From: Tachypleus tridentatus
Taxonomy: Eukaryota; Arthropoda; Merostomata; Xiphosura; Limulidae
Assembly (NCBI RefSeq): GCF_004210375.1
Contig: NC_134830.1
Coordinates: forward strand, 67,124,326 to 67,188,325
DNA length: 64,000 nucleotides
Direction: 5' to 3'
The notes beneath the pieces were generated by a model. The model did no database searches and was not told where the DNA came from. It was given only the letters and a program-made list of their open reading frames with translations. Shown one piece after another: positions 1 through 64,000 of this stretch. Position 1 is the first letter of the stretch, and the number at the start of each line of letters is the position of its first letter. The translations under genes were made by a program, and so were the position numbers.

Positions 1-234
1 GACTCTTAGTCCCGAAGGTGACTGCTTTAGAGGGGTTCCACTATATTTTGTTAAGTGCTTGTATGTGTGTATCTTCTTGGCTGCATATCTTATAATTTAG
101 TTTACGTATCAGAAATCCCTTCGGTAAATATAAAATATAAGGTATTAAGATTTTATTGGCTAAAATTATTTTTTCTACCAATCAAAGCGCAAGATATATT
201 TGGGAAAATATTGTGGCCATGTACTTTTTTCCCC
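1..234. other. Unassigned leading sequence
   Basis: This AT-rich stretch lies before the detectable start of the duplicated block. A 77-codon open frame at 55-288 has no recognisable motif and no counterpart in the second unit, so I do not call it a gene. Nothing else is supported here. Confidence 0.4.
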
Positions 235-613
235 ACTGTATTACTGTTAATATACAGCCTTGTACACAAATGTTTTCATATATTGTGAATTATCTAATGT
301 AGTCACTGTTATGTATGTTTTAAAAAATAACTTTAAGTAAACTCTGTCCCAATTAATAACCTCAGAGTTTTGATGGTATTTAAAAGAACATCCTCTTCAA
401 AGAAAACTGATTTGAAATTTTTTGAAGTTGTAATAAAATACAGTGAGATGTGTAAATATCTAATATGGTTAACTGGTGATAAACCAGTGTATTTAAAAAT
501 ATTTACGAATAACAGTTCGTACCTATGATTCAGGTAAAAAGAAAGTAATACAATGAGAACCTCAGTATTTGATTCTTTTCCCAAACTAATTTTTAATATT
601 ACAAAGTTTGTAC

Positions 614-642
614 CTGTTTCCTTCTCTCCAATTTTCTGGTAT
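614..642 (-). other. Candidate 29-nt microexon (unit 1)
   Basis: On the minus strand a pyrimidine-rich tract ending TTTTTCAG precedes 29 nt that end at a CAG|GTAC donor-like site. The same arrangement is preserved in unit 2 at 20616-20644. The surrounding sequence is nearly identical between units, so conservation is weak evidence. The length is not a multiple of three and I cannot join it to a gene. Confidence 0.15.
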
Positions 643-1317
643 CTGAAAAAGACAAACTTTTAACATTATAATACCTGAATAAAATATACTGAGGGTTCAT
701 CACACTTTATAAAAACTATTTCAAGTGATACTGCCCTTGAATTTCTAGCCCTTTCCAAACATTGTTGCTTCCTCCACTACTTTTTTTATGATCAACCTGA
801 TGGCATTACTTTCCAAAATGACATTTTTCATTTGTTTTAATGGTCAGCAAGGTCACCCTTAAATCATATCTATTAACAACTTTCCATAAGTCCTACACAT
901 AGGCTCTAAATACCATTTGACCACAAAAAACCCACTGGAGCCTAAAGTACCCTACAGGGCTCGACAAATATGGTTAAACAGGTTTCTGAGATGTCAGTTC
1001 TTTCAGCCACCTTTCTCATCAAATCATTTGCTGATCTGGCATTGTGGCTGGAAGCTTGCAAACTTTGACTCATGAACTTTCATCAACTTTAAATTCTCAT
1101 TTACCTTGTTAATAATACTAGGAGTCATACCAAGCTTCAGGATAATGCCATTTTGGAATAAAAGATTCTCTTTCATAATTATATATTTCACTTTGCTTAT
1201 GACTGCATTGCTATATGGTGGATTGAAGTGTTTGGAAAAAAAGTCCTTCCTTATGAGGTAATACAGCATATTCCTGCAGCCATAATAGTACTCATGGTTG
1301 CACTGCACAGTCATACA

Positions 1318-1585
1318 GTTGAAAATGCACCTTGAATCACATACATAGGTGCCATGGTTTACACCTGTAACAACACACCATATTAAAATATGAAGATTAT
1401 TCACATAAAGTTGAAAATGCATATATGTGGGTGTCATGGCTCACACCTAAAACAACATACAATGATATTATATACAAATAATTCTTATAAAGTTGAAAAT
1501 GCATCATGAATCACATGTATGTCCCATGGCTTACACATGCAACAACACACCATGTTATAATATGCAAATTATTCTTATAAAGTGT
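1318..1585. repeat. Three-copy tandem repeat of about 90 bp
   Basis: Three diverged units begin with GTTGAAAATGC at 1318, 1410 and 1492. They share a CATGGCTTACACCTG-like stretch and end near TTATTCTTATAAAG. The equivalent place in unit 2 (about 21319-21410) has one unit only, so the array expanded in unit 1 or shrank in unit 2. The open frame at 1024-1437 crosses this repeat and is broken in unit 2, so it is not counted as a gene. Confidence 0.7.
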
Positions 1586-2218
1586 GATTAACCCTGCTTA
1601 TTTATAAACAGAATAAAACCACTTAATATATAATCCACTTTTTTACAACTTTTATTATCTCCTTTTGAAAGACCTTCACCTTAGAATCATAAAACTTGGG
1701 TCAACTGGATGCTCTGACACATCATACCAATGTTCCAAAATTCAGTAATAATTAGCCATTAACTAAATGGTCTAATTATAAGAAAAACATATATTTGCTT
1801 ACAAAAACTTTGCATGAGTGTACATTTTTTAAATTAAACTGTATGCTGTTCATCTGATTCTCAAATTTTTTTTGTCGATGCTTGGCGACATATATAAAAA
1901 TAAATTGAGTTGTTAGAATGCCATCATCATTTCTTTCACAGCTGATATAACTACAGCTTATTTTAAATTTAAATCATAAAACTAAAAAGTATTTATTATA
2001 TAAATTCACACAAAATATTAAATCAAGCAGTGCTATCAAATCAGCCTGAGTAGAATCTTCATAACAATAATAGTAAAAACATCTTTCTATACTGCTGTTA
2101 AAACCCTTCACATAGTGATTAATAGAAATTTAACATTACTAACAGTATTACATCTTCCAGTTCTTTATTTCTTTCTATGCAAAATATTACCTGTTCATTG
2201 TTACACTGACTAAGTCAG

Positions 2219-5200
2219 TTAACTGTCTTGAAGTTCTAGATCTAGTTCCAGATCTTCTATTTCAGCTTCAATCTCTCCTTTTCTAGCAATTTTTTCCAAC
2301 TGATCTTTTTCAGGGTTAGTAATTTCACCTGATTCTATTTTTTGCTCAAGTTTTACAATCTCCCTTAACTTCTTTTTTAAGTTTTTAATTCTCTTTGCTG
2401 GGTCACTGAATGTTTCTTGGCAGGCTTTATTCTCACTAGATTCAGTGTTCCTATCCAATCCAGTTTCACATATGTGAAGCTTGGTAACGTCTTCTGTTAA
2501 ATTTTGGTCAACAGTTTTAACTTCTTGTTTTTTTTTCTTCTTTTTCTTTTTACTTGATTTCGAAACATTAGGAGTTGGTGTTCCTGTCAGTCCTGGTATT
2601 TGATTTACGCTTGACTGAGCTTGTTGTGCTTTAGCTATATCTTCAGGATGAAGGCCTGGAGGATAAGCTGGTTTACTTTTGATCCACTGTTTTCCTTTGC
2701 TTTCATAACTACAATTAAATATAGAATTCAGTTTAATTTTTGTATTAAAATGCCTGTAAATTACTGTGTACAAAGTTTCAGGGAAACTTGAAACAGAGAA
2801 GACTTAGTAGGTTTAAGACATTTTAACACAAGTTTGAAAACAGAAAATAACTAGATTATCTCTGTGCATTTGGGTGGGTCAAAGTATGAATGTTACAACC
2901 TTTTTGTAGTAACATTAAATATATGTCAGTGAGTTTGGCATCAAAGTGTAATTTAAAATTCAAATTTATATATTATCTATGTTTTAAATTCAAAAGGAAA
3001 CATCTCCTATCACATCTGTCCTCTGACCTCTCCCATTCAGCTTCAATATTACAGATTATATAGTGCCTAATCAATTACCTATTGACAAGAAGAAATACAG
3101 AACCTCATATTTTATTTATTTGCTGTGATATCAATAAATATGTTAAATCCACCAGAAATGCTCCTATCATCTTTTTATACATCTGAAGCAATTTACTTAC
3201 TCACACTTACTTGCCTGGTGACATGTTTATTCTCAACAGAAACAAAGTATTGTAATACAGAGTAATCTTTAGCTTTTCTGTTAGGTTCCATGACAAAGCA
3301 AATATTTTGTAGGATAATATATAATAATATAATAATAAATTTATTAAGCAATAAATTAGACACAAAAAATCAAATAACAATATAAAACCATCAACAAAGA
3401 GTTAACTCATCCTGTGATGGTTAAACACATAATAAAGTAAAATCAAAACTTACAAAATCAAAATAAAGTTCCCAGAATATTATCATCAGTATTTAAGATC
3501 CATTGTTTTAAGTATTTCTTTTGATTAACACGATTAATAGAAGATCTTATACTATAAGGAATAAAATTATGAATACGAGGTGCCAAATAAAGATATTGAT
3601 GAAGTGTAACTGTTTTACATGGTATGGGTACATTAATTGGAAAAAAAGATTGAAGTTGTGTAAAATATGAAGTGACTTTAAAAGGCCTATTAAAAGAAAC
3701 ATGCATTGTAGATAAAGCTAAAAAATATAAATAAAATTTATCATATGAAAGAGGGGAGTTAAATTTACTGAAATCGGTATCAAGCCTATGGGTAAAAATA
3801 AGAGAGAAAACACTTTTTTGCAACTTGTGAATAGGAATTAAAAAAGTCTTATATGTGCCACCCCAAATTGAAATACAATATTGTAAGAAAGATTGAAAGA
3901 GAGCATAATATACACTTAACAAAATATGATAAGGAGCACAATGACTAAGTTCAAAAATTAGCATAGAACTATATTTTAATTTATTAACTAAAGAATTAAT
4001 ATGAAATTGCCAATTTAATTTTGATCTAAAATAATTCCTAAATATTTAACAGAGGAAACTTGAGTCAATGAAACAGTCCAAACTTTTTATGTACATATAA
4101 ATATTTGTGGATAAAGAAGAAACCTACAGGGGGACTTCATCTTGTGGAATATATCCTTCTTTTACTCTCCTTGCTTTTCGCCATGATCCATCAGTCCTCT
4201 GTGTAGCTGGGATATAAGTCCCTACAAAGCATTGCAAAATATGTAATCTGATTTGAAGAAGCCAAATGAGAAACAAAAGAGTAAATTAGAGTAACTTTAT
4301 TTTGTGCAGAAATGTTACACACAATTATTTAAATGTTACCACAGTACTTCACCATGCATTTTAAATATATTTTTTTTAATATTAGATCTAACAATTGTTT
4401 TTACTATGCAAAATAGTAAAGGCTCACATTTTCAACTCAAATCTCAAATAAAAACACATTGCTTCAAAAAGAACATCAAATTTTCACCTATGAAAAATAA
4501 CAAGTACAAATATTTTAGGGACTTTCATTCTTGCTGATTATTTGTGAAATAATTAATACTTCACATTGGTATATTAACAGATATGATATTTCAATTTAGC
4601 AAACAGACACTAAAGTTCATCAAAAATTTATTACAAGCCTTCAGATGAGACCATTGTGTTTTAAAGACAAACAATAAACTCTTTTTTTGTTTTATAATCT
4701 ACATATTATCCACTGGTTTTAAACAACTAAATGACACAACTACCAACTACTCAATTTTCCATACTACATCATCAAAATGATTTAATTTTATAGTGTATGA
4801 TAAATACTAAATTTGTAAGTTACTCTTCCTTTTTATTCAACTTATTTCCCCTCAAATGTAACAAAGAATATTATATCTAATTAATTAATATTTAAAGCAG
4901 TGTGTTTAATTTTATAAAATCAATTGTAGTAACCCATAAATTACTAGCAAAGTGATTTTTATCATATTACATTGTGATTTCTATATATATACACCTTTAT
5001 CCAAGACATTTATGTAAGGTTTAAAACATCCATTACTTTTTAATTTTTTGAGTTTAAAATTAAAAATCTGGTTATATTTCAGTTCTGCAAATTTGAAAAA
5101 TAAATGAACAATAAAAGAATTAATGAAAACATATATAACTGACACAAGCTGTCCTTTCTTCTTTTGCAATAATTTTAATGTATTTATGGTATTACAGGCC

Positions 5201-5944
5201 TGTTATTCCATAGAGAACACCTGTCATTCTGCAACATTCAAGTTGTATATAGTAGAGCAGTGTTACTTCTCTTAACCAGGTAAGAGGTTATAATAATGTA
5301 TTTGATGGTTTAAAGATACATTCTATCACTCTCTTTCCTCCATTATTTGATTATATTGTGGTACATCTTTAGGCTTTACAGCCAATGTCTGAGTGATAAA
5401 AAAATATCTGAACCGATACTCAAGATTTACAGCCATGTTCACAGCCTCAATGTTAAATTGTTATTAATATTATAAATTTAAAGACTCCATACTATTAATA
5501 CTATTATTAGTACTACTGCTACTAGCACTAAGGTCTAACAACGTATGTTCTAAAGGCTACCCTTTATAATTTTATTAAACTTACCTTGGAGTTCATTTAT
5601 TTCTATTACTACCACGTAAATAACATGATGAAGCAGTGTATTAATATCACTCCAATTAAATTTTAATTTTCATCATGGTATTAGTAAATAACTAAGCCGG
5701 CCTTACGATTATACCTATAACTTAGAAGTAGTTACAGAATAAGTTACATTATGATTTATGTTTATAAGCATTGTGTCGCAAACCCGATTTTATCAAATAC
5801 GATTAATCCATAATACCAATGGTCTTCATGCATTTGTAAAATTATCTCTTTTAGTAACAGATATATGTCATTTTTTTGTTTTTTCAAAACCGGCAAAAGT
5901 ATTCTCAACTCACCAGTTTCGTCTGTTACATATTGCGTTGCCAT
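2219..5944 (-). CDS. Pym: PYM copy 1, exon junction complex disassembly factor
   Basis: Three exons give 204 residues: exon 1 at 5914-5944, exon 2 at 4128-4221 and exon 3 at 2219-2708 including the TAA stop. Introns are GT–AG (donors GTGAGT and GTAGGT; acceptors TTTGTAG and TTGTAG) and the joints keep phase. The N-terminus ([11 protein letters not shown], then a [18 protein letters not shown] motif and DEVPLYES) is the Mago-binding segment of PYM/WIBG. A lysine run follows at about residues 95-102. The C-terminus has the PYM pattern of [17 protein letters not shown], then an acidic, coiled-coil-like [17 protein letters not shown]. Known PYM binds Mago-Y14 and the 40S subunit, and strips EJCs from translated mRNA in the cytoplasm. 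Human PYM1 is also about 204 residues. An AATAAA-type signal lies about 50 bases past the stop. Intron 2 contains a LINE fragment. Confidence 0.93.
3318..4066 (-). mobile_element. 5'-truncated LINE fragment in PYM copy 1 intron 2
   Basis: These 749 bases interrupt sequence that is continuous in unit 2 (near 23820-23836), so the insertion edges are visible. The minus strand encodes the end of a non-LTR reverse transcriptase. [10 protein letters not shown] motif near 4000-4050 leads, after a frameshift, into a 168-residue open frame at 3458-3964. That frame has the usual thumb-region pattern (a YGIxxWGxTYK-like segment here reading [13 protein letters not shown], then an LQK). The 3' end at low coordinates is TAA-rich. 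The endonuclease and catalytic RT core are absent, so it is dead on arrival. The clade is uncertain (Jockey/CR1-like). Confidence 0.8.
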
Positions 5945-6179
5945 TCTATGGCGACATGACCTATTTACATTACCGCATTTTTAGCGATTACTATTGACAA
6001 GAATACAATTAGTACAAAAGATATGTTCTATTATCTCAAAACTGCTTTGAAAATTTTTAAAATATTCACACAAATCTTCTTAAAAGATATTTATGCTAAA
6101 CATCCCTAATGTTTAGGAGGTAAACCGTTGTCCTTATAATGTGAACCTAGTACAAAGCATGGTTTCTTTCTTCCTCACT

Positions 6180-6290
6180 CCTTCCCCTACAGACTCGCAT
6201 CGCTAGAAATCGGGTTTCGATACCTGTAGTTGGCAGGACTCCAAAAGCCCATTGTGCAGCTTTGGGCCTAATTATAAAGAAGCATTAAAA
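6180..6290 (+). repeat. SINE family 2 copy (unit 1)
   Basis: A short tRNA-derived SINE with a box-B-like GGTTTCGATACC and the family body (TGGCAGGACTCCAAAAGCCCA in this copy, usually GGGCAGAGCACAGATAGCCC), then GTGCAGCTTTG. A matching diverged copy sits at the equivalent place in unit 2 (26735-26852), so the insertion predates the duplication. Confidence 0.6.
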
Positions 6291-7070
6291 AAAATTCTTG
6301 TAATGTTGAGACAGCTACATCTGCTATGTGATAATTAACTGGATCAAGTGATATTCACACTTCCATTTCTATCTTGTTTGTTTCCTTCTCTTTTTTTTTC
6401 CAAATTCAGTGAACATCCCAATACAGCAATATTATTTATTTATTCTAGTACAAATTAAATTTAATTATGGTTGAACAGTTCTATACATTTTGCTATATGT
6501 TACTGTTTTGCCTGCGTCATTATGTAAAGATGATGCAGATGCTATAACTGCTCCCTTCTTTTTATTGGTTTCGGAAGATGGTATTCGCCATCCTTACTTT
6601 TTTTGGAACGATTTTCTTTACTTGCTTACTTGATTTTTTTTCAGTGTTTCAACAGATATAGGAATGTTGTATTTATAATCAAGTTCGAAATACAATGACG
6701 TTCGAAGTGTAAAATTTATTGTTTATCCATTACTGACTAGTAATTCTTATTTCAACATGCACTTGAGCTTTTTAAAGGAATATCAAATTCCTGTAAAAAC
6801 CAACTTCAAGAGGTTACCATAACATCATTTACATTGGAATTATTATTTTTTATTACTACTAGTCACTAATAATACTTATGAAAATGAAAACTCTGTCCGA
6901 AACTACGTCACCACAGTGAAACAGGTTGACATCATTGCTTTGGTTTTTGAATTATCATGTAATACAAAAGAAGTGGATCAGAAGAACAAGAAATTCAAAC
7001 TTTTTAATATGATAGTTTCAAACAGTCCCAGAACCCGTGAGTCAGTTATTACATAAATGTTGTTATAAAA
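6290..7070. other. Upstream flank of PYM copy 1, no gene seen
   Basis: AT-rich non-coding sequence. Its value is in alignment: 6290-6420 matches 32945-33070 and 6690-6990 matches 43790-44060, linking unit 1 to distant islands of unit 2. No long open frame or RNA gene was found. Confidence 0.5.
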
Positions 7071-7376
7071 GGTTTGTTTTTTAATTTCGCGCAAAGCTAT
7101 AAAGAGCTATCTGCGCAAGCCGTCCCTAATTCAGCAGTGTAGGAATAGAGGTAAGGCAGCTAATAATCACCACCCTTCACACCAAACATGCTCACCTTCT
7201 CATCCGTGGGAGCGTTAAAATATTACTGTCAATTCCACTATTCGTTGGTAAAAGAGTAGCCGAAGAGTTGGTTGTGATGCCTAGCTGTTTCTCCTCTAGT
7301 CTAACATTCCCAAATTAGGAATGGCGAGCGCAGAAAGCCCTCGTGTAGCTTTCCGCACAAATTCAGGAAAAACAAA
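7071..7376. repeat. Two SINE family 1 pieces in inverted arrangement
   Basis: Positions 7071-7175 are the tail half of SINE family 1 on the minus strand (reversed TTTCGCGCAAAGCT, then GCCGTCCCTAATT). From 7176 to 7376 the sequence switches to the plus strand, running from the CACCAAACATGCTC body to the tail. The tRNA head is missing from both. The two pieces meet head to head and form an interrupted palindrome. Confidence 0.75.
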
Positions 7377-7429
7377 GTTACAAACGAGCCATACATACAT
7401 ACGAAGAGATTCCACTTGCCTGATAAAGG

Positions 7430-7703
7430 TTTGTTTGTTTGGGAATTTCGCACAAAGCTACTCGAGGGCTATCTGTGCTAGCCGTCCCTAATTTAGCAGT
7501 GTAAGACTAGAGGGAAGGCAGCTAGTCATCACCACCCACCGCCAACTCTTGGGCTACTCTTTTACCAACGAATAGTGGGATTGACCGTCACATTATAACG
7601 CCCCCACGGCTGGGAGGGCGAGCATGTTTAGCGCTACGCGGGCGCGAACCCGCGACCCTCAGATTACGAGTCGCACGCCTTACGCGCTAGGCCATGCCGG
7701 GCC
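7430..7703 (-). repeat. SINE family 1, full length, with 13-bp target duplication
   Basis: A complete minus-strand copy from the reversed AAAC tail to the reversed GGCCCGGCATGG tRNA head. It is flanked by perfect 13-bp direct repeats TGCCTGATAAAGG at 7417-7429 and 7704-7716, the signature of LINE-driven insertion. Perfect repeats and an intact head suggest a fairly young insertion. Confidence 0.92.
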
Positions 7704-9094
7704 TGCCTGATAAAGGAAGATTTGAATAAGAAATTTTATTTCACTTTTTCATTGCTAATCTTATAAATAGTAATTGTAATAAAAGACATACAAATAACAT
7801 TTAACCTTTTTTTTTTAGAAATAACGCAATGAAAAACTCAAGTGTCTTTACAAATTACACACGCCTGCAATAGTTTTATTGTTTCGATGAATCCGAAAAT
7901 GATACCAACTTTTCTTCACTACGTACAAAACGTCATATGTACTTTTACACAAGTGAATAATTTTCATTGAAATCGAGTCACATTTTACTTTGCTTAAAAT
8001 ATTGACAAAAACTGGTTATAAGTTCCTCTAGACCAATCGCAACGTAAAAGTCTTATCGATTGTTTGAGACACCACGAAAAACACATCGCTGGTATATAAA
8101 TGGTTAATAGCCACATGGTATGTCGCTTCTGGATAGTATTTGTTTGTACGTGCACTTTGACATTACTTTTTTTTTCGGTAATATTTATTCGTCACTATGG
8201 CAAAATGATGTTGCGTAAATGGATGGGTGAGTTTGGCGTTTTATGGCGCAAAGCAACTAGGCTATCTGCGTCAAACATCTGGTGAAAAGTTAAAAGTAAA
8301 AATATTAAAATTCGTAAAAAGAATCAAGGTAAAACAAAATAGGTTGAATTTTTGATTTAAAACTTAAACATACGAAATCCAATTTTATATCTAGTGTACA
8401 GCAATAAGAAAGAAATTACAGTAATACTAGTTTTAAAGAACATTCTGTAGCATAAGTTGAATGGCCATAATTCGCCAGGATGACTAACAGGTAAGTACAA
8501 ACATCAACGTTAGTCGCCTGAAGTTGGCCTTTCCAGTCCGGGTTTCGATTTATCCGACGTTACGGCCATTTTCAGAAAGTAACGCAATAGAAGTTATAAA
8601 AGACTTTCTGCAGTATAATTATAATTATTATAGCTCGGCAGGATGACTAACGGGTGAGTCCATACATCATTGTTAGTCACCTGAAGTTGGCCTTTCCAAT
8701 CCTTGTTTGACGTTACGGCCATTTTCGGATTTCACACCGAACTAGTTGTACTTCAAAAAGGAATAATGAAAAAGGTCTAATTTATGAATTAAAAACTAAG
8801 TGTTAAAAACGTCAATGACCTTTAAAAAAACTAAAAACATTTCTAAGATGGACAGTGTCACCCTCGCAGATGACACTGTCCAATGTTACAGATAAACCTT
8901 GGGACTAAACATGTTTAAAATGGTGCCGCCGTTGAGAGTCGTAACGACAGCAAGACAGTAAAATGTGGCTTATTATAACCTGAGTGCCACACAGACAACA
9001 TATTCGTGTATCAATCCCAGATAAAAGAAAATGACGAGTTAGAAAACTGTGACTAATGCGTAGTCTAATTAGGACAACTTCCTCTTTCCGATTC

Positions 9095-9950
9095 TCATGG
9101 AAACAAGACGCCCAAAGGGTGAGAACTGACGTAAAGCAATTCCAGGGCTAACATAGAGCAAAGTGAATCGATATAAATAGTACAGTTTGTGTACTGCATA
9201 GTTTCTATGTGATCCAGGGCAAGAGAAATGGCGTACAATTCGATAGTGAACACAGAAACTGTAGAGAGGATTCTTTGTGCAACAACCGAATCACGGCAAA
9301 CAATGGCAGAGTCCACAGAGTCATCTGATTTTGAACCATCGGTATAAATGGGAATGGAAGGATGGTTCGAAAGATGTTCGTCAAATAGAAGGATATGCTT
9401 CCAATCAGGAGTATCTGCCTTCTTCAGATGACTCAAAGAAAGATCACATTTGGAGATAGTGATTAGCCATGGTGGAATGGGCTGATCTGTGGATACCGCT
9501 ATGTCATCTAAATATAGACCGAATTCATCCAACTGCACCTGGAGACAAAGGCTAAAAGGAACAGTGGCAGACCATATATTATGAAAAAGTGTGGCCCACT
9601 GAAGAAGAAAAACACAACCCCATGTGGGATGCTGTAGTCCAGTTTTGATCGAATAAGGGAATGATAATTTTTTAGTGTGAAACATCGATCCGCACCTCAA
9701 GAGGTGGAAGAAAGGGCACGGAGGATGTTCAATGCCCTCGTACACTTGACACGTAGCTGCTTGATGTGTGAATAAAGGTCAGCTTACACTCAAATATAAG
9801 CATCAAGAATTTTGCCTCAGGAACAATGGGAAGCACAGCTTCACCAATATGAAGTTCAGGATCAGGGTGAATACCCCGTCGACGGCAAAAGTGCATGCAA
9901 ACAGTTTTGGAGAGGGAAAGGTTGAAACCATTTGCTTTGGTCCACGTCAA
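9095..9950 (-). pseudogene. LINE ORF2 part: RT palm end and RNase H
   Basis: The frame at 9729-9950 keeps RT motifs (TWTKANGFNLSLSKT, then VPEAKFL). The frame at 9095-9745 holds an RNase H-like core: IYTDGSKSDDSVDSA with the first Asp, ELYAISLALDHI with the Glu and IYIDSLCSMLAL with another Asp. This order is typical of Jockey/I-group LINEs that carry RNase H. The two frames are offset, showing a frameshift, and the tail beyond is split by further stops. Confidence 0.8.
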
Positions 9951-9981
9951 TAAATGATTGAGGGCAGTCTGTAGCTACCTC

Positions 9982-10430
9982 TCAATATACCTTATATCTG
10001 ACAATTGGCACGAGATGTGGAAGTCGTTGACAAAGAAACAATTTGCAACTCAGGGGTAGTTGTCCACTGAAGCCATTAATCTTTATAATGAAAAGTGTGA
10101 CACTCAAGACACAGCCATGAGGGACTCCAAGTTCCTGTGGGAAAGAATGGAAAAGTGTCGAACCCACACAGACCTCGAATCGCCGATTCATTAAAAAATG
10201 TTTAATAAAAATCGAGAAATTACCACCCAAACCATACGAGTGGAGGTCTCTCAAGATACCATACCTCCATGTTGTATCATAAGTTTTCTCAAGGTCAAAA
10301 ATACAGAAACAAGATGTTGTCGTTTGAGAAAGGTTTCCCTGATTGATGTTTCAAGTCAAATGAAGTGGTCCATGATGGAGCACTGTCTTCAGAACCCACA
10401 CTGAGTGGGAGAGAGGAGGTTATTCTTCTG
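9982..10430 (-). pseudogene. LINE ORF2 part: RT fingers and palm
   Basis: Frames here read QHLVSVFFDLEKTYDTTW, LRDLHSYGLGG, FLMNRRFEVCVG and LGVPHGCVLSVTLF, which are RT blocks 1-4 of Jockey-like elements. The catalytic box, read in a shifted frame near 10015-10030, is FVND, so the first Asp of the usual YVDD is Asn (AAC). At least two frameshifts split the region. Confidence 0.8.
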
Positions 10431-10439
10431 TTTGCAACC

Positions 10440-11642
10440 ACATTTTTTTCTTTATTGGATGAAGATCTGTCAGTCTCCATGGATCCTGCCCTGGATCCTG
10501 TAGGCAGGCCTCTGTCTGTGGACAAAGATTCCAATAACTGTGAATGAATAGTCAATTTAGTTTTGGGGCTGCAAAAGAGGATGACCCGATGAAACATTTG
10601 AACCTGAAGGAAGTGAAACTGGGCAGTCACTGGAAGGAGTGGTAGGGATAGAGATGGAAGTAGACATAGATGCATGAACTTTTTAATTATGGAAGGCACA
10701 GTGAAATGGAGTGCAGCAGCATACATCTGAGATAGAATTGGGGACAATAATTTCCTAGCCTCTGAGTAGGTGATGTTATTAGCAGTCTTTAAGCATTGCA
10801 CTCGTTTCTCTTCTACCCATTTAGGGCGATAAACAGAGTAAGAGGGGTGTAGGCCACTGCAGTTAACACACTGTGGTTCCAGATTGCACTTGTGTCATGG
10901 CCTTTAGCATCACAACGAGTCCATATCAAAGAACCATGACATTATGTTTGAGTGACCAAACTGCTGACTCTGGAAACATCTGAGAGGGTTAGGAATGTAA
11001 AACTGTATCTTGCAGTTCAGGTAATCTGCTTTGACTGTGGTAGGAGGATGAAGCAATGTAAATTATAATATCAGAACACTGGTAGGGTTTGTCTTTACGA
11101 GTGAAGTTTTGGCGTATTGTAGTAATGCCTTGGCTGGAGAAACCAGCGAGGATTTCCGACTCGGAATTGTTCTTTAAATCACTGTCAAATACAACTCCTC
11201 TGGAAGAATTCAAAGTTGCATTGGGAGTAACCTCAATGGGTATATCGCCAATGGCTTTTGATTTCAAGAGGAGTTTGATATGCTGTGGTGAAGATGTTTC
11301 CACCAAAATGTCTCCAGAGTGCAACTTCTTTACTGATTTTGTGAGCCAGCAAGCCTTTAATCCCTTCTGAATGAAAAATGGAGACATCTGCCTCAAGGAT
11401 TTCTCAGATAAGGAATAGAGAATCAGAAATTGAGGTGTAGAATCTAGCTGTAATATTGACTGTACAACAGAATCGTCCATGCATGGTCGTTTTCCAATGA
11501 TTTGTTTTTCAATTCTTTCCTTTGTATTTAATTTGTTAGAAAGAGGGGTATCTATAATAAAGCAGTTACATTTCAGTGCCCACTGACCCCACCCACCATG
11601 GAGCCCTATGAGGAGACGTATTACAGTGTCAAACAAAAACAC
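10440..11642 (-). pseudogene. LINE ORF1 gag-like remnant
   Basis: The 217-codon frame at 10989-11642 has the gag-like pattern RQMSPFFIQKGL, KSVKKLHSGDILVE and LNSSRGVVFDSDL that normally precedes zinc knuckles in Jockey-type ORF1. Downstream, in other frames (about 10800-10980), Cys/His spacing of a CCHC region survives (CFQSQQFGHS, later CVNCSGLHPSYS). It continues to PKWVEEKRVQCLK and NITYSEARKLL near 10740-10840. ORF1 proteins bind the LINE RNA. This copy is broken by several frameshifts. Confidence 0.75.
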
Positions 11643-12253
11643 TGCAGCAATGCCAGCATTTTGTGAACGCCATACCCAAACACCAGCATCAGATACAATG
11701 TCTACAACACCCGTTGAAAATATCCAACATTAGTACTTGGTTGACTAGCACTAGGAAGCCATTCATCTAGAGGAATTCAAGGCCAAAGTGGTGTGTTAGG
11801 GTTGGACCCCTCAACCACCAGGATCCTCTCCCCTCCTTCATGGGTCACCATGCATGGCAAACATGTGAATGGATGTTAAGATCCCAGAGGAAGTAAACTG
11901 AAAGAACAGAACCTTCCCTGGGAGGTCCCCTCACCTTGTGCAGTAATCCACACTGAGGGGTTGCATAAATAACCCAACCATGTTCTGTTATATTTGTGGT
12001 AAATGAAGAAAGAAAAACATTATAGAATTCGTAAAAAAAATGTATTACACATATTCTGAAATGACACTTGGGGCAAATCATAGGCTCTACACAAAGTTTG
12101 AACCATTTGTGTTGAAGAGTTGAGTCAATGACTAAAATCTAAGAAAATTATTTGCCTTTTTGAATTCTAGTGGTCTGACGTGAGCCTAGAAACCAAACAG
12201 ATAGCTACTGGTTTTGCTTTTGTAACATGCAAGGCCAAAACACTTGAAATGAA

Positions 12254-12850
12254 ATGGAAATTTTTTATCCAAACTTCCAATATCCTATAAGACTTGTAGC
12301 TCATGGACCTGCATCTACTCCACCAGAGATTTTTGGTAATGTTTCATCTGATTCTGGATCTGATGTACATAGAAATGATATCATGGACTGTTTTCAACCT
12401 AAACTCTCTGAGGAACCACAACTTTTTTTTTCTTTTACACAATGTGAATTTAATGATTTGAACCTTCCATTGGATTCTTCAGAAATCTTTGGGTCCAGAC
12501 TTCAGTTTAGAACCATCTTTCTCCAGGAACATCATTTTACTGGTATAGGAACTGTAAGAGTTTATACTATACTTTACACAAGGAAGTTCTTTGGTTTATT
12601 GCAAAAGTATTGCTAGATTAATACCAATGTTAGGAGCTACAATCTGTGAATGACATTAGTGGAGAGTGCTTCTCTTCCTACTGCTCATTTGGTTCATTTG
12701 AAAGAAACGTAAGAAAATCTCAAACTTCCTAAACAAGGTCAAAATGAATATCATTTTTGGATTAAGCACACAGAAATTACTGCAGAACATGCAAAAAATT
12801 AAGACAAAGGCATCACATGCCTGTTATTTACATAGGAGGCTTGTAAAAAT
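12254..12850 (+). pseudogene. Decayed fragment of an uncharacterised repetitive protein family
   Basis: A 120-codon frame (12254-12616) includes CEFNDLNLPLDSSEIFGSRL. After stops, a shifted segment near 12665-12730 reads ASLPTAHLVHLKET followed by ENLKLPK. I remember the combination 'NDLxRDLNLPKxxAELLGSRL' and 'PxAHSVHLKExYENLK' from multicopy, transposon-associated predicted proteins of many arthropods, whose function I do not know. The fragment lacks the middle and end and has internal stops, so it is a relic. The family match is from memory. Confidence 0.5.
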
Positions 12851-12959
12851 CAGTTTATTTGTTAAGCATAAAACTCCACACAGGAACAAAACCCAATTTT
12901 AAATGTTATAAGCTCACAGCCTTACTGCTGAGTCACCAGATGGTGGAAGCAGCAAATAG

Positions 12960-13990
12960 TAATAGTAAGACTGATTATGCATGTAGATTTGGATTTTGTG
13001 AATAGATGGATATAGAGATGACAAAATTAGATGATAAAAATACAAGCTGTACAAACTTCATGAGTTTTTAAATATTATTAAACACCCTTGCAAATGGGTT
13101 TTAATGAAATTAGTTCAATATTCACTATTTGGAAAAATCACATTTCTTAATTATGTTATCGTTTGAAAGTTACAAAATCATAGGGTATAATTTCTACAAA
13201 ATTAGGAAAGCAAGCTATTTGATAAATATTATTATTATACATCAGGTTTTAAATTTTATAAGTGAAAATATATTTGAAACAGAAAATTTATTTAATTTTG
13301 TATTTTAATATAATGAAAAAAATCACTTAAGACTGTAGTTAAAATTATTAGAAAAATTAGATTAATATTCATTATTTTATTTTCTATTGAAATCAACCAT
13401 CTAGTCACTCTAATGGCTTGGTGGTATGAAAGACTTAAAACACTGGGAACCGAATTAACACACCTGTAACTGGCAGAGAACAAATTATCCATTGCACAGC
13501 TTTGCATTTAATGACAATCAAACCGATCATTGAAATCAAATATAAAATTAGTGTATTTTTCTATTTCCAATATTTATCAAATTTGATTCCATTGTTTTTC
13601 TCAAATCTAGAAAATTTTGGGATTTTCCTGGGTAAAGAACATATTTCTTCCTGAACACACTTTTATAAATAATGTGAAATGTATTTTTATTATAATATAT
13701 ATTCAAGAACTTCATTTTGCTGTAAATACTTCATAATAATTACATTACCGAAACAAGAGAATACCTTTATTAATCAGCAATCGATGCTAATCCAGACTGA
13801 ACATTTTTAAACTTTAAAGCACTAAACATTTTAATTAAAAAACAGCCAAATAAAATAGCAGAAAAAGTACATGTACATTTATGGTTTCTAATAAAAAATT
13901 CCATACAATAGTATTAACATTCATTTCTGTTTACCATACATTAATAAAATAGTGTTTACAGTTGTAAATTGATTTCATTTCATTAAGTTT
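12960..13990. repeat. Unit 1 island matching 44570-45670
   Basis: About 1 kb of non-coding sequence aligns with 44570-45670 in the same orientation, with small indels. Both copies include a family-2 SINE relic (13421-13520 and 45008-45125) and shared unusual words such as AATCAGCAATCGATGCTAAT. This is the far end of the duplicated unit, and similarity stops near 14000 and 45680. Confidence 0.8.
13421..13520 (+). repeat. SINE family 2 relic shared by both units
   Basis: Degenerate copy with a GGCTTGGTGGTATGAAAG box-A-like part, a weak box B and the tail words GGCAGAGAACAAATTATCCA and TTGCACAGCTTTG. The same relic is at 45008-45125, so it is older than the duplication. Confidence 0.6.
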
Positions 13991-13999
13991 TATTCATTG

Positions 14000-16900
14000 C
14001 AACTTTGGATTGACCTGTTTATTATTTTTATGCATAGGGAAACATAAGAAAGAAAGAATGTTTTGAAAAATAAAGATATACATTAGGATAAATTGGATAT
14101 AGTAATTTGACTGTGTGCTATTCAGTGTTGACGAGAGTGCTGTGCTTTTCATTTGTCTATCATGCCGAGTTGCATTATAATTGTTTTTGTGTTTTTTGAA
14201 TCCCTATACAAGATGATGTCTTAAAAAAAATTGAGACTACTTTTTTGTACGATTTAAAATTGGAAAAAATGCAGCTAAGGCCTCTAAAACACCAATTTAG
14301 CCTTTGCACCCATAAAAGGTTATAGTGACAGTATGGTGGTCTGTAGAGGGAATTATCCATTACTTCTTTCTGCAACCAGGTTAAACAATTACAGCACAAT
14401 CTTACTGCCAACAAATTGATAAAATGCATTCAAAGTTAACTGCCAAACAGCCATCCTCAGTGAATAGGCATGGACTGATTCTGCTGCAAAATACCACCAA
14501 ATCCCATTCCTCACAAATCACCATTTCAAAGTTGAGAATTGAAATATGAAATTTTGGAGCATGCACCACACTCAACTGAGATATCTCCAACTGATTATCA
14601 CATTTTCCAGCACATTGAACTGTTTTTCCAAAACAAAACGTTTGAGAATCAGGAGACCATTTTTCAAAGCCTTTGAAGAGTTTATTGCATCTAAAACAAG
14701 GGAGTTTTATATGGGATATGTTCATTAGTATACTGTTGGTATAAAATTATAGCAGCAAATGGAACATATATTGATTAACAAAACTGGTGTTTATTAAATA
14801 TATGGCACTTTAAGTTTTACCTATACAATTGGCTATTTCATATGAAACAAACTAATATAATGTACTCCAACCTCTGTACAAGTTTTGAAAACCTAAGAAT
14901 ATTTATTTTAAAAACTTGATTATGACGTTGGAAAATTTAGAACACCATAATCAACTTATATTCTGGTAAATGAAATTAAATGATATTATAACCAGTAATT
15001 ACCCAGGAATTGGCAGTAGACAAGGCATAATGAATTCATTTAAGGTAAAAAAAAGCAACCTTCACATACCTGAATTACTGGCTTTACTTTCTTTTTTTCT
15101 TTTACTTACTTTAATTTTAAGAATTAAAACACACAGGTGGTTATTCTCTTGAATTAAATAATAACCTTTTACATTTAATGCAAAGCAGCTATTTAATTTT
15201 ACTGATCTTAATTTATGATTTGTGTAAATCGAAAGAATTTAGCAGCAAGTAGAGAAATGTGCATATTACATGCCCTTTAGGATATAATATACACACTTCA
15301 ATGAAAATAAACAATACTTTCATAAAAAATACAAACTAAAAAAATCGCTTCACTAACAATGGAAAACACTTTTGCAAAACCTTTTACTTAAAATACTTTA
15401 ACCTAAAGAAAAGTAATCAAACAAAATCAACATGAAAATTCACATGTATTTATTTTTATCATTGATGTAATTACTGAAAATGTATGAATATAACATAAAA
15501 AACTGCTCTGTAAATTCAGAGGTGCTGGTAACTTTCAATTTATTCTCAAATATAATCATACGTTATACAGTATATATGTTATTATTCAAAAAAACATTTT
15601 ATATTTTTGTTCCTTTATGAAATTTTTTTTATTACCTCATGAGTGAATTACTCAAGAAAACTAATGCATGGTAATGAGATGAGTAAAACTTACTTTCCTT
15701 TTCTGTATAGCTTCACATGGTGAACAAATATTATTCTAAGAAGGGGAACAGACTGAACTTGCATTCACCATACAAATTCTTTGGTGATTTTCACATATAA
15801 ATATAAATGCTTTGAAAAGGACAGGTCACTTAATGTTTTCCTAATAAAATTTACTAGTTTAAATTAAACTTTTTTTACCTTTTATGTCATATTCATGTGC
15901 AATTTGGTAGTTAACTTTGTTTTTTTTACACTAAATATTTGGACACCTAATGAAACAAATTTGTTACTTCTTTCAAAATCATCATACTTTCTTACCTTTT
16001 CAGCATGTTTATTTCAAAAATTTATGTGGATGTAAATTTAAAACATTATAACTTAAATCCTTATGATGAAAAATAAAAGTTACAAAGAGATACCATATTA
16101 ATCAAGAACACATTTCCTTGTATAATTATACACTTTTGGAACATACAATAGATATTTCGTTATTTAAAAAGATGACTTGCATAATTCTGAGCATATTTAT
16201 TCTTCCAGAACACAATTACGATTTACACTATTTGTTCATAATTAGTTTCACATTTAAATCTTAAACTAGTTTACAAACTTACTTTATCTATAAAAGATTC
16301 TCAAGTCCTGCACAAAATAGCAAGTTATTGAGCTCTTGTAGATCTGCATGAAAACCAAGTTCTTTTGTGGCAAACCAAAGTTTATATTTTTGTATACCAA
16401 AAATGTATCTATGATAACACTTACCCATCTCACTCTTTAGTTTGATCTTAATAAAAGGTTCTCTTCTTTACCCATCAAAGGACTGGTATGAATTCTACCT
16501 CACTTACTCCAGTCTTTGTACCACACTACTTCATCCCTAGTGATTTTAACCCTGTGACTCTCTCAACTTGAGACCTTTCTACCTGATCTTTATACAAGCT
16601 CTCCATTATTCTTGCATATTTTTTGAGACTAGCAAGAATATCAGACCCAAACATCAGTCACCGGACGTAGTAAGGGTTTGATAGTGTGAAAGGAGATAAG
16701 TATTATCTGAAATATATTTTTGGTAATAGGAAAATGTATACTTCCCAAACACCCCCATCCCTCACACTTTAGCTAGAATATCATGCTTATCAGGTGGAGA
16801 GGCCAGTGAGGGAAAGATCTACACAGAAAGTATCTGCATAGAAAAACAGGCATGCAAAATTGAGATACACTAAAACATGTCAGTGTGGGGTCTGCACTAC

Positions 16901-17745
16901 TTATGGAACAGGTATGCTCTGTGCCCAAATAAAGCAAAATCTAAATGTGGGTGGTAAAGGTCAACTGGTTACAGAGTTAATATTATTCATTCATGATATT
17001 GTCTAGCCCCCAACTACACAGATGTGGTTTCACATCTCACTGTTGGAATTATAGGGTTGTGGATGCGAGGTGTAGTGGCTAGGGTATGGGAGAATGCAGT
17101 ATGATATAACTGTATCATAGAAATATAAATATAAATGGAAACCATCCTGAAAGTTACAGGGAATTGTATCTCAAGCCACTGGAATTATGAAGAGAAGGTT
17201 AGCAACACCTAAGTGAACAAACCCTCACTCCAACCTTAAGATGCACAGAATGCAACAAATTGAACTCAGGATTATTGACCCAATTCACATCTCACTCATC
17301 CTAAAAAAACAAAGATCATTCTGCCTGGGATTACAAACCAAAATCTTACCTCCTCAACCTATTAGGCAAGACAACCCCTCCTGCTACTGAAATTATGAGT
17401 AGGATGTGGAACAAGTTCAACCAATAACTCAATTGATGTGATGCTCCACAGGTAGAATTATGAAGAATTGAAGGTTTACTTCCAATAATAATGGAATGTA
17501 AGAGAATGACCAAAAACAAGGGACAAGCTCACACAACTGCATTTTTGAATCAGAAACATGAAGAAACTCCCTTGTAGAATGGACTGGCTTCTCACCTTAT
17601 CTCCAGTAAAACCAGCCAGGGTTAAGGGTGGGAGGGTATCCAGCTTCACCCTCTTCTCTTTGAGTGGAATAAATAGCAGACAGAGACCTCTGTCCACCCC
17701 TCCAGTGACAAGAAACAAAGTGTAAAGACTCCTTTTCTCCCATAT
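14000..17745. other. Spacer between duplicated units, no gene recognised
   Basis: AT-rich sequence to about 16450, then less AT-rich sequence with decayed-repeat character. Open frames at 14175-14429 and 14402-14725 overlap, are short and show no domain, so I do not call them genes. No splice-supported exon series, RNA gene or intact transposon was found. Confidence 0.4.
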
Positions 17746-17749
17746 TTGA

Positions 17750-18335
17750 TTGATTGATTGATTTAGTGTTTTACGGCACAAAGCAGTTTGGCTATCTGCA
17801 CCAAAAGACCAGTAAGAAGGTAAAAATAAATTAAATGTAGTAAAATACATAAAAGGAAAACAAAACAGCATTGAAAAACAGAAAAAGCACAAAACCAATG
17901 TTGACACCTAGTCTACAATATTAAGAGAGAAAGCAGAGTAAGAGAAGTAGTAAAGGACTTTCTCTAGCAAAATGGTAATGATCATAACCCGCCAGGAAGA
18001 CTAACAGGTAAGTACAAGAACCACCGTTAGTCACCTGAAGTTGGCCTTTCCAGTCCTGGTTCCAGGTTATGTGTCATAACAGCCATTATCAAAAGGTAAA
18101 ATAATAAAAATTTTAAAAGACATATAGCAAAATCGTAATAATAATTAGCCAAATGTCTGGTAAAAAGGTAAAAGTAAAGTAAATGTAGTAAAATTCATAA
18201 AAGGAAATAAAGGTAAAAACAAAACAGCAATTAAAAACATAAAATGGCATAAAACCAATGTTGACATCCAGTCTACAAAGTTGTAAAGGACTTTCTGTAG
18301 CATAAAGGTAATAATCATGATCTGCCAGGATTCTC
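17750..18335 (-). repeat. Jockey-type LINE 3' UTR copy with internal duplication
   Basis: On the minus strand this ends in a (TCAA)n-type tail (TTGATTGATTGATT at 17748 on the plus strand). It matches the 3' part of the LINE at 8.2-8.75 kb: the CACAAAGCAGTTTGGCTATC-like end and the ACCTGAAGTTGGCC-type module reversed at about 18030-18055. A block of about 400 bp (AAATGTAGTAAAAT through CAAAACCAATGTTGACA) occurs twice, near 17835-17905 and 18180-18265. No coding part of the LINE remains. Confidence 0.65.
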
Positions 18336-18339
18336 CAAT

Positions 18340-20235
18340 AGTGTGTGAGGGAATCACAACAGAGAGTTGTACAGAATGATGCTCCAGAGATATTGTAATA
18401 GGTGAACCACTTTCCCTATTTTGAAAAGCAAACCAATTCCAATTTGTTCAAGTCAGGGATTAGCAGGGAAGGGCAAAGTCACTTTACACTTTACTCATGA
18501 TAGTCCATGAATGGTGGTCCAGTATTATGTGATATATGATATAGAACAACTGTTCAACACCCACAGAGTGCCAAGGCAGTCTTATGAAACACCCCATCTC
18601 AGGATTCATTACTACCAGGAACTTAGTTATTTGTCTAGTGGTAGATAGCACAGACTTGTAAAAGCATACCTAACCAGGCAACATTCACCACTGAGCATCA
18701 ATATAAGGAATACAATAGCACAAAAGAAACAAAGTTTCTTAACTTTTTCACAATCAAGTCAGGATATATAAAGTAAAATATCCATGAGGGCAGTCAAAAC
18801 TTCTCTTCTAAGGAGATTGCCAAGTCAGGTAAATAGTGTGATATATTGGTGTTAAGTGTGATCAATATTCAAGTCTGTATAATTTCCTTTAATGGGTGAC
18901 ACAACCGAGAAGGCAGGGGTACTGATATATGTCAAACTTAAGATAAGAACCTAAATATCTCCACTCTTAAAACTAAAGGCCAGAGTAAGCTATTCAAGGT
19001 GACAAATCCAACGTGTGAAAGTAACAGAAGACTAGCTGCATGATATCAGAGGATCTCAATGGTTAAATAACCAGGTAGGCATCTGCAATGTCGAGTTTTG
19101 TCACCATCCAGGTGAAAAAAGCTATTGAATGGCAAGAAATAACTCCACTGTAAACCAAGGAGACTAGAGGAAGTAACTGAAATGAGAAAGGCCAATATCA
19201 TGAACAATCATCCATGTTTTTTGTACTATAAATAGCCAAGAACAAAAAAAAAACACACTGAGAGTAAGCAATGCATTCTGTAACCTCTTTGTGCAGTAAA
19301 TCCTGGATGGTTTGTTTTCAAGTTGGAAGTAAGAGGGTCCTTGAGGAATGGGAAGCCAACAAGTATATTAGACAGAGAAAGAGATGTGAATTGAATGACC
19401 AACCGATCTGTGATGAATGTCTCCTATACTGACACAAACCCTAAGAGATTAGACTCCACTAGACCTGAGCTCCATAAGGTAGTTATTCATACCAAAATCT
19501 CTGAACAAGGATTCTTGCTGGTAAGGTCAAAATTGTTTTTAAGTCCCAGCGAATCATGGTGCCAATGTAGGAGATCTAGAAACATGAACAGGAGATACAG
19601 TAAACCATCACATCGAAGAATTTTGGGAGTTTGGAAGACAGTGTAGAAAATTAAAAACATAGACAGGCCACATCTAAACAAGATTCCATGGAGTCTGGGA
19701 TTATGGGAAACTGAGAATGATGAAGATGAACAATAATATCTTGTTGTGAAAGGGTGCAAGAGCTAAATGTCCATCTGAGGTTCATCATTAGCTGTCTGAG
19801 AAGTGAAAGGTGCTAAAAAAAAAGTATAAATTCTGACTAGTTGACTCTTAATCTCCCACAAACTTAGTATCAGAACCAAAACAAAAAAAAAATCAGACTG
19901 TATGTAATATCCTACCTCTCTGTATTTAAGGAACTGTATGTCATCTGCAGAAGGTACCTCCCCCCACCCTGATACCCAGATAATGTTAGGTTGTTAGGTG
20001 GTAGAGAAGGGGAATCAGGTAACTCTGATTTTAATCATAAAATAAAAAACAAAATACATATGAAACTAAAAACCACTAGGGGCAACATAGTAGTGTATAA
20101 AGACTGGAGCAAACAAGATGGAATTTGTACCAATGGTCAGAAGGAAAATAAAGAGAACCTTTCATCAGGAAAAAAAAAAAAAAAGCATGAGAGAAAGTGT
20201 GTTTTGAAATATCTGGTTGTTATACATGATGCCAT
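18340..20235. other. Unrecognised, probably decayed repeat sequence
   Basis: Base composition is less AT-rich than the flanks and stops occur in all frames every few dozen codons. Short frames at 19395-19646 and 19487-19759 overlap on opposite strands and look like chance. It may be an old transposon, but I cannot identify a class. Confidence 0.3.
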
Positions 20236-20615
20236 TAATACACCATATATTACTGTTAATATGCAGCACTGTACACTAATGGTGTTTTCATATATTGTAA
20301 ATTATTAATTGTAGCCACTATTAAGTACATCTTAAGAAACGATTATGTAAAGTCTGTATCACTTAATAACTGAAGAGTCATGGTTGCTGTTTAAAGGAAT
20401 ATTCTCTTCAGAGAAAACTGATTTGAAATTTTTTGAAGTTGTAATAAGATGTTTGAATATCTAACATGATTACTTGGTGATAAACCAGAGTACTTAAAAA
20501 GTACTTATAAAGAACAGTTCATACATATGATTCAGGTAAAAAGAAAGTAATACAATGAGAACCTCAGTATTTGATTCTTTTTCCAAACTAATTTTTAATA
20601 TTACAAAGTTTGTAC

Positions 20616-20644
20616 CTGTTTCCTTCTCTCCAATTTTCTGGTAT
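20616..20644 (-). other. Candidate 29-nt microexon (unit 2)
   Basis: Counterpart of 614-642 with the same acceptor-like and donor-like flanks. There is no evidence of transcription, and no partner exon was identified. Confidence 0.15.
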
Positions 20645-22719
20645 CTGAAAAAGACAAACTTTTAACATTATAATACCTGAATAAAATATACTGAGGGTTC
20701 ATCACACTTTATAAAAACTATTTCAAGTGATACTGCCCTTGGATTTCTAGCCCTTTCCAAACACTGTTGCTTCCTCCACTACTTTTTTTATGATCAACCT
20801 GATGGCATTACTTTCCAAAATGACATTTTTCATTTGTTTTAATGGTCAGCAAGGTCACCCTCAAATCATATCTATTAACAACTTTCCACAAGTCCTACAC
20901 ATAGGCTCTAAATACCATTTGACCACAAAAAACTCACTGGAGCTTAAAGTACCCTAAAGGGCTTGACAAATGTGGTTAAACAGGTTTCTGAGATGTTAGT
21001 TCCTCCAGCCACCTTTCTCATCAATTCATCTGCTGATTTGACATTGTGGCTGGAAGCTTGAAAACTTTTACTCATGAACTTTCTTCAACTTTAAATTCTT
21101 GTTTACTTTGTTAACAGTACTAGGAGTTATACCAAGCTACAGGATAATGCTATTTTGCAACAGAGGGTTCTCTTTCAAAATTATAGCTTTCACTTTGCTT
21201 AGGACTGCATTACTATGTGTTGGATTGAAGTGTCTGGAGGAAGAATTCCTACCTTAGGAGGTAATGCAGCATATTCCTGCAACCAAAATAGTACTCATGG
21301 TGGCACTGCACGTTCATACTGTTGAAAATGCACCATGAATCACATATGTGCTATGGCTTATACCTGCAACAACATACCACATTAAAAACATGCACATTAT
21401 TCTTATAAAGTGTGATTAAGCTTGCTCATCTACAAATAGCCTGAGACCAATACTTCTTTTACAATTTTTATTACCTCCTTTTGAAAGACCTTCCTATTAT
21501 AACAATAATACTTAGGCCAATTGAATGTTCTGATGGATCATACCAATGTTTCAGAACTTAATCACATTTAGTCATTAAATACCTGGCCTAATTATAATTA
21601 AAAATTATATTTGCTTGCACAATGCACAAGACATTTGTCTGCTATACAGTAATACTTTTCTATACATTAAAATCCCATTTTACTATGCCCTACACTACAT
21701 GCTAAACTGAATTTTATTAATGTAGCAAATTGCAATAACTGAATTTTTTTTACAACATAAAATGGAAAAAAATTAAAGTTAATTTTTTTTGTTGAATTTT
21801 CTTTATGATCAGTTATTTGAAGAAAACAAAACAATAATTTTAATTCTTTCACTGACATTGACACACATCTATGACCCACTCTAAAACAGTGCCATAGGAA
21901 TTTTGGATTTTATATATCTTCACAACATTAATCAGATTCAAGTTTTACATAAGCAATAAAATATTAAAACATTCTCCTTCTTCTGTGTTTATCATGTATC
22001 TAGAAATTAAGCTGGCATTGGAATAGATGTTACTTATAAATATGACAGTAAACAAGTTAAAAAAATTACCACCTGTGCAAATAAATTTGAAAGTAAAGGC
22101 ACTTATTATAAAGAAAAGGCTAATTCAACAAAACATACTCCTTTTGAAGTATAAAACCAATCACTACTGCTTACAAAGATGATCACTCCATCTCTAATTT
22201 TAACTTAAACCATGACAACCAATGACCTTCCTCAGTTTACTACTGTATCATACACTACTTGTTTGAAAATAGTCACTTATTTTTTAATATATCTATTAAA
22301 TTTTAGGAAGCTGGAATAAGTGTACATTTTTTAAATTAAAGTGTGTGCTGTCCACCTGATTCTGAAATTTTTTGTTGATGCTTGGCCACATATATAAAAA
22401 TAAAGTGAGTTGTTAGAATGCCATCATCATTTCTTTCACAGCTGATATAACTACAGCTTATTTTAAATTTAAATCATAAAACTAAAAAGTATTTATTATA
22501 TAGATTCACACAAAATATTAAGTCAAGCAGTGCTATCAAATCAGCCTGAGTAGAATCTTCATAACAATAATAGTAAAAACATCTTTCTATCCTGCTGTTA
22601 AAACCCTTCACATAGTGATTAATAGAAATTTTAACATTACTAACAGTATTACATCTTCCAGTTTTTTATTTATTTCTGTGCAAAATATTACCTGTTCATT
22701 GTTACACTGACTAAGTCAG

Positions 22720-25700
22720 TTAACTGTCTTGAAGTTCTAGATCTAGTTCCAGATCTTCTATTTCAGCTTCAATCTCTCCTTTTCTAGCAATTTTTTCCAA
22801 CTGATCTTTTTCAGGGTTAGTAATTTCACCTGATTCTATTTTTTGCTCAAGTTTTACAATCTCCCTTAACTTCTTTTTTAAGTTTTTAATTCTCTTTGCT
22901 GGGTCACTGAATGTTTCTTGGCAGGCTTTATTCTCACTAGATTCAGTGTTCCTATCCAATCCAGTTTCACATATGTGAAGCTTGGTAACGTCTTCTGTTA
23001 AATTTTGGTCAACAGTTTTAACTTCTTGTTTTTTTTTCTTCTTTTTCCTTTTACTTGATTTCGAAACATTAGGAGTTGGTGTTCCTGTCAGTCCTGGTAT
23101 TTGATTTACGCTTGACTGAGCTTGTTGTGCTTTAGCTATATCTTCAGGATGAAGGCCTGGAGGATAAGCTGGTTTACTTTTGATCCACTGTTTTCCTTTG
23201 CTTTCATAACTACAATTAAATATAGGAATTCAGTTTAATTTTTGTATTAAAATGCCTGTAAATTACTGTGTACAAAGTTTCAGCGAAATTTGAAACAGAG
23301 AAGACTTAGTAGGTTTAAGACATTTTAACACAAGTTTGAAAACAGAAAATAACTAGATTATCTCTGTGCATTTGGGTGGGTCAAAGTATGAATGTTACAA
23401 CCTTTTTTGTAGTAACATTAAATATATGTCAGTGAGTTTGGCATCAAAGTGTAATTTAAAATTCAAATTTATATATTATCTATGTTTTAAATTCAAAAGG
23501 AAACATCTCCTATCACATCTGTCCTCTGACCTCTCCCATTCAGCTTCAATATTACAGATTATATAGTGCCTAATCAATTACCTATTGACAAGAAGAAATA
23601 CAGAACCTCATATTTTATTTTTTTGCTGTGATATCAATAAATATGTTAAATCCACCAGAAATGCTCCTATCATCTTTTTATACATCTGAAGCAATTTACT
23701 TACTCACACTTACTTGCCTGGTGACATGTTTATTCTCAACAGAAACAAAGTATTGTAATACAGAGTAATCTTTAGCTTTTCTGTTAGGTTCCATGACAAA
23801 GCAAATATTTTGTAGGATAAAAGCTAAAAAATTAAAATGAAACAGTCCAAGCTTTTTATGTACATATAAATATTTGTGGATAAAGAAGAAACCTACAGGG
23901 GGACTTCATCTTGTGGAATATATCCTTCTTTTACTCTCCTTGCTTTTCGCCATGATCCATCAGTCCTCTGTGTAGCTGGGATATAAGTCCCTACAAAGCA
24001 TTGCAAAATATGTAATCTGATTTGAAGAAGCCAAATGAGAAACAAAAGAGTAAATTAGAGTAACTTTATTTTGTGCAGAAATGTTACACACAATTATTTA
24101 AACGTTACCACAGTACTTCACCATGCATTATAAATATATTTTTTTTAATATTAGATCTAACAATTGTTTTTACTATGTAAAATAGTAAAGGCTTACATTT
24201 TCAACTCAAATCTCAAATAAAAACACATTGCTTCAAAAAGAACATCAAATTTTCACCTATGAAAAATAACAAGTACAAATATTTTAGGGACTTTCATTCT
24301 TGCTGATTATTTGTGAAATAATTAATACTTCACATTGGTACATTAACAGATATGATGTTTCAATTTAGCAAACAGACACTAAAGTTCATCACACATTTTT
24401 ATGAACCTTCACAATGAGACTACTGTGTATTAATGACAAATGACAAACTCTTTTCATTTTATAATCTACATATTATCTATTGGTTTTAAAAATAATATCA
24501 TGAAAACCTGCTATTGAATACTGAATACAATTTTTGTTTACTGTTAAACTAAACGTTCTTATAAGCTTACTGAATAAATATTAAACTAAATTTTCCCAGT
24601 TCCTTTACAGAACATGTTAATACAAGATTCTACACCAATACTTCTTCCAAATATTTGTAACACTCATTTTACACAATTTTTCTTTAATAATCATTTCTGG
24701 TTATTTTTTACTTTTCATTTACTATTTGTTAAACTGTATGAAATTCAAGTAAATATTCATAAATAACCACTAAAAACTTTTTGTTTCAAAAAAGTTGCTA
24801 TGTTAGCACCACACAGTATTGAATTTGCAAACTTTTAAACTTGAAATATATTTAAATATCATAGAACATTCAATAAAAAATAAATCAAATATATATAGAA
24901 AGTTTGCTACTGATTACTTAACAATATAAGCTACCTAAATTCTATCACTGATCTATAATAATATTTTACATTTATAAATCATCTTACAAAATCTTTACCA
25001 GACACCTGTACATACTTCTGGCTGAGCTCAACCTGTGCTGGACAGCTTATTTAGGAACTTTTTTAAAACACTGAAGCACACTAGGACTAATCAATTACCT
25101 TTGTTTGTCAAAATAGTTTCAATGAATGATCTAAGAGCTACATGGAGAGCTCATTCATATCATTGTTCCTCAAAAACATCCTACTGTTATACACATACAG
25201 AAAAGAAGGGGGTTTACACTGATAAATCCTGTATAATTTAACATTCAATTAACACAATTTTTTATAATGAAGAAAAGCTTTTGTACATGTATTTCAGTAA
25301 AAAATTATCTCTGTATTTATTCGGCTTTAGAAAAATAAATGGCATAACTACCAACCACTTAGTTTTTCATAATCAAAATGACCTAATTATATGGTGTATG
25401 ATAAATAATAATTTTGAATTTACTTTTAGCTTTTATTCAACTTATTTCCCTTTGAATGTAAGAAAGAATATTTAATTAATTGACACTTTAAGTTGTTAGA
25501 CTAACTTGATAAAATTGACTGGATTAATTTGTCAAACACAAGCAATGTGATTTTTTTATTTATGCAAGGTCTGAAACATCCATTACCTTTAAATTGTTTT
25601 GTGTTTAAAATTATAAGATCAGGTTATAACCTAATACTGCAAATTTGAAAAATAAATGAACAATAAAAGTAAATAACAGATAAATTAAAAGAAAATACCT

Positions 25701-26424
25701 GACATAAGCTGTCCTTCCTCCATTTCAATAGTGTTAATGTTTTTATGGTATTCCAAGCCTGTTATTCTGCAACATTCAAGTTGTATATAGTAGAGCAGTG
25801 TTACTTCTCTTAACCATGTTACAGGTTATAACAATATATTAGGTGGTTTAAAGATATATTCTATCACTCTTTTCCTCCTTCATTAGGTTTTACAGACTTT
25901 GTTTGAATGGTAAAAGAAATATCTGAATCAACTGATACTCAAGATGTATAGTCACGTTCACAGTCTAAATGTTCAATTGTTATTAATATCATAAATTTAA
26001 AGACTATAATATTAATACTATTATTAGTACTACTACTACTAGGGTACAACAATAATTACTAACAACATAGATTCTAAAGTATTACTTTTATAATTTTATT
26101 ACACTTGGCTTACAGTTCATTTATTTCTATTACTACCCTGTATACAGTATGGTGAAGCAACGTAAAAATATCACTCAACTTAGCTTTAACTCTTATCATG
26201 GTATTAATAAATAAGCCGGCTTTATGGTCATACACCTAACACTAGTAACGCACTAAGAGTGTAAGCTGTATTATAATTTGTGATTATAAGCATAACGCCC
26301 GAAACCCGATTTTGTAAAATAACCCTAAATTATTTATTTTAGTAATAGAAATATTTATTTTTTATCAAAATCGGAAAAATATTTTCAACTCACCGCTTTC
26401 GTCTGTCACATATGGTGCTGCCAT
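22720..26424 (-). CDS. Pym: PYM copy 2, exon junction complex disassembly factor
   Basis: Exons at 26394-26424, 23897-23990 and 22720-23209 have exactly the same lengths (31, 94 and 490), phases and splice signals as copy 1, and also give 204 residues. Exon 1 encodes [11 protein letters not shown] instead of [11 protein letters not shown], with 7 of 31 bases different. Exon 2 is identical. Exon 3 has one base change, giving Lys-to-Arg at residue 96 in the lysine run. Everything needed for function is intact: Mago-binding N-terminus, basic stretch and C-terminal charged helix. Family function is as for copy 1 (Mago-Y14 binding and ribosome-linked EJC removal). Intron 2 lacks the LINE found in copy 1. 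Whether both copies are expressed cannot be told from sequence. Confidence 0.92.
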
Positions 26425-26734
26425 GCTATGGCGACATTGCCTATTTACACTACCTAACGTTTATCAATTACTATTGACAAGAACTCAATTCGTTTAAAAG
26501 ATATTTTGTTACTCTTAAAACTTAAAAAAAAAAATCGCAGTAAGCTACTCAAAAGATATTTTTGTTAATCATCCCTAATTTTGGGCTGGTAAATTACAGA
26601 TAAAGCAGCTAGTTAACAGCACCCAACGTCACCTCTTGAGCTACTCTTTTTCCGACCAAATCGTAAGGTTGTCATCTTTATAATGTGAACGCAGTACGGA
26701 TCGCAATTTCTTTTTTGTCTTCATTGTTCCCCCA

Positions 26735-26852
26735 GTGACGCATCGGCATGTCTAAAGACTTAACAACGTTAGAATCCAGGTGTCGATACCCATGGCGGAC
26801 AGAGCACAGATAGCCCATTGGGTAACTTTGTGCTTCATTTCAAACAAACAAG
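26735..26852 (+). repeat. SINE family 2 copy (unit 2)
   Basis: Contains the box-B-like GGTGTCGATACC, then GCGGACAGAGCACAGATAGC and a CTTTGTGCTTCATTTCAAAC tail. It corresponds to the copy at 6180-6290 in unit 1. Confidence 0.75.
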
Positions 26853-27356
26853 ACAAGTTTTTGTTTCTCCGACACTGTTCGTCATTAAATGAAAGTATAT
26901 TGATTCCAGTTAAGGAAAATATTCAGAAAGAACTTTAGAAAAGTTCAAGGTCATAAATCTTTAACTTAATACAATGCAGAGCTTATTAAATTAAAATTTA
27001 AAACTTTGGGTAGGGATTATCTAAATATTTAGTATTTGACTCTCTAACCAGAAATTAATTAAGTTCCTTATTAATTATACTAAGTAAAAATCATTGTTAA
27101 ACAAACTACTAAATGTAGCAGAAATTTAGTTTGAAGGAAGAAGAAGCAGTATTATATTTGTCTGCTTTTCGATTATTGTTGAGTTAACCTCATTTTTCTC
27201 TACAAATCTTCAAGTATTTTAAACATATGAGATTTTGATAAGCAAAAATTATTTTCAAACGTACAGAGAGAGAAGAGAACAAATGATGGAAAAAAACAAC
27301 CTGTTGAGTAACACTGCATTTTCTGAACACAAAGTGATTTATTAAATTAATTTCTA

Positions 27357-27696
27357 GGTTTTGGTTTAGTTTGTTTTAAATTTCGCGCAAAGTTACACGA
27401 GGGCTATCTGCGCTAACCGTCCCAAATTTAGTTTGGTTTGTTTTGATTTTCGCGGAAAGCTACACGAGAGCTGTCTGCGCTAGCTGTCCCTAATTTAGCA
27501 GTGTAAGACTAGAGGGAAGGCAGCTAGTCGTCACCACCCACTGCTAACCCTTGGGCTACTCTTTTACTAACGAATAGCGGTCACATTATAACGCCCTCAC
27601 GGCTGAAAGGAGGAGCATGTTTGGTACGACGGGGATTCGAACCCGTTACCCTCGGATTACGAGTCGAGTGCCTCAACCACCTGGCTATGCTGGGCC
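27357..27696 (-). repeat. SINE family 1 with duplicated 3' tail
   Basis: A full minus-strand copy at about 27431-27696 is preceded by a second copy of its own 3' tail (27361-27428, reversed ATTTCGCGCAAAG). The direct repeats TAATTTCTA at 27348-27356 and 27697-27705 enclose both parts, so they probably entered as one unit. Confidence 0.8.
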
Positions 27697-28477
27697 TAAT
27701 TTCTAAGTGATAATTTCTAATTCCCTACTAAAATGTAGAATTTATATAATTTTAAGTGGTGAAAAGATCATAAAACAAATATGATTTTTTGAAGGTGGAC
27801 AATTACGGGAAAACGTTTATGGAAGAGGAGATACATCTAACTTCAAAATAAAATATAGTTCAGTTACTAATTTCCTAAGATTATTTATATACATAAATAG
27901 ATAATAATTCACTGATAATATAGTTAGATAAAGAACATCTACATTAAAGTCTTTGTGAATAAAGTGTGATTCATAAAGTTGCATTAATACTCGCCTCAAG
28001 CTAAGGTACCACATCACAGTGACCATTACATAGAGCTTAAACTTTATTTGTCATGCTTCTGTGCCACCACTTGCCTAGAACGTGGGTTATACCCAAGTGG
28101 AAAGATCATAGAAGTTTGTTTGTCATCTCAGAATATATACCATTTAAATGATCATTTATGTGGAAGTCTTGTAGCGTAAATACTAGTTTGCCCCACAAGA
28201 AGAAAGGTCAATCTTTCAAAAACGCTCGAACTATAGTATTTTACTCATTTCTAGGATGACTAGTAGAGGTAGTCCTCAAGTAGCTTTGTGTGACATGCAA
28301 CAAGCAAGCATCAGAGAGTTACTGCATCGTAATTCTTGTTAGTTCTTTATAACAAATTAGGTTAAAAATGCCAATGATGATCTTTGGAAATAAATTCTAA
28401 CTGAAATAAGTTCAGATAGTCAGATCTACTTAACTCACTTAAAATTTTTACAGCTGGCGGAAAGTTCATGGTATTAC

Positions 28478-28550
28478 AACACTAAAATTCAGAGTCTGAT
28501 TCCCCACGATGGACAGAGCACATATAGCAAATTGTGCAGGTTTATGCTAA
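28478..28550 (+). repeat. SINE family 2 fragment
   Basis: Truncated copy with GATTCCCCACGATGGACAGA and GCACATATAGC body words. The head is degenerate. Confidence 0.55.
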
Positions 28551-28639
28551 AAAACCGTTATTACTCTAAGATATTCTTAATAAGGAAACATTTTACGTCC
28601 TTCTTAATGACGAGAAACCCACTTGAAATAAAAATGTGT

Positions 28640-28790
28640 GTCAGGATGGCTGTATGGGTATTAACACTTTTATTGGTAAGCAGAAAGCAACGTTTCGACC
28701 TTCCTAGGTCATCTTCAGGTTAATCTTTGATAATCTTTGTTCTCAATAGAAGTGTTAATACCCATACATCCGTTCTGAGATACATAAATA
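28640..28790 (-). repeat. Fold-back element with hammerhead-like core
   Basis: Perfect 18-bp inverted repeats at 28652-28669 and 28750-28767 flank an 80-base centre. On the minus strand the centre contains CTGAAGAT, a GACC/GGTC hairpin, then GAAACG (28692-28718). This resembles the CUGANGA...GAAA core of hammerhead ribozymes, with one extra U before stem II. Penelope-like retroelements are known to carry hammerheads in their terminal repeats, so this may be such a remnant. No protein-coding part is present. Confidence 0.5.
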
Positions 28791-29485
28791 TTTTACGTCT
28801 TGAAAGACAAAATATTTTTTCAGCAGTCAAAAGACTACAGCACATGGAAGAAATTGTAAGAATGGTTCAAATCAGATAAACTAGTTTCCATATATTCGTG
28901 CGTCCCCTTCGGTCTTGCGTCATCATAAGACATCGAGATGCTGGAAAAGATGCACGAATGTCTTAAAATTATTTTCTACAATTTCAACACTTCTGACAAT
29001 GTTTCCGTATCCTGTGGTTCTTTCATTAATATTTTAAGTATCTTGTCATGATGATATATTTATATCATTGTGATTCGCCCCTGTTTGAATGGTTACTTAA
29101 ATGCATACATTTTATAGCTAGTTGATCACGAAGAAAGCAAGTCCATCTAATTTTATGAACACTTTTATAAACTTTAAATCAAACACTACGTTGCTCTTAT
29201 TAAGTGATTGAGAAACTGCTCGCGCCGTGGCGCTATAATGGCCACTCGTAAACAAGTTGCATTCACAAATTTAACATATTTGATCAAGAGTGTAGAATTC
29301 GCTTTCTTTAATTTTAATAATATGTACATTAAGGAGCTGATTTACTAATTTTTCATTATAGAATGATATAACTTAATTATTACTAATTGATACTAATAAA
29401 CTTTGAATACCTCCCTATAACATATCAAAGAAAACGCATAGGTAACCCTTTCACAACATTATTTGTACAGCTCCTTCCATTCTCC

Positions 29486-29620
29486 TCCACCGCTGGTACA
29501 GCGGTAAGTCTACAGGTTTTGCAACGCTAAAATCAGGGATTCGATTTCCCTCGATGAACTCAGCAGATTGCCCAATGTGGCTTTGCTATAAGAGAAACAC
29601 ACACACCCTTCCCTCGTCAT
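29486..29620 (+). repeat. SINE family 3 copy
   Basis: Box A-like GGTACAGCGGTAAGTC, box B-like GGGATTCGATTTCCC, then a CAGCAGATTGCCC body and a CTATAAGAGAAACACACACA tail. This defines a third tRNA-derived family also seen at 33080, 35297 and 44086. Confidence 0.75.
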
Positions 29621-29667
29621 ACCTTTGCTTAGTGTTTATTTTATACACTGCTGGTAGCATTAAAAAA

Positions 29668-29929
29668 CCTAGCGCGTAAGGCGTGCGACTCGTAATCCGA
29701 GGGTCGCGGGTTCGCGCCCGCGTCGCGCTAAACATGCTCGCCCTCCCAGCCGTGGGGGTGTATAATGTGACGGTCAATCCCACTATTCGTTGGTAAAGAG
29801 TAGCCCAAGAGTTGGCGGTGGGTGGTGATGACTAGCTGCCTTCCCTCTAGTCTTACACTGCTAAATTAGGGACGGCTAGCACAGATAGCCCTCGAGTAGC
29901 TTTGTGCGAAATTTCCAAACAAACAAACA
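29668..29929 (+). repeat. SINE family 1 with 12-bp target duplication
   Basis: Plus-strand copy lacking only the first bases of the tRNA head. Flanking repeats AGCATTAAAAAA at 29656-29667 and 29930-29941 are perfect. The head variant (GCGCGTAAGGCGTGCGACTC, box B GGTTCGCGCCC) matches the copies at 7430 and 52520 and forms a subfamily. Confidence 0.9.
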
Positions 29930-30257
29930 AGCATTAAAAAAAACAAACCCAAATAACCAATACTTATACAATAATCCTAACAGTATCCAAACGACATACG
30001 TTAAACTAATTGCTTCGAAAAGCTGCTGCTGTATTTTCCATCTCGCTCTATTTATTTATTTTAACCTCATGAATGATTTTCACTTACAGTTTCGTTGCTA
30101 ATGGTAACGAGATAACCAGCCTAAACAATAGGACATGTTCTTATATTCGTACATTTTTCATTAAAATACTGACCATGATGAAATACAATATAACGAAAAG
30201 ACTCGGGATGTTTATGTTGGCCTTAATGCTCACGTGGTGAGCTTGACGTGGTGGTTT

Positions 30258-30365
30258 GATTGTTTGTTTGTTGAGTATAACATTCACATTGGGTTACCTG
30301 CTGTGTTACCGCACGGAATCTAATTCCGGATTGCAGCGTTTTAAGACCATTGACTTATCGTTTCC
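30258..30365 (-). repeat. SINE family 2 relic
   Basis: Degenerate minus-strand copy: reversed (AAAC)n tail, ACATTGGGTTACCTGCTGTG in place of the usual body, and a reversed box B-like GGAATCTAATTCCGG. Poorly preserved. Confidence 0.45.
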
Positions 30366-30667
30366 CATCGAATGACAGCATGGTAGCTAACATACTGAAA
30401 CGATGAATTCAAAAATTCGTGGTTACTTGCCCGTTGTCGCAAAACCGCATTCACACTTTGGAATAATGAGTGCAACGTAAGATTGGTGACCAAATCCCAC
30501 TATTCGATGAGGAAGGATCTGCCAATAGTTGGCTGTGGATTCTTTGGACTAGCTGATTTTCATCTATAGTCTTTTAATTCGAAATTAAGGAAAGCCATAA
30601 GTAAGTGGCTCTTGTGTAGCTTTGTGTTAATTTTTATAACAAACAAAGCGTACACCAGGTCTGAGCA

Positions 30668-30857
30668 ATCAGGAATAGCCGTGGGGGCGTTATTATGTGA
30701 CGGTCAATCCTACTATTCATTGATAAAAGAGTAGCTTAAGAGTTGGCGATGGGTGGTGATAACTAGCTCCCTTCCCTCAAGTCTTATACTGCTAAACTAG
30801 GGATAGCTAGCGCAGACAGCCCTTGTATAGCTTTGCGCGAAATTCAAAACAAACAAA
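30668..30857 (+). repeat. SINE family 1, 5'-truncated
   Basis: Begins within the body at AGCCGTGGGGGCGTT and runs to GCGCGAAATTCAAAACAAAC. The tRNA head is absent. Confidence 0.85.
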
Positions 30858-30859
30858 AA

Positions 30860-32700
30860 TCTTTCATGACTAATAAAACAAGTTAGTAAATGTGCTGGCC
30901 ACACCCACTGTATTGTAATGTTATCCTGCCACTTCCTCCTACCTTATTTCCATATTTGGTGTTCCCATTCCTACTTTCTGATTTGTTTTATTAAAACTAT
31001 TTTTACAACTGTAACATTTATTATTTTCTAAGGTTGAAAATTAAATTCTCAAGCACTTTTCTACATTTTATTACAATATTTCCTAAAAACTGTGCAAAAA
31101 ATTATATTAGGAATTGTAGAAGTAAAAACGAAATTTTCTCTTTGTTGTTTACGATACAAAAATGATATTCGTATTTTAACGACTATTATCGATTCATCGG
31201 AATTTGTCTTTCCATGCAGTAAAATATTTTGTTGTACAATGGACCACATTCCATTAATTAACTTGATCTTATAAAAAATAATAATTCTAAACGATCTGCC
31301 ACTGCAACCACGTGCTTGGTGGAATCAAGTATGTTCTATTAATTGCTGTCTTAATTTTTCTTACTAAATGTTATGAAAAGTGTATAACAATGGTTTGAGC
31401 GGGTATAACATATCATTTTGAGAGACTGAAGTTTATTACAGAACACATAGATAAATTACTATATTTTTCGTTTCCAATACGCAGATATAATACAAATTAA
31501 AAACTATACAAAAATCCCACAAGGTCAAAATAAAAGACTTCACACTAGGCTAAATTTCAATAAATACACACGACCAAATGGAATGAGTTGGTTGACAACA
31601 TTTAAACCTGTAGATTTATTTTCTTGTGTACTAAACACATATGTAATAGGTTTGCCCTGAGTTGATTAAGGTAATTATGTCACGGTCGTATTACAGGTGT
31701 ATCAAATTAATTGTAAATATAAATCATTTTAAGAGACGTGTGCTTTATGTTAGTAATGTTTTGATACGTGTTTCAAATTTCAGCACAATATTAAGGACGG
31801 CTAGCGCAAATAGCCCTCGTGTAGCTTTGCTCGAAATTCAAAAACAACCAGTTCTATTGTTTGCCTCTAAAACCAAACGTTTTTGCACAGTATTTAAATG
31901 TTTTCAACCTAAATAAATCCACATAATGGAATTAATTACGAATATATTTTGCTTATTAAGTTCTTTTATGAACTTTCTTTTGACTAAATCGAGTTACGAT
32001 TCTTTTTATACAAAAGGCGTGATATCGACCACTATCGTTTAGATTCAATGTATTTCTACTTAGATTCAGATTCACATAGTTAATATTTTATTCAATAAAT
32101 GACAATGATTTGTGGTATTGGACAGATACGTATAAGCATACAGTATTAAATAAATATTTGCTAAGATATATATTTATATAGAAGAGGAGATACACACACA
32201 GTTATTCATATGTATATATCCTGAGGTAATGCTATAAATCATATGATTTATTATCAGTACACTGTATATGTTTCCCTTCAGGCGATATCCATGAAATAAA
32301 CGCGTGGCTCTTTAAGTATGGAAGAATGTTTTGCTCGTGGTTCATCGGTCAGGTTAAGCCAAACAGGTTACAGTTGGTGTTATATAGTAATTACCGGTTG
32401 CTTCTGTCATACTGTGTAACCTAATATTTTGTGAAAGAAGAAGCAGTTTTATGTCTTGAAATATGTAAGATTGGTATAAAATCTCGTCAAAAATGGCGGG
32501 AAATCAAAGCCTACTATATTTGAGTCCACCAATATGTATTTGTAAGTTTACTGCCTGTAAACAGACGTAAGAAAAATAAAGGGTCTTCTAGCTTCGGGAA
32601 ACCAAAGCCGCTCATGAGTAATATCTCTTTCACCAGCAGCATTCTCTGATCACAATTATTTTCTTTTAGTTAAATTTAGAATACTAATTGTATGACTGTA
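30860..32700. other. Non-coding stretch with one SINE tail fragment
   Basis: AT-rich, with no supported gene. A family-1 tail fragment lies at 31788-31845 on the plus strand (GACGGCTAGCGCAAATAGCC to CTCGAAATTCAAAAAC), inside the open frame 31662-31916, which is therefore not coding. Confidence 0.5.
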
Positions 32701-32706
32701 TTCTCA

Positions 32707-32822
32707 AAACGGCTGGTATGAGTGTTAAAACTTTAATTAGAACTAGGTAGAGATATTGCTCTGTACTTTATTTTAATTAAAGTTTTAATACCCACACCAG
32801 CTGTCTTGAGTACACATTTTTA
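32707..32822. repeat. Short fold-back element
   Basis: Imperfect inverted arms (GGCTGGTATGAGTGTTAAAA... and ...TTTTAATACCCACACCAGCT) surround about 35 bases. The arm sequence GTATGRGTxTTAAxACTT resembles the arms at 28652-28767, so both may belong to one fold-back family. No core like the one at 28692 is visible here. Confidence 0.6.
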
Positions 32823-32944
32823 TTTCAAATAGATTCTCTTTATCAAAATTTTATGACTACTTTAAATAGAGTAATGTCTGTGATTAGAAATCATGGTTCT
32901 ATTGGTTTTGCCAGTGAGGAATCCTGTAATGTAGGGATTTTCTT

Positions 32945-33070
32945 CTTTTTGTAATACCGTGACAACTACATTTGTTATGTGATCATTAACCGGATCAAGT
33001 GATCTGTTCACTTCCATTCCTATCTTGTTTGGTTCCTTTTTTCACGTTCAGTAGCCAGCCCTATACAGCT
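32945..33070. repeat. Unit 2 island matching 6290-6420
   Basis: Shares TGTGATMATTAACYGGATCAA, GTGAT and CACTTCCATTYCTATCTTGTT with 6290-6420 in the same order and strand. It is isolated from the rest of unit 2 by about 6 kb, which is why I infer that large insertions split this unit. Confidence 0.7.
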
Positions 33071-33079
33071 TTTTCATTT

Positions 33080-33200
33080 TTTCCCCGCTGGTACAGCGGT
33101 AAGTCTACGGATTTCCAACGCAAAAATTAGGGGTTCGATTCGCCTTCGTAGTCAGAGCAGATCATCCGATGTGTCTTTGGTATAAGAGAAAAACACGGAT
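33080..33200 (+). repeat. SINE family 3 copy
   Basis: Box A-like GGTACAGCGGTAAGTC, box B GGGGTTCGATTCGCC, body GCAGATCATCCGATGTG and tail GGTATAAGAGAAAAACACG. Confidence 0.75.
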
Positions 33201-34370
33201 AAAGCGATATTTTTTACTTTATACTTGTTTGTTTACTGTTTTTATAAGATATAGAGTACTCAGTAAGTGGGTTATGGAGTATTTTCTAATACTTTATAAA
33301 TGTTACATATAATAATAATAAAATAGGTAGTTAAAGATCATAGAAATTGTTTTTTTCTATCAGATGATGATAAAGGTATACTTACTGCTAGAACTAGGTA
33401 GTTGCTAGTCCTATTGAAGAAAGGTGATTATGAACAAAATTGAGAAATCTCGTTTTTTGCTATTCGTCGGTTTCCGAGATTGAGACGCTCTGGATAAATG
33501 AAAAGCGACACATACCTCAAGTGAGATGGCTTTTGTGTTGCTTTAATACGGGCGTTCGTACCATCCCTATACAAATAGTGTTAACGCACTTTTGTTCTTT
33601 TAAGTTTTTAAGATAGCATTAGATTTTTATCTTGGTAGGTCATGGTTAATAGGCTACTCAAAATTCGTTAATCAGATTGGTCACTTCGACCTGTTATTTT
33701 TTCTGTAATTATAATCTTGTTTAACTTATTTCAGCTAGATGTATAATCAGTAACATTAGAAAAAACGAGGGGTTTGTCGTTAGAGGAAGATATAATCTTT
33801 GAATGTAGAATGAATGTAGAACAATTTTAGAATGATAGCTGACAAGAAAATTAACACATTGTTTATACTGAAACGTCTCCGACAGCTTGACAGAAATTCT
33901 AAAGTGATGGGACTACATACTTTTCATCGGTTGAAAATATGTTAAAAAATGTATTTTTATCTTAACGAAATATTAAGAAAAGGTCCTACAAAACTACAAC
34001 TTTATAAGTACACTAATGTTTTCATTTATGCCATATTTTATGTTAATGATGAATAAGGCAAACGTAAACTAGCTGCCATGTTGTCACATTAATGGCGCAT
34101 ATAGCACACACCTCATCGATCACAAAATACTGAAAGAGTAAAGAATTCAAATATTTTTTTAATTCAGTAAATAACTAAAGTTGATAATTTTAAAATTTAA
34201 TTAAACTATTTTGTAAAAACCCGTATCAAATAAATAAACAAATGTGCCATGATTGAAAGCAATATTTTTACTGAAAATACACGTTACTTGACTATCATTA
34301 TTTTTAGACATTTTGAAAGTTGAAAATAAACTTTTGTGTTTGTAACGTCTGCAAGACTGTTCTTAAAGTT
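33200..34370. other. Non-coding AT-rich stretch
   Basis: No open frame longer than about 60 codons and no repeat that I can name. Nothing supported. Confidence 0.4.
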
Positions 34371-34380
34371 ACAAACATAT

Positions 34381-34876
34381 CTGCCCAGCAGAGCTAGATG
34401 GTTAAGGCACTAGACTCGTAATCCGAGGGGTGCGTATTTGAATCCCTATCGCACCAAACATGCTCGCCCTTTCAGTCGTAGGGACGTTATAATTTGACGG
34501 TCATCCCATTATTCGTTGTTAAAAGGGGAGGCCAAGAGTTGGCGGTGAGTGGTAATAACTAGCTGCCTTTCCTCTAGTCTTACACTACTAAATTAGGGGG
34601 ACCGGCATGCCAAGGTGGTTAAGGCATTCGACTCGAAATCCGAGGGTCATGGGTTTGAATCCACATCGCACCAAACATTTTTGTCCTTTCAGCCTTGGGG
34701 CGTTAGAATGTGACGGTCAATCCCGCTATTCATTGGTATAAGAGTAGCCCAAGAGTTGGCGGTGGGTAGTGATGACTAGGTGTCTTCTCTCTAGTCTTAC
34801 ACTCCAAAATTAGGGACGGCTAGAGTAGATAGCCCTCGTGTAGCTTTGCTTGAAATTCAAGAACAAACAAAACAAT
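34381..34876 (+). repeat. Dimeric SINE family 1 with a single target duplication
   Basis: A first copy (34381-34598) has a tRNA head and most of the body but ends at AAATTAGGG. A second, complete copy (34599-34876) follows directly with its own ACCGGCATGCCAAGGTGG head and tail. The direct repeats ACAAACATAT at 34371-34380 and 34877-34886 flank the pair and none lies between the copies. This points to insertion as one dimeric RNA. Confidence 0.85.
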
Positions 34877-35296
34877 ACAAACATATATTTTTCTACGCAG
34901 AGAATGAAGGTGATCTGCATTATTTGAGAATATGTGTGAAAATGTTTGATTTGTTACAATCATACTGCATATTATTAATTTTAATACGACCTGTGTGAAT
35001 AAGGATTAAGCTAAATTCTGTTTCAGTGGTACACAAAACAGCCGAATTTTGTGCTCATTGTTTGATTTGCTTGTATTAATTAACCCAATATGAATTATAT
35101 CTGTATGGATAAAACAAAAAATAATAAGAGAAGTATTTGGAAAAATTCTAGTACGAAAGCTTTTTCAAAGAGTAACATTATTTCAGGTAATACCTCAGAA
35201 CGATTATTCGCACCAAGTGTTGAAATAAACAATATATCATGACTGCTTAATTTTGTTGAAAAGTGAACATGAGGAGCAAAAATGCAGCAGTTGTCA

Positions 35297-35420
35297 ACAG
35301 GTGTGTGTGCTTGTCTTATAACAAAACCACACCTGGCTATCTGCTGAGTCCACCGAGGGGAATCAAACCCCTGATTTTAGCATTGTAAATCCGAAGACTT
35401 CCCGATGTCACAGCGGGGGA
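35297..35420 (-). repeat. SINE family 3 copy
   Basis: Minus-strand copy: reversed tail GTGTGTGTGCTTGTCTTATA, body GGCTATCTGCTGAGTCCACC and reversed box B GGGGAATCAAACCCC. A further tail piece of this family is at 35529-35571. Confidence 0.75.
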
Positions 35421-35583
35421 CGTTAATAGGTGTATGAATACTTGCTGGAAAAAGTGTGTGTGGGGTCTCGTACGTCTTCTGCCCTGTGTGTGTTAGACAT
35501 CTAAGCATTAAATAAAACTGGAAAGAAATGTGTGTGTGTGTTTTTCTTATAGCAAAACCGCGGAAAAAACGCCTAGAAACTAG

Positions 35584-35870
35584 TTTGTTTGTTTTGTTTT
35601 TTTGAATTTCGCACAAAGCTACTCGAGGGCTATCTGTGCTAGCCGTCCCTCATTTAGTAGTGTAAGACTAGAGGGAAGGCAGCTAGTCATCACCACCCAC
35701 TGCCAACTCTTGGGCTACTCTTTTTACCAACGAATAGTGGGATTGACCGTCACATTATAACGCCCCCACAGCTGAAAGGGCGAGCATGTTTGGCGCGACG
35801 GGAATGCGAACCCGCGACCCTCAGATTGCGAGTCGCACGCCTTAACACGCTTGGCCGTGCCGGGCCTTAT
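35584..35870 (-). repeat. SINE family 1, full length, with 12-bp target duplication
   Basis: Minus-strand copy from the reversed (AAAC)n tail to the reversed GGCCCGGCACGGCC head. Perfect repeats CCTAGAAACTAG at 35572-35583 and 35871-35882. It landed next to or inside a family-3 SINE fragment. Confidence 0.92.
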
Positions 35871-35973
35871 CCTAGAAACTAGAAAGCTAAGAAACGTTAG
35901 TAATGAAGTAAGTAATTCCAGAGCTATTAAGAAATGAATAAAAATGTTTAATGGTATTTCATTTTACTACAAG

Positions 35974-36105
35974 TTTATGGTTTGTTTGTAATTAACCATA
36001 AAGTTACACAATGGATTATCTATGCTCTGTCCAACACGGTATCGAAACCCGAATTCTAGCGTTATAAGCCCACAGACTTACCACTGTGTCAATGTCGGCC
36101 ACTTT
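35974..36105 (-). repeat. SINE family 2 copy
   Basis: Reversed tail TTTGTAATTAACCATAAAGT, body ACAATGGATTATCTATGCTC and reversed box B GGTATCGAAACCC. A complete but diverged copy. Confidence 0.7.
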
Positions 36106-36109
36106 TATG

Positions 36110-36990
36110 GAATAAGAAATATTAACTGAGCCCTATTTCCATAAAAGTTATCTTTCTAGCATTGAAAGATAAATTATTGTAAATCAGTTAGAAGGGACAT
36201 CAGTTAAAATTAAAGTACTGAAATATCAGACGCTATGTAAATGTTGATATTTGTATCACCAAGCTGTAAATAGTCCACATTATTTTCTCAAATCTACAAA
36301 TCTCCATTTTGATTCCATGTCTACAGTACTTATGAATTTTAATGGAGCCAAAACAGAGATTTATAGTTTGAAAAAATAATGTAAACATTATTTCCAGCCC
36401 AGTTTTTAACTTTTTTTTACAGTCACTAGTTAGTTGTTGGCTTGAAAATATAATCTTTTCATTTTGATTTGTCTTCTTTCTGTACTCTTTTCACAATCAC
36501 TATTCTCTTTTCAATTAACGACTTTTAGTTATTTTGTTTCTTAATTTTTATGCCCATTTATGGAGAATAAATTTTAAACTACATACGTGCATATGCATCA
36601 GTTGAATGTTACACGTTTTGCAATAGTTTGCTGCTCTATTGGGTTTTTCCACCCAACCCTCACTTACTCAGCTAACTACTTTTGTGCTTGATGTTTTGTA
36701 TAAACATGCGTTTAACAAGGGTCGAGTGCAGAGGAAGCAACTCTAAACAACATCATATATACTATGTATTTATAGCAATCTAAATAAACTTTTTAAATAG
36801 GTCATGGACATTGGCAGCCTTTCATATCATATAGCTGTTTATGTTTTGGGTCAAAACACCCAAAAAATTTTGCTGTAGGCTTTTGAAACAAAAATATGTA
36901 TAATAATAATAATCAAATAATTTGAAAATATGAGCTCACAATTCACCTAAGTACGAAAATCAGTAGAATAAGTTACCACTTACAAGAGTA
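36110..36990. other. Non-coding AT-rich stretch
   Basis: No gene, RNA or named repeat was found. Confidence 0.4.
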
Positions 36991-37265
36991 GGGCCCGGCA
37001 TGGCCAGGTGGGTTAAGGCGTTCGACTCGTAATCCGAAGGTCGCGGGTTCGAATCCCCGTCACACCAAACATGTTTGCTCTTTCAGCCGTAGGGGCATTA
37101 TAATGTTATGGTCAATCCCACTATTCGTTGGTAAAATAGTAGCCCAAGAGTTGACAGTGGGTGGTTATGACTAGCTGCCTTCCCTCTAGTCTTACACTGC
37201 TAAATTAGGGACGGCTTTTTAGGGACCCTCGAGTAGCTTTGCGCGAAATTCAAAAACAAAAAAAA
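36991..37265 (+). repeat. SINE family 1, full length
   Basis: The clearest tRNA head of the window: GGGCCCGGCATGGCCAGG, box A-like TGGCCAGGTGGGTTAAGG, anticodon-like CTCGTAA and box B GGTTCGAATCC, then body and AAAAACAAA tail. A possible short target repeat AGAGTA flanks it. Confidence 0.9.
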
Positions 37266-38456
37266 CAAAGTAAACATTAGAGTAGAGAAATTTACTATGG
37301 TAATCGTCTACTGTTAAAAAACTCGCTGAAATAGTCAAAGAAAACCACATAGATACAAATACAACAGTGAACTCAAGAAATGATAAATCTTCAACATGGT
37401 AATTTCCAATAAATTGCACAAATTATTTTTTTAATAAATGCGCATGAGTAGAACACCAGATTTTTTTCAATGGCGAGAAGTTATGAACTTAGAGAAATTT
37501 TTCAGTGCACAAAACAAAAGCTCTTGAACTAATTTTGTAACTATCCTTTGATTTATTCAGTACTGCATCCATTACTATTGTCCAGTTTTCGGTAAAATAT
37601 TCGTAGCCATTTTTTATGTAGTGCCTTGTGAAACCATTATCAATAATAGTAATAAGGCTGGAGACAATGTTATAAATAAACACATTGTTTACTCTGATAA
37701 AATGAAGCGTTTCCGACTAGTATAAAGGTGCTTAATGGCATTTCTGCGATGCTTCAGTGGTTTCGAAGAGTTTCTATTGGTAGCGAACAAGAACTTATAA
37801 AATATTAGAGGGAGAAAATCTCGAATTTCTAGTATCGACTTAAAAATAGCTCTATAACTTTATATGGAATTTGTTTAGTAGCTGTGCGTAGATTTTGGTG
37901 CCCAACACCTAGCCGTTTTGCTGTGGGTTTCGGTGCTTTAATGGCTTTGAAGAGAAACTTATCCATTAGCGATGAAAAAAATTGATAACATATTTTCTTT
38001 TGTTTTAAGAATCAACACAGAAATAGACTTATGACGTGTGCAGAGGTTTTTTAATGAGTTTGCCTAGTTTCGAATAAAATATTCATAGCTATTTTGTGAA
38101 ACAAGAATAATATGAATTATAATATATGAAGAATAAAAGAATGAATTTTTAATTTTGTCTAACAGTCAGAAAATTAACTTTTTGGCTATTATTAATATTT
38201 TAGTAGCCTTACCAATTGAGATAGAAGGCCATGAGTCTGCTTTTTAAGATGGTTTATTGCCTGCATGTTCTATTACAATTTTTGTGAAATTTATAAGTGA
38301 TCTTCATTATGAACCACTGTTGTGCTTCGTGATAACAGTCTATCGTTATACAGCTATTTACATTTATCTGATTTTAAAACAAATTACGTTCAACACTAAA
38401 CTCAGTCAAAACCTAATGACCATTATGTAAAAAAAAATGTAAGCCACATTTTATTT

Positions 38457-38560
38457 GTTCGTTTGTAATTAATCACAAAGCTACACAATGGGCTATCTGT
38501 GCTCTTCCTACCACGAGTATCGAAACCTGGTATCTAACACTACATTTTAATAGAAGCTAT
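38457..38560 (-). repeat. SINE family 2 copy
   Basis: Reversed tail (TTCGTTTGTAATTAATCACA), body AGCTACACAATGGGCTATCT and box B-like GTATCGAAACC. Confidence 0.65.
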
Positions 38561-38597
38561 ACACTTCGATATTTTAAAGGAGTTTAAAGTAATTTCT

Positions 38598-38630
38598 CTA
38601 TATATATATACACACACACACACATACACA
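38598..38630. repeat. (TA)n(CA)n microsatellite
   Basis: About six TA units pass directly into about nine CA units with one interruption. Confidence 0.9.
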
Positions 38631-39550
38631 ATGTATGATGTCACCAAATGATTAAATATATTTGCAGTAGTTCGTGTTACTTAAGGGTTAACATAATTTA
38701 TTTTACTTCGTCACATTACAACTGAGCACCTGTTACTTCTCATGTTGAAGGCCGTGTGTCTTTGATTGTTTTATATATATATATGTACGTGGGGGGTAAG
38801 TATCCGACATTTTACATTCTGTTTCAGACCACACGCGTGGACACGTGGACATTTATTAGGATGTTTACGTTTGGTGTTAGTTTTTAACCGTTATAGTTAC
38901 TACAACTAAAATACTAATTGCTGACGTTAGGAGCTCTCCAGTGCATTCTTCTACGAAATCTTAGAAACATTAAAACAATCCACATCACTGTATGAACATT
39001 TCAGTAGAGTTTTACTTAAAGACTGTGTAACGCCAGGAAACATTTCAGTCCAAATGTCAAAAGGGTACGAACAAGTGCGAGCTTGGGTAAATCCAGGTTA
39101 TTTAACCACAAATATTTCCCTTCTCTCTTTAATTCAGGTTTAATGGGTGAGATTATTAGTGTGTGGACGTTTGAACAAATTTTGTATAATTCTTCATGAA
39201 ATTTAGGCTTGTCACAAAGGTATTAAGCAATACAGACTTGATGTATTTAAAAAATAATTTTGAAGCGTTGAAATGAAAGATCCGAATGTAAATTAGACAA
39301 GGAAGTACAAGGAAAGGGCTAAAAGTAAGATAAAATTACAGACCATGCAACAATAGTGCAAGATGTCAGTGTAAAGTTTTCTTCGTTATATCATTTAAAT
39401 TTATCATCTAAGAGCCCGAGTGTGTGAAAGTCACACAGATAACGTAGTTATTGACAAGGAAGTCTTTATAAATCGTATGATGAAAACCCTTTAGAACCTT
39501 TAACTTCCTATTGCAACTCTACAAGTTGGAATGATATTTCTATACATATA

Positions 39551-41026
39551 TACTCTTCAAAAAAAGAAACGCAAAAGGCAAAATATGAGACAAATTGTTA
39601 ACAAGCTTATTCCGGGTAGTTCTGTATGACATGTGTGAAACTTGCACATTCACTGCTGAACATCCAAAGTCTGCAAAGGCGAAGTCCACGCTCACTAGGT
39701 GAAGTTTAACGTCACTCAACGTCAATAACGAGTATGCCCCCCGTGAGCATCAATAACTGCTTGGCATCTCCTGCTCATGGAAGCGATGAGATGACGAATC
39801 ACATCCTGTGGAATGGCTGTCCACTCAGCCTGCAAAGCTGCTGCAAGCTGAGGTAGAGTCTGCGGTTGAGGTTGTCGCCGTCGCAGACGTCGGTCCAACT
39901 CGTCCCAAAGATGTTCGATGGGGTTTAAATCTGGTGATCTGTAGGGCCAGGGAAGAACGTTGATGTTGTGGTGTCTCAAGAAGGCAGTGGTGAGTCGGGC
40001 TGTGTGAGGACAGGCGTTGTCATGTTGAAAAACGTCGTTGACGTTCACCATGATGGGTTGCACATGGGGCATAAGAATCTCGTCGGCGTATCGTTGAGCC
40101 GTAAGATTCCCTCGAATGTGGAAAAGATCTGTTCTGGCATTGTAAGCGATGGCAGCCCACATCATGACGCTGCCACCACCAAATCTGTCAACATCCTGCA
40201 CACAGTTTGCTGCAAAACGTTCACCTCGGCGACGGTAAACACGGGTCCTTCCATTCTGCCTACGAAGCATAAAACGTGATTCATCGCTGAACCAAACATG
40301 CCTCCATCGTCGATGAGGCCATACCCGATGTGCCAGTCCACTGCAGCCGTGCTTGACGATGTTGCTGGGTGAGGATGACGCCTCTGACTGGACGTCGAGG
40401 TCGGATTCCTGCATCTCGTAGACGGTTGCGTACGGTCTGATCGGAAATCCTGGTATGGTTGAGGCAGTAGACGTCGCAATGGTGATCCTATCCCGAAGGT
40501 GACGTAACCTGATATTGCGATCTTGTGCGGGCGTGGTCACACGAGGTCTGCCAGATCGTGGACGTTCACGAGTTGATCCATGTTGTTGGTGACGATTCCA
40601 TAGCCTTGTGATGGTGCTTGGGTGGACATTCACAGCTCTGGCAACATCTGATCGAGATTCGCCTGCTTCCAAGCGACTAATGGCGTTATGCTTCAGTCAG
40701 TCTTGGCGTAACTGTATTGCGTGTCGGTGGCTTAACACTGAGCTATGGAAACCGAGAACCCGTCACTTTTATAGGGATTTTGCACATGTTGCACTTGCAG
40801 AACATGCAGATCTCTAAAACAAATTTATTGGACACGCATGCGTTTTGGCGAAAAATCCGATGTCTTCCTCCGTTTTCAAAGTGCACAACTTTTATTGTCA
40901 TTTTGGTCTGACAATCAGTGCCTTTACACGTGTAACATCACATACTCTGAGCTTGTAACGTTATTACATATATTTCTCTTTAAAATAACAAAAATATCCC
41001 TTTTGCGTTTCTTGTTTTGAAGAGTA
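39551..41026 (-). mobile_element. Tc1/mariner-superfamily transposon
   Basis: Terminal inverted repeats beginning TACTCTTCAAAA match at 27 of 28 bases (39551-39578 and 40999-41026). They are bounded by TA dinucleotides at 39549-39550 and 41027-41028, the standard target duplication of this superfamily. The element is about 1.48 kb and encodes one transposase on the minus strand. It is notably more GC-rich than its surroundings, consistent with a later arrival. It lies between islands of duplication unit 2 with no counterpart in unit 1. Confidence 0.95.
39722..40672 (-). pseudogene. Tc1-like transposase with out-of-frame middle segment
   Basis: The 316-residue open frame cuts and joins transposon ends in working relatives. 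It has an N-terminal helix-turn-helix (SRSDVARAVNVHPSTITRLW), a GRPR motif and a DDE core: Asp in VWFSDESRF, Asp in FQHDNACPHTA and Glu in SPDLNPIEHLWDEL. Spacing between the second Asp and the Glu is 34 residues (DD34E). Between about 40330 and 40450 the family-like sequence (ISDQTVRNRLRDAGIRPRRP) lies in another frame, so roughly 40 residues are scrambled between two compensating frameshifts. Upstream, the natural N-terminus is separated by an in-frame TGA. It is probably inactive. Confidence 0.85.
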
Positions 41027-41407
41027 TATATAAATTATAGTTGTGTACAATGGCCTGTTTCTTTATTCGGGTTCTTAATTTCCAGATAAACATGTCTAAA
41101 AAAAACGATATACGATTATGATTAAATAGTATGCGTTAATAACTTTATTTAGAATGCTGACACAAGGAAGCTCATATTTATGTCTCTGTGTTCTACACGA
41201 CTGATTACCTTTCTGTGCCTTAAATATCGTTGTCCCTAAACTGAAGGATGGATTAATGTCTAAAAAGAAGTAACAAATGTGACTACAAAACCTATAGAGA
41301 TATGACTATTTATAACGTACTTTACGTTTGGTCGTGAATGATTTTAGTTATTTCAAGATGTAACTTATCAATCAAAACAGTAGGAGGTGATTTATCGTGA
41401 TGAGGAA

Positions 41408-41689
41408 CCTTGTTTGTTTGTTTTGAATTTTGCTCAAACCTGTTCGAGGGCTTTCTACGCTAGCCGTCCCTAATTTAGCAGTGTAAGGCTGGAGGGAAGG
41501 CATCTAGTCATCACCACCCACCACCGACTCTAGGGCTACTCTTTTACCAACAAATAGTGAGATTGACAGTCACTTTATAACACCCCCACGGCTGAAAGGG
41601 CGAGAATGTTTGGTATGACGGGGATCCGAACCCGCGACCCTCGGATTACAAGTCGGGTGCCTTAACCCACCTGGTCATGCCGGGCTGAC
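41408..41689 (-). repeat. SINE family 1 with 8-bp target duplication
   Basis: Minus-strand copy with (TTTG)n start, body and reversed head ending CATGCCGGGC. Direct repeats ATGAGGAA at 41400-41407 and 41690-41697. Confidence 0.85.
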
Positions 41690-42796
41690 ATGAGGAAGCA
41701 AAAGCATAAAAGGTGGATTATGTAACGTACAGGACGGCCAATAAATATAACATTAATTACTTATAGTCATTAATCATGTTTAAGATAAAGTACTTTCAAT
41801 TAAAGATAAAAACAAAACATATTCTGTTACTTTATTTACACGTTAATTTCGCTCTTCTTTACTTTTGATTGAATAAATTTATTACATCTTCTTGGAAAGT
41901 GTCAGTCTTTATTTGCTTAAGAAGCTTTTTCTCAATGGCAATTAACGCTAAACTTGCAAGTATTTCTTGTCGTTGCACATTTCTGATGTAGCTGTGAATT
42001 CTTTTTAAATGAGAGAAAGAACGCTCAACTTAGGCACTAGTGACTGGAAGAGTCAAGATTAACTCATACAACTTTGTAAGTTGTTTCCGAGTTGCATCTA
42101 ATTTGGCATTTCGCAAATAATAAAGTAATTCATTCACTTTCAAATCTGCGTCAGCGTATAAAACCGAAAGTTCACTTTTCAAGAGATGTATATTAAAATA
42201 TTCTCCATAATTATCTTGTAATGATTTTAATGCTAATTCAGGAAATATTTTTTGTTCTCTTTCTGCTTTTTTTTTTTTTTGTATCAAGAAGCTCAAAGAA
42301 TGCTGTGTTTTTCAAGCTTTGAAACCTAGTTTCAATTAAGTTGCAAACTGTATACAAAATTTTATAAAATTACTTTCCGAATGTTAATGTCTTCTCAGGG
42401 CTCATTTCTTATTCACTTAGTAATGTGGTATAATCCATTGATTGCTGCTCAAAATTCATTGAAATCGTCTTTATTTTTAGCAGAATAGTCACCATTTTAT
42501 TTACTTCATTCATACATTAGAATATATCAAATATCCTATTGTGTAGTACATCAAAAATAACATTTATAAATGAAAAATACTGGTAAATACATTCAACAAG
42601 AAATTTAACTTAAAATTTCTGAGATTCGATTAAAGTGCCTGGTTACAGGCAAAGGTTTTAGTATTCCAGTTGCCAAAATTATCGACAATATTTTGAAATA
42701 AGTCAACGAGTTCTTCTTTGTATTCCAAGACAGTTTTAACAAGGCAGTGGTTATAATAACAACTAATTGGGACCACTTTCGGGAATCCTTTTTTTT

Positions 42797-43405
42797 TCAG
42801 TTAGTATCTGAAAGGTACACAAGTTTTGTTAATCTCGCAAAAGAACAAATATAATGATTTAAGTTTTTAAAGAATCTGTCACACTCCTTGTTCTTCGTCA
42901 TAGATTGCGACAACACTAAATTCAATCTATCTGCTATACAATGAATGAAAATAACTTTGGGATACTTATTTCTAACTTTGTTTTGAAGCTCATCCAGCTC
43001 ACTGGAAATCATGCTTGCCCTATCATAGGTTTGCACAACAAATGTCGACTCAACGTTTAATTCATCGACTAAATTAAACACTATCCTGGATAAACCTACA
43101 GCTGTTCGATCTGTACTAACATTTGTAAACCCCAGAAATCGATCACAAATTTTACCATCTCTAGTCACATATCGCACAACACTTGAAAGCCTAGAAATGG
43201 TTCTTGCATCAGTAGTTACATCTAAGATAAGAGCCACAAATGGAGAATAACTTATTTCACTTTTAATTTTATTCAACAATATTTCTCCTACACAATTAAT
43301 GAGGTTATTTTGGATTCTATTTGACAGGCAAGAAATAATACTCGATTTCTTTGAATGGGATTTCAATAATGGATCATATTTCTTGCACAAATTTACCGAT
43401 TCCAC
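42797..43405 (-). pseudogene. hAT transposase core fragment
   Basis: This is a 202-residue open frame with the first catalytic Asp region (ILDVTTD) and the YDxAS motif (here TYDRAS). It ends near LTKLVYLSD, where related proteins continue. Its N-terminal side continues to about 43430 and then loses frame before the 39-bp repeats. It was once the catalytic middle of the transposase. Confidence 0.75.
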
Positions 43406-43446
43406 ATAACTGCCTCGGTTAGTAGATTCTAGTGATTCATCATTAC

Positions 43447-43602
43447 CTCTAACTGCTGTTCACACAAACTATATGTTACGTCGACCTCTGACTGTTGTTC
43501 ACACAAACTGTATGCTACGTCGTCCTCTAACTGTTGTTCACACAAACTGTATGTTACGTCGAATTCTAACTGTTGTTCACACAAACTATATGCTACGTCG
43601 AT
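43447..43602 (-). repeat. 39-bp minisatellite, four copies, coding-length unit
   Basis: Four consecutive 39-bp units at 43447, 43486, 43525 and 43564 differ at only a few sites. On the minus strand each reads as a 13-residue unit of the type DVxYSLCEQQLEx without stops. It lies just upstream of the hAT fragment but is offset from its present frame by a small indel. Multiples of three suggest the expansion happened while the frame was coding. Confidence 0.85.
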
Positions 43603-43789
43603 TAATTTTTTGAAAATTCTCTATTCCTCTTCATCTTTTCATTGTCCATTTACATATTTATTTTATGTTGACTGTTTAGTTAAAATTCAAGCTGTGATTT
43701 TCCGAATGTAGCTAGGCCTAAAATTGAAAATATATGACTGGATGAATTTTCATGTCTTTTAGTTGCCTTATGCATGTTATGCAGGTTCT

Positions 43790-44560
43790 AAATACAATGA
43801 TGATCCAACTGTAATATTTGTTGTTTATCTATTATCGGCTAGTAATTCTTGTTTCTTCCTGTACCTGAGCATTTAAAAGGAACATTAAATGTCTGTAAAA
43901 AGGCAGATTTAAAGGAGTAACGATTACATTGCTTATATTATAATTATGATATTTTTAATACAGCTAGTTATTAACAATATTATAAAATCGGATATTCCAT
44001 TTGAAACTATGTCACTTCAGTGAAATATGTTGACACCATTGTTTTTGTTTCTGAATTATCATGTAGTAAAAAGAAGTAAAAGAAAGTGAATGTGTGTTTT
44101 CTTACAGCACATGCCATATCGAGATACACGCTGTGCCCACCGAGAGGAATCAAACCCCTGACTATAGCAATGTCAGATTTACCGCTGTACCAGAAGAAAG
44201 TATAGCAAGAATAATCTTTTGATATCATATTTACTTTGTTCTTTTTAGTACCATATAGAGTTTATATTGTATATCATGTATTAATTAGTTAATTAAATGC
44301 AATTAAAACTGTACAAATAACATTTAAGCTGTGAGTACAGGCATGAAGCATTGAAAAGCAAAACACAAGTAATTTTACAAATTGCACAAGCCTGTAATGA
44401 TTTTATTGTCTTTAAATTTTTACATGCTCTACAGTAATTCCTGGACGCTGAACCCGAAAATTATATCCACTTTTCTCCATCACGTACAAATTTTGTAGAA
44501 AACATCGTTTTTACTTTCAAACAAGTGAATCATTTTCATTGAAATCGGATCACATTTTAT
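43790..44560. repeat. Unit 2 islands matching 6690-6990 and 7740-8010
   Basis: Two alignable parts: 43790-44060 (for example CTATGTCACTTCAGTGAAA against CTACGTCACCACAGTGAAA) and 44280-44560 (CAAGTGAATCATTTTCATTG against CAAGTGAATAATTTTCATTG). A family-3 SINE lies between them, where unit 1 has family-1 SINEs. Confidence 0.75.
44086..44195 (-). repeat. SINE family 3 copy
   Basis: Reversed tail GTGTGTTTTCTTACAGC, body with GCTGTGCCCACCGAGAGG and reversed box B AATCAAACCCC. The overlapping frame at 44007-44228 is therefore not a gene. Confidence 0.65.
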
Positions 44561-44569
44561 GTTTAAGGC

Positions 44570-45680
44570 TGTTTGTTTATTTAAATTTAGATTTTATGAA
44601 TAGCTGGACATAAAAAAGAAGAAGAAATTACATGATAAAAATATAAGCTGTACAAACTTCACACTTCACAAGTATTTAAATATTGTTAAACACCCTTGTA
44701 GACGGGTTGTTATTGTAATTAGTTCAATACCTCCTATTCGGAAAAATCACATTTCTTAACTAAGATAATATATCAATAAATTTGAAAGTTAAAATCACAT
44801 AGTATAGTTTGTATAAAATTAAGAAAGCATGCTATGAGAAAAAAATTCTGCATCAGGTTTTTAATTTTATAAACGAAAATATATTTGAAAATGAAAAATG
44901 ATTTTAATTTTGTATTTGAATATATTGAAAAAAATACTTAAGACCGTAGTTAAAATTATTAGAAAAGTTAAACTAATATTCCTGATTAAACTTTATATTG
45001 AAATCTAGTGACTCGTTGGTAAGCCTATGAAAGACTTAAAACATTGGGAATCGAATTTACACACCCGTAATGGGCAGAGAACAAATTATCCATTGCACAG
45101 CTCTACATTTAACGACAATCAAACCGATCATTGAAATCAAATATAAAATCAATGCATTTTTTTATTTCCAATATTTATCGAATTTGATTTCATTGTTTTG
45201 GTCAAATCTGAAAAATGTTTGGGATTTTCCTGGGTAAAGAACACATTCCTTCCTGAACACACTTTTATAAATATTATTATTTTTCGCTACAATTGTGAAA
45301 TAATTACGTAATGTCAAATGTATGTTTTTTATCATATTATGTATTCAAGAACTTCATTTTGCTGTAAATACTTTATAATAATTACATTACTGTAACAAAA
45401 GAATGCCTTTATTAATCAGCAATCGATGCTAATCCAGACTAAACATTTTAGCTTTAAAGCACTAAAAACAATCAAATAAAATAGCAGAAAAAGTACATGT
45501 ACATTCATGGCTTCTAATAAAAAAATACCATACAGTAGTATTAATATTCATTTCTGTTGATCATACATTAATAAAAGAGCGCTTACAGTTGTAAATTATT
45601 TCATTTCATTAAAAAATAATAATATTTTCAGCACTCATTAGAAGATTGGTAACATTTTATTAAGTTTTATTCATTTAAAC
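44570..45680. repeat. Unit 2 island matching 12960-13990
   Basis: Last alignable part of unit 2. It shares AGCTGTACAAACTTCA, GGGATTTTCCTGGGTAAAGA and TAATCAGCAATCGATGCTAA with unit 1. It includes the shared family-2 SINE relic at 45008-45125. Confidence 0.8.
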
Positions 45681-45937
45681 TCTCCTGTTGTAAGAGATTC
45701 CAAGATTTTGTATTCATTTCTTGATTGCTCTATTAGAAAGGTAAATAGAAGAGAGAAAGAAAAGTTTAGAAAAACACAAACATGGCATTAATATTTGTGC
45801 TCTTCAGTGTCTCAGGTAGAAATAATACAATTCAATGGAAATTTAAAGAATAGAGCATACGGTGACTTTTAGACTGATGGATGATCCCATCGGAAATAAC
45901 GCGCCATTAAGAGCAAGGCTGTTATATATCCTTTAAC

Positions 45938-46212
45938 GGCCCGGCATGGCAAGATGGATTAAGACTTTCGACTCGTAATTTGTGGGTCGCGAGTTCGAAT
46001 CCCCGTCGCACCAAACGTGCTCGCCCTCCCAGCCGCGGGGGTGTATAATGTTACGGTCAATCCCACTATTCGTTGGTAAAAGAGTAGCCCAAGAGTTATC
46101 GGTGGGTGGTGATGACTAGTTGCCTTCCATCTAGTCTTACACTGCTAAATTATGAACGGCTAGCGCAGGTAGCCCTCGAGTAGCTTTGCACAAAATTCAA
46201 GAAACAAACAAA
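45938..46212 (+). repeat. SINE family 1, full length
   Basis: Head GGCCCGGCATGGCAAGATGG, box B GAGTTCGAATCC, body and AAATTCAAGAAACAAACAAA tail. Confidence 0.88.
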
Positions 46213-46397
46213 TTCGAAAACGAGCTATTTTCGATGGCATCACCTTACTTGCGAACATCAAACAATGTCAAAATATACTTCTGATACATTCCGTTTCCCT
46301 CCGACCTTACATCAGCTGTCATTGTCGCCTGACTAACTGATTCGTATATTCAAAATTTTCTCTCGTATTTATGCTATTCTAAGCTTGGAATTCTATT

Positions 46398-46532
46398 GTT
46401 TGGTTGTTTGTTAGAATTAATTACAAAGTTACACAATGAGCTATCTGTACTCTGCTCATCACGGGTATTTAAACCCTGTTTCTAGGGGTGTGTGTTCGCA
46501 TACATACCGCTGTGCCACTGGAGGGCGTTGTA
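46398..46532 (-). repeat. SINE family 2 copy
   Basis: Reversed tail TTGTTTGTTAGAATTAATTA, ACACAATGAGCTATCTGTAC, reversed box B-like GGTATTTAAACCC and box A-like CGCTGTGCCACTGG at the right end. Confidence 0.7.
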
Positions 46533-46539
46533 ATTTCAA

Positions 46540-49500
46540 TACTTACAACATAACATCATACTTCTTGACGGTCACGTCCTAGTCCCACTGTGCTGCTAAT
46601 TTTATAATCCAGTTCACGATCTTTCGCCATCATTCTTAATATTTATGGAACAGTAAGATATCTTATTATAACAGTGATATATACGTTTCACCTACATATC
46701 AGCTCTCTGTTGACCCGTTATAGAGGATTTTGAATCTTGGAAGATAACATTTTAAACGGTATTGGAACGAGAAATGAAATTCTGCCAGTACTTACTGATA
46801 CTCAGTACCGTAACTTATTTGATCCACTTTTCGTTCAACCTGCATGCCTTCCATCGTACTGTTAGAAGGCATACACATCATGATTTACAGAATATAAACA
46901 ATTAGTAAATGCTGTTCAGATGATCTAATAACATTGGTTCTTGTTGGCGATAAGGTCATGCGCAGAAGTTATTTAGCAGATTTGACGTAAATTGTTATTA
47001 AGTCAATCGTCTAGTCTCATCTGACTATGATTTGTATGATTAATTGGTCAATAAAAATAAAAATAACCAAGTGACACGTTTTGTTGTTTGATGACGGCCG
47101 TGATCATACCCGCTCTTTAAAATTTTAATTTAACGGCATGGAAACCAAATAAAAAAAAACATCTTCGAGGTCAGACAAAAACTAAGTATTACCCGTGAGG
47201 TATGTAAAATTAATTCTCATTCTGTCCACGTGCGTGTCTAATAGCATTCTATTCTACTTTTTATTGCCCATTTGTAACTTTGTAAGATACACAAAATTAA
47301 CCTTTCGGGACCAAAGTGATCGCCAGATACGCAGTAGCAACTTTTGAGAGGCTTCTCTGAGAAGGAGACCTTGGAAATATTCTTTGAGGTCTCTACGAAT
47401 CAGCTACTGAACGTTCCTCATACCCATCCACCATTAAGCCAAAAAATTACACGAACAATTGAAAATTTTTCCATTTTATTTATGTTATAATTTAATGTTT
47501 TATTTCATTTACGTTATATTTTCAGAGTTTGGCTGTGAGGAGTGGTGATATATCCATCAACAGAACCATTATATGTCTATATTCTCAGTTTGTGCTATTC
47601 TACATTGCCGGGCTTTTTTCTTTCTGCTCCTTTTTACATGCGTTTTTAGTCATGAAATTACATGACAATTACATGAAATTTAGTCATGTTATTCTCGTTT
47701 GTGAATGATTAGGAAAAGGAATAATGCAATAAATAGTCCATTAAGACTGTTATTAATATATATTGTCATAAATACAATTTATATTCGTTAGTGTTTATCA
47801 AAAAGTGATACAACAACGCTATCTTATTCAATATTTCAACAATGAAAACATAACAGAATAAATATATTTCAATAATATAAGAGTTGACGAGTTACATAAA
47901 CTTCGTAAATATCGTTCAAATAACTGATTCAGAAGAAAATAGAAATAGCAAGAAAGATAAGTTGACACAAACCTGACTTCTAGTTATAATAATAACCACA
48001 CAAACTACTCTACTTTGTTTTTAGTTAGAAAAATGTTACTGAGAATGCAAAATTTTATAGAATCAAAGTAAAATATTAACTTCATACTGACGTGTACGAA
48101 ATAGGAAAATATCTGTTATAATCATAATGTTTAAAAATCCAGTTCAGAGTAATTTATTAAAGGAGAAAGCTATTATTTGGTCAAGAAATACTGATAAAGT
48201 AATGTAATCGATATTTAGAGTAGTTATATGGAAAGAAAACTACGGCAAACCATCTTGGTTTCATGTTAAAACAGAGTTTAGGTCACCATGATAAAGAAAT
48301 TGTTGTATCAACACTAAATCCACACAGAATTCCGTCAAATTTACTACACATGTCGAATAAAGTCACTTTAAAAGGATATTTTCTTTACTTGTTTTGAAAC
48401 TGTTTTCAATAAAGAGAATAACGTCACAATGTAAGGACCAATAAATCCTGGAACCAGGACTAGTGAGAAAGAATGTTAATGTAAATTTAGTTTATTACAA
48501 AACTAAAAGGAATAATATTCAAAAGGGTAATTAGTATTTAGAAAAGTAGACGAGTATGTGTATTCCTACGTTCAAAACTAATTACTGTTTTGAGAAGCCA
48601 AAGAGGCGGTAATTAATAATTTGTTACGAATGTACTTCATCCTCCTAAGTACAACGATCACCAACCTGCTTGAGTAATAAACGTCTAGTTTTACATTATT
48701 GGAATTACATGTAAGTATCATTAAACTTCTGCCTGAATTGAATAATACACTTTCTGACAGATTTCTAATTTTATAAAGTTATATATTTATTTCTTTAAGA
48801 CTAAAATTTGTTTCTCGCATTGATTATCTGCAGGATCTTCGGTTTGATGAAACCATCTTCAACTTGAAACAAATAATTTGGCTTGAAATGTTTCTGAAAT
48901 GGTTCGTAACATTGTAATATTTTAATATGCACTAATAATAACACTTCTATTACATTTCGTACCTGATGTAATCCTGGACTCTCCATTATCAATTTCCCGT
49001 TATTTCATAATCTATGCAAGATTAGGTTTAACAATAAACAAAAGAATATTACAGATACTTTTAGTGCTGAAACTCTTACTACTGTAAAACCTACTAACTT
49101 TCAGATTTAATACCAGTTAAAGTCATTAATTTATTTGAAGCGTAACTTTAGATTTTAGAAGATCGAAAAACTTGAACAACACAGAGAGAAAAAACTAAAT
49201 AGAAATGACTAGGGATTTTTAATTGAAGTTGAAACATACCGTGTATACCAATTTCAATAACATCGAGCCAAGTACTAGAAACATAGATATGACATACTCT
49301 TAAAGAAATAAATCAAAGACTAAGGTATATAGCACCATGCTATCAACATTTCTACACGACTTGACAGTATTTTGTGCACCATGCTATCAACATTCCTACA
49401 CGACTTGACAGTATTTTGTAGATGAGGACACAGTTTAGAACGCCCTCTGTATACAAGTTCAGTTCAAGCCATCTTTCGTAGTTTGTATATAAAACATTCG

Positions 49501-49760
49501 TATTACTTTTTTCGTTATACTAAGAATAATGAAAATATTTTATGTTTGTAATCCTTAACTGGTTTCAAGTATTTTTAAAGACAAAAAGTAGAAACGAGAA
49601 CATCTGTATCTGTAAAATTTATAATATTATAAAATAGTATTCCTTTCCACATCAAACTAATGTTATGTTTTTGTTTCACTCTGAAAACGGCTTAAAATAT
49701 AACTTCTGTGAAAAAAAAAATTGTTATATTGTAAATTAATTTAAACGTCTTCTCAGAACG
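46540..49760. other. Non-coding stretch with two small features
   Basis: No gene is supported. A hairpin similar in layout to the one at 28692-28718 lies at 48833-48864 on the minus strand (TTGAAGAT, GGTTT/AAACC stem, GAAG). A 44-bp tandem pair lies at 49332-49419. The frame at 48801-48992 spans the hairpin and has no domain. Confidence 0.45.
49332..49419. repeat. 44-bp tandem duplication
   Basis: Two adjacent 44-bp units (49332-49375 and 49376-49419) differ by one base and begin GCACCATGCTATCAACATT. Recent slippage or unequal exchange. Confidence 0.9.
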
Positions 49761-49762
49761 TC

Positions 49763-49862
49763 CCCCTGTAGCACAGTGGTATACCTGTGGACTTACATCG
49801 CTAGAAACCGGGTTTCAAAACCCTTGGTGGGCAGAACACAAATAGCCCATTGTGTAGCTTTT
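49763..49862 (+). repeat. SINE family 2 copy
   Basis: Box A-like TGTAGCACAGTGGTATACC, box B-like GGGTTTCAAAACCC, then GGGCAGAACACAAATAGCCC and ATTGTGTAGCTTTTC. Confidence 0.8.
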
Positions 49863-49869
49863 CAGAACC

Positions 49870-51256
49870 TCATACAAAATGTGGAAATACGTCCAATGTT
49901 GCCCTGCTTAACTTGGCAGAGAGAAATTCGTAAAGAATAACATGTTACAGCTTTGCATAACCATTACGCTCGGGTTGTGAACCACAGATCACAACTTATA
50001 TGGAAAACAAGAAATAATGAGACCTTTGATGACTTTAAGGTATGGCTCTAAAGTTAACAGAAATTAGATTCTAAGTAGACAGTTGAGATGGTTGAAATAT
50101 ATATATATATATATTGATACGAAACTTTTGTTACATTGTTCTGTCATGTCTTCACTGAGTCCGTTAGTAACTGTGTAAAACACTTTACATTGTTATACAT
50201 ATATTTATTGACCTACTTTACGTGTGTCATGTTTAACGGTCTGCAGGTTTTAAAAATTTAGAGTTATAAAGGCCTGCATGTTTTAAATATTTATTTGTCA
50301 CGAAGGTCACTTTCGGTATATAGTAGGTGAATTTACGTGGAAATTTAACGGTGCAGGCAGCAGGAAACCAGTTTTTATCCTGACGAAGGCTGTTCTGTTC
50401 CATGACCAATAGCATTTGTTCAGTACATTTTTTTTCTTTCTCTCTCTTTCCAATTCTGGTTTTATTATATTGTTCCATTACTGCAGGTCGAGGGTGAGCA
50501 GCTTCGCTGTGTGTGTATGTTAATATTTACCTTTTAGAAGTGTTTGTTTATTAGGCATCCTAACCTGACAACTAGTTTTGCGCTTTAATAGATTGTGAAG
50601 TTATACTTTGGTTCCTCCATTTAAATTCAAGTCATTCAAGCTTAACCACTATAGTCGTCTAAGGACAGTGTACACGTACAAATCTCTCCGAAGCTAGAAG
50701 TTCTACTTCTGCGAGAACTGTAGTTGAATAGATAAATATTGAGCCATTATAGTATCACGAGATATATCTCGAGGTTCACAACCTTACGTAATCTCAGTGA
50801 AGATAGGATTTAGTCCCAAATTCGCATCAGAGTGACAATTTTTACAGCATTTATTCTTGACCCTAGCATGAAAAGAAAAAGTCCCGACTATTTGATTCTG
50901 TGACTCAAATTATAGACTCAGTCGATACTCAGACAGCACACCTTAATCTTTTACTTCAATCGTGTGTGATAAAGAACCTGTTTACTTGTCTTGCGCTGTG
51001 TCATTCTTGTACACAGTGCTGCTTGATTGTTACAATACCTGTTAAAAAGCGGATATCAGCCCGAGGATATCATACTTTCTTGAGTACAGCTGTGTTATGT
51101 GGCGTTGAATTGGACTGGTGGGATACCTGTTTTGCGCAATGCCTGTGAAAAATTATGGTGCCAATGGCCGCAGCAACATCTTGATGGTTTTTATATTTCA
51201 TTAATAGAGTACAAAGTAATGGCGGTTATTTTCCGAATTCCTTTCTGATGTTATAG
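49870..51256. other. Possible upstream region of the 51.3-kb exon
   Basis: No clear exon. An (AT)n run lies at 50097-50115. The open frames at 50233-50478 and 50900-51148 show no domain and no good splice context. A promoter or 5' UTR exon for the exon at 51257-51391 could be here, but I cannot point to one. Confidence 0.3.
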
Positions 51257-51391
51257 GACCTCAACAACAACCATGGGAAACGCTTTAGCTTTTCACGTCA
51301 GATGTAATGCTCAACTACCCCATCCTGATAGTGACAGTGACGATGATATATCTCAGCCGACTTCAAGTTCAACGGATTATCCCCAAGAAAG
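51257..51391 (+). CDS. Putative first coding exon of an N-myristoylated protein (partial)
   Basis: A TTATAG acceptor at 51251-51256 leads to a short 5' UTR, then ATG at 51273 in a strong context (ACAACCATGG). It gives 39 codons plus two bases before an AAAG|GTAAAT donor at 51392. The start MGNALAFHVRC has Gly at position 2 and Asn at 3, the usual N-myristoylation set-up. It continues with an acidic casein-kinase-2-like run, DSDSDDD, and Ser/Thr-rich TSSSTDY. This layout (myristoyl Met-Gly start, acidic linker) suggests a membrane-anchored adaptor. I do not recognise the family. No downstream exon was found in the remaining 12.6 kb, so the intron would be long. It could be chance. Confidence 0.4.
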
Positions 51392-51399
51392 GTAAATAA

Positions 51400-52500
51400 A
51401 CACAAACAGCTTTCACTTAAACCGGTAATATTTATTTTCCTCAAGAAAAGTAGGCTACGAAAGAAGTGTTGATACAATAGTTGAAATCGTACTGGTTTCT
51501 CTAATTATGTATATAACGTAAATTGAAGAGGACAGACCACAGTTATTATCTAAGTGGCTTTTAGGGTTGAAGTTATTTATTATGTAACATATAAAGTAAT
51601 TAATAAATCATTTTAAATTTGCAGCTATAAATTTAGTTTTATAAAATAAACAAAGATGAAGTTCAAGTTTAGCAATAATACATTACTGGCCTTTTGCAAG
51701 TTTCTCAAAACTTCTAATTTGTTTACTTATTGTAAACAAGCAACAACAACAAACTCTTCCAATGCCATGGCCGAAATAACACTTGGCTATTTAAATGAAG
51801 TACTTAAAATGTTTTCATCGGAGGGAAGAAGTAAGTACTTGGTAGTCCAAAATCACGTTAAGAAAACTGAAACTGTAAACATCGTTATTAACTGATAAGA
51901 TATTAGTAATAGCATGCTCAATACTGAGGGCATTATAATAATAAACTTCAGAACTCTAGTTCCACCCTAAATTACAGATAGAAAATTATAGATTCTGAGA
52001 ACAAACACACATTATATTTATCATTGATTAAAATACAGTTTTTCGAACTAACCAGTTTATGTTTACTTAGTTTGAATAAATATATTTAAAACAATTAAGT
52101 AGCTTCTTGCCTCTTCATTTGGAAAAACCTTAATGGCACATCGGTATATTCGCAAACTTACAACGTTAGAAAGAAGGTTTTAATACCTGTGTTGGGCAGA
52201 GTATAGATAGCTCAATGCGCAGTTTTTTTGTTTAACTTAAAACAAACTGCTCGAAAAATTGTTAAAACTTTATGAAGAGCACAAGCAAGTACGTTGAAAA
52301 ATTTTGATTTCGAATGTTTGATGCATTTCATACGTTATATTTAAGATTTATATTTATATTGAGTGGTGATATTATATTTAACATTCAGGTTTACATGCTT
52401 AATTTTGAAATTGGTTGTCCAAAAAGTATAGAAAAAAACGCTATACCATTTTGACAAAATGCAAATAAACGAGAAACTAAAATGTTGTTAATTTACTTTA
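51400..52500. other. Non-coding stretch, possible intron
   Basis: If the 51.3-kb exon is real this is the start of its intron. A family-2 SINE lies at 52126-52246. The 79-codon frame at 51656-51895 has no recognisable domain. Confidence 0.35.
52126..52246 (+). repeat. SINE family 2 copy
   Basis: AATGGCACATCGGTATATTC box A-like part, GGTTTTAATACC box B-like part, GGGCAGAGTATAGATAGCTC body and CAGTTTTTTTGTTTAACTT end. Confidence 0.65.
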
Positions 52501-52519
52501 AACATTTTAGAATACTATG

Positions 52520-52794
52520 GGGCCTGGCATGGCCTAACGCGTAAGGCGTGCGATTCGTAATCCCATGGTCGCGGGATCACGCCCGCGTCGCGCCAACCAT
52601 GCTCGCCCTCCCAGCCGTGGGGGCGTTATAATGTTACGGTCAGTCCCACTATTCGTTGGTAAAAGAGTAGCCCAAGAGTTGGTGGTGGGTGGTGATGACT
52701 AGCTGCCTTTCCTCTAGTCTTACACTGCTAAATTAGGGACGGCTAGCGCAGATAGCCCTCGAGTAGCTTTGCGCCAAATTAAAAACAAACAAAC
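52520..52794 (+). repeat. SINE family 1 with 11-bp target duplication
   Basis: Plus-strand full copy (GGCCTGGCATGGCCTAACGC head, GGTCGCGGGATCACGCCCGC). Perfect direct repeats AGAATACTATG at 52509-52519 and 52795-52805. Confidence 0.92.
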
Positions 52795-52799
52795 AGAAT

Positions 52800-54340
52800 A
52801 CTATGTGTATAGTTTATGTACGTGTAAGAAAGGAGAGACACGTTATGTTCAGGTATGTTGAAGAAGGACTTTAAATTTTCTGCTCTTCAATGTATTCAGT
52901 TTATAGCAAATTTGATAATCTTATTGTCAGTGTTATTTTAAATACACCTAATTATATTGAAAAGCAACGTGAGTAACTGTGACTAATTATTATGGATGTT
53001 ACAGAGAAACGGGAATGAGAAAGATACTTAAGTGTTTTATGAAAATGTAAGTCTTTGAAGGTTTGGTAGCTAAGGCTGAAAAATGCTTGCTATATTTTCC
53101 TTATAGTGTTATATTATAATTGATGCATTGTTTTACAAGAAGACTAAATACGGAACCCAATCCATAGCAAAATAAAACGTGATACATTCTGAATATAATA
53201 TAATATTGAAATAAAATATTTAACCCCAATTTAAAACGGGGAAATAACTTTGGTGTGAGCTTTGAACTACTAATAAACTTTTATCTGCTATCTTAGCAGT
53301 AAATAACTGCTCGTGTGATATTCTCAGTTGTTCTGGTAAAGTTTACAGGTTAGAACAGTAACCACAATAGCACGAGGACATGAGAAAAGACAAAAAAATA
53401 TTTGTGGACTTAAGTCTGCAACTCTGACTCTTAGAGTTTGCAGATGGAGCCATATTACAGTGTAAAACAAATTGAAAATAAATATTTACTGCAAAAACAA
53501 TAAATGTGATGAGTGCACTATTCTTCTAAACAAAGCTATATTAAGCCCAAGCGATGATGGAACAAGTGCCCTATATATAGGTCTTTATATATTATAAAAT
53601 TATAATTATTTATATGTTGGACTTTTCAAATTGGATAAGCAAAAACAGCATAGCAACATGACAAAATATTTATTCATATACGATATATTTGTTTCTCAAA
53701 TCAACAACTTATATTTGATCTGTTTATTTACAGATAGTAACTTGGAACTTGTCTATTCATGAAGTGATCTCATAATGGAAATTATGAATTATGAACATCA
53801 GTTACAGTCATTGGTTTCTTACTATAAAAGTTTTTGCTGACCCTCTGAGAACTCGCAAGCTTGGTTAGATTGTTCGTTAATCCAGCCCTGCTTACAAAAT
53901 CGTATTAAAAAAACAACAACACAGAGTTGATTAAGATATGAAGGAAACCAGAAGAAATTTTATGGAAATCTGAATTAGATTCGGAAAGTACAAACGACCA
54001 TAGAAAATATACAATAGCTTCACTTCTTTCAGAGTATAAGTGTAATGAAATCATTCGTCATTCTGTCAACAAAAATAGCGATGATGTATCTTGAGGTATC
54101 ATAAAGCTTTCAGATTTTTCGAAACCTCTACAGGAACTACATAGCACACTAACGCACACAACTCTTAGGCCAATCACTTGTAGTGCACACTAGCTATTGT
54201 TTGAACAACAACATACACCAAAATCAATGTTAAATAAATATTCAATAAAACTGTATGCTTGTGAAATATTTCAGTCTGAATAAATGAACACATTATGTCA
54301 AAACGAAATAAATCACTGGCTACACCAACTTTTCTTTTTA
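52800..54340. other. Non-coding AT-rich stretch
   Basis: No gene, RNA or nameable repeat was found. Confidence 0.4.
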
Positions 54341-54344
54341 TAAT

Positions 54345-54614
54345 GGCTCGGCATCGCCAGGTTGTTAAGGCACTCGACTCGTAATCCGAGGGTCGCGGAT
54401 TCGAATCCCCATCACACGCTTGCCCTTTCAGCCGTGAGGGCGTTATAATGTGACCGTCAATCCCATTATTTGTTTGTAAAAGAGTAACCCAAAAGTTGGC
54501 TGTGGATTGTGATGACTAGCTACTTTCCCTCTAGTCTTACACTGCTAAATTAGGACGGCTAGCGCAGATACCCCTGGTGTAACTTTGAGCGAAATTCGAA
54601 ACAAATAAAACAAA
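54345..54614 (+). repeat. SINE family 1 with 11-bp target duplication
   Basis: Head GGCTCGGCATCGCCAGG, box B GGATTCGAATCC, body and GAGCGAAATTCGAAACAAAT tail. Direct repeats CTTTTTATAAT at 54334-54344 and 54615-54625. Confidence 0.9.
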
Positions 54615-54629
54615 CTTTTTATAATACAC

Positions 54630-57600
54630 TTAGGTTATCATTGTCTTATTTCACCTTCCATGGATAGTTTCATCCATTCGTAAATATCTCAATTCAAACG
54701 AAGCAAATATATTCTTCACAACCATTACCACTGGATAAAACTGTGTTTTCCCTGAATAAAATACAGCGTGATCGCACCTATTATACTTATCTTTTTAGTA
54801 AAATCCATTACCTACCGAATGTTTCAGTACTGAGACTAAAAATTTTCTCTCAATCACATCACTGGAATTGTCGGTTGTACCACGTTTATAATAATATTCC
54901 ATAGGTTAGTAGTCGCAGTTTAATTCATACATCAACACCATAACTGTACATTAACATCACACATCATTATATGTGGTTATAGCGTCAGACAGACAACCTA
55001 TAATGCACTCATATAGAACACATCCACCACCAGGGGTCACTTTTGCCAACTACTTCTCAGTAGATGCATTACTCAATACTGGACTAGCACGTCTAGATTA
55101 TTAAACTGAACTTTCTTTTGGTATCAGAAAATAAATAATTCAAACACACTATGGCTTTTCAGCTAAGATTTCTTCAGCCAAGATTAATATTCATGCCATC
55201 TTTATAGCATAAACCAACAAACGTATTCAGAGTGACCCAGGCTAAACACAATAAAATGTATTCAATACTTTAGTTTGGCACATACATCATTAGGAGAATC
55301 ATCATGATATCACATCACCATGTGTGTGTCAATTCACTTACTGGAGTCAAAATTAAAGAACAACATTCCAGTAAAACAAGAACTTTTCTAGTAAGTTTCA
55401 TCACAGCCTGATTCGTATTCTATAGTGATTAAGAGACGATTCCTTGACTATACACGGGAAAGTCGTTTACAGGTCTTTGTTCAAAGGCTTTTTAAAGCTT
55501 GCATTTCAATACGCAAACGTTATCTCAGGGGTTTATTAATTTATCATTCCACAGTAGGCAAAATTTCACTTTAGTGCAAATAAAACAAAAATCACACAAT
55601 TTTATAAGCTTTCAAGTGTAGTTGAAATAGCATTCCATTTTTATCAGCAGCACATTCAATTTTATTATATCTAACCATGGGCGATAACAACAACGATTAG
55701 GATTCTTAACTGATTTGCAAGTTCTTTAAAGACCGCACTACTTTGTCTCAGGTCAACAAGCTGACAGGTCACTCCATTGACAAGACATCCACGCTTTCCT
55801 CTGAAATCTAACTTCAAGGATAGAACCATTTCAACAGCTCTGGAGGATTTAGGCTAAAGTTTTTATTCGGAGTTTATTTTTGTATCGAGGTCGTGGTCGT
55901 GGACCTACACAGCATCTTCTTCTCACTGTTGAATTATTCTTCTTGCTTTTAAGTTATTACGGAAAATTGTGATGTCCTGTTATATAACATTTTAAAGATA
56001 CACTACACAATTATTAAGAAAAGCATCGAAAAGTTTACCCAAGTAGAAAAACAGAAAACCTGCTCAAAAAAATTCCATCACAACACCAACCTTTCACCTT
56101 ACTGCTGTTCATACTATGGACTCCTCACCACTTAGTTTTCGTTGTATTTCAGGTTTTATGCTTCATATATAATATTGTTCAAGTGAACTACTTCCAATTG
56201 CCTTGATTATTCACGAGATTTGAAGAATCGCCAAGGATGTCACTTGTATTCTCCATGGGAGGAGATCACTGTAGCATGATTATTCTATAAATAGAAACAG
56301 TCGTTTGTCCTGGTGATATCCCAAGGGCTCGATACCTCTTGTGACATGAGAGTTTTCCCTTATCACATGAATGATGTACGTGCATAGAGAGAGAGAACTT
56401 TATATCTACTACTGAATTTTCTTTATTGGTTATTACTTTTTTGTTAGGTTTGATATTTATTACTTTTACTTACTTCGATAGATTGATTTTTATATATATT
56501 CGATTGACAGTTTTTGTGCAAGGATCTAACAAAATTAGTTTACGAATCCAGTGTTTTTAAATGCCCAATCATTTATTGTATAAAGTTAAAAGCAATTCGT
56601 CTTCTAAAGATGGTGAAGTATGTTTCTGCCGGAACACCTGTAAATTTTTAATAGTTTTTAATTGCCTTAACTTTGTAAAATAAATTATTGTGTATTTTAA
56701 GAGGTTGGAATCCTCAACTGATCTTATCAAATTGATTTTTGTCATTTTTCTGATAATCTTAAGATTGAGGGATACATGAGAGATTTCTATACTTACGGAC
56801 AGCGCCATGATCTGTGGCAATCGAGAAATTTGCAGAAAAGCTTAATTAAATTAGAATACTACAATAACTATATAAATATTCAACAACGCCATTTTTCTGT
56901 CAGAGTGAATCCTTAAATTACATCATCAGCCATTCCACAAAAATTACGGAATACATATCTTGTTGTTATCTCCAACAGAAACTACCCATGATACTAATAA
57001 ACTGCAGTGACTTTTTCCATGAGAAAGATTTTGGTGAAATTAGTGAGGAATGAACTAAAGCAAAACGTAATCAATGAAAGTGCAAGTTATACACTTTCCA
57101 GAACCAATCTTTATCTATAAATCTATATGCACTGTAACATACAAGTAAATGTAAACGTTTAGGAAACTCTTAAATGAATTAAAAAATGAAATGCATTGTA
57201 CACTTTGCATACCTCATTAATTTGACTTTAATGCTCAAAAGCAACATTCAACAAGCCAGTTGACCTGTTGTTGACAAACAGCATTAAGACTATTTAAACG
57301 CAATTTTAAGAGTGTAACATTGTTTATAACACAGAAAGTTCTTTAAAATCGAAAATTTATAACTAGTAAAAAAAATGAAACATATTCACAATAGTACAAT
57401 ACAGGCATGGTAAATAGTTGTTAAACCACATTAAGAACCTCACATAAAATTCTTATGCTTTTGAAAATAGACCTGTCTCTATTAAAGACAAGAGCATATC
57501 TTTTAAATGGGATACATATTTGCTGAACGTGTTTATATGTTTTCATATAAATCTGAATATTTTTTTTGTGTTATATATTCGCTGGTAAAACTGGTAAGTA

Positions 57601-58060
57601 CTACGTATTAGAGTACCATGAAATGGAAGAGAAAATAAATGGAACACAAATAGCGAAAGAAAGATTCAAGTCCTTACATAAAGCAAGCAGTAACATCTTA
57701 CAGAACACAACTAAAACTTTTTTTATTCCGAATTTATTTTTGTAGCCAAGTTACTTAAACATTACATTAAAGTCAGCCAATAACAAGAGCAAAGAAAAAA
57801 TAAGTTTTCACTAAACAAATCATTGCAGGAATGTATTTGTATCTTATTGTTAAGTCAAATTAAAGTTTAATTCAGTGTCCTATAATCCAAAAGTATATTT
57901 TGAAGAAACTTTCAAAGGTCAAAATACTTTTTTACCATCCTTTTAAATATCGACATAATAGCCTTCACTTTGCCACAACATAAAAACAGATCCAAGTTCT
58001 AGTGTAGATATACCACAATCCTAGATTAGTTAGGATATTAGACATATGTAATTTGATTTG
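54630..58060. other. Non-coding AT-rich stretch
   Basis: Long interval with frequent stops in all frames. The 83-codon frame at 56569-56820 has no domain. I see nothing to annotate. Confidence 0.4.
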
Positions 58061-58067
58061 CAGAGTC

Positions 58068-58425
58068 CAGATTCGTAAAAACTGTTCAACGGAATTACCA
58101 TCGTGAATATGGTAAAGACCCCCTTCAAACCTAGCTTTGGTGGTGGTTCCACAAGTTTCCGGAGACAGAAAGTGTGATTGGTCTGAATCAAAGGAAACGT
58201 CTAGGTGTTCCTGAAGAAACCGTTCTTAACGTCCAGGTGACGTTCCTCCGCTGCCAAAAAAAGTCTATTCTTCGTGACTCAAGTGAACTCCAGCTACCGA
58301 GATTAATGATACACAAAGTTCTACACAAAAGATCACATCCTTACACGTATAAAGCATGCATTGAGCTTTCTCTTCTGGAGTCTCCATCTTCATTTAAACT
58401 TCAGCCATTAACAACTGGACATTGA
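58068..58425 (+). pseudogene. Mariner-like transposase N-terminal fragment (DUF4817-type)
   Basis: The plus strand reads FVKTVQRNYHREYGKDPP, then after a shift FHKFPETESVIGLNQRKRLG, VPEETVLNVQVTFLRCQKKS and LPRLMIHKVLHKRSHPYTYK. This is the pattern of the double helix-turn-helix DNA-binding region in mariner-like elements of arthropods (usually RFxxxFGxxPPSRxSI, then GRPRVSEETV). The catalytic DDE part does not follow, and a frameshift lies near 58110-58135. It is a dead 5' fragment. The family assignment is from remembered patterns. Confidence 0.6.
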
Positions 58426-58789
58426 TTACAATCTGCAAATGAAGAAAAACATTCATTAGTTACGCAACGCGATGCTAAACACTGTATAATTCTAGTCAAA
58501 CACGGACCAAAATGTTGTACATTGTAAAAGTAGCATAGCATTAAACAAAATTAAACACGTAAATAGATATATCACTGATAACAACCAGAGGATAAATATT
58601 TGGTTGGAACTGACAAATCTGTGATGTAAAATGAAAAAAATATGTCAACGCAAATACAAAATAAATTTACCTTTTATCGTTTAAGCATATGCATATGAAA
58701 AAATCATAAACTTGATTCTGATATGTAATTAGTTAAATAAAATTTGTTAAGATTACAGACCATCAACTTATCCTAGTTTACATCGAAAG

Positions 58790-58915
58790 CCCCCCATTGG
58801 CACAAAGGTATGTCTGCGGACTCAAACCACTAAAAACTGGTTTTCGATACCCATGGTGGGCAGAGTACAGATAGCCCATTATGTAGCTTTGTGCTTAATT
58901 CAAACAAATCAAGCC
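58790..58915 (+). repeat. SINE family 2 copy, best preserved
   Basis: Box A-like TTGGCACAAAGGTATGTC, box B GGTTTTCGATACCC, GTGGGCAGAGTACAGATAGC body, GTAGCTTTGTGCTTAATTCA and an A-rich tail. Good reference copy for the family. Confidence 0.85.
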
Positions 58916-59097
58916 AAAAAATAACATTTAAACTGCCATATTTGTAGCATCTCAACTGGCTTGATCATACCTGATATTGATGAAAGTCGACATCGACTGT
59001 AGCAGATATAGTGGGTTGACATATCACAAAATTCCTACTCACACATAACTGCTGCCGATTACTTCCATCGCATTATTCTACAGTTTCATAGTGATGG

Positions 59098-59361
59098 GGC
59101 CCGGCATAGCCAAGTGGTTAAGTCACTCGACTTGTAATCTGAGGGTTTCGGGTTCGAATTCCCGTTACACTAAACATACTAGCCCCTTCAGCCGTGGGAG
59201 CGTTATATTGTGATGGTCAATCCCACTATTAGTTGGTAAAAGAGTAGCCCAAGAGTTGGCTGTGGGAAGTGATGACTAGTTGATAAATTAGGGACGGCTA
59301 GCGCAGATGGCCCACAAGTAGTTTTACGTGAAATTTAAAACAAAACAAACCAAACAATCAT
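59098..59361 (+). repeat. SINE family 1, small internal deletion
   Basis: Head GGGCCCGGCATAGCCAAGTG, box B GGTTCGAATTCCC, body with a gap before GATAAATTAGGGACGGC, then ATTTAAAACAAAACAAACC. Possible short target repeat GTGATGG. Confidence 0.85.
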
Positions 59362-59392
59362 CGTGATGGTTAAAAACTTCCAGAACAACACT

Positions 59393-59506
59393 GAAATAGT
59401 CCTGGTATAGCTTTGCGCGAAATTCAACAAACAAACAAACATGTGTATTGAAATAGTCCTGGTATAGCTTTGCGCGAAATTCAACAAACAAACAAACATG
59501 TGTATT
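59393..59506 (+). repeat. 57-bp tandem pair made of SINE tail
   Basis: Two identical 57-bp units (59393-59449 and 59450-59506) carry the family-1 SINE 3' end (TAGCTTTGCGCGAAATTCAA and CAAAC repeats). The rest of a SINE is absent. The frame 59335-59517 simply translates this repeat. Confidence 0.9.
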
Positions 59507-59509
59507 ATA

Positions 59510-61600
59510 TTCATCAAACCTGATAACTTTATATGGATATCAAAGTGTGTTGCTCAGTGTATTAACAGTATGAAACGGTAATAATTTGCGGAACGTCTTT
59601 ATGTTTCTTATTTGCACAATTAAGTGACTCTATGCTACGAACGATGTTGAATTCCGTCTATTTAGATTTTTTTCTAATTAACCAATCTATTTTTCATGAG
59701 TGATACTCTTACGTACGCTAGTGTTTAGGACTCGAAGACTTGTAACAATCAAACTGTTTCAATTCATTTTTCTGACACGATATAACTGGCTCGAGGTCAA
59801 ATTCCCAGCCTCCCTCTTTACTACTACAGTACAAAAGAAAACATAGATTTCAAGTTATTTCAACATTTGTTCTATTGTTGAAACATAAAACACATTTCAA
59901 CAGACTCTTTATCAGGTGTACGTTACCAGTTTTTTTTTTCCTTATTGTAACTACTGTCGTTTAAAGATTATTGGATTGTTATCCTCTAAAATATATATCA
60001 TAAAACGACGATTCTATCAGTATTGTAAATCATTTACCATATTATGAAAGCGACAATTCCCGTCGTCTGACTACTTTAGAAATATATGGAAGTCCTTTGG
60101 TCCTATTCTCAATAGTTCGTAAAGCTCATTTTCCTCTTTTGGAGGACCACATAGTGTTAGGACTTTGATTTTCAGATAATTAATCAATGCAAATGCTGTG
60201 ATGAACACCTCTTTGTTCGTTTTATGTTATGTTTGAATTTACACACGTAGCTGTAATTGAACAATAGTTTATTTATTTTTTCTGAGCTACATCGCAATAT
60301 GCATTTAATTAATGACCTTTTAACAGGTTCATTGCTTTCTCCAAGTTTTTAGTAGTCTACAATTCTCTTTACTGTCTCTACACTTCCACTAAATATGAGA
60401 AGTTATAAATTTTATTTTGGTGTTCATGGTGCAATTACAAGTTGTGAGCTCTTATCCTAAAAAAAATCATCTCGACTTGATGACAACAGTATCATCCGTT
60501 GTCCTCTGGTATACAACAAGGACTTTACTCAGTCTCTGCTCTAAAACTTATCATCAAGTGATTTTAATTTATTGACAGCCTTATTAGTGTGATATTTCGT
60601 ATATTTTAATTTATAAATTGTTCTTTGTTTAATTGTACAGTTTAGAATATTACTTAAAAATGCAGTTAATTTGCATGTATATAGTTTTCTATGTATATAT
60701 ATATTATGTAAAGATTATGTTACACGAGGACGGATGCACAATATGCTGATAGAATAGTAAACTGATAAATGGTTAGTTGGTTGCAGTTAAGCACAAAGCT
60801 ACACAATGGGTTTATCTGTGCTTTGCCAATAACGGTTATCGAATTGATAAACAATGACAATGATTTTATGCAGCGAACGTATTGCATGATTCACTCGGAC
60901 ATTGACAGTCTTATAAATCGTCGTTTATACTAAAGACTGTCATAATATTTCTGCGTATTTGTAATTAATATACAACTAACCTTCTGAAAATAAAACAAAA
61001 CAAAACATAATGCTGGGCATAATGATATATGGCGATTTCCATATATACTTTGTAAAATGTTTTTGCTCTTTGAGTCTGTGAAACCAGACCTACCCAATAA
61101 AGTGTCTAATTAACTAACTATCCTGTAATTTTCGTCTATCAGAGCCAACTAAACGTCATTGTTTCTTTCACAGTAATCTCTTTTATTAATAATTAGTTTG
61201 AACACGTTCGTACACTTTGTCACGTTATATGGTTTGAGATTCATTTTTATATATTCATTGCTTTCTTTAAAAGTTTTGACTTACCAATATATCTTCAATT
61301 TAATGACAATTTCATAAGACATCTGCCATTGTTTTAACAGCTGCTGAATTGTAGTAAGATAACCACAGATTTTCAGGTTTCATTATTGTAGTTCTTTTGA
61401 CGACAGTTTCCAAGCTAAAACTTAAAACCGTGAAAGAAAAAAAAAATTGCACTTTAATGTTTATAAACATATCTTAAATTCCTACTTAAACTATAATGTC
61501 ATTTACTTTCCTCTGTTTGTTCTATTTCAGATTAAGTTATCGTGTTATAATTTTTATTAATGCATGACATATCACAGGAAACTTAATTTCCACTAATTTT
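59510..61600. other. Non-coding AT-rich stretch
   Basis: No gene is supported. A partial family-2 SINE lies at 60783-60846 on the minus strand (CAAAGCTACACAATGGG). Confidence 0.4.
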
Positions 61601-61603
61601 TAA

Positions 61604-61868
61604 ACACGGCCAGGTGGTCAGCGCGCTCGACTCGCAATCTGAGAGTCGCGGTTCTAAACCCCGTCTCACCAAACATGCAAGCCCTTTGAGCCGTGGGAGT
61701 GATATAAAGTTACGGCCAATCCACCTATTCGTTGGTAAAAGAGTAGTCCAAGAGTTGGCGGTGGGTAGTGATGATTAGCTGCCTTCCCTCTAGTCTTACA
61801 CTGCTAAATTAGGGACGGCTAGCGCAGATAGCCCTCGTGTAGCTTTGCGCGAAATTAAAAAACAAACA
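61604..61868 (+). repeat. SINE family 1 copy
   Basis: Head trimmed to CACGGCCAGGTGGTCAGC, anticodon-like region CTCGCAA, body and GCGCGAAATTAAAAAACAAA tail. Short repeat ACTAATT on both sides. Confidence 0.87.
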
Positions 61869-61899
61869 TACAAACTAATTCTTTAGGCAATAAAAACTA

Positions 61900-62175
61900 T
61901 GAGGCACAGCATAGCTAGGTAGCTATGGAGCTCGACACGCAATCCGAGGGTCGCAGGTTCGAAACCCCGTTACACAAAACATGCTCGCCCTTTCAGCCGT
62001 GGGGCGTTATAATGTGACAGTTAGTCCCATTATTCATTGGTAAAAGCGTAGCCCAAGAGTTGACAGTGGGTAGTGATTACTATATGCTTTTCATCTAGTC
62101 TTAAACTGCTAAATCAGGGAGGCTAACGTAGATAACCCTCTTGTAGCTTTGAGCAAAATTCTCAACAAACCAAAA
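61900..62175 (+). repeat. SINE family 1 copy, diverged
   Basis: Head AGGCACAGCATAGCTAGG, box B GGTTCGAAACCCC, body with many changes and AAAATTCTCAACAAACC tail. It is only about 30 bp beyond the previous copy. Confidence 0.82.
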
Positions 62176-62312
62176 AACCGTAATGATTGTAACTGATTCT
62201 TGAATGTTCTCAAGAACAATTTGTGGCAAAATCTAATCGATCACCCCTCTTACCTAAAATGTATCTGTTTCCTTATTAACTATAGCTGTAATACACAAAG
62301 GATAGCTAAGAG

Positions 62313-62350
62313 CAGGTCCGGCTTGGCCAGGTGGTTAAGACGCTCGAGTC
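62313..62350 (+). repeat. SINE family 1 tRNA-head fragment
   Basis: Only the head is present (GGTCCGGCTTGGCCAGGTGG then TTAAGACGCTCGAGTC). It stops exactly where LINE sequence begins. Confidence 0.7.
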
Positions 62351-63390
62351 TATTTCGTATGGTTGGTATGTTTGAATATCTGTGTATGAATTTAGATGAT
62401 GTTGCTCTGGGGACTCTATATGCTGTTGTTAGGAGTGTGTTTTGTATTGTTTGTAGTTTTGTTTTTAATGTTTTGTCACTTACAGTTACCCAAGCTGGAG
62501 CTGTATAGTCAGTTACTGGTCTAATGTATGTTTTGTAAATTTTCAGTATATTGTCTGTTGATGCTCCACTGTACTTGCCAGTTAGACACTTTGCTTAGTT
62601 GGTTCTTCGCCAGACTTTACTTTTAATTTCATTTACATAGTTAATCTATGTTAATTTTGAGTCATAGGTTAGATTTAGAAATTTTACTAATGTGGCAGTC
62701 TGAAGTAGTGTTCCATTCATATACATTTCAGGCTGTAGTTTTTGTATTTTGTTAGCTTTGTAAAGACGAAAAGTTGTGTTTTTGCTGTATTTAATTTTAC
62801 TTTGTATTTTTGACAGTATTCGCTAGTTCTATCAAGTTGTTATTGTATATTTATGGCTGCTATTGTTGGTGTTGCGACACTTTTCCAGACTGCTACATCA
62901 TTAGCGAATTGTGAGGAGAATCCATGATTAGGATCCTTCAATGGCAAATTATTTACATACATGATGAAGGTATAGGGCTAACCACTCCTCCCTGAGGGAC
63001 GCCAGCTTCTGGAGTAAAGTACTCAGAAAAGGTTTCCTCTACATTTTCTGTTTTCCAAAAAGTTAGATAACCAGCGAATAATTCCACACAGTAGTCCCAT
63101 TTCATTCATATAGAACCGTAGACCATCGTACCATACTGTCAAATGCTTTCTCAACGTCAAGAAAGCAAGCGAAAGTACATTGTTTTTTGTTAAAGCTATC
63201 TATTATATTTTCAGTTGGTCTGACTAAGTGGTCAGTTGTTTGTTTAAGTTTTCTTGTTGCTGAGAGTTCGAACTCTCTCTCTCTTAGTGTTTGGGTAAGA
63301 AATGTGCATACTCTGGAGGATCAGGTTCTCTATGACCTCTTCCTCCTCCCCGTACTTATGGTCTTGTCGTATTGGAATTTGTAATTATTG
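62345..63390 (-). pseudogene. LINE reverse transcriptase fragment
   Basis: The minus strand, read from 63390 down, shows RT blocks in order across several frames: DHLVRPTENIIDSF, CFLDVEKAFDSMVRW, an AGVPQG-like GGVVSP-type block reduced to RPSGRSG, LFIMYVNNLP-like text, QFANDVAVW, then LTYDSKLT, CLTGKYSGASTDNILKIYKT, YIRPVTDYTAPAW and LLTTAYRVPRATSS. The catalytic box is FAND where FADD is expected, so the first Asp is lost. Stops and frameshifts are common. Endonuclease and 5' parts are absent. It resembles Jockey/CR1-type LINEs but differs from the 8.2-11.8-kb element (no RNase H seen). Confidence 0.8.
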
Positions 63391-63418
63391 AACTGAAAGC
63401 TGAGAGTGATGATTAGAA

Positions 63419-63562
63419 AAGTTTAGTTTGAATTTCGCACTAGACTAGAGGGAAAGCAGCTTGTCGTCATCCACCACTACCACCTCTTGGGTTACTCTTT
63501 TACCATCGGAATTTACCGTAACATAAGACGCCCTCACGATTGAAAGCGTCCTAAATACCTAA
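63419..63562 (-). repeat. SINE family 1, partial
   Basis: Minus-strand body fragment (GACTAGAGGGAAAGCAGC, CTCTTGGGTTACTCTTTTAC, GACGCCCTCACGATTGAAAG) with an internal deletion and no tRNA head. Confidence 0.75.
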
Positions 63563-64000
63563 CTGTGCTATACCTAGTAAGAAGACATAACGACAAACCT
63601 TAAGCATACTAGTTTACTGACAACAGGAAGAAAAGATCAAGATAAACAGTAAGATTACAAGTTCACTAGCAGAAAGAACTGGATAAACCCGGTGGGTACT
63701 AGTGTATACTGACAATAGGAGAACATAAACTAGTTTTACACTTTTATTTTATGTGTGAAACATTAAAACGTGTTTTATTTCAGTTATTGTTTGTGCACTA
63801 ACTAAATGTAACGTTCGTTTGAGACTGCTTATTCAATTCAGTTTAACTCTGACTCACATATATGAAACTGAAAGTTTATAGTTTGCTATTACAGACTTTT
63901 TCGTGGCATTAATGATCGTTTTTATTTTAACCAGCATGAAATATCGCTTTCTTAAATCGGCCAGTACAATAAAAAACGTATGAATTTTGATTAAAGGTAG
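63563..64000. other. Trailing non-coding sequence
   Basis: AT-rich with no open frame or repeat that I can name. Confidence 0.4.

Follow-up and report, generated by a model that had tools for sequence, protein, structure and literature searches.

Tandem PYM genes of a horseshoe crab form a mosaic of near-identity and divergence that points to gene conversion

Two intact PYM genes stand in tandem, both on the minus strand, on one chromosome of the horseshoe crab Tachypleus tridentatus. An ancient tandem duplication, followed by later interlocus gene conversion over tracts that include exons 2 and 3, very probably accounts for their present state, judging from the pattern of sequence divergence. 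The first-pass annotation had proposed an old tandem duplication with later conversion of the 3' exons, and this proposal is strengthened by the mosaic in the non-coding DNA, by diverged flanks on both sides of the tracts and by a background divergence of about 20%. Positions below refer to the window, that is, the whole stretch of 64,000 nucleotides that was analysed.

The PYM genes and the units that carry them

Both genes were rebuilt, and each has a single open frame of 204 codons with GT/AG at both introns. Their start codons are 20,480 bases apart, in agreement with the two complete same-strand genes at about 20 kb described initially. The first-pass annotation takes PYM to be normally a single-copy gene in the animals familiar to it. 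The exons are as follows:

5914-5944, minus strand: PYM-A exon 1, beyond the putatively converted tract; start codon at 5944; 6 of 31 bases unlike PYM-B
4128-4221, minus strand: PYM-A exon 2, with the Mago-binding motif; 0 of 94 bases different from PYM-B
2219-2708, minus strand: PYM-A exon 3, including the stop codon; 1 of 490 bases different from PYM-B
26394-26424, minus strand: PYM-B exon 1
23897-23990, minus strand: PYM-B exon 2
22720-23209, minus strand: PYM-B exon 3

Recounting reproduced the single difference in 584 bases reported for exons 2 and 3; the divergence of exon 1 also stood, at 6 and not 7 of its 31 bases. The promoter and the 5' flank are diverged between the units as well. 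The proteins differ at four of 204 residues, three of them within the first ten, and these variable residues lie outside the N-terminal Mago-bind domain (PF09282), which is present in both proteins at residues 12-36 (47.6 and 47.8 bits; cut-off 20.6). For PYM-A, residues 4-56 match 1rk8_C, the PYM chain of the solved PYM-Mago-Y14 complex (E=3e-19; copy A only), and residues 58-198 give a weak, composition-biased match to eIF2A (8dys_A; E=4e-4) that is best over the last ~45 residues.

The genes belong to larger duplicated units, which we delimited by blastn of the window extended by 90 kb of flanking sequence of its contig:

1-6284, no strand assigned: part of duplicated unit A in the window; the unit begins 7347 bases left of the window
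14853-26850, no strand assigned: duplicated unit B; similarity outside dispersed repeats stops near 26593
1-238 plus the adjoining 3.2 kb left of the window, no strand assigned: 3440-bp insertion in unit A with 1-238 as its right end, from blastn of window and flank

The units had been taken to align from 240 to 6290 and from 20240 to 26850. Similarity over this range was found; the left end did not hold, and the unit runs about 7.3 kb further. The 3440-bp insertion has inverted ends CAGT...ACTG between two TA dinucleotides, the unit B site is a single TA, and we take the element to be a Tc1/mariner-like DNA transposon. The apparent break of the unit at 239 is the edge of this 3.4-kb DNA transposon, and the full duplicated unit has about double the length first reported. 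On the right, similarity outside dispersed repeats extends to about 6124 in unit A and 26593 in unit B, short of the reported ends; the last stretch (6187-6284 of unit A) matches unit B only inside a dispersed repeat, where 31 of 98 bases differ. In the left extension, 538 of 2709 columns differ, with blocks ranging from 13.9% to 27.6%. Frames of at least 35 amino acids from this left part (A -7400 to -3200 against B 14800 to 20300), considered as a possible further gene, gave only protein matches of up to 50 residues. Pfam at E 0.1 returned no match for the frames 1024-1440 and 3458-4045, and Rfam returned none at gathering scores.

A mosaic of divergence along the units

The units were aligned as six colinear pieces from BLAST hits. 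Left out of the counts were positions 1341-1519 (a local tandem repeat), 1807-1813, 3318-4066 and 6125-6186 of unit A, and 21338-21344, 21623-22315, 23821-23835, 24491-25331 and 26594-26751 of unit B; the last piece, 6187-6284, was included. Divergence along this alignment is a mosaic, not uniform, with two tracts of near-identity:

527-930, no strand assigned: tract 1 (putatively converted), unit A; partner 20529-20932; without PYM exon; 5 of 404 positions differ, no indels
1891-4619, no strand assigned: tract 2 (putatively converted), unit A; partner 22391-24388; 18 of 1980 positions differ, 3 one-base indels, LINE excluded
20529-20932, no strand assigned: tract 1, unit B
22391-24388, no strand assigned: tract 2, unit B

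Both tracts lie where the first-pass annotation had placed them, with edges moved from 520-1010 and 1815-4620 to about 527-930 and 1891-4619. Tract 2 comprises 3' flank, exon 3, intron 2, exon 2 and the final 398 bases of intron 1. Outside the tracts, divergence is 11-32% by block (mean ~20%), and diverged homologous flanks continue in register on both sides of each tract.

That the non-coding flanks share the mosaic, as claimed at the outset, is confirmed by three lines of evidence. First, over 4849 gap-free columns a two-state model reaches a log-likelihood of -1343 versus -1583 for one state and places 16-22% divergence in the segments flanking the low tracts; it also marks a short low run at 5201-5275 of unit A (0 of 54 different). 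With three states the fit improves somewhat (-1330) and the tracts stay nearly unchanged (528-929 and 1904-4620). Second, the longest identical run spans 369 columns, a length reached in none of 10,000 shuffles (maximum 143), and seven identical runs have corrected P < 1e-4 in a two-sequence version of the GENECONV-type test (not the program GENECONV itself). Third, intron 1 is itself split, with 6 of 398 positions different within tract 2 and 220 of 1139 outside it (P=1e-23), the jump to 19% difference falling at 4620. Since a single intron is divided in this way, the mosaic is explained neither by selection on the exons nor by a tandem placement of allelic haplotypes.

Conversion and its alternatives

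Gene conversion is a well-known process, and the course of events we propose would run as follows. A segment of about 10-12 kb with the entire PYM gene on it would have been duplicated in tandem and in the same orientation long ago, and the copies have drifted to ~20% difference across most of their length. Interlocus gene conversion, that is, non-reciprocal recombination from one unit to the other, would then have acted once or several times, with tracts of ~0.4 kb and 2.0 kb, and a LINE would subsequently have inserted into intron 2 of unit A. The outcome is two intact genes whose first exons and promoters evolve separately. Three stretches are present in only one of the units in or beside tract 2:

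3318-4066, minus strand: 749-bp 5'-truncated LINE, present in intron 2 of PYM-A but not of PYM-B; its C-terminal frame is reverse-transcriptase-like
21623-22315, no strand assigned: unit-B-only stretch of 693 bases, 77 bases beyond the left edge of tract 2
24491-25322, no strand assigned: unit-B-only stretch of 832 bases, 102 bases beyond the right edge of tract 2

The corresponding site in unit B lacks the LINE and holds 17 other bases. Copies of the element are present elsewhere in the genome, six of them longer than the 749-bp piece, and they make up 39 of the 42 hits of a genome search in which 40 of 566 candidates were scored. The LINE and the tracts are of similar age, because the LINE's own branch carries 5 changes in 721 positions versus 0.4-0.9% per lineage for the tracts. 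Given that the LINE lies inside a converted tract and in unit A only, its arrival most likely postdates the conversion.

How often conversion occurred is a separate matter. Repeated events are a good possibility, at a little under an even chance, and within tract 2 divergence is graded, which hints at several conversions: the core at 2178-4333 differs at 5 of 1407 positions and the edges at 13 of 573, a contrast reached in 44 of 2000 shuffles and based on a post hoc split, and for non-coding positions alone, again with boundaries chosen post hoc, the figures are 4 of 823 and 13 of 573 (P=0.005). A variant of the same reading, to which we give an appreciable but lesser chance, is one single late conversion, possibly patchy so as to yield both tracts, across copies already ~20% diverged. 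Against it speaks the lower divergence of the tract 2 core compared with its edges (a post hoc split); recombination between copies of such divergence is also usually inefficient. Diverged introns may hinder conversion, according to PMC3966223. In favour of a single event, non-coding divergence is equal in the two tracts (17 of 1396 in tract 2 and 5 of 404 in tract 1; P=1.0), and the two large unit-B-only stretches flank tract 2 as heterology that halted a heteroduplex might. The shoulder beside tract 1 (931-1340; 12.6%) is paralleled by a left-extension block remote from the tracts (13.9%; 101 of 726) and is therefore weak evidence for an older conversion.

Unequal crossing-over between tandem arrays with hybrid units as its product, or a partial re-duplication in recent times that supplied a fresh copy, is very improbable. 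Tandem same-strand copies could indeed recombine in this way; however, a single crossover leaves one junction and a changed unit number, whereas here diverged homology in register flanks each tract, and blastn at E 1e-8 found no third copy of the unit on either strand of 154 kb. Still less credible is an assembly artefact, in which allelic haplotypes ended up side by side or sequence of one unit filled a gap in the other. The ~1% divergence of the tracts would match heterozygosity in size, but flanks that are ~20% diverged with many indels are not alleles, and the first-pass annotation's own caveat of tandem-placed haplotypes thus does not fit. A wrong fill would be identical, with the LINE in both units or in neither, while the tracts are separated by 23 substitutions, three small indels and the LINE; moreover, both units sit within one 170-Mb contig. 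Purifying selection that holds the stretches alike without conversion is scarcely tenable: within tract 2 the coding exons are more similar than non-coding positions (1 of 584 versus 17 of 1396; P=0.03), but introns and 3' flank there are almost as similar as the exons, intron 1 steps up at the tract edge, and coding exon 1 is diverged like non-coding flank. Constraint may still act on tract 1; the intron 1 step counts against selection for tract 2.

Possible roles and known systems

PYM of other species binds Y14-Mago and dissociates exon junction complexes (EJCs) from mRNA, according to an excerpt of PMC4072592; in flies, over-expressed PYM strips EJCs from oskar mRNA, and PYM becomes essential in animals that lack one functional y14 or mago copy (PMC4072592, same excerpt). 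Most likely, the pair would supply one and the same EJC-disassembly protein from two genes, with a change in its dose or place of expression and not in protein function. Expression of both copies, if it occurs, would make the pair a natural experiment on PYM dosage with two promoters, of interest given the over-expression and y14/mago dose effects in flies. We regard it as unlikely that selection keeps the PYM bodies alike by repeated conversion while promoters and first exons part, with a dose-sensitive protein made from two promoters and conversion into exon 1 or the promoter selected against. For phylogenetic work, trees or ages based on the PYM coding sequences of this animal would date the duplication as very recent, despite the ~20% divergence of the units.

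A search of one paper library found no paper combining partner of Y14 with gene conversion. Duplicated animal PYM is not the subject of any title or abstract opening among the 14 papers there that mention PYM and the exon junction complex together with paralogs and duplication. The main text of the horseshoe crab genome paper PMC7815833 contains neither 'pym' nor 'gene conversion'. In viral contigs, 600 stretches fitted the pattern for PYM relatives, none of which was confirmed by tblastn, and the pattern of a SINE that looks like one from horseshoe crabs was absent there.

The PYM of PDB 1rk8 (chain C), partner of Y14 and Mago, shares the Mago-bind domain and the eIF2A-like C-terminus with the proteins described here, which are encoded by a tandem pair of genes. 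Similar mosaics have already been published, and the PYM pair is a clean further example; it would be a strong statistical case of conversion over part of a gene, introns included, that ends inside an intron. In an excerpt of PMC3966223, the Caenorhabditis elegans genes col-12 and col-13 are likewise an old tandem pair with a near-identical stretch (99.5% over the reading frame and its intron), flanks of extremely low similarity and conversion as the explanation. There, orthologues from two other species back conversion; unlike in col-12/col-13, exon 1 of PYM lies outside the tract. Among arthropods, the paralogue pairs GOT1p1/GOT1p2 and GOT1Sd/GOT1Sr of Tigriopus californicus alternate, mosaic-like, between high and low divergence as a result of conversion (PMC3728101, in excerpt). 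Several populations of that copepod reveal several events and the transfer of variants, largely in exons, whereas in the PYM pair, seen in one genome only, introns would have been converted together with exons.

Identity mosaic between the PYM units

The tandem, same-strand units A and B, each carrying one PYM gene (PYM-A and PYM-B), were compared over six colinear pieces, in which 488 of the 4849 gap-free columns differ (see table). A two-state model yielded two long low-divergence tracts, tract 1 (A 527-930, partner 20529-20932; 5/404) and tract 2 (A 1891-4619, partner 22391-24388; 18/1980), surrounded by segments at 16-22%; a three-state model retained both and divided the remainder into 13% and 29% patches. 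The longest identical run is 369, a length reached in 0 of 10,000 shuffles (maximum 143). The two-state model also returned one short low run (A 5201-5275, partner 25760-25813; 0/54 columns differ), which lies in intron 1 amid 20% divergence and reflects either constraint on an element there or a conversion of very short reach.

Differences between units A and B by segment (differences/columns)
Left flank: 48/276
Tract 1: 5/404
A 931-1340: 51/404
A 1520-1806: 61/275
A 1814-1890: 8/75
3' flank inside tract 2: 7/328
Exon 3: 1/490
Intron 2: 3/609 and 1/61
Exon 2: 0/94
Intron 1 inside tract 2: 6/398
Intron 1 outside tract 2: 220/1139
Exon 1: 6/31
5' flank: 40/167 and 31/98 (the latter within a dispersed repeat)

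The strongest single argument for an old tandem duplication with later gene conversion, as proposed in the first-pass annotation, is the identity step within intron 1 (inside versus outside tract 2, P=1e-23), because coding constraint is unchanged across it.

Extent of the duplicated unit and its surroundings

The window lies within a 170-Mb contig; the genome comprises 2.17 Gb in 205 contigs. When the comparison was extended along this contig by 60 kb on the left and 30 kb on the right (154 kb in total), the unit match picked up again left of the window, where -7347 to -3202 pairs with 14853-20249 and 538 of 2709 aligned columns differ (six blocks, 13.9% to 27.6% by block). The intervening 3440 bp (-3201 to 238) occur in unit A only, start CAGTCTGTGAAAAAAG and finish CTTTTTTCCCCACTG, with near-perfect inverted ends (CAGT...ACTG) and TA on each side; the empty site in unit B is a single TA. 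We take this insert to be a Tc1/mariner-like DNA transposon. It accounts for the apparent start of the unit near 240 in the first-pass annotation. On the right, where the end was placed at 6290/26850, the match continues in register to 6284/26850, but this last stretch lies inside a repeat also present elsewhere, and similarity outside dispersed repeats stops near 6124/26593. Unit A without the insert measures ~10 kb and unit B 12.0 kb; neither strand of the 154 kb yielded a third copy at E 1e-8.

Transposon genes and a SINE family also lie within the window:

7429-7703, 27424-27716, 29668-29933, 30677-30858, 34376-34882, 35571-35880, 36970-37273, 41407-41692, 45934-46225, 52520-52801, 54340-54618, 59082-59282, 61605-62178: SINE copies (identity about 78-98%), presumably tRNA-derived
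59089-59173: tRNA-Leu (ARAGORN), within SINE copy 59082-59282
39722-40696, minus strand: Tc1/mariner-like transposase in one unbroken frame of 324 aa, carrying DDE_3 and winged-helix domains
42797-43459, minus strand: frame with DUF4371, which we take to be a domain of hAT-type transposons
43445-43601: 39-bp unit x4, overlapping the DUF4371 frame
12966-13986 and 44564-45612: 1-kb repeat pair (about 82-86% identity), outside the unit A/B matches
16391-16613 and 20069-20226: inverted repeat (65-74%), present within B and in the comparison of A with B; it belongs to the left portion of the unit and is found at 3.4 kb left of the window as well

Number and timing of the probable conversions

Repeated conversion with shrinking reach is our tentative preference, held at just under an even chance. 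The core of tract 2 (2178-4333; 5/1407) is less diverged than its edges (13/573), a contrast matched by 44 of 2000 shuffles and persisting without exons (4/823 versus 13/573, P=0.005), with boundaries picked post hoc. In addition, the shoulder at A 931-1340 differs at 12.6%, compared with 19-22% in three comparisons (P=0.0004-0.002). A single conversion event is only slightly less probable: the colder core speaks against it, but non-coding divergence is equal in tracts 1 and 2 (P=1.0), which is compatible with a single time, and uneven rates may account for the shoulder, because a left-extension block remote from both tracts is also low (13.9%). Tract 2 stops 77 and 102 bases before stretches present only in unit B (21623-22315 and 24491-25322), as if non-matching DNA had limited exchange at its ends.

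Within tract 2, intron 2 of PYM-A contains a 749-bp LINE piece (3318-4066, minus strand) that is absent from B, where the site carries 17 bases missing from A. A genome search, in which 40 of 566 candidates were scored, returned 42 matches, 3 from the two PYM places and 39 to the LINE; of these 39, one is a piece of 100 bases at 96%, and the other 38 match at 97-99%. With at least 38 such further matches in the genome, the family was probably active recently. Six other copies have 2.0-3.6 kb in common at about 98-99%, and because this shared sequence extends past the point where the window copy begins at its 5' end, the latter is truncated. These six rank with the best matches, so that they may understate the age of the family. 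The window copy differs from the majority of the seven copies at 5 of 721 columns, and tracts 1 and 2 show 22 differences between the units in 1800 non-coding columns (0.4-0.9% per lineage), values that fit a LINE insertion later than the conversion, at a similar time. If tract 2 represents two separate conversions that flank the LINE, the element could be older.

PYM copies and known counterparts

PYM-A and PYM-B lie on the minus strand, each with three exons, spliceosomal introns with GT/AG borders and an intact 204-codon frame. The Mago-bind domain scores above the curated cut-off in both; PYM-A matches 1rk8_C, the PYM chain in the solved PYM-Mago-Y14 complex (E=3e-19), and its C-terminus has a weak match to eIF2A (E=4e-4). 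Four of 204 residues differ: K96R and three changes encoded by exon 1 (T3A, Q4P and T10S), which are N-terminal to the Mago-binding stretch 12-36. PYM is reported to bind Y14-Mago and disassemble EJCs; in flies, elevated PYM disrupts oskar localisation, and PYM becomes essential once one functional y14 or mago copy is absent (PMC4072592). Given that domain and frame are intact in both copies and divergence is concentrated in exon 1, the promoter region and the 5' flank, the copies would likely differ in dose or place of expression. Both retain an upstream ATG-TCG-CCA-TAG (5946-5957 and 26426-26437, minus strand), stopping one base short of the main ATG; the 5' flank around it is ~24% diverged. 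It could belong to a promoter element or act as a very short upstream frame that allows re-initiation.

Mosquito vitellogenin genes (PMC2875236), listed in a literature search, may belong beside the published converted tandem pairs. No paper combining PYM and gene conversion was found in the literature searched, and the PYM pair is a fresh example of an already published type, converted tandem pairs with diverged flanks. Such pairs are described for nematode col-12/col-13, in which the converted part includes the intron and the flanks have diverged (PMC3966223), and copepod GOT1 pairs are reported as mosaics (PMC3728101).
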